DNA of 64,000 bases, from assembly GCF_026163685.1 (NCBI RefSeq), contig NZ_JAOXSR010000001.1:434001-498000 (forward strand), written 5' to 3'. Below, piece by piece: positions 1 to 64,000 of this stretch. Position 1 is the stretch's first letter; the number at the start of each line of letters is the position of its first letter. This DNA is from Oerskovia flava (lineage in GTDB: Bacteria; Actinomycetota; Actinomycetes; Actinomycetales; Cellulomonadaceae). Under the pieces are notes generated by a model, which was not told the DNA's origin, made no database searches, and saw only the letters and a program-made list of their open reading frames with translations. The translations under genes and the position numbers were made by a program.

Positions 1-949
1 AGTGGCCCTGCTCGTCGCCCGCGACGAGCTCGGGGTAGTTGAAGTCGTCCCCGGTGTACAGGCGGACCGCGCCGCCGGCGGCCGGGTCGAGCGTCGCGAG
101 CTCCCGGCGCAGGCCGACCTCGTGCGCGGCGTCCAGCAGCGAGACCTTCACACCGTCGACGCGGCCCTGGTGGGCACGGATCAGGTCGGTGAAGGTGCGG
201 GTCGCGCTGGTGATGTCGGCCGGGTCCTGCGCGCCCCAGTACCCGGCGAGGGCCGGGTCGAACATGGTGCCGAGCCAGTGCAGGACCACGGGCTCGTCGG
301 CCTCGGCGAGCACGGCGTCGTAGACGCGGGCGTAGTCGTCGGCGTCCCGGGCGACGCGGGCGAGGGCGCGCGAGGCCATGACGATGACCTGCGCGCCGGC
401 GTCCTGCACCATACGGACCTGCTCGCGGTACGCGTCGGTCACGGCGTCGAGCGCGGCCCGGTCGCCGGGCTCCCAGCTCGCGACGAGGGCGGGGTCCAGC
501 TGGTCGGTGCCCGCGCCGCAGGCGATCCGGGCACCGACGGCGCGCGCCTCGGCGGACGAGCGGCGGACCAGCTCCTGGGTCGCCGCCCAGTCGAGGCCCA
601 TGCCGCGCTGGGCGGTGTCCATGGCGTCGGCGACGCCGAGCCCGTGCTCCCAGATGCGGTGCCGGTAGGCGAGCGTCGACTCCCAGTCGACCTCGGCGGG
701 GCGGCCCGGGGTGTTGTCGGCGCCGACGTGCGGCACGACGTGCGCCGCCGCGAAGGCGACCCGGGAGGTGATCGGGCCGGTCGGCGTCGTCCAGGGTCCG
801 GGCGCGCGCAGCTCGCGCACCTCGGTGCCGGCGACGCGGCCGGCGCCGAACCGCGGCAGCCGGACGACGACGCCGCTGTCGGCGAGGTCGAGCGCGGCGG
901 CCACCGGGGTGGCCGACCGGCCGGGCAGGCGGGTGGTCTGCGGGGTCAC
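1..949 (-). CDS. DUF993 family protein (DHDPS-like TIM barrel), partial
   Basis: The gene runs off the left edge, so its C-terminus is missing; 316 codons are visible, and the family is usually somewhat longer. The GTG start at 949 overlaps the stop of the upstream oxidoreductase gene by 4 nt (GTGA), so the two are probably translationally coupled. Recognisable segments are VVLHWLGTMFDP and DGVKVSLLDA, typical of the DUF993 family, which is annotated as related to dihydrodipicolinate synthases. The lysine in GVKVSLL could be the Schiff-base lysine of a class I aldolase fold (inference). Members usually sit beside Gfo/Idh/MocA oxidoreductases and sugar-phosphate isomerases in carbohydrate loci, as here. 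The substrate is unknown. Confidence 0.75.
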   Translation of the reverse strand, partial: MTPQTTRLPGRSATPVAAALDLADSGVVVRLPRFGAGRVAGTEVRELRAPGPWTTPTGPITSRVAFAAAHVVPHVGADNTPGRPAEVDWESTLAYRHRIWEHGLGVADAMDTAQRGMGLDWAATQELVRRSSAEARAVGARIACGAGTDQLDPALVASWEPGDRAALDAVTDAYREQVRMVQDAGAQVIVMASRALARVARDADDYARVYDAVLAEADEPVVLHWLGTMFDPALAGYWGAQDPADITSATRTFTDLIRAHQGRVDGVKVSLLDAAHEVGLRRELATLDPAAGGAVRLYTGDDFNYPELVAGDEQGH

Positions 950-2121
950 AGGGAGATCTCCGGGACGTCGAGGCGCCGGCCTTCCGCCGACGAGCGCAGT
1001 CCGAGCTCGGCGAGCTGCACACCGCGCGCGGCGGAGAGCAGGTCGAAGCGGTGCGGGCGCCCGGCGACGACGTCGCCCAGGAACTCCTCCCACTGCAGCT
1101 TGAAGCCGTTGTCGAGCTCGGCGTTGGCGGGGACCTCGAGCCACTGGTCGCGGAAGGACTCGGTGACGGGCAGGTCCGGGTTCCACACGGGCTTGGGGGT
1201 GTGGGCGCGCTGCTGCGCGACGCACTTGGTGAGCCCGGCCACGGCCGAACCGTGCGTGCCGTCGATCTGGAACTCGACGAGCTCGTCGCGGTAGACGCGC
1301 ACGGCCCAGGACGAGTTGATCTGCGCGACGACGGGGTCGCCGTCGGGGGTCTCGATCTCGAAGATGCCGTATGCCGCGTCGTCGGCGGTCGCGGGGTAGG
1401 CCGCGCCCTGCTCGTCCCAGCGGGTCGGGATGTGCGTGATCGTCTGGGCGTTGACGGTCTTCACCGACCCGAGGATGCCCTCGAGGACGTAGTTCCAGTG
1501 GCAGAACATGTCCGTCGTCATACCGCCGCCGTCCTCCTTGCGGTAGTTCCACGACGGGCGCTGAGCGGCCTGGTGATCGCCCTCGAAGACCCAGTAGCCG
1601 AACTCGCCGCGCAGCGACAGGATGCGCCCGAAGAAGCCCTCGTCGACGAGGCGGCGCAGCTTGACGAGGCCGGGGAGGTAGAGCTTGTCGTGCACGACGC
1701 CGGCGGTCACGCCGGTCTCCTCGCGCAGGCGGGCGAGGTCGACGGCCTCGTCGAGGGTCTCCGCGGTCGGCTTCTCGGTGTAGATGTGCTTGCCGGCCTG
1801 CATGGCCTTGGTGAGGGTCTTGGCGCGCAGCGCGGTCATCGAGGCGTCGAAGACGATGTCGACGCTCGGGTCGGCGATCGCGCCGTCGAGGTCGGTGCTC
1901 CAGTGCTCGACGTCGTGCAGGGCGGCGAGCTCGCGGACCTTCGACTCGTTGCGCCCGATGAGGACGGGCTCCACCTGGACCCGGCTGCCGTCCGCGAGCA
2001 CGACGCCGCCCGCGTCCCGGATGGGCAGGATCGAGCGGACGAGGTGCTGGCGGTATCCCATGCGCCCGGTGATGCCGTTCATGGCGATGCGCAGCGTGCG
2101 GTCGGCCGGGGGTGTGCTCAT
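946..2121 (-). CDS. Gfo/Idh/MocA family NAD(P)-dependent oxidoreductase
   Basis: A 391-residue protein of the sugar or inositol dehydrogenase superfamily, expected to oxidise or reduce a sugar or polyol with NAD(P) in the cytoplasm. The N-terminal Rossmann motif GITGRMG (residues 16-22) and the EKP signature (residues 116-118, the lysine being catalytic in this superfamily) are visible, followed by the C-terminal substrate-binding alpha/beta domain. The ATG at 2121 is preferred over an upstream in-frame ATG at 2160 because AGGAG lies 6 nt before it and the extra residues are Arg/Pro rich. It is the first gene of a minus-strand operon with the DUF993 gene. Two LacI-type palindromes lie 40-80 nt upstream. 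The substrate cannot be told from sequence. Confidence 0.85.
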   Translation of the reverse strand: MSTPPADRTLRIAMNGITGRMGYRQHLVRSILPIRDAGGVVLADGSRVQVEPVLIGRNESKVRELAALHDVEHWSTDLDGAIADPSVDIVFDASMTALRAKTLTKAMQAGKHIYTEKPTAETLDEAVDLARLREETGVTAGVVHDKLYLPGLVKLRRLVDEGFFGRILSLRGEFGYWVFEGDHQAAQRPSWNYRKEDGGGMTTDMFCHWNYVLEGILGSVKTVNAQTITHIPTRWDEQGAAYPATADDAAYGIFEIETPDGDPVVAQINSSWAVRVYRDELVEFQIDGTHGSAVAGLTKCVAQQRAHTPKPVWNPDLPVTESFRDQWLEVPANAELDNGFKLQWEEFLGDVVAGRPHRFDLLSAARGVQLAELGLRSSAEGRRLDVPEISL

Positions 2122-2162
2122 GCGAGTGCTCCTGCGGGACGGGCGCGGCGGTGCGCGCAATC

Positions 2163-2201
2163 GGGAATGCGCTTTCCACGAGGCTAGGGGAAGCGCTTTC
2201 C
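2163..2201. promoter_or_regulatory. Pair of LacI-type operators upstream of the oxidoreductase operon
   Basis: Two related imperfect palindromes, GGGAATGCGCTTTCC (2163-2177) and GGAAGCGCTTTCC (2189-2201), have dyad centres about 25 bp apart. Both contain the central CG and flanking GGAA/TTCC arms usual in LacI-family operators. A third copy sits in front of the adjacent lacI gene, at 3369-3381. They most likely bind the LacI protein encoded at 2303-3349. Confidence 0.65.
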
Positions 2202-2302
2202 TGCGTCAACCTGCGAGCATCACCTCACGTGTCTCGAGCGGGGTGAGCGCGCCCCGTGCCCTCTGATCACAGCACGTCCTGACCGATCGGGCGAGAGGAG
2301 CG

Positions 2303-3349
2303 TCACGGGCACGTGGTCGGTGCTGTCGGGCGCAGGTCCGGGGTGGAGTCACGCACGACGACCGTCCCCGTCACCTCGACGGACCCGGCGTCCGCACCGA
2401 GCGCGAGGCGCGTGGCGATCTCGCCGATCGACGTCAGGGGGATGCGGACGGTCGTCAGTGCCGGGGTGACGTCGCGCAGGGTGACGATGTCGTCGAAGCC
2501 CGCGACCGCGACGTCGTCCGGTACGTGCAGCCCGGCGTCGCGCGCGGCGGCCATCGCCCCGACGGCCATGACGTCGTTCACGGCGAGCACGAGGCGGGGG
2601 CGGTCGGGGCGGGCGAGGAGCTCGGCCATCCCGGCGTACCCGCCGTCGCGCGTGAACGCGCTGTGCACGACCGGCCCGACGGCCGTGCCGCGCTCCTGGA
2701 GCGCCTGCGCGAACCCCGCGGAGCGGTCGGCGGCCGTGCGGTGCCCGGCCGGCCCGGCGAGCACCCCGACGCTCCGGTAGCCCAACGCGTGCAGCGCGCC
2801 GGCGAGGTCGCCCGCTCCGCTGCGGTTCGCGACGACGACCGTCGGCAGCGCGGCGAGGGGCTGCCCGACGAGCGCGACCCCGCCCCCGTGGCGGTGGTAC
2901 TCCTCGAGCGCGGCGACGAGAGCGTCGTCGGACGCGCCCCCGTCGAGGCGGCCGCCCGCGACGATGATCGCGCGGGCGCGCTGGCGGTGCATCAGCTCGA
3001 CGAACGCCAGCTCGCGGTCCGCCCGGTGCTGGGTGCTGGCGAGCGTGACGACGAGGTCCGCCTGCTCCGCGGCGCCCGTGACGCCCGCGGCGATGGACGA
3101 GAAGTACGGGTCGGAGATGTCGTGCACGATGAGGCCGACCGACGTCGTCCGGCCCCGGGCCATGGCCTGCGCGTTGGCGTCGGGAGAATAGCGCAGCCTC
3201 GCCGCCGCGGTGAGCACCCGCTCGCGCAGCTCGGGGCTGACGGTCCTGGTCGCGCTGCCGTTGATGGCGCGCGACGCGGTGGCGAGGGAGACCCCGGCCT
3301 CTCGGGCGACCTGGCTGAGGGTCACGGGACCCGGCGGGAGGGGCGGCAT
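2303..3349 (-). CDS. LacI family transcriptional regulator (oxidoreductase/DUF993 cluster)
   Basis: A 348-residue LacI/GalR repressor. The N-terminal helix-turn-helix reads TLSQVAREAGVSLATASRAI (about residues 10-29), followed by the hinge and a periplasmic-binding-protein-like effector domain with the usual GLIVHDISDPYF and VAGFDDI segments. The ATG at 3349 is chosen because the -10-like hexamer TACGCT (reverse strand, 3361-3356) lies exactly 6 nt upstream, a leaderless arrangement; a GTG at 3355 would start inside that window. An operator-like GGAAGGCGCTTCC lies just upstream, suggesting autorepression. The same motif precedes the oxidoreductase operon, which is its probable target. The effector is unknown. 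Confidence 0.85.
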   Translation of the reverse strand: MPPLPPGPVTLSQVAREAGVSLATASRAINGSATRTVSPELRERVLTAAARLRYSPDANAQAMARGRTTSVGLIVHDISDPYFSSIAAGVTGAAEQADLVVTLASTQHRADRELAFVELMHRQRARAIIVAGGRLDGGASDDALVAALEEYHRHGGGVALVGQPLAALPTVVVANRSGAGDLAGALHALGYRSVGVLAGPAGHRTAADRSAGFAQALQERGTAVGPVVHSAFTRDGGYAGMAELLARPDRPRLVLAVNDVMAVGAMAAARDAGLHVPDDVAVAGFDDIVTLRDVTPALTTVRIPLTSIGEIATRLALGADAGSVEVTGTVVVRDSTPDLRPTAPTTCP

Positions 3350-3368
3350 GAACACAGCGTAGGACCTC

Positions 3369-3381
3369 GGAAGGCGCTTCC
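3369..3381. promoter_or_regulatory. LacI operator, autoregulatory
   Basis: GGAAGGCGCTTCC is an imperfect palindrome with the same arms and core as the two sites at 2163-2201. It lies 8 bp upstream of the putative -10 of the lacI gene on the minus strand, where binding would block transcription. Confidence 0.6.
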
Positions 3382-3422
3382 CCGTGATCCTGGGCGGGCG
3401 TCGGCAGGTCGGGACGCCGGCG

Positions 3423-4685
3423 TCAGACCGGCGTGACCCAGTCGGCCGGGTGCGCGAGCACGTCGCGCAGGACGAGCCGCGCCCCGCCCGTCATCGCGGC
3501 GTAGGAGCCGACGAGGGCCGCGGAGACCTCGAACTCGGCCCAGGGTGCGGCGAGCACCCGGGTGCGCAGCCCGGTGAGCAGCGGAGCGCGGAGGTAGGGG
3601 AGCAGGTCGGGGTAGATCCCGCCGAGGAGCACCGTGTCGATGTCGACGAGGTTCATGAAGTCGGCGAGCGCGCTGCCGAGCGCCGAGCCGGCGCGGGCTG
3701 CGGCCGCCGTGGCCCGGGCGTCCCCGGCGTCGAGCGCCGCGACGAGGTCCGCGACCTGGGCGTCGACCCCCAACCCGGCGGCACGCAGCAGCGCGTCCTT
3801 GCCGGCGTACTGCTCGAGGCAGCCCGTCGCGCCGCAGGGGCAGCGGGGTCCGTGCGGGTCGACGACGACGTGCCCGATCTCCCCGGACCAGCCGTGGCGG
3901 CCCAGGAAGAGCTGGCGGTCGATGACGATCGCCGACCCGATGCCCACGTCGCCCGAGACGTACAGGTAAGACGACGGGCCGGGGCGCGCGCCGTCGTCGG
4001 GCAGCGGCGGTGCACCGGGCGCCGGGTCGGACGGGACGGGCGGGCCACCGTGGGCGAGCGCGGACTGCGCGAGGCCGGCGAGCTTGGCCTCGTTCGCGAC
4101 GTCGAACCGCAGACCGGGATCGAGGCCCAGGAGGGGCACGGGGTCGAGCTCTGACCAACCGAGGTTGGGGGCGACCTGCAGCCGCCCGGCGCGGGCGTCG
4201 ACGAGCCCGGGCAGGGCGAGCCGCGCACCGGCGACGCGCATGCCCTGCGCGTCGACCTCGGCGAGCAGGTCCCGGGCGAGCGTGCCGAGGCGCGCGAGGA
4301 CGTCGGCGGGGTCGCTCGCGTGGAAGTCGCCCGGGGTGACGCGCTCGGCGACCACCGCGCCGGTGAGGTCGACGACCCGGCCCCCGAGGTAGTCGACGTT
4401 GACCTCGAGCCCCAGCCCGACGATGCTGCGTGCCGCGGGCGTGAGCGGTACCGCGGGGCGCCCGGCCCGCTGCGGTGCCAGGGGTGGCAGCTCGCGCAGG
4501 ATCTCGGCGTCGACGAGCTGGTCCACGAGCACGGAGACCGTCGCCCGGGTCAGGCCGGTCACCACGGAGAGGTCCGCCCGCGAGCGGGGAGCGGGCGACT
4601 CGAACACGGCACGCGCGACGAGGGCGAGGTTGTGCTCGCGCAGGGTGCCCTGCCGGGCGGCCAGCGACACGGGGGTCCGGTTCAC
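3423..4685 (-). CDS. xylR: ROK family transcriptional repressor, XylR type
   Basis: A 420-residue ROK regulator. It has an N-terminal winged helix (about residues 15-75, with RSRADLSVVTGLTRATVSVL) and a sugar-kinase-like ROK domain with the zinc signature CPCGATGC (C282, C284, C289). It is divergent from xylA, the classic arrangement for the xylose repressor, so D-xylose or a derivative is the likely inducer. The GTG start at 4685 has the hexamer TAAGGT (4697-4692) exactly 6 nt upstream and little Shine-Dalgarno sequence, pointing to a leaderless transcript. That -10 overlaps the predicted -35 of xylA, so the two promoters should interfere. A Pro-rich linker (residues 214-237) interrupts the ROK fold. 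Confidence 0.88.
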   Translation of the reverse strand: MNRTPVSLAARQGTLREHNLALVARAVFESPAPRSRADLSVVTGLTRATVSVLVDQLVDAEILRELPPLAPQRAGRPAVPLTPAARSIVGLGLEVNVDYLGGRVVDLTGAVVAERVTPGDFHASDPADVLARLGTLARDLLAEVDAQGMRVAGARLALPGLVDARAGRLQVAPNLGWSELDPVPLLGLDPGLRFDVANEAKLAGLAQSALAHGGPPVPSDPAPGAPPLPDDGARPGPSSYLYVSGDVGIGSAIVIDRQLFLGRHGWSGEIGHVVVDPHGPRCPCGATGCLEQYAGKDALLRAAGLGVDAQVADLVAALDAGDARATAAAARAGSALGSALADFMNLVDIDTVLLGGIYPDLLPYLRAPLLTGLRTRVLAAPWAEFEVSAALVGSYAAMTGGARLVLRDVLAHPADWVTPV

Positions 4686-4688
4686 GCC

Positions 4689-4733
4689 TTGACCTTACCG
4701 AGAACTCCGCATAAGTTCATCCGTACAACAAAT
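4689..4733 (+). promoter_or_regulatory. xylA promoter with XylR operator
   Basis: A sigma70-like promoter, TTGACC (4689-4694), a 17-bp spacer and TAAGTT (4712-4717), points toward xylA. Overlapping the -10 and the probable start point is AGTTCATCCGTACAACAAAT (4714-4733). Its right half, ACAACAAA, matches the right half of the XylR (ROK) operator described in Bacillus (GTTTG...ACAACAAAC), while the left half is degenerate. The -35 overlaps the -10 of the divergent repressor gene. Confidence 0.6.
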
Positions 4734-4786
4734 ATGCCCCGCCACGCGGGGACGATCCGTGCAGTGATCTCGACGAGGAGAGAGTC

Positions 4787-5968
4787 GTGGCCGACACCAC
4801 CGCCCAGAACATCAACTATTCCTTCGGCCTGTGGACCGTGGGCTGGACCGCGCAGGACCAGTTCGGCAGCGCGAGCCGCGCCGCGCTCGACCCCGCGTAC
4901 TCCGTGCACAAGCTCGCCGAGCTCGGCGCGTGGGGCTTCACGTTCCACGACGACGACGTCGTGCCGTTCGGCTCGGACGACACCACCCGCGAGCGCCTGC
5001 TCGGCGACGTGAAGAAGGCTGCCGACGAGACCGGCCTCGTCATCGAGATGGTGACCACCAACCTCTTCAGCCACCCCGTCTTCAAGGACGGCGGCCTGAC
5101 CTCCAACGACCGCGGCGTGCGGCGCTACGCCCTGCGCAAGGTGCTGCGCAACGTCGACCTCACCGCCGAGCTGGGCGCGAAGACGTTCGTCATGTGGGGC
5201 GGTCGCGAGGGCACCGAGTACGACGGCGCCAAGGACCTGCACTCGGCGCACGAGCGCTACGCGGAGGGCCTGGACCTCACGGCGGCGTACATCAAGGAGC
5301 GGGGCTACGACCTGAAGATCGCGCTCGAGCCCAAGCCCAACGAGCCCCGCGGCGACATCTTCCTGCCGACGATCGGGCACGCGCTCGCCCTCATCGCGAA
5401 GCTCGAGCACGGCGACATCGTCGGGCTCAACCCCGAGACCGGGCACGAGCAGATGGCGGGCCTCAACTACACGCACGGCATCGCCCAGGCGCTGTGGGCG
5501 GGCAAGCTCTTCCACATCGACCTCAACGGTCAGCGCTCGATCAAGTTCGACCAGGACCTCGTGTTCGGCCACGGCGACCTGCTGTCGGCGTTCTTCACGG
5601 TCGACCTGCTCGAGAACGGCTTCCCCAACGGCGGTCCTCGCTACACCGGCCCGCGGCACTTCGACTACAAGCCGTCGCGCACCGAGTCCGAGGTCGGTGT
5701 GTGGGACTCGGCGAAGGCCAACATGGAGACCTACTCGCTCCTGGCGGCCAAGGCCGCCGCGTACCGTGCCGACCCCGAGGTCCAGGACGCGTTCCGCCAC
5801 TCCGGCGTCTTCGAGCTCGGCGAGACGACGCTCGGCGCGGGCGAGTCCGTCGCGGACCTCCTCGCCGACCGCTCGACGTACGAGGACTTCGACGTCGACG
5901 CCGCGGCGGGTCGCGACTTCGGCTTCGTGCGCCTCAACCAGCTGGCGCTCAAGCACCTCATCGGCTGA
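4787..5968 (+). CDS. xylA: Xylose isomerase
   Basis: Interconverts D-xylose and D-xylulose, the first cytosolic step of xylose use. The 393-residue length and sequence are those of the short class I actinobacterial enzymes. The catalytic motif [10 protein letters not shown] places H54 and D57 at the numbering of Streptomyces xylose isomerase. The metal-site segments [18 protein letters not shown] and FHIDLNGQ are intact. The GTG start at 4787 has AGGAG 6 nt upstream. It is followed 1 nt later by xylB and controlled by the divergent ROK repressor. Confidence 0.97.
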
Positions 5969-5969
5969 C

Positions 5970-7466
5970 ATGGGGGACATGAGAACTCTGGTCGCCGGCG
6001 TCGATACGTCGACGCAGTCCTGCAAGGTCGTCGTCCGCGACGCCGAGACCGGGGCGCTCGTGCGCTTCGGCTCGGCGCGCCACCCCGACGGCACCGAGGT
6101 CGACCCCGAGGCGTGGTGGACCGCGTTCGGCGCGGCCGCCGCCGCGGCGGGCGGGCTCGACGACGTCGCGGCGCTCGCGGTGGGGGGCCAGCAGCACGGC
6201 ATGGTCGCGCTCGACGTCGACGGCGAGGTGGTCCGCCCGGCGCTGCTGTGGAACGACACCCGCTCGGCCGGTGCCGCGCGCGACCTGGTCACCGAGCTCG
6301 GCGACGGAGACACGGACGCCGGTCAGCAGGCGTGGGCGGACGCGATCGGCTCGGTGCCCGTCGCGTCCCTCACCGTGACCAAGCTGCGCTGGCTGCGCGA
6401 CGCCGAGCCCGAGAACGCGGCGAGGGTGGCCGCGGTCGCCCTCCCGCACGACTGGCTGACGTGGCGCATCGCCGGGTTCGGGCCTCGCAGCCAGGGGCTC
6501 GAGCCCGACCTGTCGGCGCTCGTCACCGACCGGTCCGACGCGTCCGGCACGGGCTACTACGACGCAGCCGCCGACGGTGGGGCCGGGGCCTACCGGCCCG
6601 ACCTCGTCGAGCTCGCGCTCGGCCGGTCCGACGTCGTGCTGCCCCGTGTGCTCGGCCCGGCCGAGGCCGCGGGGGTGGCGTCGCCGGTCGTCGCAGGCTC
6701 CGCGGTCGACGGCGGTGCGCTCCTCGGACCCGGTGCGGGCGACAACGCCGCCGCGGCCCTGGGCCTCGGGATGGTCGAGGGCGACGTGGGGGTCTCGCTC
6801 GGCACGTCCGGCGTCGTGTCGGCGGTCGCCGCCGAGCGGACCGCGGACGGCTCCGGCCTCGTGACGGGCTTCTCGGACGCCACGGGCCGGTACCTGCTGC
6901 TCGCTGTCACGCTCAACGCGAGCCGGGTCCTCGACGCCGCCCGGACCGTCCTCGGCGTGGACCACGCCGAGCTGTCCCGGCTCGCGCTCGAGGCGCCGGC
7001 CGGCGCCGACGGCCTCGTCCTCGTGCCGTACCTCGAGGGTGAGCGCACGCCCAACCGTCCCGACGCGAGCGGCACGCTGCACGGTGTGCGGCTCGGCAGC
7101 TCGACGCCGTCGCACGTGGCGCGGGCGTTCGTCGAGGGCATGCTGTGCGGGCTCGCGGACGGCCTCGACGCCCTGCGCGCGCTCGGTGTGCCCGTCGAGC
7201 GGCTGGTGCTCATCGGCGGCGGCGCGCAGTCCGAGGCGGTGCGGCGCATCGCGCCGCAGGTGCTCGGGATGCCGCTGACGGTGCCGGAGCCCGGCGAGTA
7301 CGTGGCCGACGGCGCGGCCCGCCAGGCCGCGTGGGTCCTGGCCGCCCGGGGGTCGGGCGAGGTGGGTGGCCCGCCCGCGTGGCGGACGTCGTCGAGCACG
7401 GTGTCCGAGGCCGCGCCCGAGCCGGTGGTGCGTGAGCAGTACGCTGCCGTGCGCGACCTGGTCTGA
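5970..7466 (+). CDS. xylB: Xylulokinase
   Basis: An FGGY-family kinase of 498 residues that phosphorylates D-xylulose to xylulose 5-phosphate with ATP. Visible motifs are the N-terminal phosphate loop [18 protein letters not shown], the WNDTRS substrate segment, the GPGAGDNAA and LGTSGVV ATP-binding elements and the C-terminal [11 protein letters not shown]. The first ATG (5970) lies 1 nt after the xylA stop and a second in-frame ATG lies at 5979; neither has a strong Shine-Dalgarno, so translation is probably coupled to xylA. A strong hairpin follows the stop, making xylAB a two-gene operon. Confidence 0.95.
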
Positions 7467-7497
7467 GCCGCGTCCGCGGAGCGGCAGCGCTGCCCGA

Positions 7498-7537
7498 ACC
7501 GGCCCGGAGGTGTCCACCTGGACGCCTCCGGGCCGGT
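7498..7537 (+). terminator. Terminator of the xylAB operon
   Basis: An 18-bp stem (7498-7515 with 7520-7537, one G-T pair) closes on a 4-nt loop, starting 31 nt after the xylB stop. There is no U tract, as is common in high-GC actinobacteria. Confidence 0.7.
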
Positions 7538-7613
7538 GTCGGGTACCGTCCGACCAGGCGACCGCACCGGCGCCGCCGGGTCCCGGCCCGCCGGGAGAGA
7601 CGTGGAGCATCGG

Positions 7614-8294
7614 ATGACGCAGCGTGTACGGGTCCTCGCCGGCCGAGGCCGCTACGAGGACCCCTGGCACGACCACGCCGCGACCTCGCACCGGGTCGCG
7701 GTGCTGCTCGGGGCGCTGCCCGACGTCGACGTCGAGGTGCGCAGCACGTTCCCCGACGCGCTCGACGACCTGGACGGACCCGCCGGTCCCGACCTGCTCG
7801 TCGTGAACTGCGGGCGCGGGGAGCCGGGCGACGACGACGCCGCGTGGGCACCGCTGCACGGCACGCTCTCCCGCTGGGCGCGGGCCGGCGGCGCGGTGCT
7901 CGGGCTGCACCAGGCGGCGAACACCTTCCCGGACGCGCCCGACTGGCAGGACGTGCTGGGCGGTCGCTGGATCCCCGGCGAGTCGATGCACCCGCCGTTC
8001 GGCGAGGCCCGCGTCACGGTGCGCCCCGGCCACGAGGTGACCCGCGGGCTCGGGGACGTCGACGTGCTCGACGAGCGCTACTGCTTCCTGCGGACCCGCC
8101 CGGGCATCGAGGTCCTGGCGACGGTCGAGCACGACGGGAACGACCACCCCGTGGTGTGGGCGCACGAGGCGCACGGCGGCCGGACGGTCTACGACGGCCT
8201 CGGGCACGACGTGCGGTCCTACGACTCCGCGGGCCGGGTCGACCTGCTCCGCCGGTCGGCGACCTGGCTGCTGGGCCGGGAGCCGCAGGGGTGA
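7614..8294 (+). CDS. ThuA-like (glutamine-amidotransferase-fold) protein
   Basis: A 226-residue cytosolic protein of the ThuA family (Pfam ThuA), a class I glutamine-amidotransferase-like fold found in sugar-utilisation loci. ThuA of Sinorhizobium acts in trehalose and related disaccharide catabolism; the exact reaction is not settled. Family segments include LLVVNCGRG, GGAVLGLHQAANTF and VVWAHEAHGGRTVYDGLGHD. The ATG at 7614 is preceded by GGAG at 6 nt. It overlaps the start of the following lacI gene (GTGA), so both are probably co-translated, suggesting the regulator controls this small operon or the neighbouring arabinosidase genes. Confidence 0.8.
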   Translation: MTQRVRVLAGRGRYEDPWHDHAATSHRVAVLLGALPDVDVEVRSTFPDALDDLDGPAGPDLLVVNCGRGEPGDDDAAWAPLHGTLSRWARAGGAVLGLHQAANTFPDAPDWQDVLGGRWIPGESMHPPFGEARVTVRPGHEVTRGLGDVDVLDERYCFLRTRPGIEVLATVEHDGNDHPVVWAHEAHGGRTVYDGLGHDVRSYDSAGRVDLLRRSATWLLGREPQG

Positions 8295-9298
8295 GCGATG
8301 CCCCCGACGACGCTCGCGAGCGGGCGTCGCTCGTCACCCTCGCGGTCGTCGCGCGCCGGGCCGGGGTCTCCGTCCCCACGGTCTCGCGCGTGCTCAACGC
8401 GCGCCCGGGCGTCGCCGAGGCCACCCGCGGGCGAGTGGTGGGCGAGCTGGAGCGGGCGGGGTACGTCGTCGGGCACCGGCGGGCGCCCCGGCTCCTGGAC
8501 CTCGTCATCCCCGAGGTGGGGTCGCTCTACGAGTCCGCGGTCGTCGAGGCCGTACAGGCCGCCGCCCGGTCGCGGGGTGTGTCCACCGTGCTCACCACGT
8601 CGGCCACGGGCGACTGGCTCGCGCAGGTCACCGGCCGCACGAGCGGGGGAGTGATCGCCGCGCTGCACACGGTCGTCGACCGCGAGGTCGCCTGGTCGCG
8701 GTCCACCGGCACCCCGCTCGTCCTGCTCGAACCGGTCACGCGCCCGCCCGACGGCGTGACCTGGGTCGCGACCGACAACCGTGGCGGCGGTCGCGCCGCC
8801 GCCGAGCACCTGCTCTCCCGCGGGCACCGGCGCATCGCCTACGTCAGCTCCATCGGCGGGTGGCCGGCGACCGAGCGGCGCGCCGGCGTCCTCGGGGCGC
8901 TGCACGACGCGGGCCTCCCCGACCCGGAACGCGGCGGCTACGTCGTCGACGACGTCGTCGCACCCGGCGGCGTACGCCCGGCGCTCGAGGCACTCCTGGC
9001 GCTCCCGCAGCCCCCGACAGCGGTGCTCGCCTCGCACGACCACCTCGCCCTGATGCTCCTCGGCGCCGCGCACGAGCTCGGGCTCGTCGTCCCGCGCGAC
9101 CTGTCCGTCATGGGGTTCGACGACGTCCACGCCGCCGAGCTCGTCGTGCCCGCCCTGACGACGATGCGCCAGCCGCTGCGCGAGCTGGCCGACGCCGCCG
9201 TCGAGCGAGCACTCGCCCCCACGGCGACCGCGTCACCCGGCGCACCGCTCGCGCTGCCCGTGCGGCTCGTCGAGCGCGCGTCGGTCGCACCCGCCTGA
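8291..9298 (+). CDS. LacI family transcriptional regulator
   Basis: A 335-residue LacI/GalR protein. The helix-turn-helix is TLAVVARRAGVSVPTVSRVL (about residues 15-34), then a hinge and an effector-binding domain with GVIAALHTVVD and VMGFDDVHAAEL segments. It starts with GTG inside the ThuA-like stop codon. It lies directly upstream of the GH51 and GH127 genes on the same strand, so arabinosidase control is plausible. The 114-nt gap after it carries a possible operator, GAAACTTTC. The effector is unknown. Confidence 0.85.
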   Translation: MSDAPDDARERASLVTLAVVARRAGVSVPTVSRVLNARPGVAEATRGRVVGELERAGYVVGHRRAPRLLDLVIPEVGSLYESAVVEAVQAAARSRGVSTVLTTSATGDWLAQVTGRTSGGVIAALHTVVDREVAWSRSTGTPLVLLEPVTRPPDGVTWVATDNRGGGRAAAEHLLSRGHRRIAYVSSIGGWPATERRAGVLGALHDAGLPDPERGGYVVDDVVAPGGVRPALEALLALPQPPTAVLASHDHLALMLLGAAHELGLVVPRDLSVMGFDDVHAAELVVPALTTMRQPLRELADAAVERALAPTATASPGAPLALPVRLVERASVAPA

Positions 9299-9302
9299 GG
9301 CG

Positions 9303-9311
9303 GAAACTTTC
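9303..9311. promoter_or_regulatory. GAAACTTTC palindrome upstream of GH51
   Basis: A 9-bp palindrome lies 5 nt after the LacI stop and about 100 nt before the GH51 start. It resembles the GAAAN(N)TTTC elements reported upstream of xylanase genes in Streptomyces. It is short enough to be chance, so the assignment is tentative. Confidence 0.35.
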
Positions 9312-9412
9312 AGACCGTCCGCAGGCGGTCCCGGGGCCGGGTCGGGCCGTGCCGCGCGGTTAGCGTGGTCACCGCCGACAGCCCGACGACGTGACCTTCG
9401 GAAGGACACCGC

Positions 9413-10963
9413 ATGACCACCACCCTCAGCCCGACGTCCCCTGATGCGTCCGTGCGCGCCGTCGTCGACCTCGACGTCGCCGGGCCGACGATCTCGCGCC
9501 ACCTCTACGGGCACTTCGCCGAGCACCTGGGCCGCTGCATCTACGACGGGTTCTGGGTGGGGGAGGACTCCGACATCCCGAACGAGGGCGGCATCCGCCT
9601 CGACGTCGTGGAGGCGCTGCGTGCGCTGCGCATCCCGGTGCTGCGCTGGCCGGGCGGCTGCTTCGCGGACGAGTACCACTGGTCGGACGGGATCGGCCCG
9701 CGCGACCAGCGGCCCCGCATGGTCAACACGCACTGGGGGAACGTCGAGGAGAACAACCACTTCGGCACGCACGAGTTCATGGCGCTGTGCGACCTGCTCG
9801 GCACGGAGCCGTACGTGAGCGCGAACATCGGCTCCGGCAGCGTGCAGGAGATGAGCGAGTGGGTCGAGTACCTGACCCGCGCCGGGGACAGCCCGATGGC
9901 GCGCCTTCGCCGCGAGAACGGGCGGGACGAGCCGTGGCGCGTGCCCTTCTGGGGCGTGGGCAACGAGCCGTGGGGCTGCGGGGGCAACCTGCGCGCCGAG
10001 CAGTTCGCCCCGCTCGCCCGGCAGTACGCGACGTACGCGCGCAACCACGGCGACAACGCGCTCTACAAGATCGCGGCCGGCGCGTCCGACGACGACTACC
10101 ACTGGACCGAGACCCTCATGAAGGAGATCTCGACGCTCGGGGCGAAGGACCCGCACCTGGTGTTCCAGGCGGTCTCGTTCCACGCGTACACGTTCTCGGG
10201 CACGTGGGGGGCCAAGGGCCGCGCGACGGAGTTCTCCGAGGACGAGTACTACGAGACGATGCGCCGCACCCTGCGGGTGGGTGACTACATCGCCGGGCAC
10301 GCCGCCGTCATGGACGCCTACGACCCCGAGAAGAAGGTCGGGCTCGTGCTCGACGAGTGGGGGACGTGGTGGGACGTCGAGCCCGGCACCAACCCCGGCT
10401 TCCTGTTCCAGCAGAACGCGATGCGGGACGCGATCGTCGCGAGCCTGCACTTCGACATGTTCCACGCGCACGCCGACCGCCTCGTCATGGCGAACATCGC
10501 ACAGACGGTCAACGTGCTGCAGGCGATGCTGCTCACCGACGGCGAAGCCCTGGTCCTCACGCCGACCTACCACGTGTTCGAGATGAACGCCGGGCACCAG
10601 GACGCGACGTCGCACGCCGCGCACCTGACCTCGGCGGTGCCGACGCGTGAGGTCGACGGGCAGGCCGTGCCGCTGGTGTCGCTGTCGGCGTCCAGCAAGG
10701 ACGGCGCCGTGCTCGTCTCGTTGACGAACCTCGACGCCGACGCGGCGCACACGGTCGAGCTGGACCTGCGCGGTCGTGCGGTGCACGAGGCCCAGGGTCG
10801 GGTCCTCGTCGCGGACGCGCTCACGGCGCACAACACGCCCGACCTGCCCGACGCCGTCGCGCCCGTCGCGCTCGAGGGCGTCACGCTCACCGGTGGTGTG
10901 CTCCGCGTGGAGCTCCCGGCCGCGTCGTTCGCGACGGTCTCGCTCCAGGCCGCGGATGCCTGA
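9413..10963 (+). CDS. abfA: Alpha-L-arabinofuranosidase, GH51 (intracellular)
   Basis: A 516-residue GH51 enzyme removing terminal alpha-L-arabinofuranosyl units from arabino-oligosaccharides. The clan GH-A acid/base glutamate is in GNEPWGCGG (E185) and the nucleophile in LDEWGTWW (E315); RWPGGCFADEYHW near the N-terminus is also diagnostic. There is no signal peptide, so it acts in the cytosol on imported oligomers. The ATG at 9413 follows GGAAGG. It is followed 6 nt later by a GH127 gene, giving an alpha/beta arabinofuranosidase pair in one transcript. Confidence 0.95.
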   Translation: MTTTLSPTSPDASVRAVVDLDVAGPTISRHLYGHFAEHLGRCIYDGFWVGEDSDIPNEGGIRLDVVEALRALRIPVLRWPGGCFADEYHWSDGIGPRDQRPRMVNTHWGNVEENNHFGTHEFMALCDLLGTEPYVSANIGSGSVQEMSEWVEYLTRAGDSPMARLRRENGRDEPWRVPFWGVGNEPWGCGGNLRAEQFAPLARQYATYARNHGDNALYKIAAGASDDDYHWTETLMKEISTLGAKDPHLVFQAVSFHAYTFSGTWGAKGRATEFSEDEYYETMRRTLRVGDYIAGHAAVMDAYDPEKKVGLVLDEWGTWWDVEPGTNPGFLFQQNAMRDAIVASLHFDMFHAHADRLVMANIAQTVNVLQAMLLTDGEALVLTPTYHVFEMNAGHQDATSHAAHLTSAVPTREVDGQAVPLVSLSASSKDGAVLVSLTNLDADAAHTVELDLRGRAVHEAQGRVLVADALTAHNTPDLPDAVAPVALEGVTLTGGVLRVELPAASFATVSLQAADA

Positions 10964-10969
10964 CCGAGC

Positions 10970-13270
10970 ATGGAGCCCTTCGACCTGAGCGACGTCCGGC
11001 TGCTGGACGGGCCCTTCCGGGACGCCCAGCGCACGGGCCTCGAGTACCTCCTGCGGCTGGACCCGGACCGTCTCCTCGCGCCGCTGCGGCGTGAGGCGGG
11101 CCTGGCGCCGGTCGTACGTGACGGCGACCCGGTCGGGTCGTACGGGAACTGGGAGGACTCGGGGCTCGACGGGCACACCCTCGGCCACGCCCTGTCCGCG
11201 GCGGCGCTGATGTCGGCGGCGACCGACGACCCGCGTCCGCGGGTGCTCCTCGACCGCCTGGTCGCGGGCGTCGCGCAGTGCCAGGACGCACTCGGCACCG
11301 GGTACGTCGGGGGAGTGCCCGACGGGCAGCGGCTCTGGGACCGGGTCGTCGGTGTCGAGGCTGAGGCCCAGGCCGGGACGTTCGAGCTCGGGGGCGCGTG
11401 GGTGCCCTGGTACAACCTGCACAAGCTGTTCGCCGGGCTGGTCGACGCGTACCGGCAGGCCGGCTCCCGGGCGGCGCTCGACGTCGTCGTCCGCCTCGCC
11501 GACTGGTGGTGCGCGGCCTCGCGCGACCTGGACGACGACCGGTTCGAGGCGATGCTCGCCACGGAGCACGGCGGGATGACCGAGGCGTACGCCGACCTCG
11601 CCGCGATCACCGGGCGCGACGAGTACCTCACGATGGCCCGCCGGTTCGCCCACCGGGCGGTGCTCGAGCCGTTGGCCGCGCGCCGCGACGCGCTCGACGG
11701 CCTGCACGCGAACACGCAGATCCCCAAGGTCGTCGGGTACCAGCGGCTCGGCGAGCTCACGCAGGACGAGGAGCTGCTGGGCGCGGCGCGGTTCTTCTGG
11801 GAGACGGTGACGCGGCGTCGGACGTACGCGTTCGGCGGGAACTCGGTCCGCGAGCACTTCCACCCGGCGCACGACTGCTCGCCCGCGCTCGCCTCGCCCG
11901 AGGGTCCGGAGACGTGCAACACGACGAACATGCTGCGCCTCAGCCGGGCGATGTTCCTGCACCGCCCCGACCCGGAGATCGTTGACTTCTACGAGCGGGC
12001 GACGTTCAACCACATCCTGTCCTCCCAGCACCCCCGCGGCGGGTTCGTGTACTTCACGCCGGTGCGCCCGGACCACTACCGCGTGTACTCCCAGCCCCAG
12101 GAGTGCTTCTGGTGCTGCGTCGGGACCGGGCTGGAGAACCACGCCCGCTACGGCGAGCTCGTCTGCTCACGCAGCGCCGACGCGCTGTGGGTCCACCTGT
12201 TCGTCGCCTCGACGGTGCGGTGGGCCGAGCGCGGGGTGACGCTCGAGCAGCGCACGCGTTTCCCGGCGGACGACGCCGTCGAGCTCACCGTCCGTGCCGC
12301 GGCCCCGGTGGGCTTCACGCTCCGCGTGCGCCGACCCGGCTGGCTCGAACCGGGGGCGCGGGTCGACCTGGCGGTCAACGGCGCACGGGTCGCCGAGGTG
12401 CTGGTCGACGGGTACCTCGAGATCCGCCGGACCTGGCACGACGGCGACCGGGTGACCTTCACGCTCCCCGCCGCGGTGAGCGCCGAGCGCCTGCCGGACG
12501 GGAGCGACTGGGTCGCGTTCCGGCACGGTCCCGTCGTCCTCGCGGCGCGGACGACCGCCGACGACCTCGTCGGCCTCGTCGCGGACGAGGCGCGGATGGG
12601 CCACGTGGCCGGCGGCCCGCTCCACCCGCTCGCCGGGCTGCCCGTCGTCCTCACGGAGTGCGACGACGACCTCCCGGGTACGGTGCACCGGCTGCCGGGC
12701 GAGCCGCTCGCCTACGTCCTCGAGCGCGCCGACGACCCGGCCGGCCGGGTCACCGTGCTGGAGCCGTTCGCCGGGATCCACGACGCGCGGTACGTCCTGT
12801 ACTGGCCGCTCGCCGCACCGGGTGCCGTCCCGGGCGTGCGCGCCGCGTTGCGCGCCCGGGACGACGCCGAGCTCGCGGAGTCCCGGGCGACGGTGGACGT
12901 CGTGCACGCCGGGCAGCAGCAGCCGGAGAGCGACCACGCGTTCACCGGCGAGCAGACGTCGACCGGCACGGTCGAGGGCGTCGGCTGGCGGTCCGCCACC
13001 GGCTGGTTCGGCTACCGGCTCTCCGATCCCCACGGGCACGGCCGCGCGCTGCGGATCACCTACCGCCCCGGCACCACGCCCACCGCCGTGCGCCTCGACG
13101 GTGCGCCGGTGGCCGAGCTCGACGCGCAGGAGGAGCCGCCGACCGGGCCGCGGGTCGTCGAGATCCCGTTGCCGGACGGCGCAGGCTCGCGTGCCGGGGT
13201 CGAGGTGCGCCTCGAGGCGACCGCGGGAGGTCGCACGGCACAGGTCGTCGAGGTCCGGCTGGTGTCGTGA
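10970..13270 (+). CDS. Beta-L-arabinofuranosidase-type GH127 hydrolase (intracellular)
   Basis: A 766-residue GH127 (former DUF1680) protein. The family uses a zinc-bound cysteine nucleophile. The expected ligand pattern E-x-C is present in PETCNTTNML (E314, C316), and the vicinal cysteine pair in CFWCCVGTG (C382 probable nucleophile, C383). An N-terminal (alpha/alpha)6 barrel (about 1-420) is followed by beta-sandwich domains; residues from about 620 onward form the extra C-terminal part seen in longer family members. There is no signal peptide. It sits 6 nt after the GH51 gene. Likely substrates are beta-L-arabinofuranosides such as plant hydroxyproline-rich glycoprotein glycans, but related families have other arabinose specificities. 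Confidence 0.88.
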   Translation: MEPFDLSDVRLLDGPFRDAQRTGLEYLLRLDPDRLLAPLRREAGLAPVVRDGDPVGSYGNWEDSGLDGHTLGHALSAAALMSAATDDPRPRVLLDRLVAGVAQCQDALGTGYVGGVPDGQRLWDRVVGVEAEAQAGTFELGGAWVPWYNLHKLFAGLVDAYRQAGSRAALDVVVRLADWWCAASRDLDDDRFEAMLATEHGGMTEAYADLAAITGRDEYLTMARRFAHRAVLEPLAARRDALDGLHANTQIPKVVGYQRLGELTQDEELLGAARFFWETVTRRRTYAFGGNSVREHFHPAHDCSPALASPEGPETCNTTNMLRLSRAMFLHRPDPEIVDFYERATFNHILSSQHPRGGFVYFTPVRPDHYRVYSQPQECFWCCVGTGLENHARYGELVCSRSADALWVHLFVASTVRWAERGVTLEQRTRFPADDAVELTVRAAAPVGFTLRVRRPGWLEPGARVDLAVNGARVAEVLVDGYLEIRRTWHDGDRVTFTLPAAVSAERLPDGSDWVAFRHGPVVLAARTTADDLVGLVADEARMGHVAGGPLHPLAGLPVVLTECDDDLPGTVHRLPGEPLAYVLERADDPAGRVTVLEPFAGIHDARYVLYWPLAAPGAVPGVRAALRARDDAELAESRATVDVVHAGQQQPESDHAFTGEQTSTGTVEGVGWRSATGWFGYRLSDPHGHGRALRITYRPGTTPTAVRLDGAPVAELDAQEEPPTGPRVVEIPLPDGAGSRAGVEVRLEATAGGRTAQVVEVRLVS

Positions 13271-13272
13271 CG

Positions 13273-13286
13273 GGCGAGAGCTCGCC
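13273..13286. terminator. Short hairpin between convergent GH127 and trmL
   Basis: GGCGAG-AG-CTCGCC forms only a 6-bp stem in the 21-nt gap between two convergent stops. It is weak and could serve either strand. Confidence 0.3.
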
Positions 13287-13291
13287 GTCGG

Positions 13292-13876
13292 TCAGGACCC
13301 GCCGGGGAAGCCCGCCTGCCGCCACGCCTCGTAGACGGCGATCGACGCGGCGTTCGTGAGGTTGAGCGACCGACGCCCGGGCTGCATCGGGATCTTCAGC
13401 CGGTCGGTCAGGCGCGGGTGCGCGAGGACGTCCTCGGGCAGGCCCGTGGGCTCGGGCCCGAACAGCAGCACGTCACCCGGGCGGTAGACGACGTCGGTGA
13501 ACGACGTCGTCGCGCTCGTGGTGAACGCGAAGACCCGCTCACCGGGCAGCGTCGCGAGCGCGGCGTCGAGGTCCGCGTGCACCTCCACCGCCGCGAGGTC
13601 GTGATAGTCCAGACCGGCCCGACGCAGCTTCGGCTCGTCCATGTCGAAGCCGAGCGGCTCGACGAGGTGCAGCCGCGCGCCGGTCACCGCCGCGAGACGG
13701 ATCGCGTTCCCCGTGTTCCCCGGGATCCGCGGCTCGAAGAACATCACGTGCGGCAGCGTCGGCGCCGGCCGGGCCGCAGGGTTCGCGACGTGCGGTCGCC
13801 AGTCGCCGGCCAGGTCGCCGGGCTCACCCCCGGACGAGGGCGAGGCGGCAGGGCGGGAGGGGACGACGTCGGGCAC
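13292..13876 (-). CDS. trmL: tRNA (cytidine(34)-2'-O)-methyltransferase, TrmL/SPOUT family
   Basis: A SPOUT-class methyltransferase that 2'-O-methylates the wobble base of tRNA-Leu. Recognisable motifs are EPRIPGNTGNAIRLAA, the LLFGPEPTGLP SAM-knot segment and IPMQPGRRSLNLTNAASIA near the C-terminus. The 194 residues exceed the usual ~155 because of a Pro/Ser-rich N-terminal extension of about 40 residues. The GTG at 13876 lacks a clear ribosome site; a -10-like GAGAAT lies 7 nt upstream, so the start is uncertain. A repeat array begins about 30 nt upstream. Confidence 0.85.
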   Translation of the reverse strand: MPDVVPSRPAASPSSGGEPGDLAGDWRPHVANPAARPAPTLPHVMFFEPRIPGNTGNAIRLAAVTGARLHLVEPLGFDMDEPKLRRAGLDYHDLAAVEVHADLDAALATLPGERVFAFTTSATTSFTDVVYRPGDVLLFGPEPTGLPEDVLAHPRLTDRLKIPMQPGRRSLNLTNAASIAVYEAWRQAGFPGGS

Positions 13877-13905
13877 GGTCCCGATTCTCCCACCCCACCC
13901 CTGCC

Positions 13906-13964
13906 GAGGTAGAACCCCGGTCCGCGAGGTAGAACCCCAGTCGGCGACTGGGGTTCTACCTCGC
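13906..13964. repeat. GAGGTAGAACCCC repeat array with 19-bp hairpin (array 1)
   Basis: Two direct copies of GAGGTAGAACCCC (13906-13918 and 13926-13938) and one inverted copy (13950-13962). The second and third form a perfect 19-bp stem (13924-13942 with 13946-13964) closed by a 3-nt loop. The array lies between divergently transcribed genes, so it is not placed as a normal terminator. The same motif recurs at 14739-14855. Confidence 0.85.
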
Positions 13965-14032
13965 GTACGGGCTTCGCACGTCCCGTCCGTCGCCGGGACG
14001 ACGGCGGGGCGCCCATATCCGTCTGAGGGGGG

Positions 14033-14719
14033 ATGTGCGGCGCACCGCCCGCGCGGTGGACTGGTGCGGTGATCGACACCTCTCCCGCCGTGGCGCGCGC
14101 CCAGGAGCCGCAGCCCGTCCGGACCGGTGCCTCGACCGGACGCCTGGCCCTCGTGGTCGTCGCGGCCGGTCTCGGCATCGGCGTCCTGACGGAGTGGGCG
14201 CAGGGCGTCCTCGTCGACCCCTGGGCGATGTGGGCGAACTCCATCGCGGTCTGGGTGCTCGTCGCCTTCGCCGTCGGGGCGCTCGCGGGCACGCCGCGCC
14301 GGGCCGCGGTCGCGGGCGTCGCGGTCGAGCTCCTGCTGCTCGCCGGCTACTACGCGGTCCGCACGCTGCAGGACGTCCCGTCGCAGGAGCGCATCCTCGT
14401 GTTCTGGATCGCCGGGGCGCTCGTCGGGGGTCTGGTCTTCGGCGTGGCCGGGTCGTGGTGGCGCTCCACCGAGTCCTGGGCCCAGATCGCCGGGGTCTCG
14501 CTCGCCGGCGGTGTGCTCGTGAGCGAGGGTCTGATGCGCGCGGTCGCGTTCCCGTGGCAGGGCGCGTCGGGCGCGATCATGGTCGCGGTCGGGATCGTCC
14601 TCACCGTCGTCATCGCCCGCACCGCCCGCCAGCGCTGGATCGCCCCGCTCTGCCTGCTCGTCGCCGTCCCGCTCGGACTCTCCGGCACGTGGGTCGCGAA
14701 CTCCTTCTTCCTCTCCTGA
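14033..14719 (+). CDS. Hypothetical integral membrane protein (DUF6518-like)
   Basis: A 228-residue protein with about six or seven predicted transmembrane segments, for example LALVVVAAGLGIGVL, ELLLLAGYYAV, ILVFWIAGALVGGLVFGVAG and AIMVAVGIVLTVVIA, and no soluble domain. It resembles small actinobacterial DUF6518-type membrane proteins; function is unknown. The ATG at 14033 follows GAGG closely, and a GTG at 14069 is an alternative start. The gene lies between the two GAGGTAGAAC repeat arrays, transcribed convergently with pckG. Confidence 0.6.
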   Translation: MCGAPPARWTGAVIDTSPAVARAQEPQPVRTGASTGRLALVVVAAGLGIGVLTEWAQGVLVDPWAMWANSIAVWVLVAFAVGALAGTPRRAAVAGVAVELLLLAGYYAVRTLQDVPSQERILVFWIAGALVGGLVFGVAGSWWRSTESWAQIAGVSLAGGVLVSEGLMRAVAFPWQGASGAIMVAVGIVLTVVIARTARQRWIAPLCLLVAVPLGLSGTWVANSFFLS

Positions 14720-14738
14720 GGCCGCGCGCTCACCTCGA

Positions 14739-14855
14739 GAGGTAGAACGAGATTCCGCGAGGTAGAACCGGGGTGCGCGAGGTAGAACCCCCGTGACGAA
14801 CGGGGGTTCTACCTCGCGGACCGGAGTACTACCTCGCGGACGGGGGTTCTACTTC
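14739..14855. repeat. GAGGTAGAAC repeat array (array 2) with 18-bp hairpin
   Basis: Three direct copies of GAGGTAGAAC start at 14739, 14759 and 14779, at an exact 20-bp period. They are followed by three inverted copies ending 14815, 14835 and 14855, also at 20-bp period, the last two with one mismatch each. The central pair makes a perfect 18-bp stem (14777-14794 with 14800-14817) and a 5-nt loop. It lies between convergent genes and can terminate both. The last inverted copy runs into pckG and provides its TAG stop at 14851-14849. Confidence 0.85.
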
Positions 14856-16771
14856 GGCGAGCTGCTCTCCAGGCGGTCGCGCAGTCGCGCGAGCTGCGCC
14901 CAGAGCTCGTCGGGTACCCGGTTGCCGAACGTGTCGAAGAACTCGGCCGTCATCTGCGTCTCGGCCAGCCACGGCTCGGGTGCCACCTCGAAGAGCGCCT
15001 CGAGCGCGCCGTCGGGCAGGTCGAGGCCCTCGACGTCGAGCGCTCCGGGTGCGGGCAGCAGGCCCACCGGGCTCTCGACCGCGCCGCGGTCGGTCCGCGT
15101 CCCGCGCGAGCGGTCGACCTGGCGGGCGATCCACTCGACGACGCGCGAGTTCTCGCCGAACCCGGGCCACAGGAACCCGCCGTCCGGGCCCTTGCGGAAC
15201 CAGTTGACCTGGAAGATCTTGGGCCGCTTCTCCGGGTCCAGGCTCGCGCCCACGCGCAGCCAGTGCGCCCAGTGGTCGGCCATGTTGTAGCCGCAGAACG
15301 GCAGCATGGCGAACGGGTCGCGGCGCAGCTCGCCGACGGTGCCCTCGGCCGCGGCGGTCTGCTCGGACGAGATCGTCGCGCCCATGAACACCCCGTGCTC
15401 CCAGCCGTACGCCTGCGCGACGAGCGGCACGTTCGTGGCCCGCCGACCGCCGAAGATGATGGCGTCGACCGGAACGCCCGCGGGGTCCTCCCACGAGTCG
15501 GCGATGGTCGGGCACTGCGCGGCCGCGACCGTGAACCGCGAGTTCGGGTGGGCCGCCGGGCGTCCGGCGTCGGGCGTCCAGTCCTGACCGGTCCAGTCCG
15601 TGAGGTGCGCGGGTGGCTCGGGCGTCAGGCCCTCCCACCACACGTCACCGTCGCCGGTCAGGGCGACGTTCGTGAAGATCGTGTCGCGGTCGAACGTCGC
15701 GACCGCGACCGGGTTCGTCTCGACGCCCGTCCCCGGCGCGACGCCGAAGAACCCCGCCTCCGGGTTGATCGCGCGCAGGCGCCCGTCGGGGCCGGGCCGC
15801 AGCCACGCGATGTCGTCGCCGATGGTCTCGACCGTCCAGCCGGGGATCGTGGGCCGGAGCATCGCGAGGTTCGTCTTGCCGCACGCCGAGGGGAACGCCG
15901 CGGCCAGGTGGTAGCGCCGGCCCTCGGGCGACGTGACGCGCACGAGGAGCATGTGCTCGGCCAGCCAGCCCTCGTCGCGGGCCATCGCCGAGGCGATGCG
16001 CAGCGCGAAGCACTTCTTGCCGAGCAGGGCGTTGCCGCCGTAGCCCGAGCCGTAGGACCAGATCTCGCGCGTCTCGGGGAAGTGCGCGATGTACTTCGTG
16101 TCGTTGCACGGCCAGGGCACGTCCTCGCTGACCGCGCCCGTGTCGTCGATCAGGGGCGCGCCGACCGAGTGCACGGCCGGGACGAACGCCGCGCCGTCGT
16201 CGATGAGCCGCAGCACGGCGTCGCCCACCCGCGTCATGACGCCCATGCTCACGACGACGTAGGGGGAGTCGGTGACCTGGATGCCGACCTGGGAGATCGG
16301 CCCCCCGACCGGGCCCATGGAGAACGGCACGACGTACATCGTGCGGCCCCGCATCGAGCCGTCGAACACCTCGCGGAGCTCGGCGCGCATCGCCTCGGGC
16401 TCGCGCCAGTTGTTCGTCGGGCCGGCGTCGACCTCCTCGCGCGAGCAGATGAACGTGCGGGACTCGACGCGTGCGACGTCGTGCGGGTCGGAGCGTGCGA
16501 GGTAGCTGCCGGGGCGCAGCTCGGGGTTCAGCGGCAGGAGCGTGCCGGCGTCGACCATGAGGTCGACGAGCCGCTGGCGCTCAGCGTCCGACCCGTCGCA
16601 CCACACGATCGAGTCGGGCTCGGTGATCGCGGCGATCTCGCGCACCCAGGCCCGGGCGTCGCGGGGACGCGGGTCGGCGGACGGCGCCGGCACGCCGGCG
16701 GGGACCGCCTCGACGTCGTCGATCAGGGCGACGTGCCGCGTGCGGCGAGGGTTGGCGGTGCTGATGGTCAT
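14849..16771 (-). CDS. pckG: Phosphoenolpyruvate carboxykinase (GTP)
   Basis: Converts oxaloacetate and GTP to PEP, CO2 and GDP, the entry to gluconeogenesis. The 640-residue protein has the GTP-type kinase-1 P-loop ([13 protein letters not shown]), the [18 protein letters not shown] substrate segment, [10 protein letters not shown] and the [12 protein letters not shown] motif. The ATG at 16771 with GGGAG 6 nt upstream is used rather than an upstream in-frame ATG at 16870. Its stop codon is part of the GAGGTAGAAC repeat array. It is divergent from a RamB-type regulator of acetate and fatty-acid metabolism, which fits gluconeogenic control. Confidence 0.96.
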
Positions 16772-16897
16772 CTGTGCTCCCGGTATCGCTGGTGGTCCCG
16801 CGTCGTCGTGCCCGACGGCGGTGACGTCCTCGTACCTCCACCCTCGCGCCGTACGGTGACGGTTTTCCACTCAGGATGCTGTGAAGATTCGCCGATC

Positions 16898-16912
16898 TTG
16901 ACGTATGGTCAA
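16898..16912 (+). promoter_or_regulatory. Inverted repeat over the leaderless ramB-like promoter
   Basis: TTGAC-GTATG-GTCAA is a perfect 5-bp inverted repeat covering the hexamer TATGGT (16904-16909). The start ATG at 16916 follows that hexamer after exactly 6 nt, so transcript and translation starts should coincide. A regulator bound here would cover the core promoter; autoregulation is an inference. It differs from the published RamB box of Corynebacterium. Confidence 0.5.
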
Positions 16913-16915
16913 GGA

Positions 16916-18382
16916 ATGGCGGACAACTCAGGCTTCGGCCTCGAGAACGACGGCGATCTCCTTACGCTCGGGCGACGGATCCGGCACCACCGGACGGCCC
17001 GGGGTCTGACGCTCGAGCAGCTCGGCGAGGCGGTCGGCACCGCGCCCAGCCTGCTGTCCATGGTCGAGAACGGCCGCCGCGAGCCCCGCCTGTCGCTCCT
17101 GCAGCACGTCGCGACCGTGCTCGACGTGTCGGTGACCGACCTCCTCGCGGACGAGCCGCCGTCGCGCAGGGCCGCCCTCGAGATCGACCTGGACCGGGCG
17201 CAGCGCGGCCCGCTGTTCGCCTCGCTCGGCCTGCCCGCCGTGAAGGCGAGCCAGAAGCTGCCGCTGCCCGTGCTCGAGAACCTCGTCGGCCTGCACACCG
17301 AGCTCGCGCGCCGCGCGTCCGAGGCCATCGCCACCCCGGAGGAGGCGCGGCGCGCCAACACCGAGCTGCGCCTCGAGCGGCAGGCGCGCAACAACTACTA
17401 CCCGGAGATCGAGGCGCTCGCGGAGGACATGACCCGCAAGGCCGGCTACACGATCGGCGCGCTCACCCACCGCTCCGTCGCGCGCATGGCGGAGCAGCTC
17501 GGGTTCACGATCCTGCACGTCGACGACCTGCCGCACTCGACCCGGACGGTCACCGACCTGCGGCACGGCCGCATCTACCTCCCGCCCGCGTCGATCCCCG
17601 GCGGGCACGGGCTGCGCTCGCTCGCGCTCCAGGCGTTGGCGCACCGCGTGCTCGGGCACGAGCGCCCGCGCTCGTACGCGGAGTTCCTGCGACAGCGCGT
17701 CGAGATCACCTACTTCGCCGCGTGCTGCCTCATCCCGCAGTCCGCGGCCGTCGAGTTCCTGGACCGGCGCAAGCGCGAGAAGGACCTCGCGGTCGAGGAC
17801 TTCCGGGACGCGTTCGGCGTGACGCACGAGGCCGCGGCCCAGCGCTTCACGAACCTCGCGACCGAGCACCTGGGCATCCCGCTGCACTTCCTGCGGGTCG
17901 GCGACGACGGCGCCCTGTTCCGCGGCTACGCGAACGACGGCCTGCCGCTCCCGGCCGACGTCACCGGCGCGATCGAGGGCCAGATGGTGTGCCGGCGCTG
18001 GGCGGTGCGCGAGGCGTTCACCCGCCGCGACCGCGCGCAGGAGTCGTACCAGTACACCGACACGCCCGCCGGGACGTTCTGGTGCTCCACCCAGACCGGC
18101 ACGACGACGAACGGCCAGTTCTCCCTGGCCGTCGGGGTGCCGTTCGCGTCGGCCAAGTGGTTCCGCGGTCGGGACACCGCGGTGCGGCGGCAGTCGACCT
18201 GCCCGGACGAGTCGTGCTGCCGTCGCCCGGCCGCCACGGCCGCCGCGCACTGGGAGGACGTGTCGTGGCCCAGCGCGCGCATGCACCAGCACGTGCTCTC
18301 GGCACTGCCGACCGGCGCGTTCCCCGGGGTCGACGCGACCGAGGTCTATGCGTTCCTCGACAAGCACGCCCCCTCGGACTGA
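16916..18382 (+). CDS. RamB-type XRE regulator with short-chain fatty acyl regulator domain
   Basis: A 488-residue regulator. The XRE helix-turn-helix spans about residues 15-75 (LEQLGEAVGTAPSLLSMVENGRREP region, seen in two halves). A central IrrE/ImmA-like domain follows, with its peptidase motif degenerate (ALAHRVLGHE). The C-terminal DUF2083 domain is Cys-rich (FWCSTQTGTTTNG, CPDESCC), as in RamB/ScfR proteins that control acetate, propionate and glyoxylate genes. It is divergent from pckG with 144 nt between them, so pckG is a likely target. The start is probably leaderless. A 64-bp palindrome lies 18 nt after the stop. Confidence 0.85.
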   Translation: MADNSGFGLENDGDLLTLGRRIRHHRTARGLTLEQLGEAVGTAPSLLSMVENGRREPRLSLLQHVATVLDVSVTDLLADEPPSRRAALEIDLDRAQRGPLFASLGLPAVKASQKLPLPVLENLVGLHTELARRASEAIATPEEARRANTELRLERQARNNYYPEIEALAEDMTRKAGYTIGALTHRSVARMAEQLGFTILHVDDLPHSTRTVTDLRHGRIYLPPASIPGGHGLRSLALQALAHRVLGHERPRSYAEFLRQRVEITYFAACCLIPQSAAVEFLDRRKREKDLAVEDFRDAFGVTHEAAAQRFTNLATEHLGIPLHFLRVGDDGALFRGYANDGLPLPADVTGAIEGQMVCRRWAVREAFTRRDRAQESYQYTDTPAGTFWCSTQTGTTTNGQFSLAVGVPFASAKWFRGRDTAVRRQSTCPDESCCRRPAATAAAHWEDVSWPSARMHQHVLSALPTGAFPGVDATEVYAFLDKHAPSD

Positions 18383-18400
18383 CCCGCCCGGCCCCGCCAA

Positions 18401-18464
18401 CGCTGAGTGCGGGGAAACTGCCGTCGGAGAGCGCTCTCCGGCGACCGTTTCCCCGCACTCAGCG
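18401..18464. repeat. 64-bp near-perfect palindrome, copy 1
   Basis: Two 32-nt arms, 18401-18432 and 18433-18464, pair with three mismatches and no loop around the centre AGAGCGCTCT. The outer arms read CGCTGAGTGCGGGGAAAC. A second copy lies at 19225-19288, flanking the HEAT-repeat gene. Seven further bases before each copy (CCGCCAA) are also shared. Confidence 0.9.
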
Positions 18465-18489
18465 GGGACCGCCGGGCATACTGGCCGAC

Positions 18490-19230
18490 ATGGACGTCGC
18501 CGCTGTGATCGCGCTCCTGTCCCACGAGAAGTCCGGCGTCCGGCGCCGTGCGGTCATGATGCTGCCGGGTCTGACCCACGGTGATCCGCCGACGCCCGAG
18601 ATGGTGGACGCGACGATCCGGCTCACCACGGATCCGAAGAAGAGGGTGCGGGACTACGCGTGCTTCGTGCTCGGACGGCAATTCCACGAGGTGGACACAC
18701 CCGAGCTCCGGGACGCGCTCGCGGCCCGGCTCGACGACGTCGACCGTGAGACGCGGTGCGAGGCCCTCGTCGGGCTCGCGTACCGCCGAGATCCCCGTGC
18801 GCTGCCGCGCGTGCGAGCCGCGTTGACCCGGCCGAGCGGCGCCGTCTGGCAGCTCGAGATCGTCGCCGCGGGAGCGCTGGGCGACCCGGGTCTCCACCCT
18901 CTCCTGGTGCCGCACCGCACAGGCTGGGACGACGAGGTCGCGGACCAGCAGGCCGACGCCGCGTGCCGGTTGACCGACCCCGACGGGCCGGGCGAGGACA
19001 TGCTCGACGGCGTGGCCGACCTGTGTCGTCGTCGCGGGCACGAGCTGCCGGACGGCGACACCCTCCGGTCCTGGCGCTTGATGACGGTGCTCCTCGACAT
19101 CGCTCCCCACCGCGCAGCGGAGTTCTACGACGCCGTCGCCGACCGCTTGGAGGGCGACGAGCCTGCGCTGCGCGAACTGCGCGTCGACTCAGCCCTGGCA
19201 CAGCTCGCCGACGAGGTCCGCCAACGCTGA
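18490..19230 (+). CDS. HEAT-repeat domain protein
   Basis: A 246-residue soluble protein built of helical pairs with HEAT-like spacing: MDVAAVIALLSHEKSGVRRRA, then repeats around VRDYACFVLGRQ, ETRCEALVGLAYRRDPRAL and LEIVAAGALGD. HEAT-repeat proteins are scaffolds; no enzymatic motif is seen. The ATG at 18490 lacks a ribosome site and has CATACT 7 nt upstream, compatible with a leaderless start. The stop TGA is inside the second 64-bp palindrome, and the gene is bracketed by both copies with little else, so gene and repeats may have moved or been duplicated together (inference). Confidence 0.75.
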   Translation: MDVAAVIALLSHEKSGVRRRAVMMLPGLTHGDPPTPEMVDATIRLTTDPKKRVRDYACFVLGRQFHEVDTPELRDALAARLDDVDRETRCEALVGLAYRRDPRALPRVRAALTRPSGAVWQLEIVAAGALGDPGLHPLLVPHRTGWDDEVADQQADAACRLTDPDGPGEDMLDGVADLCRRRGHELPDGDTLRSWRLMTVLLDIAPHRAAEFYDAVADRLEGDEPALRELRVDSALAQLADEVRQR

Positions 19231-19288
19231 GTGCGGGGAAACGGTCGTCGGAGAGCGCTCTCCGACGACCGTTTCCCTGCACTCAGCG
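19225..19288. repeat. 64-bp near-perfect palindrome, copy 2
   Basis: Arms 19225-19256 and 19257-19288 pair with a single mismatch. It is 824 bp downstream of copy 1 in the same register. It contains the TGA stop of the HEAT-repeat gene (19228-19230) and ends 14 nt before the stop of the convergent hydrolase, so it can act as a two-way terminator. Confidence 0.9.
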
Positions 19289-19302
19289 GGGGAGCGGGGG
19301 CG

Positions 19303-20613
19303 TCAGGCGGGGAGCGGGCCGCCGCGGGTCGCCAGGCGTTCGGTGAGGCGGGCGAAGACGTCGCCGGTGCGCAGGCCGTCGTGCTCGAACTCGTTCGTCA
19401 CCCAGGCCTCGGTGTTGCCCACGTGAGCGGCGGTCTCGAGCGACAGGTCGGCGTCGACGAACATGTCGTCGTGGTAGACCGCCGCCTCGACGGGGACCTC
19501 GTTGCGCGCGAGCGTGTCGAGGTCGTAGAGGTCGGGCCAGCGCTCCCACGTCGCGAGCGCCTCGGCCGCGCGGCGGAACGGTCGCAGCGCGGCGACCTCG
19601 TCGAACATCCAGGGGTAGATCATCTCGCCCGTCAGCAGGAGCGGGCGGGTGCCGGGGGCGAAGGCGGGGTCGTCGTCGCGCACCGCCTGCGCGGCCCACG
19701 CGGTGGGGCCGGTGTGCGACTGCGCGTAGATCGACTCGTGCAGCACCGCGTAGAGCGGGTTGGTGCGGAACGACGTCGTGGCGGCCACGTCGGCGAGGAA
19801 CGTGTCGGTGAGCTCGTCGGGCGCACCCGGGTCGAACGCCTCGTCGACGATCCAGTGGATGCGCTCGGCGCCGGGCTTCATCCCCAGGTCCATACCGACC
19901 GACTGGAACCGGTGCACGGACAGCGGGTCGCCGTCGGGCAGGCGGACGTCGCCGACGGCGAGGCGGTCCGCGATCGCGGCGAGGCGCGCCTCGTCGTGGG
20001 GGTACCGCGCCCGGTAGCGCGCGTTCTTGGCGACGACGCGCGGCTGGGTGCGCCGGTACACCTCGCGTGCGTCGGCGCTGAGGCCGGGCAGGCCGCCCGT
20101 GACGAGGCACGCGGCGAGGCCCTCGGGGGCGCGCGACAGGTACGTCATGGTGAGGAACCCGCCGTAGGACTGGCCGAGCGTCGTCCAGCGCCGCCCGCCG
20201 TAGACCGACCGGCGCACGTGCTCGGCGTCGGCGACGATCGAGTCGGCGCGGAAGTGCGTGAGGTGCTCGGCCTGGTCCGCGGCCGAGCCCTGTGCGGCGA
20301 GCACTGCGGCGCGGACCGCGGACGAGCGCCCGGTCCCGCGCTGGTCGAGCAGCACGACGCGGTACGTCGCCAGGGCCTGGCCGAGCCAGCCGTCCGGACC
20401 GGTGGGGCGCGGCCCCTTGCCGCCCGGCCCGCCCTGGAGGAACACGAGCAGCGGGAGGTCGTCGCGGCGTCGGGCCGGGTCGACGAGCTCGCGGACGAAG
20501 AGCGTCAGACGCCGCGGGTCGCTCTCGTCCGACCAGTCGAGGGGGACCTCGATCTCGCGGTCGGTGACGTGCAGGCCGGGGACCGTGTAGCCGGTCTCGC
20601 TCGTGGTGCTCAC
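19303..20613 (-). CDS. pip: Alpha/beta hydrolase, prolyl aminopeptidase-like
   Basis: A 436-residue serine hydrolase of the proline iminopeptidase family (S33). Motifs are the oxyanion segment LQGGPGGKGPR (residues 59-69), LLDQRGTGRSS (88-98) and the nucleophile elbow GQSYGG with S149. It is probably cytosolic, as no signal peptide is visible, and would cleave N-terminal proline from peptides; other amidase or esterase roles are possible. The GTG at 20613 has TAGGGT (20625-20620) exactly 6 nt upstream and no Shine-Dalgarno, a leaderless arrangement. Confidence 0.8.
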   Translation of the reverse strand: MSTTSETGYTVPGLHVTDREIEVPLDWSDESDPRRLTLFVRELVDPARRRDDLPLLVFLQGGPGGKGPRPTGPDGWLGQALATYRVVLLDQRGTGRSSAVRAAVLAAQGSAADQAEHLTHFRADSIVADAEHVRRSVYGGRRWTTLGQSYGGFLTMTYLSRAPEGLAACLVTGGLPGLSADAREVYRRTQPRVVAKNARYRARYPHDEARLAAIADRLAVGDVRLPDGDPLSVHRFQSVGMDLGMKPGAERIHWIVDEAFDPGAPDELTDTFLADVAATTSFRTNPLYAVLHESIYAQSHTGPTAWAAQAVRDDDPAFAPGTRPLLLTGEMIYPWMFDEVAALRPFRRAAEALATWERWPDLYDLDTLARNEVPVEAAVYHDDMFVDADLSLETAAHVGNTEAWVTNEFEHDGLRTGDVFARLTERLATRGGPLPA

Positions 20614-20645
20614 GCAGCCACCCTAGCCAGCGCACCGCCGTACCC

Positions 20646-20693
20646 CGACGCCCCGAGCGCACGATGCCCCGAGCGCACGACGCCCCGAGCGCG
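20646..20693. repeat. Three tandem copies of a 16-bp unit
   Basis: CGACGCCCCGAGCGCA is repeated three times without gap (20646-20661, 20662-20677, 20678-20693), with one substitution in each of copies 2 and 3. It lies between the glpK stop and the start of the hydrolase gene. It is a candidate variable-number tandem repeat. Confidence 0.85.
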
Positions 20694-20697
20694 CGAC

Positions 20698-20737
20698 GAG
20701 GGGGTGGCACCGCCGCGACCGGCAGGACCACCCCCTC
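20698..20737 (-). terminator. Probable terminator of the glp operon
   Basis: GAGGGGGTGG (20698-20707) pairs perfectly with CCACCCCCTC (20728-20737) across a 20-nt loop, starting 18 nt past the glpK stop. The loop is long, so strength is uncertain. Confidence 0.5.
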
Positions 20738-20754
20738 GACGGGACGATCGAGGA

Positions 20755-22272
20755 CTACTGCTCCACGTCGTCGTCCACCCAGTCCATCGTCTTCGTGACG
20801 GCCTTCTTCCAGTTGCGGTACAGCCGCTCGCGCTCGCCGGACTCCATCGACGGGGTCCAGCGCTTGTCCTCGGCCCAGTTGTCGATGACGTCCTGCTCTC
20901 CGGACCAGAAGCCGACGGCGATGCCCGCGGCGTACGCGGCGCCGAGCGCGGTGGTCTCGGCGACCTTCGGACGCACGACGTCGACGCCCAGCTGGTCGGC
21001 CTGGAACTGCATGAGCAGCTCGTTGGCGACCATGCCGCCGTCGACGCGCAGCTCGGTGAGGTCCACTCCGGAGTCGGCGTTCATGGCGTCGAGGACCTCG
21101 CGGGTCTGGAACGCCGTCGCCTCGAGCGCCGCGCGGGCGATGTGGTTCTTCGTGACGTACCGCGTGAGGCCGACGAGCGCACCGCGGGCGTCGGAGCGCC
21201 AGTACGGGGCGAAGAGTCCGGAGAACGCGGGGACGAAGTACGCGCCGCCGTTGTCGTCCACCTTGCGGGCCAGCCACTCGACGTCGGGCGCGTCGGTGAA
21301 CATCCCGAGGTTGTCGCGCAGCCACTGGATGAGGGAGCCGGTGACGGCGATCGAGCCCTCGAGCGCGTACCGGACCGGCTGGTCGCCGATCTTGTAGCAG
21401 ACGGTCGTGAGCAGACCGTTCTCGCTCATCACCTTCTCGGTGCCGGTGTTGAGGAGCATGAAGTTGCCGGTGCCGTAGGTGTTCTTGGCCTGCCCGACCT
21501 CGAAGCACGCCTGGCCGAACGTGGCGGCCTGCTGGTCACCGAGGATGCCGGCGATCGGGACGCCCGGGACCATGCCGCGCTGGCGGCCGTGGCCGTAGAC
21601 CTCGGACGAGGACTTGATCTCCGGGAGCATCGACAGCGGGATGCCCATGTCGGCGGCGATGTCCTCTCGCCAGGAGAGGGTGTCGAGGTCCATGAGCATG
21701 GTTCGCGAGGCGTTCGTGACGTCGGTGACGTGCACACCGCCGTCGGTCCCGCCCGTCATGTTCCACAGCACCCAGGTGTCGGTGTTGCCGAACATCAGGT
21801 CGCCGCGGTCGGCCGCAGCCCGGGCGCCCTCGACGTTGTCGAGGATCCACTTGACCTTGGGTCCGGAGAAGTAGGTCGCGAGCGGCAGGCCGACGATCGC
21901 CTTGTACTTCTCGGCGCCCTCGGAGCCACCGAGCTCGTCGACGATCTTCTGCGTGCGGGTGTCCTGCCAGACGATCGCGTTGTAGACGGGCTTGCCGGTC
22001 GTGCGGTCCCACACGACGGCCGTCTCGCGCTGGTTCGTGATGCCGACGGCGGCGATGTCGGCGTGCGTGAGGTTCGCCCGGGTCAGGGCGAGGCCCACGG
22101 CCTCGCGGACGTTGTTCCAGATCTGCTCGGGGTTGTGCTCGACCCAGCCGGCCTTCGGGAAGATCTGGTCGTGCTCGAGCTGCCCCGACGAGACGATCTC
22201 GCCGGAGTGGTTGAAGACGATGGCGCGGGAGCTGGTGGTTCCCTGGTCGATGGCGAGGACGTAGTCAGCCAT
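20755..22272 (-). CDS. glpK: Glycerol kinase
   Basis: Phosphorylates glycerol to sn-glycerol 3-phosphate. The 505-residue length is normal. FGGY-kinase motifs are [12 protein letters not shown] at the N-terminus, [19 protein letters not shown], the [16 protein letters not shown] signature and [12 protein letters not shown]. It is the last gene of the minus-strand glpD-glpF-glpK series, 102 nt after glpF. Regulation is probably by the SorC-type protein encoded divergently at 25209, and by glycerol. Confidence 0.97.
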
Positions 22273-22374
22273 GGTGTGTCAGTCCTTCTGTGGATCGGGT
22301 GCGCTTGGACGAGGTGCTGGTGCGACGGGTGCTGCCCGGTGGCGACGTCGTGGTCGCCACCGGGCGGCGGACGG

Positions 22375-23109
22375 TCAGGCGACCGCGGCGGCCAGGAGTC
22401 CGGCGAGGACACCACCGACGATCGGGCCGACGACCGGGACCCAGGAGTAGCTCCAGTCGCTCGGGCCCTTGCCCTTGATCGGCAGCAGTGCGTGCGCGAT
22501 ACGGGGGCCGAGGTCACGTGCCGGGTTGATCGCGTACCCGGTGGGACCACCGAGGCTCGCGCCGATCCCGACCACGAGGAGGGCGACCGCGAGGGGGCCG
22601 AGCTCGTGCGGGGTGTTGCCGAACTGGAGGACGACGAACACGAGGACGAACGTGCCGATGACCTCGGTGACGACGTTCCAGCCGTAGGAGCGGATCTCCG
22701 GGCCGGTGGAGAAGACCGCGAGCTTGGTGGCGCCGGGCGCCTCCTGGTCGAAGTGCTTCTTGTAGGCGAGGAAGGCCAGCGCGGCACCCACGGCGGCACC
22801 GGCCATCTGCGCGGTGACGTAGTAGAAGCCGTTCGCGGCGGTCACGGGGATGCCCGGGGCGAACTCCTCCGCGCCGTTGGCCCAGATGCCGAAAGTCACG
22901 GCCGGGTTGATGTGTGCACCGGACCGGTACGCCACGAACACACCGGCGAAGACGGCAAGGCCCCATCCGAAGTTGATGAGGAGCCAGCCGCCGTTGAATC
23001 CCTTGGTCTTCGGGAGGATGACGTTCGCGACGACTCCTGCACCTCCGAGGAGCAGGAACGCCGTCCCGAGGAACTCGGAGACGATGAGCTCGCCTGTTGA
23101 CACGTCCAT
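22375..23109 (-). CDS. glpF: Glycerol uptake facilitator (aquaglyceroporin)
   Basis: A 244-residue MIP-family channel with six transmembrane segments for facilitated glycerol entry. Both selectivity motifs are intact: HINPAVTFG (NPA 68-70) and AINPARDLGPR (NPA 195-197). The Asp after the second NPAR is the mark of glycerol-conducting GlpF rather than water-selective aquaporins. The ATG at 23109 starts MDVSTGEL; a longer frame from 23160 adds polar residues unlike a MIP N-terminus. It lies between glpD and glpK. Confidence 0.95.
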   Translation of the reverse strand: MDVSTGELIVSEFLGTAFLLLGGAGVVANVILPKTKGFNGGWLLINFGWGLAVFAGVFVAYRSGAHINPAVTFGIWANGAEEFAPGIPVTAANGFYYVTAQMAGAAVGAALAFLAYKKHFDQEAPGATKLAVFSTGPEIRSYGWNVVTEVIGTFVLVFVVLQFGNTPHELGPLAVALLVVGIGASLGGPTGYAINPARDLGPRIAHALLPIKGKGPSDWSYSWVPVVGPIVGGVLAGLLAAAVA

Positions 23110-23179
23110 CGTGTACTCGCTTTCTTGTTGGACTTCGCTGTCGCAACCCCGACGGCGCATCCGTGCGCCGTGGTTGTCG

Positions 23180-23200
23180 GGCCCCGTCGGGGACGGGGCC
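23180..23200 (-). terminator. Intercistronic hairpin between glpD and glpF
   Basis: GGCCCCGTC pairs with GACGGGGCC over a 3-nt loop, 95 nt after the glpD stop. In the 186-nt glpD-glpF gap it may attenuate readthrough or protect RNA ends. No strong promoter for glpF was recognised. Confidence 0.45.
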
Positions 23201-23295
23201 GGGTGGTGCGAGGTGCGGTCGTCGGGGTCGTGGCGACCGCACCCGGGTTCAGTTGTGCTCGGAGGGGCAGTCCCTGCGCGGGGTCGGCAGGGGGG

Positions 23296-25044
23296 TCAGG
23301 AGGTACGGAGGGGTTGCAGGGGTGCGACGTCGTCGGCCGTGAGGCGCGAGCGCTCGGCGGTGGCGTCGTCGGGCTGCTTCTCGGCAGCGGCCTCGGCCTC
23401 CGCACGGGCCGTGTAGGACGCGATCTCCGCGGCCTTGGTCTCGTCGTCCCATCCCAGCAGGGGCGCGACGACGTCGGCGATCTCGGGGAGCGCGGCCAGA
23501 CCGCGGTCCCGCACCTCGTAGTTGAGGCGCGTGCGGTGCAGCAGCAGGTCCTCGAGGTGCAGGGCGCCCTCGTGCGTGACGCCGTAGGAGATCTCGGCGC
23601 GCAGGTACGCGGGCGCGTGCTCGAGCGGGCGCGCCATCGACGGGTCCTCCTCGCACAGCGCGACGATGTCGCGCAGGGCGGAACCGTACCGGTGCAGCAG
23701 GTGGTCGACGAGCGCAGGTGTCCAGCCGTACCGCGAGGCGTGCGTGCGGGCCTGGCGCTGGAGGGCGACGAGCCCTTCTGCCCCGACGAGCGGGATGCGG
23801 TGCGTGACGGACGGCAGCGCGGCCGCCCGCTGCCCGATGGCGAAGTCCACGGCGTCCTTCGCCATCACCCGGTAGGTGGTGAGCTTGCCGCCGGCGATGA
23901 CGGTCAGACCCGGGACGGGCGAGGCCACGGTGTGCTCGCGGGAGACCTTCGCCGAGCTCGTGCCCTCCTTGGTGCCGGGCTGCAGGAGCGGGCGGAGCCC
24001 GGCCCAGGTGCCGATGATGTCGTCACGCGTGAGGGGCTGGGCGAGCACGGCGTTCGCGTGCTCGAGCACGTAGTCGATGTCGGCCGACGTCGCGACGGGA
24101 TGCTGGAGCTCCTGCTCCCACGGGGTGTCGGTGGTGCCGATGACCCAGTAGCGCGACCACGGGATGACGAACAGGACGCTCTTCTCGGTCTGGAGGATCA
24201 GCCCGACCTTGCCCTTGATCCGTTCCCGGGGCACGACGATGTGGATCCCCTTGGACGCGAGCACCCGCAGACCGCCCTCGTCGCCCGCGAGCGACTCGGT
24301 GTCCTCGGTCCAGACGCCGGTCGCGTTGATGACGTGGCGGGCGCGGACGGAGACCTCCTTGCCCGTCTCCAGGTCGACGAGGACCGCGCCGTTGACCGTC
24401 CCGGTCGATCCCTTGGTGAGCTGCACGACCTGGGTGCGGGACGCGGCGTGCGCGCCGTAGGAGGCGGCGGTCCGCACGAGGGTCGTCGTGAGCCGGGCGT
24501 CGTCGACGGAGGCGTCCCAGTACTGGATGGCACCGATCGCGGCGTCGTGGGCGAGGTCCGGGAACTTGCGCTCCATCCCCTTGCGGGACAGGTGGCGGTG
24601 CAGGGGGAGCGCGCGCTTGCCGGGAGCCGCGGTCGCGAGCGTGTCGTACAGCGCGATGCCGGCGCCGACGTAGGCACGTTCCCAGACGCGGTGCTCGAGC
24701 GGGTAGAGGAACGGTACGGGCCGCACGAGGTGCGGAGCGATGTCCTTGAGCAGGAGGTCGCGCTCGGTGAGCGCCTCGTGCACGAGGTGGAAGTCGAGCA
24801 TCTGCAGGTAGCGCAGGCCACCGTGCACGAGCTTGCTCGACCGGCTGGAGGTGCCTGCCGACCAGTCCTGGGCCTCGACGATCGCGGTGGACAGGCCACG
24901 GGTGACGGCATCGAGCGCGATGCCGGCCCCGGTGACGCCACCGCCGATGACGAGGACGTCGAGCTCGCTGTCGGCCTGCGCGCTCGCCTCGAGCGCTGTC
25001 AGAGCCTGCTGCCGGGACTCGGCGGTGAGTCGGGTGGAGGCCAT
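23296..25044 (-). CDS. glpD: Aerobic glycerol-3-phosphate dehydrogenase
   Basis: An FAD-dependent, membrane-associated enzyme that oxidises glycerol 3-phosphate to dihydroxyacetone phosphate and passes electrons to the quinone pool. The 582-residue protein begins with the FAD-binding motif VIGGGVTGAGIALDA and has the GlpD signature SSRSSKLVHGGLRYL, with the C-terminal DAO domain complete. The ATG at 25044, preceded by GAGAGGG, is used in place of a frame extending to 25389 that would cross the divergent promoter region. It is the first gene of the glp series. Confidence 0.95.
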   Translation of the reverse strand: MASTRLTAESRQQALTALEASAQADSELDVLVIGGGVTGAGIALDAVTRGLSTAIVEAQDWSAGTSSRSSKLVHGGLRYLQMLDFHLVHEALTERDLLLKDIAPHLVRPVPFLYPLEHRVWERAYVGAGIALYDTLATAAPGKRALPLHRHLSRKGMERKFPDLAHDAAIGAIQYWDASVDDARLTTTLVRTAASYGAHAASRTQVVQLTKGSTGTVNGAVLVDLETGKEVSVRARHVINATGVWTEDTESLAGDEGGLRVLASKGIHIVVPRERIKGKVGLILQTEKSVLFVIPWSRYWVIGTTDTPWEQELQHPVATSADIDYVLEHANAVLAQPLTRDDIIGTWAGLRPLLQPGTKEGTSSAKVSREHTVASPVPGLTVIAGGKLTTYRVMAKDAVDFAIGQRAAALPSVTHRIPLVGAEGLVALQRQARTHASRYGWTPALVDHLLHRYGSALRDIVALCEEDPSMARPLEHAPAYLRAEISYGVTHEGALHLEDLLLHRTRLNYEVRDRGLAALPEIADVVAPLLGWDDETKAAEIASYTARAEAEAAAEKQPDDATAERSRLTADDVAPLQPLRTS

Positions 25045-25174
25045 CCGTTTCGCCCTCTCTCGTCGGTGGTCGCGGAACGTGCCGTCGCGGGGTTCGGCGA
25101 CGGGTCGTCCGAGGTGTCGCGCACGGTCGGCACGTACTAACGTCAGCACGGCAGGAACGTCCGCGCAACCGCAG

Positions 25175-25188
25175 TGCACAAACGTGCA
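25175..25188. promoter_or_regulatory. Inverted repeat in the glpD/sorC intergenic region
   Basis: TGCAC-AAAC-GTGCA is a perfect 5-bp dyad 21 nt before the regulator start and 131 nt before the glpD start. It is a candidate operator for the SorC-type regulator. No further copy was found in the window. Confidence 0.4.
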
Positions 25189-25208
25189 AGCAGAAGAGGT
25201 GTTGACTG

Positions 25209-26159
25209 ATGCCTGACCGTGAGCAGGACGTCCTCCGGGCCGCGTCCATGTACTACCTCCAGGACATGAAGATGGAGGCGATCGCCAAGCACCTGCGCAC
25301 CTCGCGCTCGACCGTCTCGCGGCTGGTGAAGAAGGCGCGGGAGACCGGCCTGGTGGAGATCTCCCTGCGCCCGACGCGCAGCCGTGCACCGGGGCTCGGC
25401 CAGCACCTCGCGTCGGCGTACGGCATCGACGCCTACGTGGTGCCTGTGCCCGACTCCGCTGCTCAGGTGGACCGGCTCGACCAGGTCGCGCTCACGACCG
25501 CACGCCTCCTCGGCTCGTGGTTCGACTCCGACATGGTGCTGGGGCTCGCGTGGGGCACGACGCTCGCGGCGATCGCCCGTCACCTGCCCCGCAAGCCGAC
25601 CCGGGGCTCCGCCGTCGTGCAGCTCAACGGGGCCGCGAACACCCGGACCTCGGGGGTCCACTACGCGGGTGACCTCATCGCCGGGTTCGGCACGGCGTTC
25701 GACGCCCACGTGCACCATTTCCCAGTGCCGGCGTTCTTCGACTACGCCGAGACCAAGCAGGCGATGTGGCGTGAGCGGTCGGTCCGACGGGTGCTCGACG
25801 TGCAGCAGCGAGCCGACGTCGCGCTGTTCTCGGTGGGGGCCGTCTCGGGCGGTGTGCCCTCGCACGTGTACTCGGCCGGCTACCTCGACCCTGAGGACGT
25901 CGCGGTCCTCGAGGCCGAGCGGGTGGTGGGTGACGTGTGCACGGTCTTCCTGCGGGGCGACGGCACCTACAGCGACATCGCGCTCAACGAGCGGGCGACC
26001 GGACCGACCCCGACCGAGCTGCGCCGGATCCCTCGCCGGGTGTGCGCGGTGGCGGGCTACAACAAGGTCGCGCCGCTGCGGGCCGCGCTGCGGGCCGGGG
26101 TGGTGACGGACCTCGTGGTCGACGAGATGACCGCGGTCCGGCTCGTCGAAGACCTCTAG
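25209..26159 (+). CDS. SorC/DeoR-type sugar-binding transcriptional regulator
   Basis: A 316-residue regulator. The N-terminal helix-turn-helix (about residues 8-45, MKMEAIAKHLRTSRSTVSRL) is followed by the SorC sugar-binding domain (about 58-315), with GLAWGTTLAAIA as the phospho-sugar-binding segment. It is divergent from glpD-glpF-glpK, so glycerol 3-phosphate or another triose phosphate is a reasonable effector and the glp genes its target. The usual glp regulators in other phyla are GlpR (DeoR) or GlpP, so this is a lineage-specific solution. The ATG at 25209 has AGAGG upstream. Confidence 0.85.
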   Translation: MPDREQDVLRAASMYYLQDMKMEAIAKHLRTSRSTVSRLVKKARETGLVEISLRPTRSRAPGLGQHLASAYGIDAYVVPVPDSAAQVDRLDQVALTTARLLGSWFDSDMVLGLAWGTTLAAIARHLPRKPTRGSAVVQLNGAANTRTSGVHYAGDLIAGFGTAFDAHVHHFPVPAFFDYAETKQAMWRERSVRRVLDVQQRADVALFSVGAVSGGVPSHVYSAGYLDPEDVAVLEAERVVGDVCTVFLRGDGTYSDIALNERATGPTPTELRRIPRRVCAVAGYNKVAPLRAALRAGVVTDLVVDEMTAVRLVEDL

Positions 26160-26175
26160 AAACTATACCTCCGCG

Positions 26176-26213
26176 TGTATGAGTATGCAGGGCGGGTCAC
26201 GACCGCGTAGATT
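26176..26213 (+). promoter_or_regulatory. argA promoter with ARG-box-like operator
   Basis: TGTATGAGTATGCA (26176-26189) is a dyad resembling ArgR boxes, built on TGCATA/TATGCA arms. The hexamer TAGATT (26208-26213) is followed by exactly 6 nt before the GTG start. The box would cover the -35 region, where ArgR could repress an arginine biosynthetic gene. Confidence 0.5.
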
Positions 26214-26219
26214 GTCGAC

Positions 26220-26789
26220 GTGACCGAGACGCATCCCACGCCGTCCGGCGAGCGCGCCGCCCGTGACTTCGTGGTCCGTGCGGCCGTCCCGGCAGACGTG
26301 CGCACGATCCGTGACCTCGTCGAGCCCTACGCGGCGCAGCGCATCCTCCTCGCGAAGGAGATGGTCGGCTACTACGAGGCCGTCCAGGAGTTCGTCGTCG
26401 CCGACGCGGGCACCCCCGGGGACGGGCGGGCGGGCACGTCCGACGTCGTCGGCTGCGGCGCGCTGCACGTCATGTGGGACGACCTCGCGGAGATCCGCAC
26501 ACTGGCCGTCGACCGGCGGTGGCTCGGCCGGGGCGTCGGGCACGGGCTCGTCGTCGAGCTGCTCGCGCGTGCCCGGGCGCTCGGACTTCGGCGCGTCTTC
26601 TGTCTGACGTTCGAGGTGGACTTCTTCACCGCCCACGGCTTCCACGAGATCGACGGGACACCCGTGGCGCCCGACGTCTACGCCGAGCTGTTGCGCTCGC
26701 ACGACCACGGCGTCGCGGAGTTCCTCGACCTCGCGCACGTCAAGCCGAACACCCTGGGAAACACGCGGATGCTCATCGAGCTGGACTGA
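26220..26789 (+). CDS. argA: Amino-acid N-acetyltransferase (short ArgA type, GNAT)
   Basis: A 189-residue GNAT protein of the short N-acetylglutamate synthase type known from actinobacteria and others, which acetylates glutamate as the first step of arginine synthesis. Motifs are VRAAVPADVRTIRDLV, the beta4 segment EIRTLAVDRRWLGRGVGHGLV with the acetyl-CoA loop RWLGRGVG, and LTFEVDFFTAHGF. A short Gly/Asp-rich insertion (DAGTPGDGRAGTSD) lies around residues 61-75. The GTG start is leaderless by spacing, and an ARG-box-like site precedes it, which supports the arginine assignment. Confidence 0.85.
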   Translation: MTETHPTPSGERAARDFVVRAAVPADVRTIRDLVEPYAAQRILLAKEMVGYYEAVQEFVVADAGTPGDGRAGTSDVVGCGALHVMWDDLAEIRTLAVDRRWLGRGVGHGLVVELLARARALGLRRVFCLTFEVDFFTAHGFHEIDGTPVAPDVYAELLRSHDHGVAEFLDLAHVKPNTLGNTRMLIELD

Positions 26790-26809
26790 CCCCCTCGCGT
26801 CCCGGGGTC
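26788..26809. terminator. Hairpin shared by convergent argA and lacI ends
   Basis: GACCCC (26788-26793) pairs with GGGGTC (26804-26809) in a 22-nt element spanning the 21-nt gap between the two stops. The 6-bp stem is short; it may act in both directions. Confidence 0.4.
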
Positions 26810-26810
26810 C

Positions 26811-27842
26811 TCAGCTGATGGGGGCGGTGGACTCCCGGGTGACGACGCGGCACGGGAGCTCCTCGATGCCGGGGCGGCGGGTGCCGTCGATCGCGGCGAA
26901 GAGCCGCTGGGCCGCGATGCGCCCGACCCGTTCGAGGTTCATGTCGACGCTCGTGAGCTGCGGGCGCGCGTTGGTGGTCAGCACCTCCCAGTTGTCGAAA
27001 CCGATGACCGACGCGTCGCCGGGGACGTCGCGCCCCAGCTCTCGCAGGGCGTCCAGGACGCCGCGCGCAATCTGGTCGCTGCCGCAGAAGAACCCGTCGA
27101 CGTCGGGGTGCTGCTCGACGATCATCCGCGCCGCCCCGCGGCCCCAGCCCTCGCTCCACGAGCCGAAGTAGGTCTGGTTGCCGACCAGCGAGAGGCCGGC
27201 CGCCTCGAGCGCGGCCGCTGCGCCGGTCGCCCGGTCCTGCGCCGCCTTGTAGGCGGGGTCGCCCGACACGTGGGCGATCTTGCGACGCCCGCAGGACAGG
27301 AGGTGCTCCACCGCGAGGCGTCCGGCACCGACGCCGTCGGCCGTGATCGACATGTCCTCGGGGTCCTCGGACGGCGCGTAGGCATAGACGACCGGCACGG
27401 GGACCTCCGCGCCGAGCGGAGGGCGCGGGTCCGTGCGGGACCCGACGACGATGAGGCCGTCCACCCGGCGCGAGAGCAGCGCGCGCACGTGGTGCTGCTC
27501 GCGGATCGCGTCGCCGCGCGCGTCGCAGAGGAACACCGAGACGCGGCCGGCGCCGAACGCGTCCTCGGCGCCCATGAGCACGGGGATCGAGAAGCGGCCC
27601 TCGAGGTCGCTCGTGAGCAGCCCGACCGTCCCGGTGCGGCCCTTGAGCAGGCCGCGGGCCAGGGCGTTGGGCGCGAAGGACAGCCGCTCGGCCGCCTCGA
27701 GGACCCGCAGCCGGGTCTCGGCCTTGACCTGGTCACGTCCGTTGATCGCCTTGGAGGCGGTCGCGATCGACACGCCGGCGAGGCGGGCGACGTCGGTGAG
27801 GGTCGCAGCGCGCGGCGGCGTGCCGGAGGTCTGGTTGGTCAT
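26811..27842 (-). CDS. LacI family transcriptional regulator of the ABC importer/GH127 operon
   Basis: A 343-residue LacI/GalR protein. The helix-turn-helix is TLTDVARLAGVSIATASKAI (about residues 14-33), followed by the effector domain with GLLTSDLEGRFSIP, GFFCGSDQIARG and VIGFDNWEVLTT. The ATG at 27842 has GGAAGGGG upstream. It is divergent from the sugar ABC transporter operon at 28161-33561, and the intergenic region has a promoter overlapped by GAAAACCTTTTC, a likely operator. The related motif in front of the secreted arabinose loci suggests it may control a wider regulon (inference). Confidence 0.87.
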   Translation of the reverse strand: MTNQTSGTPPRAATLTDVARLAGVSIATASKAINGRDQVKAETRLRVLEAAERLSFAPNALARGLLKGRTGTVGLLTSDLEGRFSIPVLMGAEDAFGAGRVSVFLCDARGDAIREQHHVRALLSRRVDGLIVVGSRTDPRPPLGAEVPVPVVYAYAPSEDPEDMSITADGVGAGRLAVEHLLSCGRRKIAHVSGDPAYKAAQDRATGAAAALEAAGLSLVGNQTYFGSWSEGWGRGAARMIVEQHPDVDGFFCGSDQIARGVLDALRELGRDVPGDASVIGFDNWEVLTTNARPQLTSVDMNLERVGRIAAQRLFAAIDGTRRPGIEELPCRVVTRESTAPIS

Positions 27843-27912
27843 GTGTCGCGGCCCCCTTCCGGTGCGACGGGTACCGCGGTTCCCGTGACCGAACTGTAAC
27901 CCTTCCGGCTGC

Positions 27913-27967
27913 TTGACGGGTCGCGCCTGCTGCAATACATTCAGAAAACCTTTTCGGCGAGTTTCGG
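27913..27967 (+). promoter_or_regulatory. ABC importer promoter and operator (site A)
   Basis: TTGACG (27913-27918), a 17-bp spacer and TACATT (27936-27941) form a good sigma70-like promoter. Starting 2 nt after the -10 is GAAAACCTTTTC (27944-27955), a dyad with GAAAA/TTTTC arms. The wider motif GAAAAC-N9-GAGTTTCGG (27944-27967) recurs with identical spacing at 35409. The remaining leader to 28160 shows no other recognised signal apart from AGGAGA before the start codon. Confidence 0.65.
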
Positions 27968-28160
27968 TGAGTGGGTCTTCATCGAAGAGTAGTGCGGGAG
28001 AGGGACGTACGGCCAGGCGGACGAGTCGACGGCGACACGCTGACCGAAAGGTGCTCGCACCACTCGGATGCAGAGGGGTCACGGCACGCACGGTGGACGG
28101 GCACGGCTGGACAAGACGCGATGGACGCGACAGCTCGACGACGAGTGGTAGGAGACGCGA

Positions 28161-29477
28161 ATGACGAACGACCGGAAGCGCTCGACGGTCACCAGGATGA
28201 CCTCGGCCGCGGTGATCGGCCTGATGGCCCTCGGCCTCGCCGCCTGCGGGACCTCCGGGTCCGGCACGAGCCCGGGTGCGGACCCGGGGCCGGGAGCCGG
28301 CGGGGTCGAGGGTGTCGACGACGGCACCTCGCTCACGCTGTGGACCCGCGCCCCGATGGAGCAGCAGGCCAAGCTCCTCGTGGACGCGTACAACGCGAGC
28401 CACGAGAACCAGGTCGACCTGACGATCGTGCCCAACGACGACTACGTCGCGAAGGTCGGGGCCGCCGCCGGCAGCGGCGGACTGCCCGACCTCTTCGCCG
28501 CGGACATCGTCTACGTGCCGAACTGGGTCGAGCAGGGCCTGTTCCAGGACCTCACGGGCCGGATCGACGAGCTCCCCTTCAAGGACGAGATCAACGCCGG
28601 GCACCTCGAGGCCGGGACCTACGACGACGCGGCGCACGTGCTGCCGTTCGTCCTGGACATCTCGGTGCTGTTCTACAACAAGGACCTCTACGAGCAGGCC
28701 GGCCTCGACCCCGAGGCGCCGCCGACGACGCTGCGGGAGATGGCCGAGCACGCCAAGGCGGTCGACGCCCTCGGCGGTGACGTGGACGGGACCTTCTTCG
28801 GCGGCAACTGCGGCGGGTGCCTCGTCTTCACCTGGTTCCCGTCCGTGTGGGCGGCCGGGGACGAGGTCATGGCGAACGACGGCACCGAGTCGCTCCTCGC
28901 CAGCGAGACCGCCCAGGAGGTCTACGACATCTACGCGGACCTCGTCGCGTCCGACGCGGTCGGGGCCGGTACGCGGGACGAGACCGGCGCGACCTGGGTC
29001 GCTCCCTTCCAGGAGGGCAAGGTCGGTGTGATGCCGTACCCGGCGACGCTGCTGGCCACGACGGACGAGTCCGTCGACGTCGGCGTCGCCCCGATCCCCG
29101 GGCCTGACGGCGGCGCCTCCACCTTCGTGGGCGGCGACGGCATCGGGATCTCCAAGGACTCGGAGTCGTCCGACCAGGCGTGGCACTTCCTGTCCTGGAT
29201 GATGTCCGAGGACGCGCAGGTCGAGGTGCTCGCGAAGAACGGTGACGTCACGTCGCGGGCCGACCTCGCCGACAACGAGTACTCGTCGCAGGACCCGCGG
29301 GTCGTGACGATCAACGAGGTCGCGAGCCAGGGCCGGACGCCCGTCGCGCGCAACTTCCAGCAGGCGTTCAACGCGCCGACGAGCCCGTGGCTCACGCTGA
29401 TCCGCAACGCCGTCTTCGAGGGCGGCACGACGGTGCCCGAGGACAACGACGAGATCACCGCGGTCCTCCAGCAGTGA
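28161..29477 (+). CDS. ABC transporter sugar-binding lipoprotein (family 1)
   Basis: A 438-residue extracellular solute-binding protein that captures an oligosaccharide for the two permeases encoded next. The signal peptide ends in the lipobox LAAC (C29), followed by a Gly/Pro/Ser-rich linker, then the class I fold with SLTLWTRAPMEQQAKLLV and GKVGVMPYPATLL segments. The ATG at 28161 follows AGGAGACGCG. An arabinose-containing oligosaccharide is likely from the GH127 gene in the same operon; this is inference. Confidence 0.92.
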   Translation: MTNDRKRSTVTRMTSAAVIGLMALGLAACGTSGSGTSPGADPGPGAGGVEGVDDGTSLTLWTRAPMEQQAKLLVDAYNASHENQVDLTIVPNDDYVAKVGAAAGSGGLPDLFAADIVYVPNWVEQGLFQDLTGRIDELPFKDEINAGHLEAGTYDDAAHVLPFVLDISVLFYNKDLYEQAGLDPEAPPTTLREMAEHAKAVDALGGDVDGTFFGGNCGGCLVFTWFPSVWAAGDEVMANDGTESLLASETAQEVYDIYADLVASDAVGAGTRDETGATWVAPFQEGKVGVMPYPATLLATTDESVDVGVAPIPGPDGGASTFVGGDGIGISKDSESSDQAWHFLSWMMSEDAQVEVLAKNGDVTSRADLADNEYSSQDPRVVTINEVASQGRTPVARNFQQAFNAPTSPWLTLIRNAVFEGGTTVPEDNDEITAVLQQ

Positions 29478-29482
29478 CGGCC

Positions 29483-29515
29483 CCGTGCGCCGCCGGTCTC
29501 GCCGGCGGCGCACGG
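29483..29515 (+). other. Intercistronic hairpin after the binding-protein gene
   Basis: A perfect 14-bp stem (29483-29496 with 29502-29515) with a 5-nt loop, 6 nt after the binding-protein stop. In ABC operons such hairpins protect the binding-protein mRNA or partly terminate, so that binding protein exceeds permease. Confidence 0.65.
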
Positions 29516-29604
29516 ACCCACGGCCCGCCGGGCCCACCGGTCTCCGGGCCGTCAACCGAACGACCGCTCGAACGCCCCTGCTCGTCCGTCCTCTGGAGCT
29601 CGAC

Positions 29605-30561
29605 ATGTCGGTGCAGCAAGCACCCGTGATACCGCCGCCCGCCGGCGGTCTGCCACCCAGGTCCCGCGCCCGCCGGCTGCGGTCCTCCCGCGGCGCCGCC
29701 CTGCGCGGGTGGGCCTACGCCGCGCCGACGGCGCTGTTCGTCCTCGTCTTCTTCGTCCTGCCGATCCTGCTCGTCGGGCAGATGTCGGTCTCCGACTGGC
29801 CGCTGCTCGCCGGGAACCGCGGGTTCAACGCCCCCGACAACTTCCGGGACGCGGTCGACAACCGCTTCTTCTGGGACTCGGTGGTCTTCACCCTGACGTA
29901 CACCGTCATCGCGACCGTCCTGCTCATCGGCCTCGGACTCGGCCTCGCGCTGCTCGTCCAGGAGTCGGGGCGCTGGAAGGGCTTCCTGCGCACGGCGATC
30001 CTCGTGCCCAGCGCGCTCGGCCTGGCGTCGGCGTCCCTGCTCTTCTACGCGCTGTACTCCCCGCAGAGCGGCCCGATCTCCCCGCTGCTGGAGGCGCTGG
30101 GGCTCGTCGAGGGCCCGGTCTCCTTCCTCGGCTCGCCCGGGGCGGCGCTGTGGTCGACCGTCTTCCTCATCGTGTGGCGCTTCGCGGGCTTCTACATGCT
30201 GCTGCTGCTCGTCGGCCTCCAGGGCATCCCGCACGACGTGTTCGAGGCGGCCCGGATGGACGGCGCGAACCGTCGGCAGACCTTCGCGCGGATCACGCTC
30301 CCGCTCCTGCGGCCGTCCCTCGCGCTCTGCACGATCATGTGCGTCACCGGCTCGCTGCTGGCGTTCGACCAGTTCTACATCCTCACCAAGGGCGGCCCGG
30401 ACAACAGCACCATCACCGTCGTCCAGCTCATCTACAACGTCGCGTTCCAGGGGCAGAACGACCTCGGCATCGCCGCGGCGCTGTCGTTCATCGTGCTCGC
30501 GGCGCTCGTCGTGATCAACGTCGTGCAGTTCCGCGCCATGCGCGCACCGGAGGGGAAGTGA
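29605..30561 (+). CDS. ABC sugar transporter permease (MalF type)
   Basis: A 318-residue inner-membrane permease with six transmembrane segments, beginning with ALFVLVFFVLPILLVGQ. The EAA loop is DVFEAARMDGANRRQTFARI, the contact site for the ATPase. The ATG at 29605 with GGAG 6 nt upstream is chosen; the frame open from 29485 would add an Arg-rich, Shine-Dalgarno-less stretch across the hairpin. It overlaps or abuts the next permease gene. Confidence 0.93.
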   Translation: MSVQQAPVIPPPAGGLPPRSRARRLRSSRGAALRGWAYAAPTALFVLVFFVLPILLVGQMSVSDWPLLAGNRGFNAPDNFRDAVDNRFFWDSVVFTLTYTVIATVLLIGLGLGLALLVQESGRWKGFLRTAILVPSALGLASASLLFYALYSPQSGPISPLLEALGLVEGPVSFLGSPGAALWSTVFLIVWRFAGFYMLLLLVGLQGIPHDVFEAARMDGANRRQTFARITLPLLRPSLALCTIMCVTGSLLAFDQFYILTKGGPDNSTITVVQLIYNVAFQGQNDLGIAAALSFIVLAALVVINVVQFRAMRAPEGK

Positions 30562-31475
30562 CACCGGCCATGACGCAGACCGTCACACCGCAGCACGAGA
30601 CGCCGGCGAGCGGGCCCGCGCAGGCCCGCCCCCGCCGTCGGGCACCGCAGACCCGGATCGCGGGGCTGGCGCTGCGCACGCCCTACTGGGTGTTCACCGG
30701 CGCGCTCGCCGTCGTCTTCCTCTTCCCGCTCGTGTGGGCCGGCGTCGCGTCGGTCTCGCCCCAACCGGGCAGCAACCAGATCAACGGCTGGGGCCTCGGC
30801 AACTACGTGACCCTCGCCGGCTACCAGGCCGGGGTGTGGCAGTACGTCGCGAACTCGGTCGTCGTCTCGGGCCTGACGGTGCTGTTCACGCTCGTCGTCT
30901 CGCTGCTCGGCGGCTACGCGTTCGCCCGGTTCCGGTTCCCCGGGCGCAACGTGCTCTTCCTCGTCGTGCTCGCGATCCTCATGGTGCCGTACGCGACGCT
31001 CCTCATCCCGCTCTACGTGCTGCTCAACTCCCTCGGGCTGCAGAACTCGCTGCTGGGCCTCGCGCTCGTGCTCACCATGTTCCAGCTGCCCTTCGCGACG
31101 TTCATGATGCGGATCTCGTTCGAGTCGGTGCCGCGCGAGCTCGACGAAGCCGCGCTCGTCGACGGCTGCTCGTCGTTCGGCGCGCTGCGCCGGGTCCTCC
31201 TACCGGCCGTGAAGCCGGGGTTGATCACGGTGGGGTTGTTCGCGTTCCTCGCGGCTTGGAACGACTTCGTCGCCCCGCTGATCCTCATCACGGACTCGGC
31301 GAAGGCGCCGCTGCCCCTCGCGGTGGCCAACATGCGTCAGCAGGTCATGGGCGTCGTCGACTACGGCGCGACCCAGGCCGGGGTCGTGGTGCTCGCGCTG
31401 CCGTGCGTCGTGCTGTTCCTCCTCCTGCAGCGCCACTACGTGCAGGGCTTTATGACGGGAGCCCTGAAGGGATGA
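30558..31475 (+). CDS. ABC sugar transporter permease (MalG type)
   Basis: A 305-residue permease with six transmembrane segments and the EAA loop ELDEAALVDGCSSFGALRRV. The GTG at 30558 overlaps the previous stop by 4 nt (GTGA) and has GGAGGGG just upstream; an ATG at 30570 is an alternative. No ATPase gene is present in the operon, so a shared MsiK-type ATPase encoded elsewhere is expected, as is common for actinobacterial sugar importers. Confidence 0.93.
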   Translation: MTPAMTQTVTPQHETPASGPAQARPRRRAPQTRIAGLALRTPYWVFTGALAVVFLFPLVWAGVASVSPQPGSNQINGWGLGNYVTLAGYQAGVWQYVANSVVVSGLTVLFTLVVSLLGGYAFARFRFPGRNVLFLVVLAILMVPYATLLIPLYVLLNSLGLQNSLLGLALVLTMFQLPFATFMMRISFESVPRELDEAALVDGCSSFGALRRVLLPAVKPGLITVGLFAFLAAWNDFVAPLILITDSAKAPLPLAVANMRQQVMGVVDYGATQAGVVVLALPCVVLFLLLQRHYVQGFMTGALKG

Positions 31476-31557
31476 GCCCGCCCCCCTGACCACGTCGTCC
31501 CCGTCCCTGCTCGAGCACCCGCACCGATGCGGCGTCCGCCGCCACCGGAGGTATCCC

Positions 31558-33561
31558 GTGACCCTTCATCCGTCGACCCGTCCGCAGCCCGCCGTGCGCC
31601 CCGGGTACCCCGTGCCGGGCACCGGTGTCCCGGTCGCGCCCGGCAGGTCCCGCCTGCAGCCACTTGGCATCGACCAGGTCCGCATCACCGGCGGGTTCTG
31701 GGCCGAGCGGCAGGAGGTCAACCGTGCCGCGACGCTCGGGCACATCGAGCACTGGTTGGAGCGCGAGGGCTGGCTGGGGAACTTCGACGCGGCGGTCCGC
31801 GGCACGCTGCCGGGGGCGCGTCGCGGCCGGGAGTTCGCCGACTCGGAGGTCTACAAGCTCCTCGAGGCCATGGCCTGGGAGCTGGGGCGACGGCCCGACG
31901 ACGTGCTCGAGCGCCGGCGCGACGCCATCGTGGCGCGGGTCGCGGCGGCGCAGGAACCCGACGGGTACATCGGCACCATGTTCGGTCGCCCGGGCCAGGG
32001 CGCGCGGTACTCCGACCTCGAGTGGGGTCACGAGCTGTACTGCCAGGGCCACCTCCTGCAGGCGGCGGTCGCCCGGATCCGCACCGGGCACCCCGACGAC
32101 CTGCTCGTCGAGGTCGCGCGCCGTTCCGCGGAGCACGTCTGCGCGACGTTCGGACCCGGGGGGATCGAGGGGATCTGCGGGCATGCGGAGATCGAGGTCG
32201 CGCTCGTCGAGCTCGGCCGGGCGCTGGACGAACCGCGGTACGTCGAGCAGGCGGCCCTGTTCGTCGAGCGGCACGGCCACGGCACCCTGCGGGACATCGA
32301 GTTCGGCCGTTCCTACTACCAGGACGACGTCCCGGTGCGGGATGCCGAGGTGTTTCGCGGGCACGCCGTGCGCGCCAACTACCTCGCGGCCGGTGCGCTC
32401 GACGTCGGCGTCGAACGGGCGGACGGCGCGCTGGTCGACGCCGTCGTCCGGCAGTGGGAGCGCACCTCCGCGCGGCGGACGTACGTCACCGGCGGGCAGG
32501 GCTCGCACCACCAGGACGAGGCGTTCGGGGACGACTTCGTGCTGCCCCCCGACCGCGCCTACTCGGAGACGTGCGCCGGGGTCGGGTCGGTCATGGTCGG
32601 GTGGCGGCTGCTGCTCGCCGAGGGCGACCCGCGGTACGCCGACGCCGTGGAGCGCGCCCTGTTCAACGTCGTCGCGACGTCCCCGGCGCACGACGGCCGG
32701 GCCTTCTACTACGCGAACACCCTGCACCAGCGGGTGCCGGGGGAGCCGGCGAGCCAGGACGAGCCGAGCAAGCGCGCCGAGTCGTCGTTGCGCGCCCCTT
32801 GGTTCGAGGTCTCCTGCTGTCCGCCGAACGTCGCGCGTACCTTCGCGAGCCTCGCGGCGTACGTCGCGACGGTCGACGCCGACGGGCTCCAGCTCCATCA
32901 GTACGCGACCAGCGAGATTCGGGCGACCCTGACGACGGGGGAGCCGGTCGCGCTCGACGTCGAGACACGGTTCCCCGCCGACGGCCGGGTCACGGTCCGG
33001 GTCGTGGAGGCACCGGACCGCCCGTGGTCCCTCACGCTGCGGGTGCCCGGCTGGTCACGGCGCGCGACCCTGAGCATCGACGGGGGCGCGGCCCGCACGG
33101 CGGGTCAGGGCCGGGTGCTCGTCGGTGACCTGCGCGCGGGCAGCGTCGTCGTCCTCGAGCTCGACGTGGCGCCCTACTTCGTCCAGCCGGACGACCGCGT
33201 CGACGCCGTCCGCGGCTGCGTCGCCGTGCAGCGCGGGCCGGAGGTGCTGTGCGTGGAGTCGGTCGACCTCGGCCACGTCCCGGGCAGCGGCGACGTCGGT
33301 GACCTGCGGGTCGACACGAGCGTGGCGCCGTGGCTCGCGGGGGACCGGGTGCTCGTCCGGGCGATGGTGCGCACACCGCGCGAGGGTGCACCGTCGTGGC
33401 CGTACCGGCCGCTGGTGCCGCCACCGAGCCCTTCCGACGACGGGGCGGGCGACCCCGCACGGGCGGTCGATGACCAGGCGTACGACGTGCCGCTCGTGCC
33501 GTACCACGACTGGGCCAACCGCGGGCCGGCCACGATGCGGATCTGGCTGCCGACGCACTGA
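31558..33561 (+). CDS. Non-reducing-end beta-L-arabinofuranosidase, GH127 (intracellular)
   Basis: A 667-residue GH127 enzyme close in size and layout to bifidobacterial HypBA1. The zinc/nucleophile set is E337-T-C339 in YSETCAGVG and C420/C421 in SCCPPN, and the probable acid/base is E321 in HHQDEAFG. These almost match HypBA1 numbering (E322, E338, C340, C417, C418). There is no signal peptide, so it should act on oligosaccharides brought in by the transporter encoded just upstream, whose operon it closes. The GTG at 31558 starts MTLHPSTRP, with an N-terminal Pro-rich extension of about 30 residues. Confidence 0.92.
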   Translation: MTLHPSTRPQPAVRPGYPVPGTGVPVAPGRSRLQPLGIDQVRITGGFWAERQEVNRAATLGHIEHWLEREGWLGNFDAAVRGTLPGARRGREFADSEVYKLLEAMAWELGRRPDDVLERRRDAIVARVAAAQEPDGYIGTMFGRPGQGARYSDLEWGHELYCQGHLLQAAVARIRTGHPDDLLVEVARRSAEHVCATFGPGGIEGICGHAEIEVALVELGRALDEPRYVEQAALFVERHGHGTLRDIEFGRSYYQDDVPVRDAEVFRGHAVRANYLAAGALDVGVERADGALVDAVVRQWERTSARRTYVTGGQGSHHQDEAFGDDFVLPPDRAYSETCAGVGSVMVGWRLLLAEGDPRYADAVERALFNVVATSPAHDGRAFYYANTLHQRVPGEPASQDEPSKRAESSLRAPWFEVSCCPPNVARTFASLAAYVATVDADGLQLHQYATSEIRATLTTGEPVALDVETRFPADGRVTVRVVEAPDRPWSLTLRVPGWSRRATLSIDGGAARTAGQGRVLVGDLRAGSVVVLELDVAPYFVQPDDRVDAVRGCVAVQRGPEVLCVESVDLGHVPGSGDVGDLRVDTSVAPWLAGDRVLVRAMVRTPREGAPSWPYRPLVPPPSPSDDGAGDPARAVDDQAYDVPLVPYHDWANRGPATMRIWLPTH

Positions 33562-33563
33562 GG

Positions 33564-33580
33564 GCGCCGGCCGCCGGCGC
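33564..33580. terminator. Bidirectional hairpin between GH127 and mutY
   Basis: GCGCCGG-CCG-CCGGCGC fills the 19-nt space between the two convergent stops. A 7-bp all-GC stem could terminate both operons. Confidence 0.5.
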
Positions 33581-34504
33581 TCACGCCGGGAGGCGGTAGA
33601 CGTCGCCGTCCTGCTCGACGAGGCCGTCCTCGACCAGGCTCGCCACGCACCGGCCCAGCTGGGCGGTGTCGTGCCACAACCCGGCGACGACCGCACGGTC
33701 GAGCGGGCCCGGCGCGTCGCGGAGCGCACCCATCACCCGGCCCCGTACCTGCCGGTCGGTGCCCTCCCAGGCCTGCGTCCGACGTCGGGCGGCATGCTCG
33801 TCCGCAGGGCTTCCCGCGAGGCGCCACGCGCACCGTGGGGCGACGGGGCACGCCTCGCATTGCGGCGACCGCGCGGTACACACCAGCGCCCCGAGCTCCA
33901 TCGAGGCCGCCGCCCAGGCGACGGCCTCGTCGTCGCCCGTCGGCGCGACGGTCGACGCGAGGCGTCGCTCGGCGGCCGTGTAGGCCGGTGCCGGCAGGGC
34001 CACGCCGGTGACGGCGCGGGCGATGACCCGGCGGACGTTCGTGTCCACGACGACGGCGTGCCGTCCGTGCGCGAACGCCGTCACCGCGGCCGCGGTGTAC
34101 TCACCGACACCCGGCAGCGCCCGCAGCTCGTCGACCCCGTGCGGGACCACCCCGCCGTGCTGGTCCGTCACGGTGCGGGCGCAGTCCTGCAGGCGCAGGG
34201 CGCGGCGGGGATAGCCGAGCCGGCCCCAGGCGCGCAGCACGTCGGCCGTCGGCGCCGCCGCCAGGTCGGCGGGCTCGGGCCATCGCGCCATCCATGCCCG
34301 CCACACGGGCTCCACCCGGACCACCGGGGTCTGCTGCAGCATCACCTCGCTGACGAGCACCCCCCACGCGGTCCGGTCCGCCGCCCGCCAGGGCAGGTCG
34401 CGCGCGGCGACGTCGAACCAGGACACGACGGCGGCCCGCAGGTCCGCGTGCTGCTTCCCCGAGGGGGTGCCGGACATGCTGACGGAGGTGCTGGGAGAGG
34501 CCAT
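33581..34504 (-). CDS. mutY: A/G-specific adenine DNA glycosylase
   Basis: Removes adenine mispaired with 8-oxoguanine or G in base-excision repair. The HhH-GPD domain carries the catalytic E53 (SEVMLQQTP), the hairpin LPGVGEYTAAAV and D154 (VVVDTNV). The [4Fe-4S] cluster ligands are C209, C216, C219 and C225, spaced C-x6-C-x2-C-x5-C. The 307-residue length is short of the C-terminal NUDIX-like domain of E. coli MutY, as in other actinobacteria. An internal ATG at 34477 is a possible alternative start. DisA and RadA genes, its usual neighbours, are 10 kb away. Confidence 0.95.
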   Translation of the reverse strand: MASPSTSVSMSGTPSGKQHADLRAAVVSWFDVAARDLPWRAADRTAWGVLVSEVMLQQTPVVRVEPVWRAWMARWPEPADLAAAPTADVLRAWGRLGYPRRALRLQDCARTVTDQHGGVVPHGVDELRALPGVGEYTAAAVTAFAHGRHAVVVDTNVRRVIARAVTGVALPAPAYTAAERRLASTVAPTGDDEAVAWAAASMELGALVCTARSPQCEACPVAPRCAWRLAGSPADEHAARRRTQAWEGTDRQVRGRVMGALRDAPGPLDRAVVAGLWHDTAQLGRCVASLVEDGLVEQDGDVYRLPA

Positions 34505-34635
34505 CGGTCCCTATTCTCACGCACCACGACCAGACCACGGCGCGGCTGGTCCGCCCCGCGCGCGGGTCGACGTACCGTGGTCGCATCGCGGTCGGTCGCA
34601 CGACCGCACCCGACGGGACGACGGACGGAGCACGC

Positions 34636-35364
34636 GTGAGCACGGGGCCCACCAGACCCAGCGCCGGTGTCCTGTGGGTCAGGCGGATCGTGGCGCTCGC
34701 GGTGCTGGCGGGCGTGGTCGCCGGCCTCGTGCTGCTCGGGTCGCTCGCGGTGCGCGCTGTGCAGCCCCTGCTCACCGGGGGAGACGAGCCGGCGGGGAAG
34801 ACCGCGCCACCGAGCCCGACCGCGTCCGGCCCTCCGCAGGACTGCGAGGCCCGGCACCTCGAGCTCACCCTCACGAGCGACGAGGAGGAGTACGCCCCCG
34901 GGCAGAACGTCCTCTTCACCATGGCGGTCTCCCACGTCGGCTCCCGGGAGTGCCTCGTCGACGGGTCCGACGTCGCGCGCCGGGTGACGATCACCTCCGA
35001 CGGCGAGCGCGTCTGGTCGTCGGGGGACTGCGCGAGCGGCGAGCGCATGCTCCTGCTGGGCGCAGGAGACGCCGACAGCGCGCAGACGCGCTGGCAGCGC
35101 TACACGTCCGCCCCGGAGTGCGAGGGCGAGCCCGAGGCGCTGCCGCCGGGCACCTACGAGGCCGTGCTCTCGATCGAGGGCGTGGACGGAGCCGTCAGCG
35201 AACCGGTGACCGTCGTGCTCGCCGCACCTCCGACGCCGAAGGAGGAGCCGTCCGGGGACGCGACCGACGAGCCGACCGACGAGCCGACCGACGAGCCGAC
35301 CGACGAGCCGACCGGTGAGCAGGGCGAGGACGAGGACGACGAGGTGGGCGGCGAGGACTCGTAG
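34636..35364 (+). CDS. Hypothetical membrane-anchored extracytoplasmic protein
   Basis: A 242-residue protein with one N-terminal transmembrane segment (about residues 17-43, VRRIVALAVLAGVVAGLVLL). A Pro/Ser linker follows, then a compact domain of about 130 residues with several cysteines (DCEARH, ECLVDG, GDCASG, PECEGE) that could form disulphides outside the cell. It ends in an acidic tail with the unit DEPT repeated four times (12-bp DNA repeat gacgagccgacc, about 35269-35312). No enzymatic motif is seen. The GTG at 34636 has GGAG 5 nt upstream. It is divergent from mutY. Function unknown. Confidence 0.7.
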   Translation: MSTGPTRPSAGVLWVRRIVALAVLAGVVAGLVLLGSLAVRAVQPLLTGGDEPAGKTAPPSPTASGPPQDCEARHLELTLTSDEEEYAPGQNVLFTMAVSHVGSRECLVDGSDVARRVTITSDGERVWSSGDCASGERMLLLGAGDADSAQTRWQRYTSAPECEGEPEALPPGTYEAVLSIEGVDGAVSEPVTVVLAAPPTPKEEPSGDATDEPTDEPTDEPTDEPTGEQGEDEDDEVGGEDS

Positions 35365-35408
35365 CGGTTCGCTTCACCGCTGGTCGTCCGATCCGAGCAG
35401 ACCTCGGA

Positions 35409-35432
35409 GAAAACAGTGCAGCAGAGTTTCGG
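35409..35432 (+). promoter_or_regulatory. Shared motif GAAAAC-N9-GAGTTTCGG (site B)
   Basis: This 24-nt element has both halves identical to site A at 27944, and the same 9-nt spacer, and lies about 430 nt before the large secreted hydrolase. No clear -35/-10 could be assigned next to it. Confidence 0.5.
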
Positions 35433-35838
35433 TCTTGTTGGAGCGTGACCACGCGGCGTCGTGGGTCGTCCGACTCTCCTGGCGAGAGAAATGCTGCAGA
35501 TCAGCGCGCTGTTCGCGACACCTGTGGCGGAGAAGGTGCTGCCGTGTGCAGCCGAAAATACCGAAAAGGATTGCGGTCTGCGCGTCGGTGGTGGTTGACT
35601 GTCGGGCGACCGCCGATCTCACCGTCGAGAGGCCCGGGGTGCTGCTCCATCACGATGCCGTGGACGACGTGCGCTGGTGCACGGCGTCCCGAGGGCGTCG
35701 CGGAGCCCACGGCAGGCCCCCCACGGTGAGTCGCAGGTCGGCGCGCCACGAGAGCAGGGCGGCCAGGGTGCCGATCGTTCCCTGCCGATCGTCCCGTCGG
35801 CGCGACGCTCCGTCCCAGATCCCGATCGAGAGGACACG
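35433..35838. other. Long upstream region of the large hydrolase, no gene seen
   Basis: No convincing coding region by start, Shine-Dalgarno or codon bias. The region has an A-rich patch with a repeated CCGAAAA (35550-35570), which could hold a regulator site. AGAGGACACG precedes the start codon at 35839. A long leader or a second promoter is possible. Confidence 0.5.
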
Positions 35839-38800
35839 ATGATGTCGGGAAGATCGTTCAGGAAGGCCGTCGCGGCGGCCGTGACGGGCGCGATGGTCTG
35901 CGGCGGCCTCGTGCTGCTGCCCGCCTCCGCCCACGCCGCGTCCCCCGTGCAACCAGGGAACGAGGACGACGTCGGGCTCTACACCAACGGCGAGTCCGAC
36001 GTCATGGAGATCGGTGACCCCGCGTTCGTCAACGAGGCCGAGATCGCCGGGCTCCTCGAGCCCGACGTCCCGTTCACCGCCGACAGCATGCACGACGCGA
36101 TCTTCGACGCCGACCTCGCCGCCGGCGGGACCGACTACTACCTCGACCGGGTGCTCGGCGTGAGCGGCACGGCGGGCAACGGCGTGCTGCAGACCCGCGG
36201 CCGGACGTTGTACATGCGGGGCGGCAGCAACTGGGGGGTCATGGGCTTCGCGGGCAGCGCGTTCGCGGGCGGCCCCAACAACCTCGGGAACTTCTATACC
36301 GTCACGGTCCCGGGCGTGACCGTCAGCGAGGTCGGTGCGCAGCGGTTCAACGCGCCGAGCCATGCGTCGAGCCGCTACACGATCGGCCAGACGGGTGTGG
36401 TCGCGGACCTCAAGAAGCTCATCACCTACGACAACGTCGCCGTCACCGCCCTGACGTTCACGAACCCGGGCGGCGCCGACGCGACCTTCACGGTCCGGGC
36501 GGCCTCGCCGATCGCCACGACGTCGACCGACGCGGACGACGAGCTCACCGGGACGCGGACGCTGACCAGCGGGTCCAACAACGGGCTCGTCGACACCCCG
36601 TGGTCGGACGTGACCGTCGGGCTCAAGGCGGAGGGCTTCGAGCGCAGCGGCGCCGCCCTCGACCGGGAGATCACGGTGCCGGCGGGCGGCACGCTCGACC
36701 TGTCCGTCGTCGGCGTCCTGTACACCGACACCCTGACCGGGTCGCGGGACGCGTTCGAGGACTACGCGCAGATGGATCCGGACGAGGCGTTCCGGACCGG
36801 TGTCACCGAGTTCAACCGCCGGTGGGCGGCGGACATCCCGTACATCGACGTGCCGAGCGCGGCGATCGAGAAGGCGATCGTCTACCGGTGGTGGGGCGAG
36901 CGGTACAACAGCCTCGACGCCAACGAGCCGGGCTACGTGTACCAGTACCCCACGACGATCGAGGGTGTGAACCTCTACCAGAACTCGATCGCGCTCACGC
37001 AGCCGATGCACCTGCAGGACACCAAGTGGATCCGTACGCCGTACCTGCCCTACGGGCAGATCCTCAACATCGGTGAGCTCTCGGGATCCTCGGCGTTCCT
37101 CGACAGCCCAGGTCACACGAGCTGGAACAACCACTACTCCCAGTACCTCGGCACGGCAGGCCTCGAGGCCTACAACGTGCACGGTGGTGGCGCGGACCTC
37201 GCGGAGAAGTTCGCCCACTACTTCGAGTGGGACGGCAAGGGCCAGCTCGAGCACTACGACGGCAACGACGACAAGCTCATCGCGTACGACACGAACTACA
37301 TGCCGGGCAACGACTCGGACGCGATCACGTTCGGTTACCCGCGGGTGAACGCCGGGGCTCCTGGGGCGCGCACGATCGAGCGGCCCGAGTCGGCGTACGT
37401 CTGGGGGGCGTTCGACGCCGCACGCCAGCTCTACGAGATCGCCGGCGCCGAGCAGGCGAAGGTCGACGAGATGGGTGGTACGGCCGACGAGATCCGCGAC
37501 GCGATCCTCGACCGGCTGTGGAGCGAGGAGACGCGGATGTTCCTCGCAGGGACGTCCCACGGCGCGCGGTCGGGCGGGAGCCTGAACCCGTTGTCCGAGG
37601 CGGAGCGTGACCTCATCCCGGCCAAGGAGTCGAACCTCTACGACATCTACGCCGAGAACCTCATCCCGTTCGAGGACCACGAGCAGTACGTCGACGGGTA
37701 CCGGTTCCTGCGCTACGGGGACAACTTCCCGATCTTCCCGTTCTACACCGCCAACCAGTACGACCGCGCGAAGTACGGCATCGGGGGGTCCAACAACTTC
37801 TCGAACATCAACTTCACGGTCCAGTACCGCGGTGTGCGAGCCGGGCTGCGGCACTACGACCCCGAGCACACCTACGTCACGCCTGCGTACGCCTCGCGGC
37901 TGCTCGACTGGATGGCGTGGAGCATCTACCCCGGCGGAGACGTGCGGGTGCCCAACCAGGCCGAGTACTACTCGAACTGGAACCCGACCACGAAGACGTT
38001 CAACCGCAACAACCCGAACCACGTGATGCTCGGGAACATGAACTACATCTTCGTCGAGGACATGGGCGGCATCCAGCCACGCTCCGACGACAAGATCGAG
38101 CTCTGGCCCATCGACCTGGGCTACGAGCACTTCATGGTGAACAACCTGCGCTACCACGGCAGCGACATCACCATCGTGTGGGACCCGGACGGGTCGCGCT
38201 ACGACCTCGGCGCCGGGTACAGCCTGTTCGTCGACGGTGAGAAGAAGGCCACCGCGGACGAGCTGGGCCGCTTCGTCTACGACCCGACGTCGAACGAGGT
38301 CGTGGAGGCCGACGACGGGCTCGAGGTCTCGGTCGTGGCTTCGGCCGCGTCGGACTTCCGCACCGCCAAGGACACCCCGATCGAGGACGAGCGGGTCGTG
38401 TCCTACCTGCGGACGGCCGGTCTGGACCTCGACGAGGAGGCGACGAACCTCGCGGTGGGGGCCGAGCTCTCGTCGTCGGCCACGCAGGAGGGCGTTCGCC
38501 CCACCCCGTGGCGGAACTTCCACACGCCGGGGTGGAGCACGGGGTCCATGAACTACACCCCGGGTGCCATCAGCACGACCGAGCGCGCGGTGTCCCTCGA
38601 CGCGGTCACCGACGGCGTCACGGTGAACGAGCCCTACTGGGGCAACCACGGCACGACCGGCGACACGGGGTACGTCGAGCTGGACCTCGGCGAGGCGACC
38701 ACCCTCGACAACGTCAAGGTCTGGTTCGTCAGCGACCGCCAGGCCGGCGGGTACCGCGAGCCGCTGCGCTACTCGATCCAGGTCCCGGACGGTGACGGTG

Positions 38801-40554
38801 GGTGGACGTCGGTCCCCGACCAGTTCAAGGCGCCCAAGATCCCGGGCCCGAAGTTCAACGAGGCGCTCTTCGAGACGGTGACCACGGATCGGGTCCGGGT
38901 CGCGTTCACGAACGCACCGTCGTTCTTCACGGCGATCTCCGAGATTCAGGTGTTCGACTCCGGGCGTGACGTGCCCGAGGTCGTCAACGACCCGCCGACG
39001 GTCTCGATCTCGGTCGACACGTCCGCCGACGGCAACCTCTCGACGCGGCTCGTCGCCACGGTGAGCGACGACGGCATCCCCGAGGACGGCGAGCTCACGT
39101 ACGGCTGGGAGGTCGTCTCGGCGCCCGAGGGTGCCGGCGTGATCTTCGGCGACGCGAGCAGCCTGACGACGTCCGTCACGGGGACCGTGGCGGGGGACTA
39201 CGTCTTCCGGCTCACCGCGTCGGACGGTGAGCTGACGACCGAGCGGGAGGTCGAGGTCACCCTCGCCGAGAAGGCCATGTCCGCGGAGTTCGGTGCGGCG
39301 GCGACGATCACGACGAGCGGTTCTGCCTCCTGGGAGAACGCGAACCGGGTCAACGAAGCGACGACCCCGGCCAGCTCCGCACCGGGTGCTGGCAACGGCT
39401 GGGGCACGTGGGGCCAGCCGAACAACGGGACGAGCGCCGCGAACGCGGCGTGGATCCGGTACGCCTGGGGCTCGCCGGTGCTGGTCGCGTCGACCGAGAT
39501 CTACTGGTACGACGACAACGGCGGCACGCGGATGCCACGGGCCGACACCTACGTCGTCGAGCACTCCGCCGACGGAACGAGCTGGACACCGGTGACCCTC
39601 GCCGAGGGCTCGACGTACGCCGGGGCGCTGACCCGTAACGCGTACAACCGGATCGATTTCGAGCCGGTCGAGGCCCAGTACCTGCGGATCCGGATCACGG
39701 GTGTGCAGGGGAGCGGAGCGGGGACAGGGGTCCTGCGCTGGCGGGTGAACGGGGACACGGTCGAGTCGGTCGCGAGCCCCGTCATCATGCGGACCGTGAC
39801 GGGCCAGGTGCCGACGCTGCCCGAGCAGCTCGATGTCGTCTTCTCGACCGGGACGCGCGGTGCGCTGGACTTCACCTGGCAGGTGATCACGCCGGCCATG
39901 GTGGCCGAGACCAACGTGGAGCCGTTCGTCGTGTACGGCACGAACACCACGTACGGTCTGATCGCCGAGGCGCAGGTGTACGTCCGCCCCGAGGACTCGC
40001 CGGGAGGAATCTCCATCCAGGGTGCCGAGCAGTTCGAGCGGACCGTCGAGGTCGGTGAGCTGCCGCACCTGCCGACGAAGGTCCTCGTGTCGTACAACGA
40101 CGGGTCGCGCGACAACCAGGCGATCGGGGTGGACTGGGACTTCGACGAAGCCCTCGTCGAGACACCGGGCGTCTACACGGTGACGGGTGACCTCGTCCTG
40201 CCCGACTACGTCGGGACGGCGGGGACGACCACGACCACGCTCCGGCTGACGGTCGGGGACGGTGCACCAGATGGCCCGGCGGTCACCGTCACGGCCGACA
40301 CGCGGTGCGTCGCCGGTAAGGCGTTCGTGGCGGTCCGTGCCGTGAACGACGACGAGGTGCCGCTCACGGTGCGGCTCGACACGGAGTTCGGCACAAAGAC
40401 CGTCAACGGGGTGGCGCCGGGCAAGAGCGCGTACCAGTCGTTCGCGGTCCGGGCGGCGGCGGTCTCCGCCGGCGAAGCGACCGTGACCGTCACCGATGCC
40501 GAGGGGAGGTCGACCACCGCGACGTCCGCGTTCGACGCGCTGACCTGCGGCTGA
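35839..40554 (+). CDS. Large secreted six-hairpin glycoside hydrolase with CBMs and Cys-Gly C-terminal domain
   Basis: A 1571-residue secreted protein. A signal peptide (cleavage near AHA, residue 33) is followed by a beta-sandwich (about 60-310) and an (alpha/alpha)6-type catalytic region (about 320-830) resembling MGH1/GH63-like hydrolases, with YRWWGERYNSLD, TSWNNHYSQYLG and NFTVQYRGVRAGL. Then come an F5/8-type carbohydrate-binding module (868-1044), a PKD/Ig-like domain (1048-1143), a second such module (1146-1307), two bacterial Ig-like repeats (1308-1475) and the shared C-terminal domain (1481-1571). The exact GH family and substrate are not clear from sequence; arabinose-rich cell-wall glycans are likely from context. 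Two adjacent ATGs (35839, 35842) follow GAGAGGA. A strong terminator follows. Confidence 0.8.
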   Translation: MMSGRSFRKAVAAAVTGAMVCGGLVLLPASAHAASPVQPGNEDDVGLYTNGESDVMEIGDPAFVNEAEIAGLLEPDVPFTADSMHDAIFDADLAAGGTDYYLDRVLGVSGTAGNGVLQTRGRTLYMRGGSNWGVMGFAGSAFAGGPNNLGNFYTVTVPGVTVSEVGAQRFNAPSHASSRYTIGQTGVVADLKKLITYDNVAVTALTFTNPGGADATFTVRAASPIATTSTDADDELTGTRTLTSGSNNGLVDTPWSDVTVGLKAEGFERSGAALDREITVPAGGTLDLSVVGVLYTDTLTGSRDAFEDYAQMDPDEAFRTGVTEFNRRWAADIPYIDVPSAAIEKAIVYRWWGERYNSLDANEPGYVYQYPTTIEGVNLYQNSIALTQPMHLQDTKWIRTPYLPYGQILNIGELSGSSAFLDSPGHTSWNNHYSQYLGTAGLEAYNVHGGGADLAEKFAHYFEWDGKGQLEHYDGNDDKLIAYDTNYMPGNDSDAITFGYPRVNAGAPGARTIERPESAYVWGAFDAARQLYEIAGAEQAKVDEMGGTADEIRDAILDRLWSEETRMFLAGTSHGARSGGSLNPLSEAERDLIPAKESNLYDIYAENLIPFEDHEQYVDGYRFLRYGDNFPIFPFYTANQYDRAKYGIGGSNNFSNINFTVQYRGVRAGLRHYDPEHTYVTPAYASRLLDWMAWSIYPGGDVRVPNQAEYYSNWNPTTKTFNRNNPNHVMLGNMNYIFVEDMGGIQPRSDDKIELWPIDLGYEHFMVNNLRYHGSDITIVWDPDGSRYDLGAGYSLFVDGEKKATADELGRFVYDPTSNEVVEADDGLEVSVVASAASDFRTAKDTPIEDERVVSYLRTAGLDLDEEATNLAVGAELSSSATQEGVRPTPWRNFHTPGWSTGSMNYTPGAISTTERAVSLDAVTDGVTVNEPYWGNHGTTGDTGYVELDLGEATTLDNVKVWFVSDRQAGGYREPLRYSIQVPDGDGGWTSVPDQFKAPKIPGPKFNEALFETVTTDRVRVAFTNAPSFFTAISEIQVFDSGRDVPEVVNDPPTVSISVDTSADGNLSTRLVATVSDDGIPEDGELTYGWEVVSAPEGAGVIFGDASSLTTSVTGTVAGDYVFRLTASDGELTTEREVEVTLAEKAMSAEFGAAATITTSGSASWENANRVNEATTPASSAPGAGNGWGTWGQPNNGTSAANAAWIRYAWGSPVLVASTEIYWYDDNGGTRMPRADTYVVEHSADGTSWTPVTLAEGSTYAGALTRNAYNRIDFEPVEAQYLRIRITGVQGSGAGTGVLRWRVNGDTVESVASPVIMRTVTGQVPTLPEQLDVVFSTGTRGALDFTWQVITPAMVAETNVEPFVVYGTNTTYGLIAEAQVYVRPEDSPGGISIQGAEQFERTVEVGELPHLPTKVLVSYNDGSRDNQAIGVDWDFDEALVETPGVYTVTGDLVLPDYVGTAGTTTTTLRLTVGDGAPDGPAVTVTADTRCVAGKAFVAVRAVNDDEVPLTVRLDTEFGTKTVNGVAPGKSAYQSFAVRAAAVSAGEATVTVTDAEGRSTTATSAFDALTCG

Positions 40555-40577
40555 GTCGCGCTGACCGGCCACTCGGG

Positions 40578-40615
40578 CCGGGTGGGGCGGGGTCAGGAGC
40601 CCCCGCCCCACCCGG
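40578..40615 (+). terminator. Terminator of the large hydrolase gene
   Basis: A perfect 15-bp GC stem (40578-40592 with 40601-40615) with an 8-nt loop, followed by CTCTTG, 23 nt after the stop. Confidence 0.8.
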
Positions 40616-40895
40616 CTCTTGCCGTTGCGCGGACCGTAATACTTCAGGTGGTAGGTTTTCGCAACTCGGATTTCTGGATAGCAACTTTCGTCTTGGCATC
40701 GGCAGAAGTGGCCGGTATGGTCGCTCGAGTGACGTGGGCAACAATCCCCGTGTCGCGCGTGAGCGCTCGTCGACGAGCGCTGACGGCTCCGTCCGGGACC
40801 ACCGATCTGCGAACAGCGCGGTAGCCGATGTCGGTGCCAGGTGTTGTCGCCGATCGAGGGCCTCCGGCTCCTCGATATACGTCAAGGAGGACGTT
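40616..40895. other. Upstream region of the dehydrogenase fusion gene
   Basis: A relative AT-rich patch at 40637-40700 is the likely promoter zone. GGTTTTC (40654-40660) and TTTCTGG (40671-40677) weakly resemble the halves of sites A to C but without the conserved spacing. AAGGAGG at 40884-40890 is a full Shine-Dalgarno for the GTG at 40896. No gene was seen. Confidence 0.4.
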
Positions 40896-43800
40896 GTGCA
40901 CAGACCTATCCCGGGCCGCCGCTGGCTGACCCGCGGTGCCGCCGCAGCGCTGTCTGTTGCGGTACTGGTACCACTGACGATCAGCGGGGCGAGCGCCCAC
41001 CCCGGACACGACGACGCGACCATCGACCCACCGGCTGCCGCGGACGCGGCGGCGCTGGACTGGAACGAGTACGAGAAGAACCTGCTCACCAAGAACACGG
41101 GCGAGCCGATCGACCTGGCCGTGCTGCCCGACTCGCGGGTGCTGCACACGGCCCGTGACGGCGTCGTGCGCCTCACGGACTCGGCAACCGGTCGGACCAC
41201 CGAGGTCGCCGAGCTCGACGTCTACGCGAACTCCGAGGACGGGCTCCAGGGCATCTCCCTCGACCCGGACTTCGCGGAGAACGGCTACGTCTACATGGTC
41301 TACTCCCCTCGGGTGATGGACGGGACCTCGCCCGACGGGGTGGAGTACCCCGAGACGACGCCGCAGGGTAGTGCTCCGAACTCGCTGCCCGCTGGTGAGG
41401 ACGAGAGCTACTGGAACCAGTGGCTGGGGTACAACCAGCTCTCGCGGTTCACCTGGGACGAAGGGTCCAGCACGATCGACCTGGCCACCGAGCGGGAGAT
41501 CATCAAGGTCCCGGCCCAGCGAGGCCAGTGCTGCCACGTGGGCGCCGACATCGCGTGGGACGCCGACGGCAACATGTTCCTGTCCACCGGGGACAACACA
41601 CCGGCCGGTACCCCGGGCGCCAACGGCTACACGCCGATCAACAACGCCCCCGGCATGAACCCGGGCTTCGACGCCCGCCGAGGGGCCGGCAACACCAACG
41701 ACCTGCGCGGGAAGATCCTGCGGATCAACCCGATCGAGGACATCGCCGCGGACACCGAGCCCGGCCCCGGCAGCACCTACACGATCCCCGAAGGGAACCT
41801 CTTCGACGGCACGGACGCCGACCCGGAGCTGGTGCGCGAGGAGATCTACGTGATGGGTCTGCGCAACCCGTTCCGGATCGACTACGACGTCGAGTCCGGC
41901 TCCCTGTTCTGGGGCGACTACGGTCCTGACGCCGGTGCGGCGAACCCCGATCGTGGCCCGATGGGGTACGTCGAGTGGCAGTTGACGACCGAGCCGATGA
42001 ACGGCGGCTGGCCGTACTGCCACGGCCCGAACGAGGCCTACAACGAGTGGGACTTCGAGGCCGGGACGCCGGGAGAGTTCTTCGACTGCGACGCGCTGGT
42101 GAACACCTCCACCTGGAACACCGGTCTCGACGACCTCCCGCCGTCGATCGCGCCGCAGGTCTACTACGGCGACAACCCCGGCGACCAGCCCGAGCTGCTC
42201 GACCCGCTGGTCGAGTGGGGCGGCGGCGGTCAGGCGCCGATGGGCGGCCCGATCTACCGCTACGACGAGAGCCTCGAGTCGGACATCAAGTTCCCGGAGC
42301 ACTGGGACGGCAAGCCGCTCATGGCCGAGTTCTCGCAGGACTACGTGGCCGCGTTCACCCTTGACGAGCTCTCGTCCGACGGTGAGGTCACCGAGGTCAC
42401 CAACTTCCTGCCGAACGAGCACCTCGAGTCGGTCGGCCAGCCCATCTGGGACAACGTCATGGACATGGAGTTCGGTCCGGACGGCGCGCTCTACGTCCTC
42501 GAGTACGGCGACGGCTTCTTCCGCCAGAACCCCGACGCCGGGCTGTACCGGATCGGCTACGGCGCGGACAACCTGACCCCGCAGGCCTTCATCTCGGCCG
42601 ACCCGATCTCGGGCAGTGACGCACCGCTCGAGGTGACGTTCGACGCCTCGGCCTCTCGTGACGCGGAGAGCCCGAGCGAGGAACTCACGTACGAGTGGGA
42701 CTTCGACGCCGACGGTGAGTACGACGCCGAGGGCGTGTCCGTCACGCACACGTTCACCGAGCGGGGCCAGTTCAACGTGCAGCTGCGCGTCACCGACCCC
42801 GAGGGCAACTTCGGGCTCGCGATCCAGCAGATCACGGTCGGCAACACCGCGCCCGAGATCACGCTCGACGTCCCGGACGGCGCCATCTTCAACTGGGGCG
42901 ACGCCGTCTCGTACACGGTCTCGGTGAACGACGCCGAGGACGGGGACGACCCGACGTGCCGCAACATCCAGTACACGTTCGGTCTCGGGCACAACGAGCA
43001 CGCGCACCCTGAGGTGAGCGGTCGAGCGGCGGACACCGAGGCTGGTTGCGGGTTCACCATCCAGACGAGCGAGGATGCCGTCGAGCACGGTGAGGGCGAG
43101 AAGATCTTCGGCACCCTCGTCGTGCGGTACACCGACCAGGCGCAGGGCGACGTGCCCGCGACGACCGGTGAGGTCACGAACATCCTCAAGCCCGAGGTGC
43201 AGCAGGCGGAGTGGTATGACGCCGCCGAGGGCATCGAGGTCGTGGACGGTGCGGACGCCAGCGCCGGGTCCTACGTGACCTCGCTCGACGAGGGCGACTC
43301 GTTCACCTTCCGTCCGATGAGCTTCGTGCACGCCCCCACCGGGGACACCATCGACCAGGTCACCGTCCGCGGGAGCGGTGAGGGCACGGTCACGCTGGGG
43401 TGGGCGGACGAGGACGGTGCGGCCGGTGAGCCGCTCGCCCAGTTCGAGTTCACCGGCGAGGACGGCTGGCGGGACGTCGCGCAGACGCTGACCAGCGTGC
43501 CCGAGGGTTCGGGCTCCGTCGTCGTGACGAGCACCGGTGGGGTCGACGTCGACGCCCTCACCTTCGCCGTCGGCGACGGTGAGGGCGAGCCGCTCACGGT
43601 TCCGGTCGAGCAGGTGTCGATCCAGATGTTCTCGTTGATCCCGTGGGTGAACGAGGTGGGTCTGGAGGCGGTGCTGGAGCGTCTGGGTGAGATCGGGTTC
43701 GAGAACATCGAGCCGTTCGGTGGGAACTTCGGTGGGTACACCGCGCAGGAGTTCCGTGAGCTGGCGGACTCGTACGGTCTGAACGTGCCGTCGTCGCACT

Positions 43801-44669
43801 ACAACGTGAACGAGGGGACGTTCGACGAGACGTTGGACTACGTCTCGACGCTGGGCCAGGAGTACGTGGGCTCGGGCGGGTTCCCGCAGCCGGGGATCGG
43901 TTCGTACGAGAACACGTTGGCGACGGCCGAGGCGATGAACCGTCTGGGTGAGCGGACCGTGGACGCGGGGCTGGAGAAGTTCTTCGGCCACAACCACGAC
44001 CAGGAGTTCACGACGACGTACGAGCACGACGGTGAGGAGCTCTCCGCGTGGGAGATCCTCGTCGCGGAGACCGACCCGGAGTTCGTGACGTTCCAGCTGG
44101 ACGTGGCGTGGGCGGCTCATGCGGGTGTCGACGTCCCGGCGCTGATCGAGCAGTACGGCGACCGGATCGAGCTGCTGCACGTCAAGGACGCGATCGGTCT
44201 GGCTGGTGAGGGTCGTCCGACCTTCACCAACCTGGGTGAGGGCGACATGCCGCTGCAGGAGATCCTCGCCGCGGGTCAGGAGGCAGGCGTCGCGTACTAC
44301 GTGATGGAGTACGACCTGGCCCCGGCGGGCGAGGAGTTCGCCGTGACCGGGTTCGAGTACCTCACAGGGCTGCCGGCCGGAGAGCCGGACGTGGCCGTCG
44401 AGGTGACCGTCCAGACGCGGTGCCTCGCCGGCGGTGCGTACGTCGCGGTCCGCGCCCTCAACGAGGACACGGTCCCGCTCACCATCACGCTCGACACGCC
44501 GTACGGCAGCAAGACGGTCGAGAACGTGGCCCCGGGCAAGAACGCCTTCCAGACGTTCAACGCGCGGGCCGACGAGGTCGACGCCGGCACGGCGACCGTC
44601 ACCACGACCGACGCCGAGGGGAGGACGGCCACGGTCGAGTCCGGGTACGCCGCTCTGAGCTGCGGCTGA
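40896..44669 (+). CDS. Secreted PQQ-type sugar dehydrogenase / PKD / CBM / TIM-barrel isomerase-like fusion
   Basis: A 1257-residue multidomain protein. A signal peptide (cleavage near ASA, residue 34) precedes a glucose/sorbosone-dehydrogenase beta-propeller (about 50-555; YMVYSPR, CCHVGADIAWDADGNMFLS, MGLRNPFRIDYD), which in the family oxidises sugars with PQQ. A PKD domain (561-650), an Ig-like region (650-767) and a CBM6-like module (768-893) follow. Next is a xylose-isomerase-like TIM barrel (904-1160; GFENIEPFGG, FQLDVAWAAHAGVD, IELLHVKD), of the sugar-phosphate isomerase/epimerase superfamily. Last is the shared Cys-Gly C-terminal domain (1167-1257). The GTG start has a perfect AAGGAGG 5 nt upstream. 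Codon use in the TIM segment leans to CTG/GGT/CGT more than its surroundings. Confidence 0.85.
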   Translation: MHRPIPGRRWLTRGAAAALSVAVLVPLTISGASAHPGHDDATIDPPAAADAAALDWNEYEKNLLTKNTGEPIDLAVLPDSRVLHTARDGVVRLTDSATGRTTEVAELDVYANSEDGLQGISLDPDFAENGYVYMVYSPRVMDGTSPDGVEYPETTPQGSAPNSLPAGEDESYWNQWLGYNQLSRFTWDEGSSTIDLATEREIIKVPAQRGQCCHVGADIAWDADGNMFLSTGDNTPAGTPGANGYTPINNAPGMNPGFDARRGAGNTNDLRGKILRINPIEDIAADTEPGPGSTYTIPEGNLFDGTDADPELVREEIYVMGLRNPFRIDYDVESGSLFWGDYGPDAGAANPDRGPMGYVEWQLTTEPMNGGWPYCHGPNEAYNEWDFEAGTPGEFFDCDALVNTSTWNTGLDDLPPSIAPQVYYGDNPGDQPELLDPLVEWGGGGQAPMGGPIYRYDESLESDIKFPEHWDGKPLMAEFSQDYVAAFTLDELSSDGEVTEVTNFLPNEHLESVGQPIWDNVMDMEFGPDGALYVLEYGDGFFRQNPDAGLYRIGYGADNLTPQAFISADPISGSDAPLEVTFDASASRDAESPSEELTYEWDFDADGEYDAEGVSVTHTFTERGQFNVQLRVTDPEGNFGLAIQQITVGNTAPEITLDVPDGAIFNWGDAVSYTVSVNDAEDGDDPTCRNIQYTFGLGHNEHAHPEVSGRAADTEAGCGFTIQTSEDAVEHGEGEKIFGTLVVRYTDQAQGDVPATTGEVTNILKPEVQQAEWYDAAEGIEVVDGADASAGSYVTSLDEGDSFTFRPMSFVHAPTGDTIDQVTVRGSGEGTVTLGWADEDGAAGEPLAQFEFTGEDGWRDVAQTLTSVPEGSGSVVVTSTGGVDVDALTFAVGDGEGEPLTVPVEQVSIQMFSLIPWVNEVGLEAVLERLGEIGFENIEPFGGNFGGYTAQEFRELADSYGLNVPSSHYNVNEGTFDETLDYVSTLGQEYVGSGGFPQPGIGSYENTLATAEAMNRLGERTVDAGLEKFFGHNHDQEFTTTYEHDGEELSAWEILVAETDPEFVTFQLDVAWAAHAGVDVPALIEQYGDRIELLHVKDAIGLAGEGRPTFTNLGEGDMPLQEILAAGQEAGVAYYVMEYDLAPAGEEFAVTGFEYLTGLPAGEPDVAVEVTVQTRCLAGGAYVAVRALNEDTVPLTITLDTPYGSKTVENVAPGKNAFQTFNARADEVDAGTATVTTTDAEGRTATVESGYAALSCG

Positions 44670-44675
44670 CGCCAC

Positions 44676-44712
44676 GACGGGTGAGGCGGGGTCCGACCCC
44701 GCCTCGCCCGTC
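44676..44712 (+). terminator. Terminator hairpin 1 after the fusion gene
   Basis: A 17-bp stem (44676-44692 with 44696-44712, one G-T pair) and a 3-nt loop begin 7 nt after the stop. Confidence 0.8.
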
Positions 44713-44718
44713 CCGGAA

Positions 44719-44759
44719 GGTGTGCCCGCCGCGGTCCTCACGACCGCGGCGGGCACACC
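44719..44759. terminator. Terminator hairpin 2, convergent position
   Basis: A perfect 18-bp stem (44719-44736 with 44742-44759) with a 5-nt loop, 7 nt after the first hairpin. It can also end the disA transcript arriving from the other side. Confidence 0.8.
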
Positions 44760-44844
44760 GCTGTCCGGGGTAGTGCGGGCGCGCCAGGGCTGAGCAGGGC
44801 AGACCGGTCAGGTCAGCGCAAACCTGGTCAGGGCCGGGTGAGGA

Positions 44845-45930
44845 TCAGACGTAGCGCTCGAGGATGCTCGACTCGGCGAGGCGCGACAGGCCCTCGCGCA
44901 CCGCGCGGGCCCGCTGCTCGCCGACGCCGTCGACCGCCATGAGGTCGTCGATGCTCGCCGCGAGCAACTTCTGCAGGCCGCCGAAGTGCGCGACGAGCCG
45001 GTCGATGATGGCGCCCGGCAGGCGGGGAACCTTCGAGAGCAGCCGGTAGCCGTGGGGCGCGACGGCGGCGTCGAGCGCGTCGCCGCCACCTGGGAGCTCG
45101 AGGACTCGGCCGATCTGCCCCAGGTCGAGCAGCTGCGTCGAGTCCAGTGAGGACAGCGCGCGCTGCACGTCCGCCAGCGACCTCTCCTTGCGGGCGAGCT
45201 CGACGTAGTCGCGGATGACGAACTCGCGGTCCGAGCCGATGCCGCCGATGAGCTCGTCCAGCTGCAGGGCGAGCAAACGCCCGTCGGTGCCGAGCTCGAT
45301 GACGTAGCCCGCGATCTCCTCGGAGATGCGGCCGACCATCTCGAGCCGCTGGACCACGGCGCACACGTCGCGCACCGTCACGAGGTCCTCGATCTCGAGG
45401 GCGGACAGGGTTCCGCTCACCTCGTCGAGGCGGGCGCGGTAGCGCTCGAGCGTGGCCAGGGCCTGGTTGGCGCGCGAGAGGATCGTGTCGGAGTCCTCCA
45501 GCACGTAGCGCTGACCGCCGACGTAGATCCCGACGATCCGCATGGACGCGCTCACCGAGACGACCGGGTAGCCGGACTGCTTGGCGACCCGCTCAGCGGT
45601 GCGGTGGCGGGTGCCGGACTCGGTCGTCTCGATCGTGGGGTCGGGCAGCAGCTGGACCGCCGCGCGCAGGATCCGGTTGGCGTCGCGGTCGAGGACGACG
45701 GCGCCGTCCATCTTGGACAGCTCGCGCAGCCGGGTCGCGGAGAAGCCCACGTCGAGGACGAACCCACCCGAGCACATGGCCTCGACGGTCTTGTCCAGGC
45801 CGAGGACGATCAGGGCACCCGTCCGCCCGCGCAGGATGCGTTCCAGGCCGTCGCGGAGCTCGGTCCCGGGAGCGACGGCCGCAAGGGTCTCCCGGAGCAG
45901 GTCGTCCAGGTGCGCGGGGGAGTTTGCCAC
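44845..45930 (-). CDS. disA: DNA integrity scanning diadenylate cyclase DisA
   Basis: Makes the second messenger c-di-AMP from two ATP while scanning DNA for branched structures. The 361-residue length is typical. The DAC domain shows the DGA motif (75-77) and RHR motif (108-110), then a linker helix domain and a C-terminal HhH DNA-binding domain ([31 protein letters not shown]). The GTG start at 45930 has TAAGAT (45943-45938) 7 nt upstream and no Shine-Dalgarno, so it is probably leaderless. It is downstream of radA on the same strand with its own promoter. Confidence 0.97.
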
Positions 45931-45996
45931 GGGCAGAATCTTACGCTGCCGACGCTGTCACGCCGCGGTGGAGCGCCCGGACCTGGCAAGATCTGG

Positions 45997-47466
45997 TCAC
46001 GATTCGGTTGCGGTGTGTCCAGGCGCGGGCCGTGCTGCACCCCGTGCGAGCTCGACGGCCTCGCCGAGGTGCTGAGCGGGCAGGATCGTCATGCCGGCGA
46101 CGGGCTTCACGGCGGACCCCCGGGGGACGACGGCGCGCGTGAAGCCAAGCCGTGCGGCCTCCCCGAGCCGGCGGTCGAGCCCGCCGACGGGGCGGATGTC
46201 GCCGGCCAGCCCGACCTCGCCGAACGCGATGGTGCCCGGTGGCAGACCCTCGTTCTCCCGCGCGGAGAGCACCGCGAGGGTGATGGCGAGGTCGGCGGCC
46301 GGCTCGGAGACGCGGGCGCCTCCGATGGTCGAGACGTAGACGTCTTGGTCGACGACCCGCACGCCCGCGTGCCGGTGCATCACGGCGAGGATCATCGCGA
46401 GGCGGCTGTTGTCGATACCGCTGGTGGTGCGCCGCGGGTTCGCGAGCGAGCTGGGGACGACCAGTGCCTGGATCTCCAGCGCGAGCGGCCGGCGGCCCTC
46501 CAGGGTGACCGAGGTGCAGGTGCCCGGGACGCCGATGCCGGTGTGCGACAGGAAGAGCCCGCTCGGGTCGGCGAGGCCCACGATCCCGGCCTCTGAGAGG
46601 TCGAAGCAGCCGACCTCGTCGGTGGGCCCGTACCGGTTCTTCACGGCGCGCACGAGGCGCAGGCGCGAGTGGCGGTCGCCCTCGAACTGGCAGACGACGT
46701 CGACGAGGTGCTCGAGCGTGCGGGGGCCCGCGACGGAGCCGTCCTTGGTGACGTGCCCGACGAGTACGACGGGCAGGTCCCGGCCCTTCGCCGCGGCGAT
46801 GAGTGATGCCGCGACCTCCCGCACCTGGCTGACGCCGCCCGGCGCGCCGTCGACCTGCGCGGAGGCGATCGTCTGGACGGAGTCGACGACGAGAAGGTCC
46901 GGGTCGACGGCCTCGACGTGCCCGAGGATCGTCGCGAGGTCCGTCTCGGCGGCGAGCAGCAACCCGGGCGCGAGGGCGCCGATCCGTTCGGCACGCAGCC
47001 GTACTTGACCGGCGGACTCCTCGCCCGTGACGTACAGGACGGTGCGCGGCGCGGAGGCCGCGACGCCGGGCAGGTCGGTCGCGCCGGACGCGACGTTGGA
47101 GGCGACCGCCAGCAGCAGCGTGGACTTGCCGACACCCGGTTCCCCGGCGAGCAGCACGACCGCGCCCGGGACGATACCGCCACCGAGCACCCGGTCGAAC
47201 TCCGCGACCCCGGTGGGCGTCGCCCGGGCGGACTCGACGTTGATCTCGCCGATCGGGCGGGCGGGGGAGCGCGTCGGGGTGACCGCCGTCGTCCGCGGCC
47301 CGGCCGCGGCGGCGGCTTCCTCTGTCACGGTGCCCCACTCCTGGCACTCCCCGCAGCGGCCCGCCCACTTGGCGGTGGTCCAGCCGCACTCGCTGCAGCG
47401 GTAGCCGGGGCGGGTGCCGCGCTTGGACGACTTCGCGGTGGTTGAGGACGTGCTGGTCGAGGTCAC
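45997..47466 (-). CDS. radA: DNA repair protein RadA
   Basis: A RecA-like ATPase that helps process recombination intermediates and interacts functionally with DisA. The 489-residue protein has an N-terminal zinc finger (C24, C27, C38, C41), Walker A GEPGVGKST (108-116), the RadA-specific KNRYG motif and the C-terminal Lon-like domain. An Ala/Pro-rich linker between zinc finger and ATPase accounts for the length beyond ~460. The GTG start has TACCGT (47478-47473) exactly 6 nt upstream, a leaderless arrangement. Confidence 0.96.
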   Translation of the reverse strand: MTSTSTSSTTAKSSKRGTRPGYRCSECGWTTAKWAGRCGECQEWGTVTEEAAAAAGPRTTAVTPTRSPARPIGEINVESARATPTGVAEFDRVLGGGIVPGAVVLLAGEPGVGKSTLLLAVASNVASGATDLPGVAASAPRTVLYVTGEESAGQVRLRAERIGALAPGLLLAAETDLATILGHVEAVDPDLLVVDSVQTIASAQVDGAPGGVSQVREVAASLIAAAKGRDLPVVLVGHVTKDGSVAGPRTLEHLVDVVCQFEGDRHSRLRLVRAVKNRYGPTDEVGCFDLSEAGIVGLADPSGLFLSHTGIGVPGTCTSVTLEGRRPLALEIQALVVPSSLANPRRTTSGIDNSRLAMILAVMHRHAGVRVVDQDVYVSTIGGARVSEPAADLAITLAVLSARENEGLPPGTIAFGEVGLAGDIRPVGGLDRRLGEAARLGFTRAVVPRGSAVKPVAGMTILPAQHLGEAVELARGAARPAPGHTATES

Positions 47467-47582
47467 GGCTCGACGGTAGCCGGGGCGTCCGACAGCCGCG
47501 CAAGCACGTGCACCGGCACTCCCGTGCCGACACGTGCGCCGGAGTCCACCGTCCGGGGGCGATCCGCTGCGATCCTGGGGGC

Positions 47583-48128
47583 ATGCGCCGGATCCCGCAC
47601 GACAGCCCGTGGTGGACCGTGATCGCCACGGCCGGGTCGGTGGTCTCGTGCGTCCTGGTGTTCTACGGCCTCCCGCTCGGCGACGACCTGCTGCCGGGCC
47701 CAGCGAGCGCGGTGGTCTTCGGCGTCGGTGTGCTGGCGCTCACCTGGCTCATGGTGATCCTCGGGCGTCGTCAGATGCGGGCGAGCGCCGACGCGTCGGT
47801 GCAGGTCCAGTCGGTCGTCGGGCTGTTCTTCCCGATCATCGTGTTCTTCGCGATCGTCTACTACCTCTTGGCGGTCGACGGTACGGGCCAGTTCGAGGGG
47901 ATCGAGTCGCGGACCGACGCTCTCTACTACACGGTGGTCACCCTCGGCACGGTCGGTTTCGGCGACATCCACCCCACGGGCGACGCGGCGAAGGTCGTCA
48001 CGATGGTCCAGATCATCTTCGACCTCGCGGTCGTCGGTGTGCTGCTCGCCGTCGCCGCGACGCGGGCGCAGGGCCGGGTGGCCCACCGAGACGACGCCCG
48101 GGCTCAGCACCGCACCGAAAAGTCCTGA
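47583..48128 (+). CDS. Potassium channel family protein (ion channel 2)
   Basis: A 181-residue membrane protein with two N-terminal transmembrane helices (about 11-33 and 39-61), then a pore module: helix 78-99, the re-entrant loop with selectivity filter TVGFGD (123-128), and the last helix (137-160). The filter is the potassium signature. It probably forms tetrameric K+ channels; there is no RCK or other gating domain, only a short charged tail. It is divergent from radA. The start context is weak. Confidence 0.88.
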   Translation: MRRIPHDSPWWTVIATAGSVVSCVLVFYGLPLGDDLLPGPASAVVFGVGVLALTWLMVILGRRQMRASADASVQVQSVVGLFFPIIVFFAIVYYLLAVDGTGQFEGIESRTDALYYTVVTLGTVGFGDIHPTGDAAKVVTMVQIIFDLAVVGVLLAVAATRAQGRVAHRDDARAQHRTEKS

Positions 48129-48400
48129 TCCAGCCGTTTCGAGTTCCTGCGGGGCGCGGCGGGTCCTCGCGCATTCGTACTGCCACGTCTTCCCTGGTCA
48201 GGCGCTGGTCCACGCCTTGAGTCGGTTCTCCTGCAGAGCACGGTTGCACGAGCGGTCAACCGAAAACCATTGCGAAGAGGTTTCTGTCTGTGGCATGTTC
48301 CCCCTGATGTCCCGCACGACGACGTGCACCGAGGGTCCCGGGTCGACCGCCAGCGCGCGCCGGCCCGCGTCGACCCGGTCGACCTCAACGAGGAGCAGGC
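48129..48400. other. Upstream region of the GH127-CBM-GH43 operon with site C
   Basis: At 48262-48284 lies GAAAAC-N9-GAG-G-TTTC, like sites A (27944) and B (35409) apart from one inserted G. GAGGAGCAGGC precedes the start at 48401. No gene and no clear -35/-10 could be read in the rest. Confidence 0.5.
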
Positions 48401-50656
48401 ATGCAGCACAACGACGTGAAGCCGTCGAGACGGACCGTCCTGCGGTACGGGGCGCTCGCGACGGTCGGTGCCGTCGCGCTGGCGGGTGCGGGCGCACCCG
48501 CCGCGGCGGGGCGGACGGGGAGCGCGGGAGGTCTGGTGACGCCCGCGGCCCGCCCGTCTGTCGGGTCCGCGCTCCTGCGTGCGGCGGACCGGTCGGTCAC
48601 CTTCGACCGCTGGGTCGCGGAGCCCTTCGCCATGGCGGACGTGACGCTGGCGCCGAGCGTCGCGACGCGGGCCCAGGACCAGGCGCTGCACCTCGCCCGC
48701 GCCTATCCGGTGGACCGGATCCTCGCGGTCTTCCGACGCAACGCGGGCCTGGACACTCGCGGCGCGGCCGCGCCCGGCGGCTGGGAGGGGTTCGGGCACG
48801 CGAACGAGCGGGCATGGGGCCCGGACGACTACCCGGGGCGGGCGAGCACACAGACGGCGAACCTCCTGCGCGGGCACTACGGCGGCCACTTCCTGTCGAT
48901 GCTCGCCCTCGCCTATGCGAGCACCGGCGACCCCGTGCTCAAGGAGAAGTCCGACGCCGTCGTCGACGGTCTCGGCGAGGTGCAGGCGGCGCTCGCCGCG
49001 ACGGGGCGGTACAGCCATCCCGGCTTCCTCGCCGCCTACGGGGAGTGGCAGTTCAGCAGGCTCGAGGAGTACGCCCCCTACGGCGAGATCTGGGCGCCCT
49101 ACTACACGTGCCACAAGATCATGGCGGGGCTCGTGGACGCGTACCGGCTCACGGGCTCGGGGCAGGCGCTCGAGATCGCGGCGTCGATGGCGGACTGGGT
49201 CGACCACCGGCTGAGCGGGTTGCCCGCCGCGCAGCTCGAGCGGATGTGGGGCATCTACATCGCGGGCGAGTACGGCGGGATGAACGAGGTCCTCGCGGAC
49301 CTGGCGGTGCACACGGGCGAGAACGCGTACGCCGAGACCGCGCGGCTGTTCGACCTCACATCGCTCGTCGACGCGTGCGCGCAGGACCAGGACACGCTCG
49401 ACGGCAAGCACGCGAACCAGCACATCCCGCAGTTCCCCGGGTACCTCAAGCTCTACGACATCACCGGCTCCGAGCGCTACCGCGACGCCACCGAGAACTT
49501 CTGGGGCATGGTCGTCCCGGGCCGCACCTATGCGCACGGCGGGCACGGCGAGGGCGAGCTCTTCGGGCCTCCGGGCATCGTCGCCGGCGACATCGGTGCC
49601 CGCAACGCCGAGACGTGCGGCACCTACAACATGCTCAAGCTCAGCCGCCTGCTGTTCTTCCACACCCTCGACGCGCGGTACATGGAGTACTACGAGCGCG
49701 CGCTGCTCAACCACGTCGTGGGGTCGAAGAAGGACGTCGAGTCCACCACGAGCCCCGAGGTCACGTACATGTACGGCGTGAATCCCGGGACCCGCCGGGA
49801 GTACGGCAACACGGGGACGTGCTGCGGGGGCACCGGGTTGGAGAACCACGTGAAGTACCGCGACTCGGTGTACTTCCGCGCGGTCGACGGCGGTGTGCTC
49901 TACGTCAACCTCTACCTGGCGTCGACGCTCGACTGGCCCGAGGAGGGGTTCCGCGTCGTGCAGGAGACGCAGTACCCGCGGGTCGGGTCGAGCGTGCTGA
50001 CGGTCGACGGCGACGGTCCGCTCGACCTGCGCCTCCGGGTGCCGGGATGGGTCCGGCGCGGGTTCCGTGTGCGCGTCAACGGCGCGGAGCAGGAGATCGA
50101 CGCCGTCCCGGGCACGTACGTCAGCGTCTCGCGCGCCTGGAGCCGCGGCGACCGGGTGGAGATCGACATGCCGATGAGCGTGCGAGCGGTGCCGACGCCC
50201 GACAACCCGCGGGTGCAGAGCATCGAGCACGGCCCGACGGTCCTGCTCGCCCGCAGCACCTCGCGCAGCTTCCTGCGGCTCTCGCTGTCCACCCACCTCG
50301 GCCTCGACGGGTCGCTCGACGCCGCGCTCACCAACCTCGGGGACGGGTACTTCCGCCTCGGCGACCTCGTTCTCGAACCGGCGTGGTCCGGCGACGACAC
50401 CCAGTACCACATGTACGTCGAACGACATGAGCCGAGGGTGGCCTTCGCCGGCCTCGACAGCGGCGTGCGCAACGCCGCGCGCGCCGACGGGACCTCCTTC
50501 CTCGACGTCGTCTGGGAGGCGGGCGGCTTCTCCTCCCGCCACGAATTCCTCACGACCGTGCAGCGGACCGCGGACGACTTCGTCGGCGCGGGCCTGCTGA
50601 GCCGCCGGGACGCCCAGCGCATCCTGGTCACCGCCGGCCGGGCGAGGCTCGCATGA
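48401..50656 (+). CDS. Tat-exported beta-L-arabinofuranosidase-type GH127 hydrolase
   Basis: A 751-residue GH127-like enzyme with a twin-arginine signal (SRRTVLRYG, R10-R11, then an Ala-rich hydrophobic stretch to about residue 36). It should be exported folded, which suits a zinc-cysteine active site. The ligand set is E404-T-C406 (NAETCGTYNML) and C474/C475 (GTCCGGTGLENH), with C474 the probable nucleophile. It could also fall in the related GH146 family. The (alpha/alpha)6 barrel covers about 85-520, then a beta-sandwich. Unlike the other secreted proteins here it lacks the Cys-Gly C-terminal domain, but the next gene, overlapping by 4 nt, supplies binding modules and that domain on a separate chain. 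Confidence 0.9.
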   Translation: MQHNDVKPSRRTVLRYGALATVGAVALAGAGAPAAAGRTGSAGGLVTPAARPSVGSALLRAADRSVTFDRWVAEPFAMADVTLAPSVATRAQDQALHLARAYPVDRILAVFRRNAGLDTRGAAAPGGWEGFGHANERAWGPDDYPGRASTQTANLLRGHYGGHFLSMLALAYASTGDPVLKEKSDAVVDGLGEVQAALAATGRYSHPGFLAAYGEWQFSRLEEYAPYGEIWAPYYTCHKIMAGLVDAYRLTGSGQALEIAASMADWVDHRLSGLPAAQLERMWGIYIAGEYGGMNEVLADLAVHTGENAYAETARLFDLTSLVDACAQDQDTLDGKHANQHIPQFPGYLKLYDITGSERYRDATENFWGMVVPGRTYAHGGHGEGELFGPPGIVAGDIGARNAETCGTYNMLKLSRLLFFHTLDARYMEYYERALLNHVVGSKKDVESTTSPEVTYMYGVNPGTRREYGNTGTCCGGTGLENHVKYRDSVYFRAVDGGVLYVNLYLASTLDWPEEGFRVVQETQYPRVGSSVLTVDGDGPLDLRLRVPGWVRRGFRVRVNGAEQEIDAVPGTYVSVSRAWSRGDRVEIDMPMSVRAVPTPDNPRVQSIEHGPTVLLARSTSRSFLRLSLSTHLGLDGSLDAALTNLGDGYFRLGDLVLEPAWSGDDTQYHMYVERHEPRVAFAGLDSGVRNAARADGTSFLDVVWEAGGFSSRHEFLTTVQRTADDFVGAGLLSRRDAQRILVTAGRARLA

Positions 50657-52608
50657 GCGCCCGGACGAGCACATGGCCCGGTGCCGGCACCGGCGCCCGT
50701 GCCCGGCTGGCCGTCGCGGTCGCGGTGGTCCTGACGTGCCTCGCGGGCCTCGGCGCCACGGTGAACGCCTCGCTCGCGGCGTCCACGTCCTCGGCGAACG
50801 CCACCGCGGCTGCCGCCGAGCCGGTGAACGTCGCGCTCGTCGGTGAGCCCGCCGCGAGCTACACGGCCGCCTGGAACACCCTCGAGGCGGTCAACGACGG
50901 CGCGGGCGTGAGCACGGGCGGCGCGCACGGTGCGACGTGGGGGACCTACGGGCAGAACCCGCGGCCCGCGACGCAGTGGCTCGAGTACTCGTGGCCCGCA
51001 CCGGTGACGGTGGACCGGTCGGTCGTGCGCTTCTGGTCCGACGGCGCGGACGCCAATGGTGACAACGTCCGGGTGCCGCAGTCGTGGACGATCCAGTACT
51101 GGGACGCCGCGGCGGGAGCCTTCGCCGACCTGCCGGAGCCGAGCGGCTTCCCGGTGGCGCGGCTCGAACCGAACGAGACGACGTTCGACGCCGTGTCCAC
51201 CACGCGCCTGCGGGCGACGTTCTCGGCCCTCCCTGGCGGACCGGGCAGCACCTTCTCGGCCGTGGGCGTCTCCGAGTGGGAGGTCTGGGGCTCCGGCGGT
51301 GTCGAGGAGCCCGAGCCCGTCGACCCGCACGGCCCGATCGACGTCGCCCCGGTGCACGTCCCGACCCCGGTGGGTGTCCTGCCGGACCTCCCGGCCAAGG
51401 TCGACGCGGTCTTCGTGGACGGACGGGTCGAGCGCGTCGCGGTCGACTGGCAGGAGGTGACGGCCGACGACGTCGCGCAACCGGGCGCCCTCGAGGTCAC
51501 CGGCACCACCGAGGCGTTCGCGGACCTCGTGCGCGGCACCGTGCACGTCCGCGCGGGCGAGCCGGGCGCCGTCGTCGGCGTCGACCCCGTGAGCGTCGTG
51601 ACGCTCGCGGGCGTCGCTCCCGTGCTCTCGCCGGTCGTCACCGCGGCGTACGAGGACGGGTCGAGGGACAGTCGGACCGAGGTGTCCTGGGGCCCGGTCG
51701 CACCGGCGGACTACGCCGAGCCCGGTGGGTTCTTCCTCGTCCCCGGCACGGTGGCCGGCACGGACCTGGAGGCAGAGGCCGTCGTGTTCGTGCTCGCACC
51801 GGACGACGTCGAGGACACCCTGCCGCCCACGGTGACGATCACCGCGGAGCCCGGCCCGACGACGTCGGGATGGATCGTGACGCACCCCGAGGTCGTGGTG
51901 GTGGCGAGCGACAACCGCGACCCGTCGCCCGCGGTCGAGATCAGCGTGGACGACGGCGCGTGGACGCCCTACGCGGGGCCGTTCGCCGTCGACCAGGACG
52001 GGGTGCGCACGGTCCGTGCCCGCGCGACCGACGAGGCGGGGAACGTCGGCGAGGCGGTGCGCGAGCTGCGCGTCGACACGGTCGCGCCGGTGACCACCGC
52101 GACGGTCCGCGACCTGGGTGCGGGCGTGGAGATCACGCTCGAGGCGACCGACGCCGGCTCGGGGGTCGACCGCATCCAGTGGGAGGGCCCGGGGACCTTC
52201 TGGGGCACGTACTCCGAGCCGTTCACGCGCGCGCTGACCGACGAGGTGCAGGTGATCGAGTTCGCGGCGACGGACGCCGCGGGCAACGTCGAGGAGCGCG
52301 GCCGTCTCGAGCTCCCTGCGCGGGGTGAAGGCCTTGACGTCGACGTGGTCGTCACGCCGCGCTGCCTCGCCGGGACGGTCCACGTGGCGGTCCGCGCGAC
52401 GAACGCCGAGGACGTGCCGCTCGACGTCGAGCTCAGCACGCCCTACGGGAACCGGTCGGTGCCGGGCGTCGCCCCGGGTCGATCCGCGTACCAGTCCTTC
52501 ACGGCCCGCGCGGCGTCGGTCGACGGCGGGGACGTGGCGGTCACGGCCACGGCCGGCGGCGACCCGACCACCGTCTCCGTGGCGTTCCCCGCGACCGACT
52601 GCGGCTGA
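50653..52608 (+). CDS. Secreted carbohydrate-binding protein without catalytic domain
   Basis: A 651-residue protein. A signal peptide (LAVAVAVVLTCLAGLGATV, cleavage roughly residue 40-57) precedes an F5/8-like binding module (about 58-215; GTYGQNPRPATQWLEYSW), two bacterial Ig-like repeats (about 230-385) and two Ig-like domains of the OmpL47/chitobiase C-terminal type (about 390-550; VRARATDEAGNVGEAV). The shared Cys-Gly C-terminal domain ends it (about 560-651). No hydrolase motif is present. The ATG overlaps the GH127 stop (ATGA), so it is made in step with that enzyme. A role as targeting or anchoring partner is inferred. Confidence 0.8.
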   Translation: MSARTSTWPGAGTGARARLAVAVAVVLTCLAGLGATVNASLAASTSSANATAAAAEPVNVALVGEPAASYTAAWNTLEAVNDGAGVSTGGAHGATWGTYGQNPRPATQWLEYSWPAPVTVDRSVVRFWSDGADANGDNVRVPQSWTIQYWDAAAGAFADLPEPSGFPVARLEPNETTFDAVSTTRLRATFSALPGGPGSTFSAVGVSEWEVWGSGGVEEPEPVDPHGPIDVAPVHVPTPVGVLPDLPAKVDAVFVDGRVERVAVDWQEVTADDVAQPGALEVTGTTEAFADLVRGTVHVRAGEPGAVVGVDPVSVVTLAGVAPVLSPVVTAAYEDGSRDSRTEVSWGPVAPADYAEPGGFFLVPGTVAGTDLEAEAVVFVLAPDDVEDTLPPTVTITAEPGPTTSGWIVTHPEVVVVASDNRDPSPAVEISVDDGAWTPYAGPFAVDQDGVRTVRARATDEAGNVGEAVRELRVDTVAPVTTATVRDLGAGVEITLEATDAGSGVDRIQWEGPGTFWGTYSEPFTRALTDEVQVIEFAATDAAGNVEERGRLELPARGEGLDVDVVVTPRCLAGTVHVAVRATNAEDVPLDVELSTPYGNRSVPGVAPGRSAYQSFTARAASVDGGDVAVTATAGGDPTTVSVAFPATDCG

Positions 52609-52657
52609 CCCCGGCCGTCCCACCAACCCGTCCACCAGCACCCTTCGAGGAGAGACG

Positions 52658-55600
52658 ATGACGACCTCCCGAGCACGACACGACCACCGATCTGCCGCAA
52701 CCCGCTCGCGGCACCGGCATCGTTCCCGACCCCGTTCCCGCTCAGGTCCGCCGGTGGCCGGCGCGCTCGTGACCGCGCTCGTCGCGGCCACGGCGGTCGT
52801 GGGAGCGGTCGCGTCGCCGGCCGCAGCGGCGACGTTCACCTCGACGCAGAACCCGATCCTCGGTGACGGCAGCTACTACTCTGCCGACCCGGCGCCGCTC
52901 GTCGTGCCGGCGGGCGCGCCGGGCAACGACACGGGCGCCGACCAGCTCTACGTCTACACGGGCCACGACGAGGCCGGGCCGACGACGAACGACTTCATCA
53001 TGAACGAGTGGGGCGCGTTCGTGACGGCCGACGTGGACGCCGGCGAGTGGACGCACCACCCGTCGCTCATGCGTCCCGAGCAGGTGTTCGACTGGGCGTC
53101 GCCCGGCCGCGCGTACGCCGGGCAGGTCGTGCGCGGCATCGACGACCGGTACTACTGGTACGTGCCCGTCCACGAGGCGGCGAGCACCGCGAGCGACCGG
53201 TTCGGCATCGGCATCGCGGTGTCCGAGACCCCGACCGGGCCGTGGACCGACCACGTCGGGGCCCCGATCATCTCCCAGCGGCTCCCGACGCCGAACACCA
53301 TCCACAACATCGACCCGACGGTGCTCGTCGACGGGGAGGGCGAGGACCGGCGCGTCTACGTCTACTGGGGGAGCTTCGGCAACCTGCGGATGCTCGAGCT
53401 CGACCAGGACATGAAGACGCCGGTGGGCCAGGTGAGCACGGTCACCGGCCTGACCGGGTTCTTCGAGGGGGCGTGGGCGTTCGAGCGCGACGGCACCTAC
53501 TACATGGCGTACGCCGGCAACAACGCCGGACCGACGTCGTCGTGCACCCCCGCGAACTACCACGCGTGCCTCGCCTACGGGACGGCGCCCGCGCCCACCG
53601 GCCCCTGGACGTACCGCGGCACCATCCTCTCGCCGGTCTCCTCGACGACCAGCCACCCCGGCATCGTCGAGCACGACGGCGAGTGGTGGCTGGCGTACCA
53701 CACGGCCGACGCCGTGGGCGGCAACCACTTCCGCCGCTCGGTCGCGATCGACCGGGTCGAGTGGGACGACAGCCAGACGCCGCCGCGGATCAAGCCTGTC
53801 GTCACGACACCGGAGCGGACCAAGGACGTCACGCCGCGTGCCAACGTCGCTCAGGAGGCGACGGTCACGGTGTCGAACGAGCCCGTCCCCACGCAGTACT
53901 GGAAGAAGGCGCTCAACGACGAGATCGTGCGCCCCAACCCGCTCCCGCCGGACATGTGGGGGACCTGGACGGGCAACAACCCGCCCCAGCAGTGGGTGCA
54001 GTACACCTGGGACCAGCCGATGCGGCTCGCGGGCTCACAGATCGACTTCTGGAACGACCAGCCGCAGGGCACGGGGGTCGGCGTCGCAGCACCCGCGTCC
54101 TGGCGCATCCAGTACTGGGACGCGTCGGGCACGGGTGCGTGGGTCGACGTCGCGAACCCGAGCGCCTACGGCACGGCGACGAACGGCTTCCAGTCGACGA
54201 CCTTCGACCCCGTCACGACGACGCAGGTGCGTGCGGTCTTCGACGCCTCGACGAACGGCAGCACCTACTCGGGCGTGGCCGTCGAGGAGTGGAAGGTCCT
54301 CGCCCAGCAGCCCGAGGCCGTCGAGCCGCCCGCGATGACCGTCGAGGTCGGGGAGACCGAGCTGCCGGGGACCGTCCCGGTGACGTTCCCGGGCGGGACG
54401 ACGCTCGCGGTCCCCGCGTTCTGGGACGAGGTCACCGCCGACGACGTCGCGGAGCCTGGGACGTTCACCGTCGAGGGGTCCGTCCTCGGCCACGCGGACG
54501 GACGGGTGGGCGCCGAGGTCACGGTGATCCCGGCGCAGGCCGCCGAGGGCGACGAGACCGCGCCGACACTCACGCTCACGCCCCTCGGGAGCGCGGGCAG
54601 CGACGGCTGGTTCCGCTCGGACGTGCGCGTGCGCGTCGACGCCGCGGACGACTCGGGCGGGCGCGTCGTGCTCACCACGCAGGTGGACGACGACGACCCG
54701 GTCACCACTGAGCCGACGCGCACCACCGAGGTCGTGGTGGCGGGCGACGGCGAGCACCGGGTCGTGGCACGGGCGACAGACCGCGCGGGCAACGTCTCCG
54801 ACGAGGAGGCGCTCGACGTCCTCGTCGACCGGGTGGCCCCGGTCAGCACGGGCACGCTCGACCCCGACGCCCGGACCGTGACGGTCACGGCGACCGACGC
54901 GACGTCCGGCGTCGCGCTCGTCGAGGTCGCGATCGGCACGGGCGCGTGGCAGGTCTACGACGGCCCGGTCGCCGCACCGGACGCGAGCCAGCACCGGGTC
55001 TCCTTCCGCGCGGTCGACGCGGCGGGCAACACCGAGACGCCGAAGGTCGTGACGATCCCGGCCGACATCTCGGGACCGCTCACGGGGAACGTCGCACCGA
55101 TCGCCACGGCGAGCGCGTCGTACACGGCCGGCTGGAACAGCGTCGGCGCCCTCAACGACGGCGCCGACCCCGCCACCCCGAGCCAGGCCCAGATCTGGGG
55201 CACGTGGTCGGGCAACCGGCCCGCGAGCCAGTGGGTCCGCTACGACTGGGCCCGTCCGGTCCGGCTCACCGGGGCCGAGCTGAAGTTCTGGCGGGACTCG
55301 AACCCGGGCACGGGGGACGGGGTCGCTGCGCCCGACGGGTGGTCCCTGGAGTACTGGGACGACGACGCGGGCGCCTGGGCGGACGTCGCGGACGCGTCGG
55401 GGTACGGCACGTCGACCACGGCCTTCAACACCGTCACCTTCGAGCCCGTGACGACCTCACGGCTGCGCGCCACCGTGCAGGCGAACGGCAACGGCTCGAC
55501 GTACTCCGCCGTCGCGATCACCGAGTGGCGCGTGTTCGCGGACGACCCGGGCACGGGTCCGGTCGTCCCGGAGCTCGCCGTGACCGCGACCGCGCAGACG

Positions 55601-55861
55601 CGTTGCGTGGCGGGCCGGGCCTACGTCGTGGTCCGTGCGGTCAACGATCATGACGGGCCCGTCGACGTCGCGCTCGAGACCGCGCACGGGTCACGGACGG
55701 TGGACGCGGTGGCACCGGGCAAGAGCGCCTACCAGTCCTTCGCGGTCCGCGCGGCCCACGTCGACGGCGGCGACGCCGTCGTGCGCGCGAAGGGGAGCGT
55801 CGGCGGCCAGGAGGTGAGCGTCGACGTCGTGGTGCCCTACGAGCCGATCGTCTGCGGCTGA
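52658..55861 (+). CDS. Secreted GH43 family hydrolase with two CBMs and Cys-Gly C-terminal domain
   Basis: A 1067-residue secreted enzyme. It has a long, Arg/His-rich signal region (1-58, cleavage near AAA-T), then a five-bladed GH43 propeller (about 60-382). The catalytic triad is readable as base D77 (SADPAP), pKa-modulating D219 (NIDPTV) and acid E270 (FFEGAWAF). Two F5/8-like modules (390-547 and 809-963) bracket Ig-like domains (553-805). The C-terminal domain is 972-1067. Activity is probably arabinofuranosidase, arabinanase or xylosidase. It is third in the operon after the GH127 and binding protein, with GAGGAGAG before the ATG. Confidence 0.9.
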   Translation: MTTSRARHDHRSAATRSRHRHRSRPRSRSGPPVAGALVTALVAATAVVGAVASPAAAATFTSTQNPILGDGSYYSADPAPLVVPAGAPGNDTGADQLYVYTGHDEAGPTTNDFIMNEWGAFVTADVDAGEWTHHPSLMRPEQVFDWASPGRAYAGQVVRGIDDRYYWYVPVHEAASTASDRFGIGIAVSETPTGPWTDHVGAPIISQRLPTPNTIHNIDPTVLVDGEGEDRRVYVYWGSFGNLRMLELDQDMKTPVGQVSTVTGLTGFFEGAWAFERDGTYYMAYAGNNAGPTSSCTPANYHACLAYGTAPAPTGPWTYRGTILSPVSSTTSHPGIVEHDGEWWLAYHTADAVGGNHFRRSVAIDRVEWDDSQTPPRIKPVVTTPERTKDVTPRANVAQEATVTVSNEPVPTQYWKKALNDEIVRPNPLPPDMWGTWTGNNPPQQWVQYTWDQPMRLAGSQIDFWNDQPQGTGVGVAAPASWRIQYWDASGTGAWVDVANPSAYGTATNGFQSTTFDPVTTTQVRAVFDASTNGSTYSGVAVEEWKVLAQQPEAVEPPAMTVEVGETELPGTVPVTFPGGTTLAVPAFWDEVTADDVAEPGTFTVEGSVLGHADGRVGAEVTVIPAQAAEGDETAPTLTLTPLGSAGSDGWFRSDVRVRVDAADDSGGRVVLTTQVDDDDPVTTEPTRTTEVVVAGDGEHRVVARATDRAGNVSDEEALDVLVDRVAPVSTGTLDPDARTVTVTATDATSGVALVEVAIGTGAWQVYDGPVAAPDASQHRVSFRAVDAAGNTETPKVVTIPADISGPLTGNVAPIATASASYTAGWNSVGALNDGADPATPSQAQIWGTWSGNRPASQWVRYDWARPVRLTGAELKFWRDSNPGTGDGVAAPDGWSLEYWDDDAGAWADVADASGYGTSTTAFNTVTFEPVTTSRLRATVQANGNGSTYSAVAITEWRVFADDPGTGPVVPELAVTATAQTRCVAGRAYVVVRAVNDHDGPVDVALETAHGSRTVDAVAPGKSAYQSFAVRAAHVDGGDAVVRAKGSVGGQEVSVDVVVPYEPIVCG

Positions 55862-55877
55862 TCCACGGCCGGACGAG

Positions 55878-55913
55878 GCGCGGCGGGAGGCCAACGTGCG
55901 CTTCCCGCCGCGC
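55878..55913 (+). terminator. Terminator of the GH127-CBM-GH43 operon
   Basis: GCGCGGCGGGA (55878-55888) pairs perfectly with TCCCGCCGCGC (55903-55913) across a 14-nt loop, 16 nt after the GH43 stop. Confidence 0.6.
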
Positions 55914-55997
55914 GGCGTGTCGTGGGCACGGCCGGGCGCACCCTAGGCTGGGCGATCATCAGCCCGGTCGGGCAGCTCCAGCCGGAGGGAGGGTGGC

Positions 55998-56693
55998 ATG
56001 AGCCAGTCGCCGCACGACGGTGCCGACGCGCCCCGGCGCCCTGTCGGCCGGACGCCGGACGCCCTCGGTGCCACCGATCTCCGGCACCGCCGCCGCCCGT
56101 CGCCCGAGGTGTACCGGCGTCGTCGCCTCGTCGTGGGTCTCGCCGCGCTGCTCGCCGTGGTCCTGGTCGTGGTGTTCCTCGCCGTCGTGTGGCCCGGGTT
56201 CGCCCGCCCCGCGGCCGAGGAGGAGCCCGCCCCCACGGTGACGGTCACCGAGCCCCCGCAGACGCCGACGATCGACCCCGTCGAGCGCACGCTGGACGCC
56301 CAGTTCGCGCAGGCGCTGCCATCCGAGGTCCTGCGGTTCGCCCTGCGCAGCGAGGGCGAGACGGAGGCGCTCGACGGGTGGGACCCGCTCGAGGCCTACG
56401 AGCTGGTCTACGCCGACGCGGCGGGCGACGACGCCACGAGGGTCACGGTCGTCGCCGGCCAGTGGTCCACCGATGCCGAGGCCCGGACCGTGGCCGAGGC
56501 GCTGGTCGCCGAGGCAGGCACCCCGACCTCGACCGGCGACGTCCTGGTCGACGGCGAGACTGCCGGCACCTACGCCGTCACCCCCGCCGAGGACGGCACG
56601 GCGACGGTGACGTGGTACAACGGCACCGCGGTGGTGCAGGCCACGGGACCGGTCGAGGACATCGAGGACTTCTATACGGTCTTCCCGATCTGA
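55998..56693 (+). CDS. Hypothetical single-pass membrane protein
   Basis: A 231-residue protein: Arg/Pro-rich cytoplasmic N-terminus (1-42), one transmembrane segment (about 43-66, LVVGLAALLAVVLVVVFLAV), a Pro/Thr linker, then an extracytoplasmic domain of about 130 residues without cysteines or known motifs. GGGAGG precedes the ATG. It lies 99 nt upstream of proC on the same strand. No family was recognised with confidence. Confidence 0.65.
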   Translation: MSQSPHDGADAPRRPVGRTPDALGATDLRHRRRPSPEVYRRRRLVVGLAALLAVVLVVVFLAVVWPGFARPAAEEEPAPTVTVTEPPQTPTIDPVERTLDAQFAQALPSEVLRFALRSEGETEALDGWDPLEAYELVYADAAGDDATRVTVVAGQWSTDAEARTVAEALVAEAGTPTSTGDVLVDGETAGTYAVTPAEDGTATVTWYNGTAVVQATGPVEDIEDFYTVFPI

Positions 56694-56792
56694 CCCGAGG
56701 CGCCGGGAGGCGCCCGGCACCCCACACCATGACCGGCGCGTCGGTGGAAGCCGCCGCCCGCGCCGGGCGGACGACGAGGAAGCAGGCAGGAC

Positions 56793-57629
56793 ATGACCGG
56801 AACCGACGAGGCCGTGACGCGGATCGCCGTCCTCGGCGCGGGCGTGATGGGGGAGACCGTGCTCGCGGGGGCGCTCGCGGCCGGCTGGTCGCCGGACGAC
56901 GTCGTCGCGACGGTCCGGCGTGACGAGCGTGCGGCCGAGCTGCGCGTGCGCCACGAGGTCGAGGTGACGCACGACAACGTCGAGGCGGTCTCCGGCGCCG
57001 GCGTCGTGGTGGTCGCGGTGAAGCCGAAGGACGTCGCCACCCTCCTCGCGCAGGTCGCGGACCACCTGGCGCCTGGCGCGGTCGTCCTGAGCGTCGCCGT
57101 CGGGCTCCCCACGACCTTCTTCGAGTCGCGCCTGCCGTCGGGCACGCCCGTCGTGCGGGTCATGCCGAGCACGCCGTCGGTGATCGGGGCGGGGGTCAGC
57201 GCCGTGAGCGGCGGGGCCGCCGCCACGGAGGACCACGTCGCTCTCGTCGAGCGGGTGCTCGCCGCGACCGGTCTCGTGGTGCGGGTCCCGGAGAAGGACC
57301 AGGACGCCGTCGGGGCCCTGTCCGGGTCCGGCCCGGCCTACGTGTTCTACGTGGTGGACGCGCTCGCGGAGGCCGGGGTGCTGCTCGGCCTGAGCCGTGA
57401 GCTCTCGCTCCGGCTCGCGACCGCGACCGTGGCCGGCAGCGCGGCGATGCTCCAGGAGACGGGTGAGCACCCGGCGGTGCTGCGGGAGCGGGTGTCGTCG
57501 CCCGGCGGGACCACGGTCGCCGCGGTGCGACGGCTGGACGCCGGTGGGGTCCGGGCGGCGTTCCTCGACGCGCTCGAGGCGGCGCGGGACCGTTCCCAGG
57601 AGCTCGCCGCGGCGCTGGAGCGCGACTGA
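56793..57629 (+). CDS. proC: Pyrroline-5-carboxylate reductase
   Basis: Last step of proline synthesis, reducing pyrroline-5-carboxylate with NAD(P)H. The 278 residues carry the Rossmann motif VLGAGVMGE (13-21), VVVAVKPKDV, the substrate segment GSGPAYVFYVVDAL and the C-terminal signature VSSPGGTTVAAVRRLD. Its stop overlaps the ATG of the following lacI gene by one base (TGATG). That coupling of a biosynthetic gene to an arabinose regulator looks accidental but may give the regulator a constant basal supply. Confidence 0.96.
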   Translation: MTGTDEAVTRIAVLGAGVMGETVLAGALAAGWSPDDVVATVRRDERAAELRVRHEVEVTHDNVEAVSGAGVVVVAVKPKDVATLLAQVADHLAPGAVVLSVAVGLPTTFFESRLPSGTPVVRVMPSTPSVIGAGVSAVSGGAAATEDHVALVERVLAATGLVVRVPEKDQDAVGALSGSGPAYVFYVVDALAEAGVLLGLSRELSLRLATATVAGSAAMLQETGEHPAVLRERVSSPGGTTVAAVRRLDAGGVRAAFLDALEAARDRSQELAAALERD

Positions 57630-58702
57630 TGGCGGAACCTGCCCGGGTGCGCCCACCTGCGATGTCCGACGTGGCGCGCCTCGCGGGTGTCTCCCACCAG
57701 ACCGTGTCGCGGGTGCTCAACGACCATCCGAGCGTGCGGTCGGAGACCCGCGAGCGTGTCCTCGACGCCATCGCGACCCTCGGGTACAGGCGCAACAGCG
57801 CCGCCCGTGCGCTCGTGACGATGCGCTCCGCGACGGTCGGCGTGGTGACGACCGGCTCTGCGCTCTACGGCCCCACCAGCACGCTGATCGCCGTCGAGGA
57901 GGCCGCCCGGGAGCAGGGCTACTACGTGAGCGTGGCGACCATCCGGCGGTACGACGCCGAGACCATGCACCGGGCGCTCGAGCACTTCATGGCGCAGGGC
58001 GTCGAGGGCATCGTGGTCATCGCCCCGCAGACGGACGTCGCGGCCGCGGTCGACTCGTTCCGTGCCCCGGTGCCGGTGATCATGATCGCGGCCCGGGAGC
58101 ACCACGAGCCGGCGGAGGCCGACGCGTCCGCCGTGGTGGGCACGTCCGCCGGGAGCATCCTGCCGATCTCGGTGGACCAGCAGCTCGGCGCCCGGCTCGC
58201 CACGGAGCACCTGCTCGAGCTGGGTCACGCGAGCGTCCTGCACCTCTCGGGCCCGCTCGACTGGTTCGACGCCCGCGAGCGCGAGACGGGGTGGCGGGAC
58301 GCGCTCGAGGCGCATGGCGCCGAGATCCCCGACCCGATCGCGTGCGACTGGTCCTCGGACTGCGGGTACGACGTGGGGCGAGAGCTCGCGGAGTCCGTCC
58401 GTGCCGGGGACGGGCCCACCGCCGTGTTCGCGAGCAACGACCAGCTCGCGCTGGGGCTCCTGCGGGCGTTCTGGGAGGGTGGGGTCCGGGTGCCTCGTGA
58501 CGTCTCCGTCGTCGGGTTCGACGACGTCGCGGGTGCCGCGCACTTCATCCCGCCGCTGACCACGGTGCGCCAGCCGTTCGCCGAGCTGGGCCGCCGGTGC
58601 ATGGCGATGGTGGTCGACGCCCTGGGGGGCGCGCAGGTACGCAGCACGCAGATCGCGCCGGTGCTCGTGGTCCGCGACAGCTCGGCCGGCCCCAGGGGGT
58701 GA
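57629..58702 (+). CDS. LacI family regulator of L-arabinose genes (AraR-like)
   Basis: A 357-residue LacI/GalR protein. The helix-turn-helix is MSDVARLAGVSHQTVSRVLN (about residues 12-31), followed by an effector domain with GVVTTGSALYGP, VFASNDQLALGLL and VVGFDDVAGAAHF. It sits directly upstream of araB-araD-araA, and operator-like GTGTGAGCGCTAACAT sites stand before araB and before the sugar-binding lipoprotein gene. L-arabinose or an early metabolite is the likely inducer. It is a LacI counterpart to the GntR-type AraR of Bacillus, not a homologue of it. Confidence 0.87.
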   Translation: MAEPARVRPPAMSDVARLAGVSHQTVSRVLNDHPSVRSETRERVLDAIATLGYRRNSAARALVTMRSATVGVVTTGSALYGPTSTLIAVEEAAREQGYYVSVATIRRYDAETMHRALEHFMAQGVEGIVVIAPQTDVAAAVDSFRAPVPVIMIAAREHHEPAEADASAVVGTSAGSILPISVDQQLGARLATEHLLELGHASVLHLSGPLDWFDARERETGWRDALEAHGAEIPDPIACDWSSDCGYDVGRELAESVRAGDGPTAVFASNDQLALGLLRAFWEGGVRVPRDVSVVGFDDVAGAAHFIPPLTTVRQPFAELGRRCMAMVVDALGGAQVRSTQIAPVLVVRDSSAGPRG

Positions 58703-58728
58703 GCGCGGGGGTTGACGGGACCTGCGCG

Positions 58729-58777
58729 GAACCGGTTCGAGTCAGGGGTTGGATCCTGCGCGTGTGAGCGCTAACAT
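58729..58777. promoter_or_regulatory. araB operator region
   Basis: GAACCGGTTC (58729-58738), a perfect 10-bp palindrome, and GTGTGAGCGCTAACAT (58762-58777), a LacI-type dyad with central GC, lie 62-110 nt before araB. Both motifs recur together at 63081-63140 in front of the sugar-binding protein gene. The second is the likelier LacI operator. Confidence 0.65.
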
Positions 58778-58838
58778 TCTTGGACGGCAGTACGGCGACA
58801 CACACGCGGCAGAGCGGCCGCGACGAGGAGGAGCAGCG

Positions 58839-60455
58839 ATGGTGCAGCAGGGCGAGGCCCCCGACCTTCGGGAGGTCGTCACCTCCGGAGCGACCGCCCT
58901 CGGTATCGAGCTGGGCTCGACCAGGATCAAGGCGTGCCTCGTGGGGCTGGACGGCACACCCCTGGCGAGCGGCAGCCACGAGTGGGAGAACGAGTTCGTC
59001 GAGCGCACGTGGACGTACTCCTTGGACGCGGTCCGTACCGGGCTGCAGGACGCCTACGCGCGGCTCGCGGACGACGTCGAACGTCGGGCGGGCGTGCGGC
59101 CGACCACCTTCGGCGCGATCGGCGTGTCCGCGATGATGCACGGCTACCTGGCCTTCGACGCCGACGACGAGCTGCTGGTGCCGTTCCGTACCTGGCGCAA
59201 CACCACGACCGGTCCGGCGGCGGCCGAGCTCTCCGAGCTGTTCGGGCACAACATCCCGCTGCGCTGGTCGATCGCGCACCTCTACCAGGCGATCCTCGAC
59301 GACGAGCCGCACGTGGCCGACGTCGCCTCGCTCACGACGCTCGCGGGCTACGTCCACCGGTGCCTCACGGGGCGGACGGTCCTGGGGGTGGGGGACGCCT
59401 CCGGCGTCTTCCCGATCGACCCGCAGACAGGTGGCTACGACCGGCGGATGCTCGAGGCCTTCGACGCGCTCGTCGCCGAGCGCCGCCCGGGCACCACGCT
59501 CGAGAAGCTGCTGCCCGAGGTGCTCGTCGCCGGCCAGGAGGCCGGTCGCTTGACCGCCCAGGGCGCGGCGCTCCTCGACCCGACGGGCGCGCTGCAGCCC
59601 GGTATCACGCTGTGCCCGCCCGAGGGCGACGCGGGCACCGGCATGGTCGCCACGAACTCGGTGGCCCCCCGTACGGGCAACGTCAGCGCGGGCACGAGCA
59701 TCTTCGCCATGGTCGTCCTCGAGCGCCCCCTCGAGAACCGCCACCACGAGCTGGACCTCGTCACCACTCCCGCCGGTGACCTGGTCGCGATGGTGCACTG
59801 CAACAACGGCGCCAGCGAGCTGAGCGCCTGGGCGGACATGTTCGCCGAGCTCGGGAGCGCGCTGGGCGCGCAGGCCGGCCCGGACGAGGTCTTCGGGGCG
59901 CTGTTCCGTGCGGCGCTCGCCGGCGACGCCGACGGGGGCGGGCTGCTGGCGTACAACTACCTGGCCGGCGAGCCGATCACAGGCCTGGACGAGGGCCGGC
60001 CCCTGTTCGTCCGCACGCCTGACAGCCGCCTGACCCTGGCGAACTTCATGCGCGCGCAGATCTACGGTGCGTTCGGCACGCTCGCCCTCGGGATGCGCGT
60101 GCTCGACGGCGAGGGCGTCGCGCTGGACGCCATGTTCGCCCACGGGGGGCTCTTCAGGACGGCCGGGGTCGCGCAGCGGCTGCTGGCCGCCGCGCTCGAC
60201 GCCCCCGTGACCGTCGGGCGGACCGCGGGCGAGGGCGGCGCCTGGGGGATCGCCGTGCTTGCGGCGTACCAGCACGCGCGGTCGCAGCAGCCAGGCGCGT
60301 CCGACCTCGGCACCTACCTGCGCGAGCACGTCTTCGCCACGGCCGAGCTCGAGACCGTGGCGCCCGACGCCGCGGACGTCGCCGGGTTCGGCGCGTACCT
60401 CGAGCGGTACAGCGCCGGGCTCGCCGTCGAGCGCGCCGCCACCGCGGCGCTCTAG
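58839..60455 (+). CDS. araB: FGGY-family carbohydrate kinase, probable L-ribulokinase
   Basis: A 538-residue FGGY kinase expected to phosphorylate L-ribulose. The N-terminal phosphate loop is GIELGSTRIKACLVG, then GVSAMMHGYLAF, FRTWRNTTT, NVSAGTSIFAM and the C-terminal AHGGLFRTAGVAQRLLAAAL. It resembles xylulokinase-like actinobacterial enzymes rather than E. coli AraB; the assignment rests on its place before araD and araA. The ATG at 58839 has GGAGG upstream; a longer frame from 58749 would run through the operator. Confidence 0.85.
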   Translation: MVQQGEAPDLREVVTSGATALGIELGSTRIKACLVGLDGTPLASGSHEWENEFVERTWTYSLDAVRTGLQDAYARLADDVERRAGVRPTTFGAIGVSAMMHGYLAFDADDELLVPFRTWRNTTTGPAAAELSELFGHNIPLRWSIAHLYQAILDDEPHVADVASLTTLAGYVHRCLTGRTVLGVGDASGVFPIDPQTGGYDRRMLEAFDALVAERRPGTTLEKLLPEVLVAGQEAGRLTAQGAALLDPTGALQPGITLCPPEGDAGTGMVATNSVAPRTGNVSAGTSIFAMVVLERPLENRHHELDLVTTPAGDLVAMVHCNNGASELSAWADMFAELGSALGAQAGPDEVFGALFRAALAGDADGGGLLAYNYLAGEPITGLDEGRPLFVRTPDSRLTLANFMRAQIYGAFGTLALGMRVLDGEGVALDAMFAHGGLFRTAGVAQRLLAAALDAPVTVGRTAGEGGAWGIAVLAAYQHARSQQPGASDLGTYLREHVFATAELETVAPDAADVAGFGAYLERYSAGLAVERAATAAL

Positions 60456-60528
60456 CCCGGGACCACCGATCAGACCCGCCGAGCGGACGGACCCGCCCGG
60501 ACCGGGACCCACGAAGGAGAACCAGACG

Positions 60529-61293
60529 ATGAGCACGCCGAGCCCCACCGACGCCCTGCGGTCGCCCCTGCAGGAGGTGCCGGCCGCCCTGCGGGAGTCC
60601 GTCGACGCCGCGAAGGAACGGGTCGCGACGCTGCACGCCGAGCTGCCCCGCTGGGAGCTCGTGGTCTGGACGGCGGGCAACGTCTCCGAGCGTGTCCGTG
60701 CCTCGGGCGACCCGGGCGACCCGGGCGGACCGGGCACCGGCGACCTGCTCGTCATCAAGCCGTCCGGGGTCGCGTACGACGACATCACCCCCGCGGCGAT
60801 GGTCGTGTGCGACCTCGAGGGCAACCTCGTCGAGGGCGACCGGGCGCCGTCGTCCGACACGGCGGCGCACGCCTACGTCTACCGCCACATGCCCGAGGTG
60901 GGCGGGGTCGTGCACACCCACTCGACGTACGCGACGGCGTGGGCCGCGCGCGGCGAGCCCGTGCCGTGCGTCCTGACGATGATGGCCGACGAGTTCGGCG
61001 GAGACATCCCCGTCGGCCCCTTCGCGCTCATCGGTGACGACTCGATCGGTCGGGGCATCGTCGAGACCCTCAGCGGTTCGCGCAGCCCGGCGGTGCTCAT
61101 GCGCAACCACGGCCCGTTCACCATCGGCAAGGACGCGCGCTCGGCCGTCAAGGCGGCCGTCATGTGCGAGGAGGTCGCACGGACCGTCCACATCAGCCGC
61201 CAGCTCGGCGAGCCGACGCGTATCGCCCAGGACGACGTCGACTCCCTCTACGCGCGCTACCAGAACGTCTACGGCCAGCAGCCGGCGCGCTGA
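60529..61293 (+). CDS. araD: L-ribulose-5-phosphate 4-epimerase
   Basis: Converts L-ribulose 5-phosphate to D-xylulose 5-phosphate, where the arabinose and xylose routes meet. The 254-residue class II aldolase-fold protein has the substrate segment IKPSGVAYDD, SSDTAAHAYVYR, the zinc site VHTHSTYATAW and RNHGPFTIG. A low-complexity insertion (GDPGDPGGPGTGD, about residues 61-73, encoded by near-repeats of gacccgggc) lengthens the loop before IKPSG compared with E. coli AraD. AAGGAGA precedes the ATG, 73 nt after araB. Confidence 0.94.
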   Translation: MSTPSPTDALRSPLQEVPAALRESVDAAKERVATLHAELPRWELVVWTAGNVSERVRASGDPGDPGGPGTGDLLVIKPSGVAYDDITPAAMVVCDLEGNLVEGDRAPSSDTAAHAYVYRHMPEVGGVVHTHSTYATAWAARGEPVPCVLTMMADEFGGDIPVGPFALIGDDSIGRGIVETLSGSRSPAVLMRNHGPFTIGKDARSAVKAAVMCEEVARTVHISRQLGEPTRIAQDDVDSLYARYQNVYGQQPAR

Positions 61294-61410
61294 GGCAGCA
61301 CCCGCCACGACCGCAGCACCGAACGACCCAGCAGTTACCGGTACGACAGCACACGGGAGGGGCCCGCGCCGACGCGGACCCCGGCCCACGACACGAGAGA
61401 TGTGGACGAG

Positions 61411-62919
61411 ATGACCAAGCCCTACGCGGACCGCGAGATCTGGTTCTTCACCGGGAGCCAGGACCTGTACGGCGAGGAGACGCTGCGACAGGTCGCCGAG
61501 CAGTCGCAGGAGGTCGCGCGAACGCTCGACGCGTCGTCCGACGTGCCTGCGACCGTCGTGTGGAAGCCGGTGCTCAAGGATGCGGGCGCCATCCGCCGCG
61601 CGATGCTCGACGCGAACGCCGACGACCGCGTGCTCGGTGTCGTCACGTGGATGCACACGTTCAGCCCCGCGAAGATGTGGATCGGCGGTCTCGACGCGCT
61701 GCGCAAGCCGCTGCTGCACCTGCACACGCAGGCGAACGTCGAGCTCCCGTGGGACACGATCGACTTCGACTTCATGAACCTCAACCAGGCCGCGCACGGC
61801 GACCGGGAGTACGCGTACATCGCGACGCGCCTCGGCGTGGCGCGCACGACCGTCGTCGGCCACGCGTCGAACCCCGCCGTGACCGCGCGCATCGGTGCGT
61901 GGACGCGCGCCGCGGCCGGCTGGGCCGCGACGCACGAGCTGCGCCTCGCCCGCTTCGGCGACAACATGCGCAACGTCGCGGTCACCGAGGGTGACAAGAC
62001 GGAGGCCGAGCTGCGCTTCGGCGTCTCGGTGAACACGTGGGGTGTCAACGACCTCGTCGAGGCGGTCGCCGCGGTGGACGACGCCCGGGTGGACAGCCTC
62101 GTGCTCGAGTACGAGAACCTCTACGACGTCGCCCCGGAGCTGCGCAAGGACGGCGACCGGCACGAATCGCTGCGCTACGCCGCGCGGCAGGAGATCGCGC
62201 TCGAGACGTTCCTCGAGTCCGTGGGGGCCAAGGCCTTCACGACGAACTTCGAGGACCTCGGTGACCTGCGCCAGCTGCCCGGCATCGCGGTGCAGCGCCT
62301 GATGTCCAAGGGGTACGGGTTCGGCGCCGAGGGCGACTGGAAGACGGCGGTGCTCGTGCGCGCGGCCAAGGTCATGGGCGAGGGCCTGCCGGGCGGGGCC
62401 TCTCTCATGGAGGACTACACCTACGACCTCACCCCGGGCCACGAGCGGATCCTCGGCGCCCACATGCTCGAGGTCTGCCCGTCGCTGACCACCTCGAAGC
62501 CCCGCGTGGAGATCCACCCGCTCGGCATCGGCGGCAAGGAGGACCCGGTCCGGATGGTGTTCGACGCCGACCCCGGTGTGGGTGTCGTCGTGTCTCTCGC
62601 CGACATGCGGGACCGGTTCCGTCTGACGGCCAACGTCGTCGACGTCGTCGCGCCGACCGCTCCGCTGCCCCACCTGCCGGTCGCGCGCGCCGTGTGGGAG
62701 CCGCGTCCGGACTTCGCGACCTCGGCGGAGTCGTGGCTCACCGCCGGCGGCGCGCACCACACGGTGCTGTCCACCGGGGCGGGTGTCGACGCGTTCGAGA
62801 TCTTCGCCGACATCGCCGGCACCGAGCTCCTTGTCATCGACGAGAGCACAACGCGTCGTGGGTTCCGCGACCAGGTGCGCTGGAACCAGGCCTACTACCG
62901 CCTCGCCCAGGGCCTGTAG
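61411..62919 (+). CDS. araA: L-arabinose isomerase
   Basis: Converts L-arabinose to L-ribulose in the cytosol. The 502-residue length matches E. coli AraA. Conserved segments are [12 protein letters not shown], the LMEDYTYDL loop, HMLEVCPS (E354), [16 protein letters not shown] (H369) and GGAHHTVLS (H449/H450), which include the expected manganese ligands. The ATG at 61411 is used; a GTG at 61402 is a near alternative. It is the third gene of araB-araD-araA, with 117 nt to araD. A terminator follows. Confidence 0.96.
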
Positions 62920-62962
62920 GTCTCCCTCACGGGGCGGCACACCCCTACGGGCGGTCGCCGGG

Positions 62963-62991
62963 GACCGTGGCCGGGCGGACCGGCCACGGTC
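62963..62991 (+). terminator. Terminator of the araBDA operon
   Basis: A perfect 12-bp stem (62963-62974 with 62980-62991) and 5-nt loop, 43 nt after the araA stop. Confidence 0.75.
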
Positions 62992-63080
62992 GACCCGGTG
63001 CGCCACGGCCTGTCCGGGTGCGTTGCCGGGGGTCGGTAGGTCGTGATCGAACCGTGACCCAGAGGGCTTTCGCCCGGTGT

Positions 63081-63140
63081 GTGTGAGCGCTAACATCGGA
63101 GCCAGGGGGGTGTGAGCGTTCACACAGCGGAACCGGGTTC
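63081..63140. promoter_or_regulatory. Operator cluster before the sugar-binding lipoprotein gene
   Basis: GTGTGAGCGCTAACAT (63081-63096) is identical to the site before araB. GTGTGAGCGTTCACAC (63110-63125) is a stronger dyad of the same type, its centre about 29 bp away. GGAACCGGGTTC (63129-63140) echoes the GAACCGGTTC before araB. Two LacI sites in near-helical phase suggest cooperative or loop-based repression. Confidence 0.65.
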
Positions 63141-63201
63141 GAGGCACAGGTGCTTCGAGTCGGTCGAGCTGATCGATGAGCTTCGGTTTGACGGGTTTCA
63201 T

Positions 63202-63231
63202 TTGTCATTCGGACGTTGACACCGCTAGATA
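63202..63231 (+). promoter_or_regulatory. Candidate promoter of the sugar-binding lipoprotein gene
   Basis: TTGTCA (63202-63207) and TAGATA (63226-63231) are 18 bp apart in the least GC-rich part of the 416-nt gap. TTGACA also occurs at 63216 and 63232, so the exact start point is uncertain. The stretch from 63232 to the Shine-Dalgarno AAGGAGG at 63324 shows nothing else. Confidence 0.45.
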
Positions 63232-63335
63232 TTGACAAACCTGAACAGACACCGACAGCGCCCAACAGGATGCGGTCGGTCACGCACGGAACGGTCCGGG
63301 CACGATGCCAGGACCGGCATCTCAAGGAGGAGAGC

Positions 63336-64000
63336 ATGTTCAGCACTTTCACGGCGCGCAGGCGTCTGACAGGAGTTCTCGCCGGTGCGGCGATCTTCGC
63401 GCTCGCAGCCTGCGGCGGCGGCGACACCGACGGCGGTGGCGGCGCCGAGGGTGACGGCGACGGCGGCACGAGCGGCGACACGATCGTCGTCGGCTTCTCG
63501 CAGGTCGGCGCCGAGAGCGGCTGGCGCGCGGCGAACACCAAGTCCATCCAGGACACCCTGACCGCCGAGAACGGCTTCGACCTCAAGTTCTCCGACGCGC
63601 AGCAGAAGCAGGAAAACCAGATCCAGGCGATCCGGTCCTACATCGCCCAGGGCGTCGACGTCATCGCCTTCTCGCCTGTCGTGGAGTCCGGCTGGGACTC
63701 GGTGCTCGAGGAGGCTCGCGACGCGGGCATCCCCGTCGTGCTGACGGACCGGGCCGTGGACTCCGAGGACGACACGCTCTACGAGTCCTTCATCGGCTCC
63801 GACTTCGTCCTCGAGGGTGAGATGGCCGGTGAGTGGGTCTCGGAGAACCTCGCGGCCGAGCAGCTCAACGTCGTCGAGCTCCAGGGCACCACCGGCGCCG
63901 CGCCCGCGATCGACCGCAAGACCGGGTTCGAGTCGGCCACGGCCGGCAACCCGAACATCGAGATCATCGCGTCTCAGACCGGCAACTTCACGCGGACCGA
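63336..64000 (+). CDS. ytfQ: ABC sugar-binding lipoprotein, YtfQ-like (partial)
   Basis: The first 221 codons of a periplasmic-binding-protein type 1 protein; the right edge cuts it. The lipobox LAAC (C26) follows a short signal peptide, then a Gly/Asp-rich linker. The mature start VGFSQVGAESGWRAANTKSI is the hallmark of YtfQ, which binds galactofuranose and also arabinose-like furanoses. DVIAFSPVVESGWDSVL and VVLTDRAVD continue the fold. The ATG has AAGGAGG upstream. With araBDA behind it and shared operators, it probably starts an L-arabinose ABC importer whose ATPase and permease genes lie past the window. Confidence 0.9.
   Translation, partial: MFSTFTARRRLTGVLAGAAIFALAACGGGDTDGGGGAEGDGDGGTSGDTIVVGFSQVGAESGWRAANTKSIQDTLTAENGFDLKFSDAQQKQENQIQAIRSYIAQGVDVIAFSPVVESGWDSVLEEARDAGIPVVLTDRAVDSEDDTLYESFIGSDFVLEGEMAGEWVSENLAAEQLNVVELQGTTGAAPAIDRKTGFESATAGNPNIEIIASQTGNFTRT

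Follow-up and report, generated by a model that had tools for sequence, protein, structure and literature searches.

The window analysed here, a stretch of 64,000 nucleotides from the genome of the soil bacterium Oerskovia flava, encodes four exported proteins that finish with a common C-terminal domain (CTD) of about 92 residues attached to very different partners (Table 1). All four domains were found in frame and the proteins agree with a preliminary description of the locus, although two of the domain starts proposed there, 44395 and 55575, are a base or so out of frame. The first carrier scores 588 bits against the NCBIfam model NF041578, under the cut-off of 3200.

Table 1. CTD copies in the window and the proteins that carry them (positions of the window)
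Feature	Position	Strand	Description	Basis
Carrier 1	35842..40554	+	Exported HypBA2-like (six-hairpin type) hydrolase; F5/8-type, PKD-like and Big_4 modules; terminal CTD	Pfam; leader and start
CTD copy 1	40273..40551	+	Copy from which the AlphaFold model was made	In-frame
Carrier 2	40896..44669	+	Exported GSDH-type dehydrogenase; PKD, CBM6-like, xylose-isomerase-like barrel; terminal CTD	Pfam; leader and start
CTD copy 2	44388..44666	+		In-frame
Carrier 3	50653..52608	+	Exported, without recognised catalytic domain; Big_4, OmpL47-type; terminal CTD	Pfam, NCBIfam; leader
CTD copy 3	52330..52605	+		In-frame
Carrier 4	52658..55861	+	Exported GH43 enzyme; F5/8-type, Big_4 and OmpL47-type modules; terminal CTD	Pfam, NCBIfam; leader and start
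CTD copy 4	55571..55858	+		In-frame

With one copy as query, 36 CTD loci were found in the 4.11-Mb genome of O. flava (E <= 2.6e-9), none with an internal stop, one per carrier, and in all of them the reading frame stops 0-2 residues past the matched stretch. In a wider set of 221 distinct copies whose stop is visible, 215 lie within six residues of it, and rare internal copies exist; the position first described as strictly C-terminal is therefore near-strict. An export-type leader, recognised by a simple hydropathy rule, was found in 36 of 36 genome carriers (34 directly and two more once other start positions had been considered, the TTG of L047 being the weakest), in line with the earlier description of the carriers as exported. 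A loose twin-arginine pattern fits seven of the 36 leaders, and some carriers may thus use Tat instead of Sec. None of the 36 carriers displays a lipobox, an LPxT[GAN] motif within the last 60 residues, or LPXTG followed by a hydrophobic segment and a basic tail at the C-terminus, and the peak 18-residue mean hydropathy over their last 160 residues is 1.54, in accordance with the reported lack of both LPxTG and a C-terminal membrane helix.

The AlphaFold model of copy 1 is a seven-strand Ig-like sandwich (pLDDT 98.1, pTM 0.87). In a VIA structure comparison it falls among the Ig/FnIII/PKD-like seven-strand sandwiches, with many structures at Z 7.9-9.7 among the matches listed (2.5 A over 85-87 residues), all of them common sandwiches; the assignment concerns the fold class only, with no family prominent. 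Foldseek with this model gave no match at E <= 0.001, and a profile search of the PDB yielded, besides two designed Ig domains (E 0.0017 and 0.0021), a single natural protein (E 0.67). No Pfam or NCBIfam family appears to match the CTD above cut-off, which agrees with the earlier view that it has no named family. Fifteen Pfam families were touched at E <= 0.1, among them DUF4232 (PF14016), weakly and in 10 of 36 members (best E 1.6e-4; 13.8 bits for the first member, cut-off 27), and PLipase_C_C (PF05506), in a single member (E 0.015). The preliminary description held that a strong match to a known CBM or Ig-like family would count against a role as a tag, and no strong match was obtained. In titles and abstract openings no open-licence paper could be recognised as describing the CTD, and passages of PMC10167667, PMC6433265, PMC10049358 and PMC10509167 hold no direct answer on it.

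The carriers include glycosidases, a subtilase, an M28 peptidase, a nuclease/5'-nucleotidase, a purple acid phosphatase and an asparaginase. Since the majority of carriers have glycans as their substrates and contain further sugar-binding modules, the CTD might be a carbohydrate-binding module that directs the enzymes to polysaccharides of plants or microbes; a CBM5/12-like module is sometimes found in its slot in orthologs, and an aromatic residue (Y/F39) is present in 160 of 197 aligned copies, at a predicted hairpin. Nevertheless, we regard this explanation as unlikely, because the domain also occurs on the asparaginase, nuclease, phosphatase, subtilase and peptidase, is almost always terminal, and is recognised by no CBM family above cut-off, the sole CBM touch being CBM_35 in one of 36 members (E 0.077). 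With such partners a common place fits better than a common substrate, and the earlier preference for a location or assembly role over substrate binding, drawn from the unlike partners, still seems the better guide.

The two cysteines of the CTD had been described as invariant and as suggesting a beta-sandwich locked by a disulphide. The first statement does not hold for the family, as 178 of the 197 aligned copies have both cysteines, 17 have neither and two have only the first, and both are absent in two of the 36 genome copies. The second is in keeping with the predicted seven-strand model and with the co-occurrence of the cysteines, which are gained and lost together and consequently look structural, not like an attachment site. 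A Cys-Gly ending, found in all four copies of the window, is shared by only 93 of the 197 aligned copies. Its proposed role as an attachment or processing signal is not supported, given that the residue after the last cysteine varies and that both cysteines are sometimes absent together; attachment via the terminal cysteine is rejected on the same grounds. On a FastTree tree built without the columns tested, the two traits used in the test of this attachment change at least 10 and at least 9 times. Five independent pairs lie on supported branches; in four of them the second trait follows the first, in none does it oppose it and in one it does not differ, and so small a number of pairs cannot give significance.

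In a class-wide survey, 34 of 394 genomes contain any CTD, and among the records and genomes searched the domain is confined to Actinomycetes. CTD-rich genomes hold 12-65 copies each, the very high numbers being limited to a few genera, and 35 of 40 selected low-copy genomes have a single copy, which speaks against the need for a machine of its own. Copy 1 matched 4 of 72,556 plasmid records; in three the feature is named after the partner (LamG-like, GH43 and GH43), and the fourth has no listed gene. Among 15 sequences from four enzymes and four genomes, mean CTD identity is 52.6% for orthologs across genomes, 49.7% for different enzymes of one genome and 45.8% for different enzymes of different genomes, with no clear signal of concerted evolution within a genome. 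The strict end position and the very high copy number in few genera could be expected of a processed sorting signal that a dedicated enzyme recognises and then cuts off or links, as happens to the substrates of sortase or of type IX secretion, and the type IX C-terminal domain is likewise a beta-sandwich (PMC4804311). This explanation appears highly improbable in view of the single copies in low-copy genomes, the lack of LPXTG, of a hydrophobic segment and of a conserved last residue, the copies without either cysteine, and the lack of any matching sorting-domain model in Pfam or NCBIfam.

To see what occupies the position of the CTD in its absence, the tails of 68 CTD-free homologs were sorted by eye and with a regular expression, in a comparison that covered homologs of four carriers only. 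The slot holds a membrane-type anchor in nine, a CBM5/12-like module in ten and, in twelve, a short tail that is Trp-rich or hydrophobic. The remaining 37 have no recognisable anchor, including ten pullulanases that end at once, and retention is thus not always needed. Among the tails tested against Pfam, two of five CBM5/12-like and two of two LPXTG tails passed the cut-off. An LPXTG signal (PF00746) fills the slot in homologs L189, L193, L198, L257 and L260; a CBM5/12 module was also seen by eye after a CTD, in L055 and L121. Replacement of LPXTG anchors by the CTD at the genome level was not seen, as at least one PF00746 match was obtained in 10 of 26 CTD-rich genomes (that of O. flava, 17 of group g8, seven of g23 and G212) and in 85 of 195 others, no more than 31 candidates having been scored in any genome. 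In O. flava there was no PF00746 match among the 31 scored of 51 candidates.

Based on these sequence features, we hypothesize, at about even chances, that the CTD is a non-covalent C-terminal docking or retention module for a putative common receptor on the cell surface or on an enzyme particle. The N-terminal leader would export the carrier, and the last 92 or so residues are predicted to fold independently into the sandwich, with a probable disulphide tying the first strand to the chain end. The folded domain may then bind non-covalently a putative receptor, protein or glycan, common to all carriers and located on the envelope of the producer or in an extracellular enzyme particle. Its action would resemble that of dockerins or of surface-binding modules, with one terminal copy per enzyme and any catalytic partner. 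Most probably it is neither cleaved nor covalently linked, because it has no conserved end motif, no hydrophobic tail and no required cysteine. With up to 65 copies per genome, the CTD probably decides the destination of many exported actinobacterial enzymes; it gives a simple list of exported proteins that belong together and, if it docks, would be a portable tag for surface display.

A candidate particle is known from Cellulosimicrobium cellulans F16, which forms an extracellular 'hemicellulosome' of 27 proteins with no cohesin or dockerin in the genome; its key subunit is full length inside the particle, free forms lack about 500 C-terminal residues, and activity lasts 214 hours in the particle versus 6 hours for the truncated subunit (PMC4562250). 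Proteins with this subunit's domain order, ThuA-GSDH-PKD-CBM6-PKD, finish with a CTD: L021 does so, as do all 17 close homologs (L269-L285). For L279, the copy from C. cellulans, a product of 118.3 kDa corresponds to the loss of 528-553 residues, that is, of two ConA-like modules and the CTD. The match of this enzyme to the published key subunit is by domain order, species and mass only, and concerns one of 27 proteins. The segment missing from the free subunit comprises the two ConA-like modules besides the CTD. The longer lifetime of the particle, the closure of the chain end by the cysteine pair and the compact predicted fold would also suit a receptor-free cap, in which a disulphide-closed end shields long exported enzymes from unfolding and carboxypeptidases, though the difference in lifetime may stem from the particle as such. 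Such a cap seems improbable, as both cysteines are absent in some copies and orthologs exist without any such end; it also leaves unexplained the free truncated forms and the polar N25 and R60, near-invariant over the 197 aligned copies, though these two may be structural. Returning to docking, it is possible, but rather doubtful, that the CTD serves as general docking tag for an extracellular actinobacterial multienzyme particle devoid of cohesin and dockerin, the Cellulosimicrobium 'hemicellulosome', which would be a second, independently evolved route to a cellulosome with a putative scaffold or receptor. If the CTD does dock, it would answer the question raised by PMC4562250 of how a 27-protein particle assembles without these modules.

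The cellulosome dockerin resembles the CTD, as proposed here, in being a single, usually terminal copy on many unlike exported enzymes. However, dockerins are calcium-binding helical pairs, whereas the CTD is predicted to be an all-beta sandwich, no dockerin model in Pfam was touched by the 36 members at E <= 0.1, and we know of no cohesin for the CTD. The C-terminal domain of type IX secretion in Bacteroidota is, according to PMC4804311, also a terminal beta-sandwich common to many unlike exported proteins, but its models were unmatched in Pfam and NCBIfam at E <= 0.1 and the hosts of the CTD are Actinomycetes. The LPXTG sorting signal shares the slot in some homologs, whereas CTD carriers have neither LPXTG, membrane segment nor basic tail, and CBM5/12 (PF02839), which fills the slot in some nuclease orthologs, is unrelated in sequence. 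With Ig-like sandwiches such as DUF4232, PLipase_C_C and PKD/FnIII the CTD shares the fold class, but it is set apart by having its chain end closed through a pair of cysteines and by its near-strict terminal position.

The domain ending the four large exported proteins of the window (CTD, about 92 residues) is an unnamed, patchily widespread and nearly always C-terminal domain of exported actinobacterial enzymes, with a predicted Ig-like fold. In the Oerskovia flava assembly that contains the window (4.11 Mb, 22 contigs) 36 copies were found, with agreement between a single-copy search and a profile search, and all 36 loci were retrieved and read. Every carrier displays one CTD, 0-2 residues from the end of the reading frame, and a leader by simple sequence criteria (a positively charged start, a hydrophobic stretch and a cut site with small residues); a loose twin-arginine pattern fits seven of the 36 leaders and a lipobox was found in none. 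A second, weak internal match in the carrier L032 (E 4.6e-6) covers half of the profile and coincides with the end of the GH31 part assigned by Pfam, and we take it to be a chance match.

CTD copies and arabinose-related genes in the window
Feature	Position	Remark
Arabinofuranosidase	9413-10963	
GH127 genes	at 10970, 31558, 48401	
Solute-binding protein	28161-29477	
CTD copy 1	40273-40551	in frame, last residues of large protein with export-type leader
CTD copy 2	44388-44666	in frame, last residues of large protein with export-type leader
CTD copy 3	52330-52605	in frame, last residues of large protein with export-type leader
CTD copy 4	55571-55858	in frame, last residues of large protein with export-type leader
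FGGY kinase	58749-60455	
L-arabinose isomerase	61402-62919	

The window is an L-arabinose/arabinan utilization locus, which takes in 9413-13270, 28161-33561 and 48401-62919. The CTD, found on the four large exported proteins, is absent from the isomerase, kinase, GH127 proteins, arabinofuranosidase and solute-binding protein; the GH127 encoded at 48401-50656 has, by eye, a twin-arginine-like leader, yet it lacks the CTD. Two minus-strand genes (44845-45930 and 45997-47466), which by eye we take to be DisA- and RadA-like, separate the second CTD gene from the third. Two small membrane-anchored proteins (34636-35364 and 55998-56693), with no Pfam match at E <= 0.001, adjoin CTD genes.

In accordance with the preliminary description, which had no named family for this domain, none of the 36 sequences was seen to match Pfam or NCBIfam above the cut-off; the commonest weak Pfam match, DUF4232, was obtained for ten of them (best E 1.6e-4). 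The AlphaFold model, built with the 36-row alignment as input, predicts a seven-strand sandwich (pLDDT 98.1, pTM 0.87) that resembles numerous sandwiches of the Ig, FnIII, PKD and GH2 types, with Z reaching 9.7 and no single family standing out. Conservation was assessed in 197 distinct copies (E <= 1e-6, length >= 80 residues), of which 178 possess both cysteines, 17 neither, two the first alone and none the last alone; on a rough tree the changes map to about ten branches. This co-occurrence is what a disulfide from the end of the first strand to the chain end would give, and fits the disulfide lock previously suggested. Because the two cysteines come and go together, attachment through the last one is unlikely. 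Besides the cysteines, strongly conserved positions are N25 and G67 (188 copies each), G40 and G50 (186 each), followed by K/R42 (170), R60 (168) and Y/F39 (160). In the model a predicted hairpin joins strands 31-37 and 40-47, and positions 39-40, which lie at it, form a plausible candidate contact surface.

The C-terminal position initially noticed holds when the loci read are pooled: among 221 distinct copies with a visible stop codon (E <= 1e-6), 215 end within six residues of it (205 at 0-2 and ten at 3-6), one is followed by an aromatic tail of 26 residues, and the remaining five are internal. Of these rare internal copies, three (L152-L154, chain end FACDD) precede a terminal second copy in tandem, and two (L055, L121) are followed by about 105 residues resembling CBM5/12; L055/L164 and L121 are the clearest non-terminal cases. 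In genomes of one family, f38 (L155; L152-L154), tandem or cysteine-poor CTD-like domains terminate neighboring proteins. Weak internal matches in L165 (E 7e-5) and L166 (0.013 and 1.6e-6), which the E threshold places outside the 221-copy set, may be distant relatives or chance. Alternatively, the CTD may act as a protective C-terminal cap.

Within the family, at least 95 of 221 genomes carry the CTD (up to 23 candidates scored in each). Fuller counting, with up to 150 candidates per genome, gave 36 copies in O. flava, 27-65 in 15 genomes of group g8, which we take to be Cellulosimicrobium and where some counts may be too low, 12-32 in seven genomes of group g23 and 19 in a single g24 genome, against 0-7 in the remaining genera listed. 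In a draw across the class (at most 12 candidates per genome) it was present in at least 34 of 394 genomes and at least 12 of 138 genera, and the genera named in matching records include Cellulosimicrobium, Actinoplanes, Micromonospora, Dactylosporangium, Acrocarpospora, Microbacterium and Cellulomonas. In a plasmid collection, entries from Cellulosimicrobium, Clavibacter and Nonomuraea also match, the last being probably a chromosome given its 11.9 Mb; plasmids NZ_CP040796.1 and NZ_CP040787.1 of the plant-associated actinobacterium Clavibacter phaseoli carry a GH43 gene partially matching the CTD. Exactly one CTD was found in 35 of 40 low-copy genomes picked from the family survey, some matches being weak, and such single-copy genomes do not suit a tag needing its own machine, but do suit a module binding a pre-existing ligand.

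The carriers are diverse and include glycan-acting enzymes (GH43, GH92, GH59, GH30-type, GH31, GH49, GH32, arabinofuranosidase, rhamnogalacturonan lyase and pullulanase), a BNR-repeat protein, ThuA-GSDH proteins and 3-keto-disaccharide hydrolases, as well as subtilase, M28 peptidase, nuclease/5'-nucleotidase, purple acid phosphatase and asparaginase. The CTD may alternatively be a substrate-binding module; nevertheless, since binding polysaccharide at the C-terminus would be of little use to an asparaginase or a nuclease, a shared place would account for the carriers better than a shared substrate. We infer that the CTD is a docking or retention module, acting non-covalently on a putative receptor.

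In order to see what occupies the same place in relatives, the C-termini of the best homologs of four carriers were compared in 59 relatives, giving 85 rows (nuclease 27, pullulanase 26, subtilase 19, phosphatase 13), loci with a match short of the C-terminal part giving none. The CTD is present in 17 rows, once (L177) followed by a CBM5/12-like end; the other 68, classed by eye and regular expression, have an LPXTG-like or membrane-type anchor (9), CBM5/12-like modules (10), short Trp-rich or hydrophobic tails (12), or Ig-like repeats, other sequence or nothing (37). Against Pfam, both LPXTG tails tested passed the cut-off, and of five CBM5/12-like tails two passed, two fell below and one had no match. 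These C-termini suggest, without proving, that the CTD can replace surface attachment; replacement of LPXTG was not seen at the genome level (an LPXTG protein in 10 of 26 CTD-rich versus 85 of 195 other genomes). Short Trp/Phe-rich or hydrophobic tails, possibly another retention signal, end pullulanases (L205, L208, L209, L211, L212, L213, L229) and nucleases (L180, L185, L186, L188, L195), exported enzymes of relatives in which the CTD fills this place elsewhere, and also follow a CTD, without LPXTG, in L125, L146 and L149.

Dou et al. (2015, PMC4562250) isolated a particle, 20-65 nm in size and about 17.9 MDa in mass, from the culture fluid of C. cellulans F16; its 27 identified proteins include glucanases, xylanases, mannanases, peptidases and laccases. 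No cohesin or dockerin was reported in the particle or genome, and its authors call the assembly unexplained (PMC4562250). Its key subunit, with the Pfam order ThuA-GSDH-PKD-CBM6-PKD, is full length in the particle, whereas free forms of 118.3 and 118.5 kDa, from proteinase K release and from the supernatant, lack about 500 C-terminal residues (PMC4562250). We match this subunit to a CTD carrier by domain order, species and mass: L021 shares the order (the PKD match in second place is K319L-like) and ends with the CTD, and the CTD is terminal in all 17 close homologs (L269-L285, 70-81% identical; 15 g8 and two g23 genomes). Of the 30 loci in the ThuA-GSDH homolog search, 27 have a whole or cut CTD, L288 and L294 are cut before the end and L286 ends without it. 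In the C. cellulans copy, L279, two ConA-like modules precede the CTD, and to leave a 118.3-kDa product it would have to lose 528-553 residues, which include both modules and the CTD. The truncation experiment does not tell the CTD and these modules apart. Unlike the ConA-like modules, the CTD is found on all 36 unlike carriers of O. flava.
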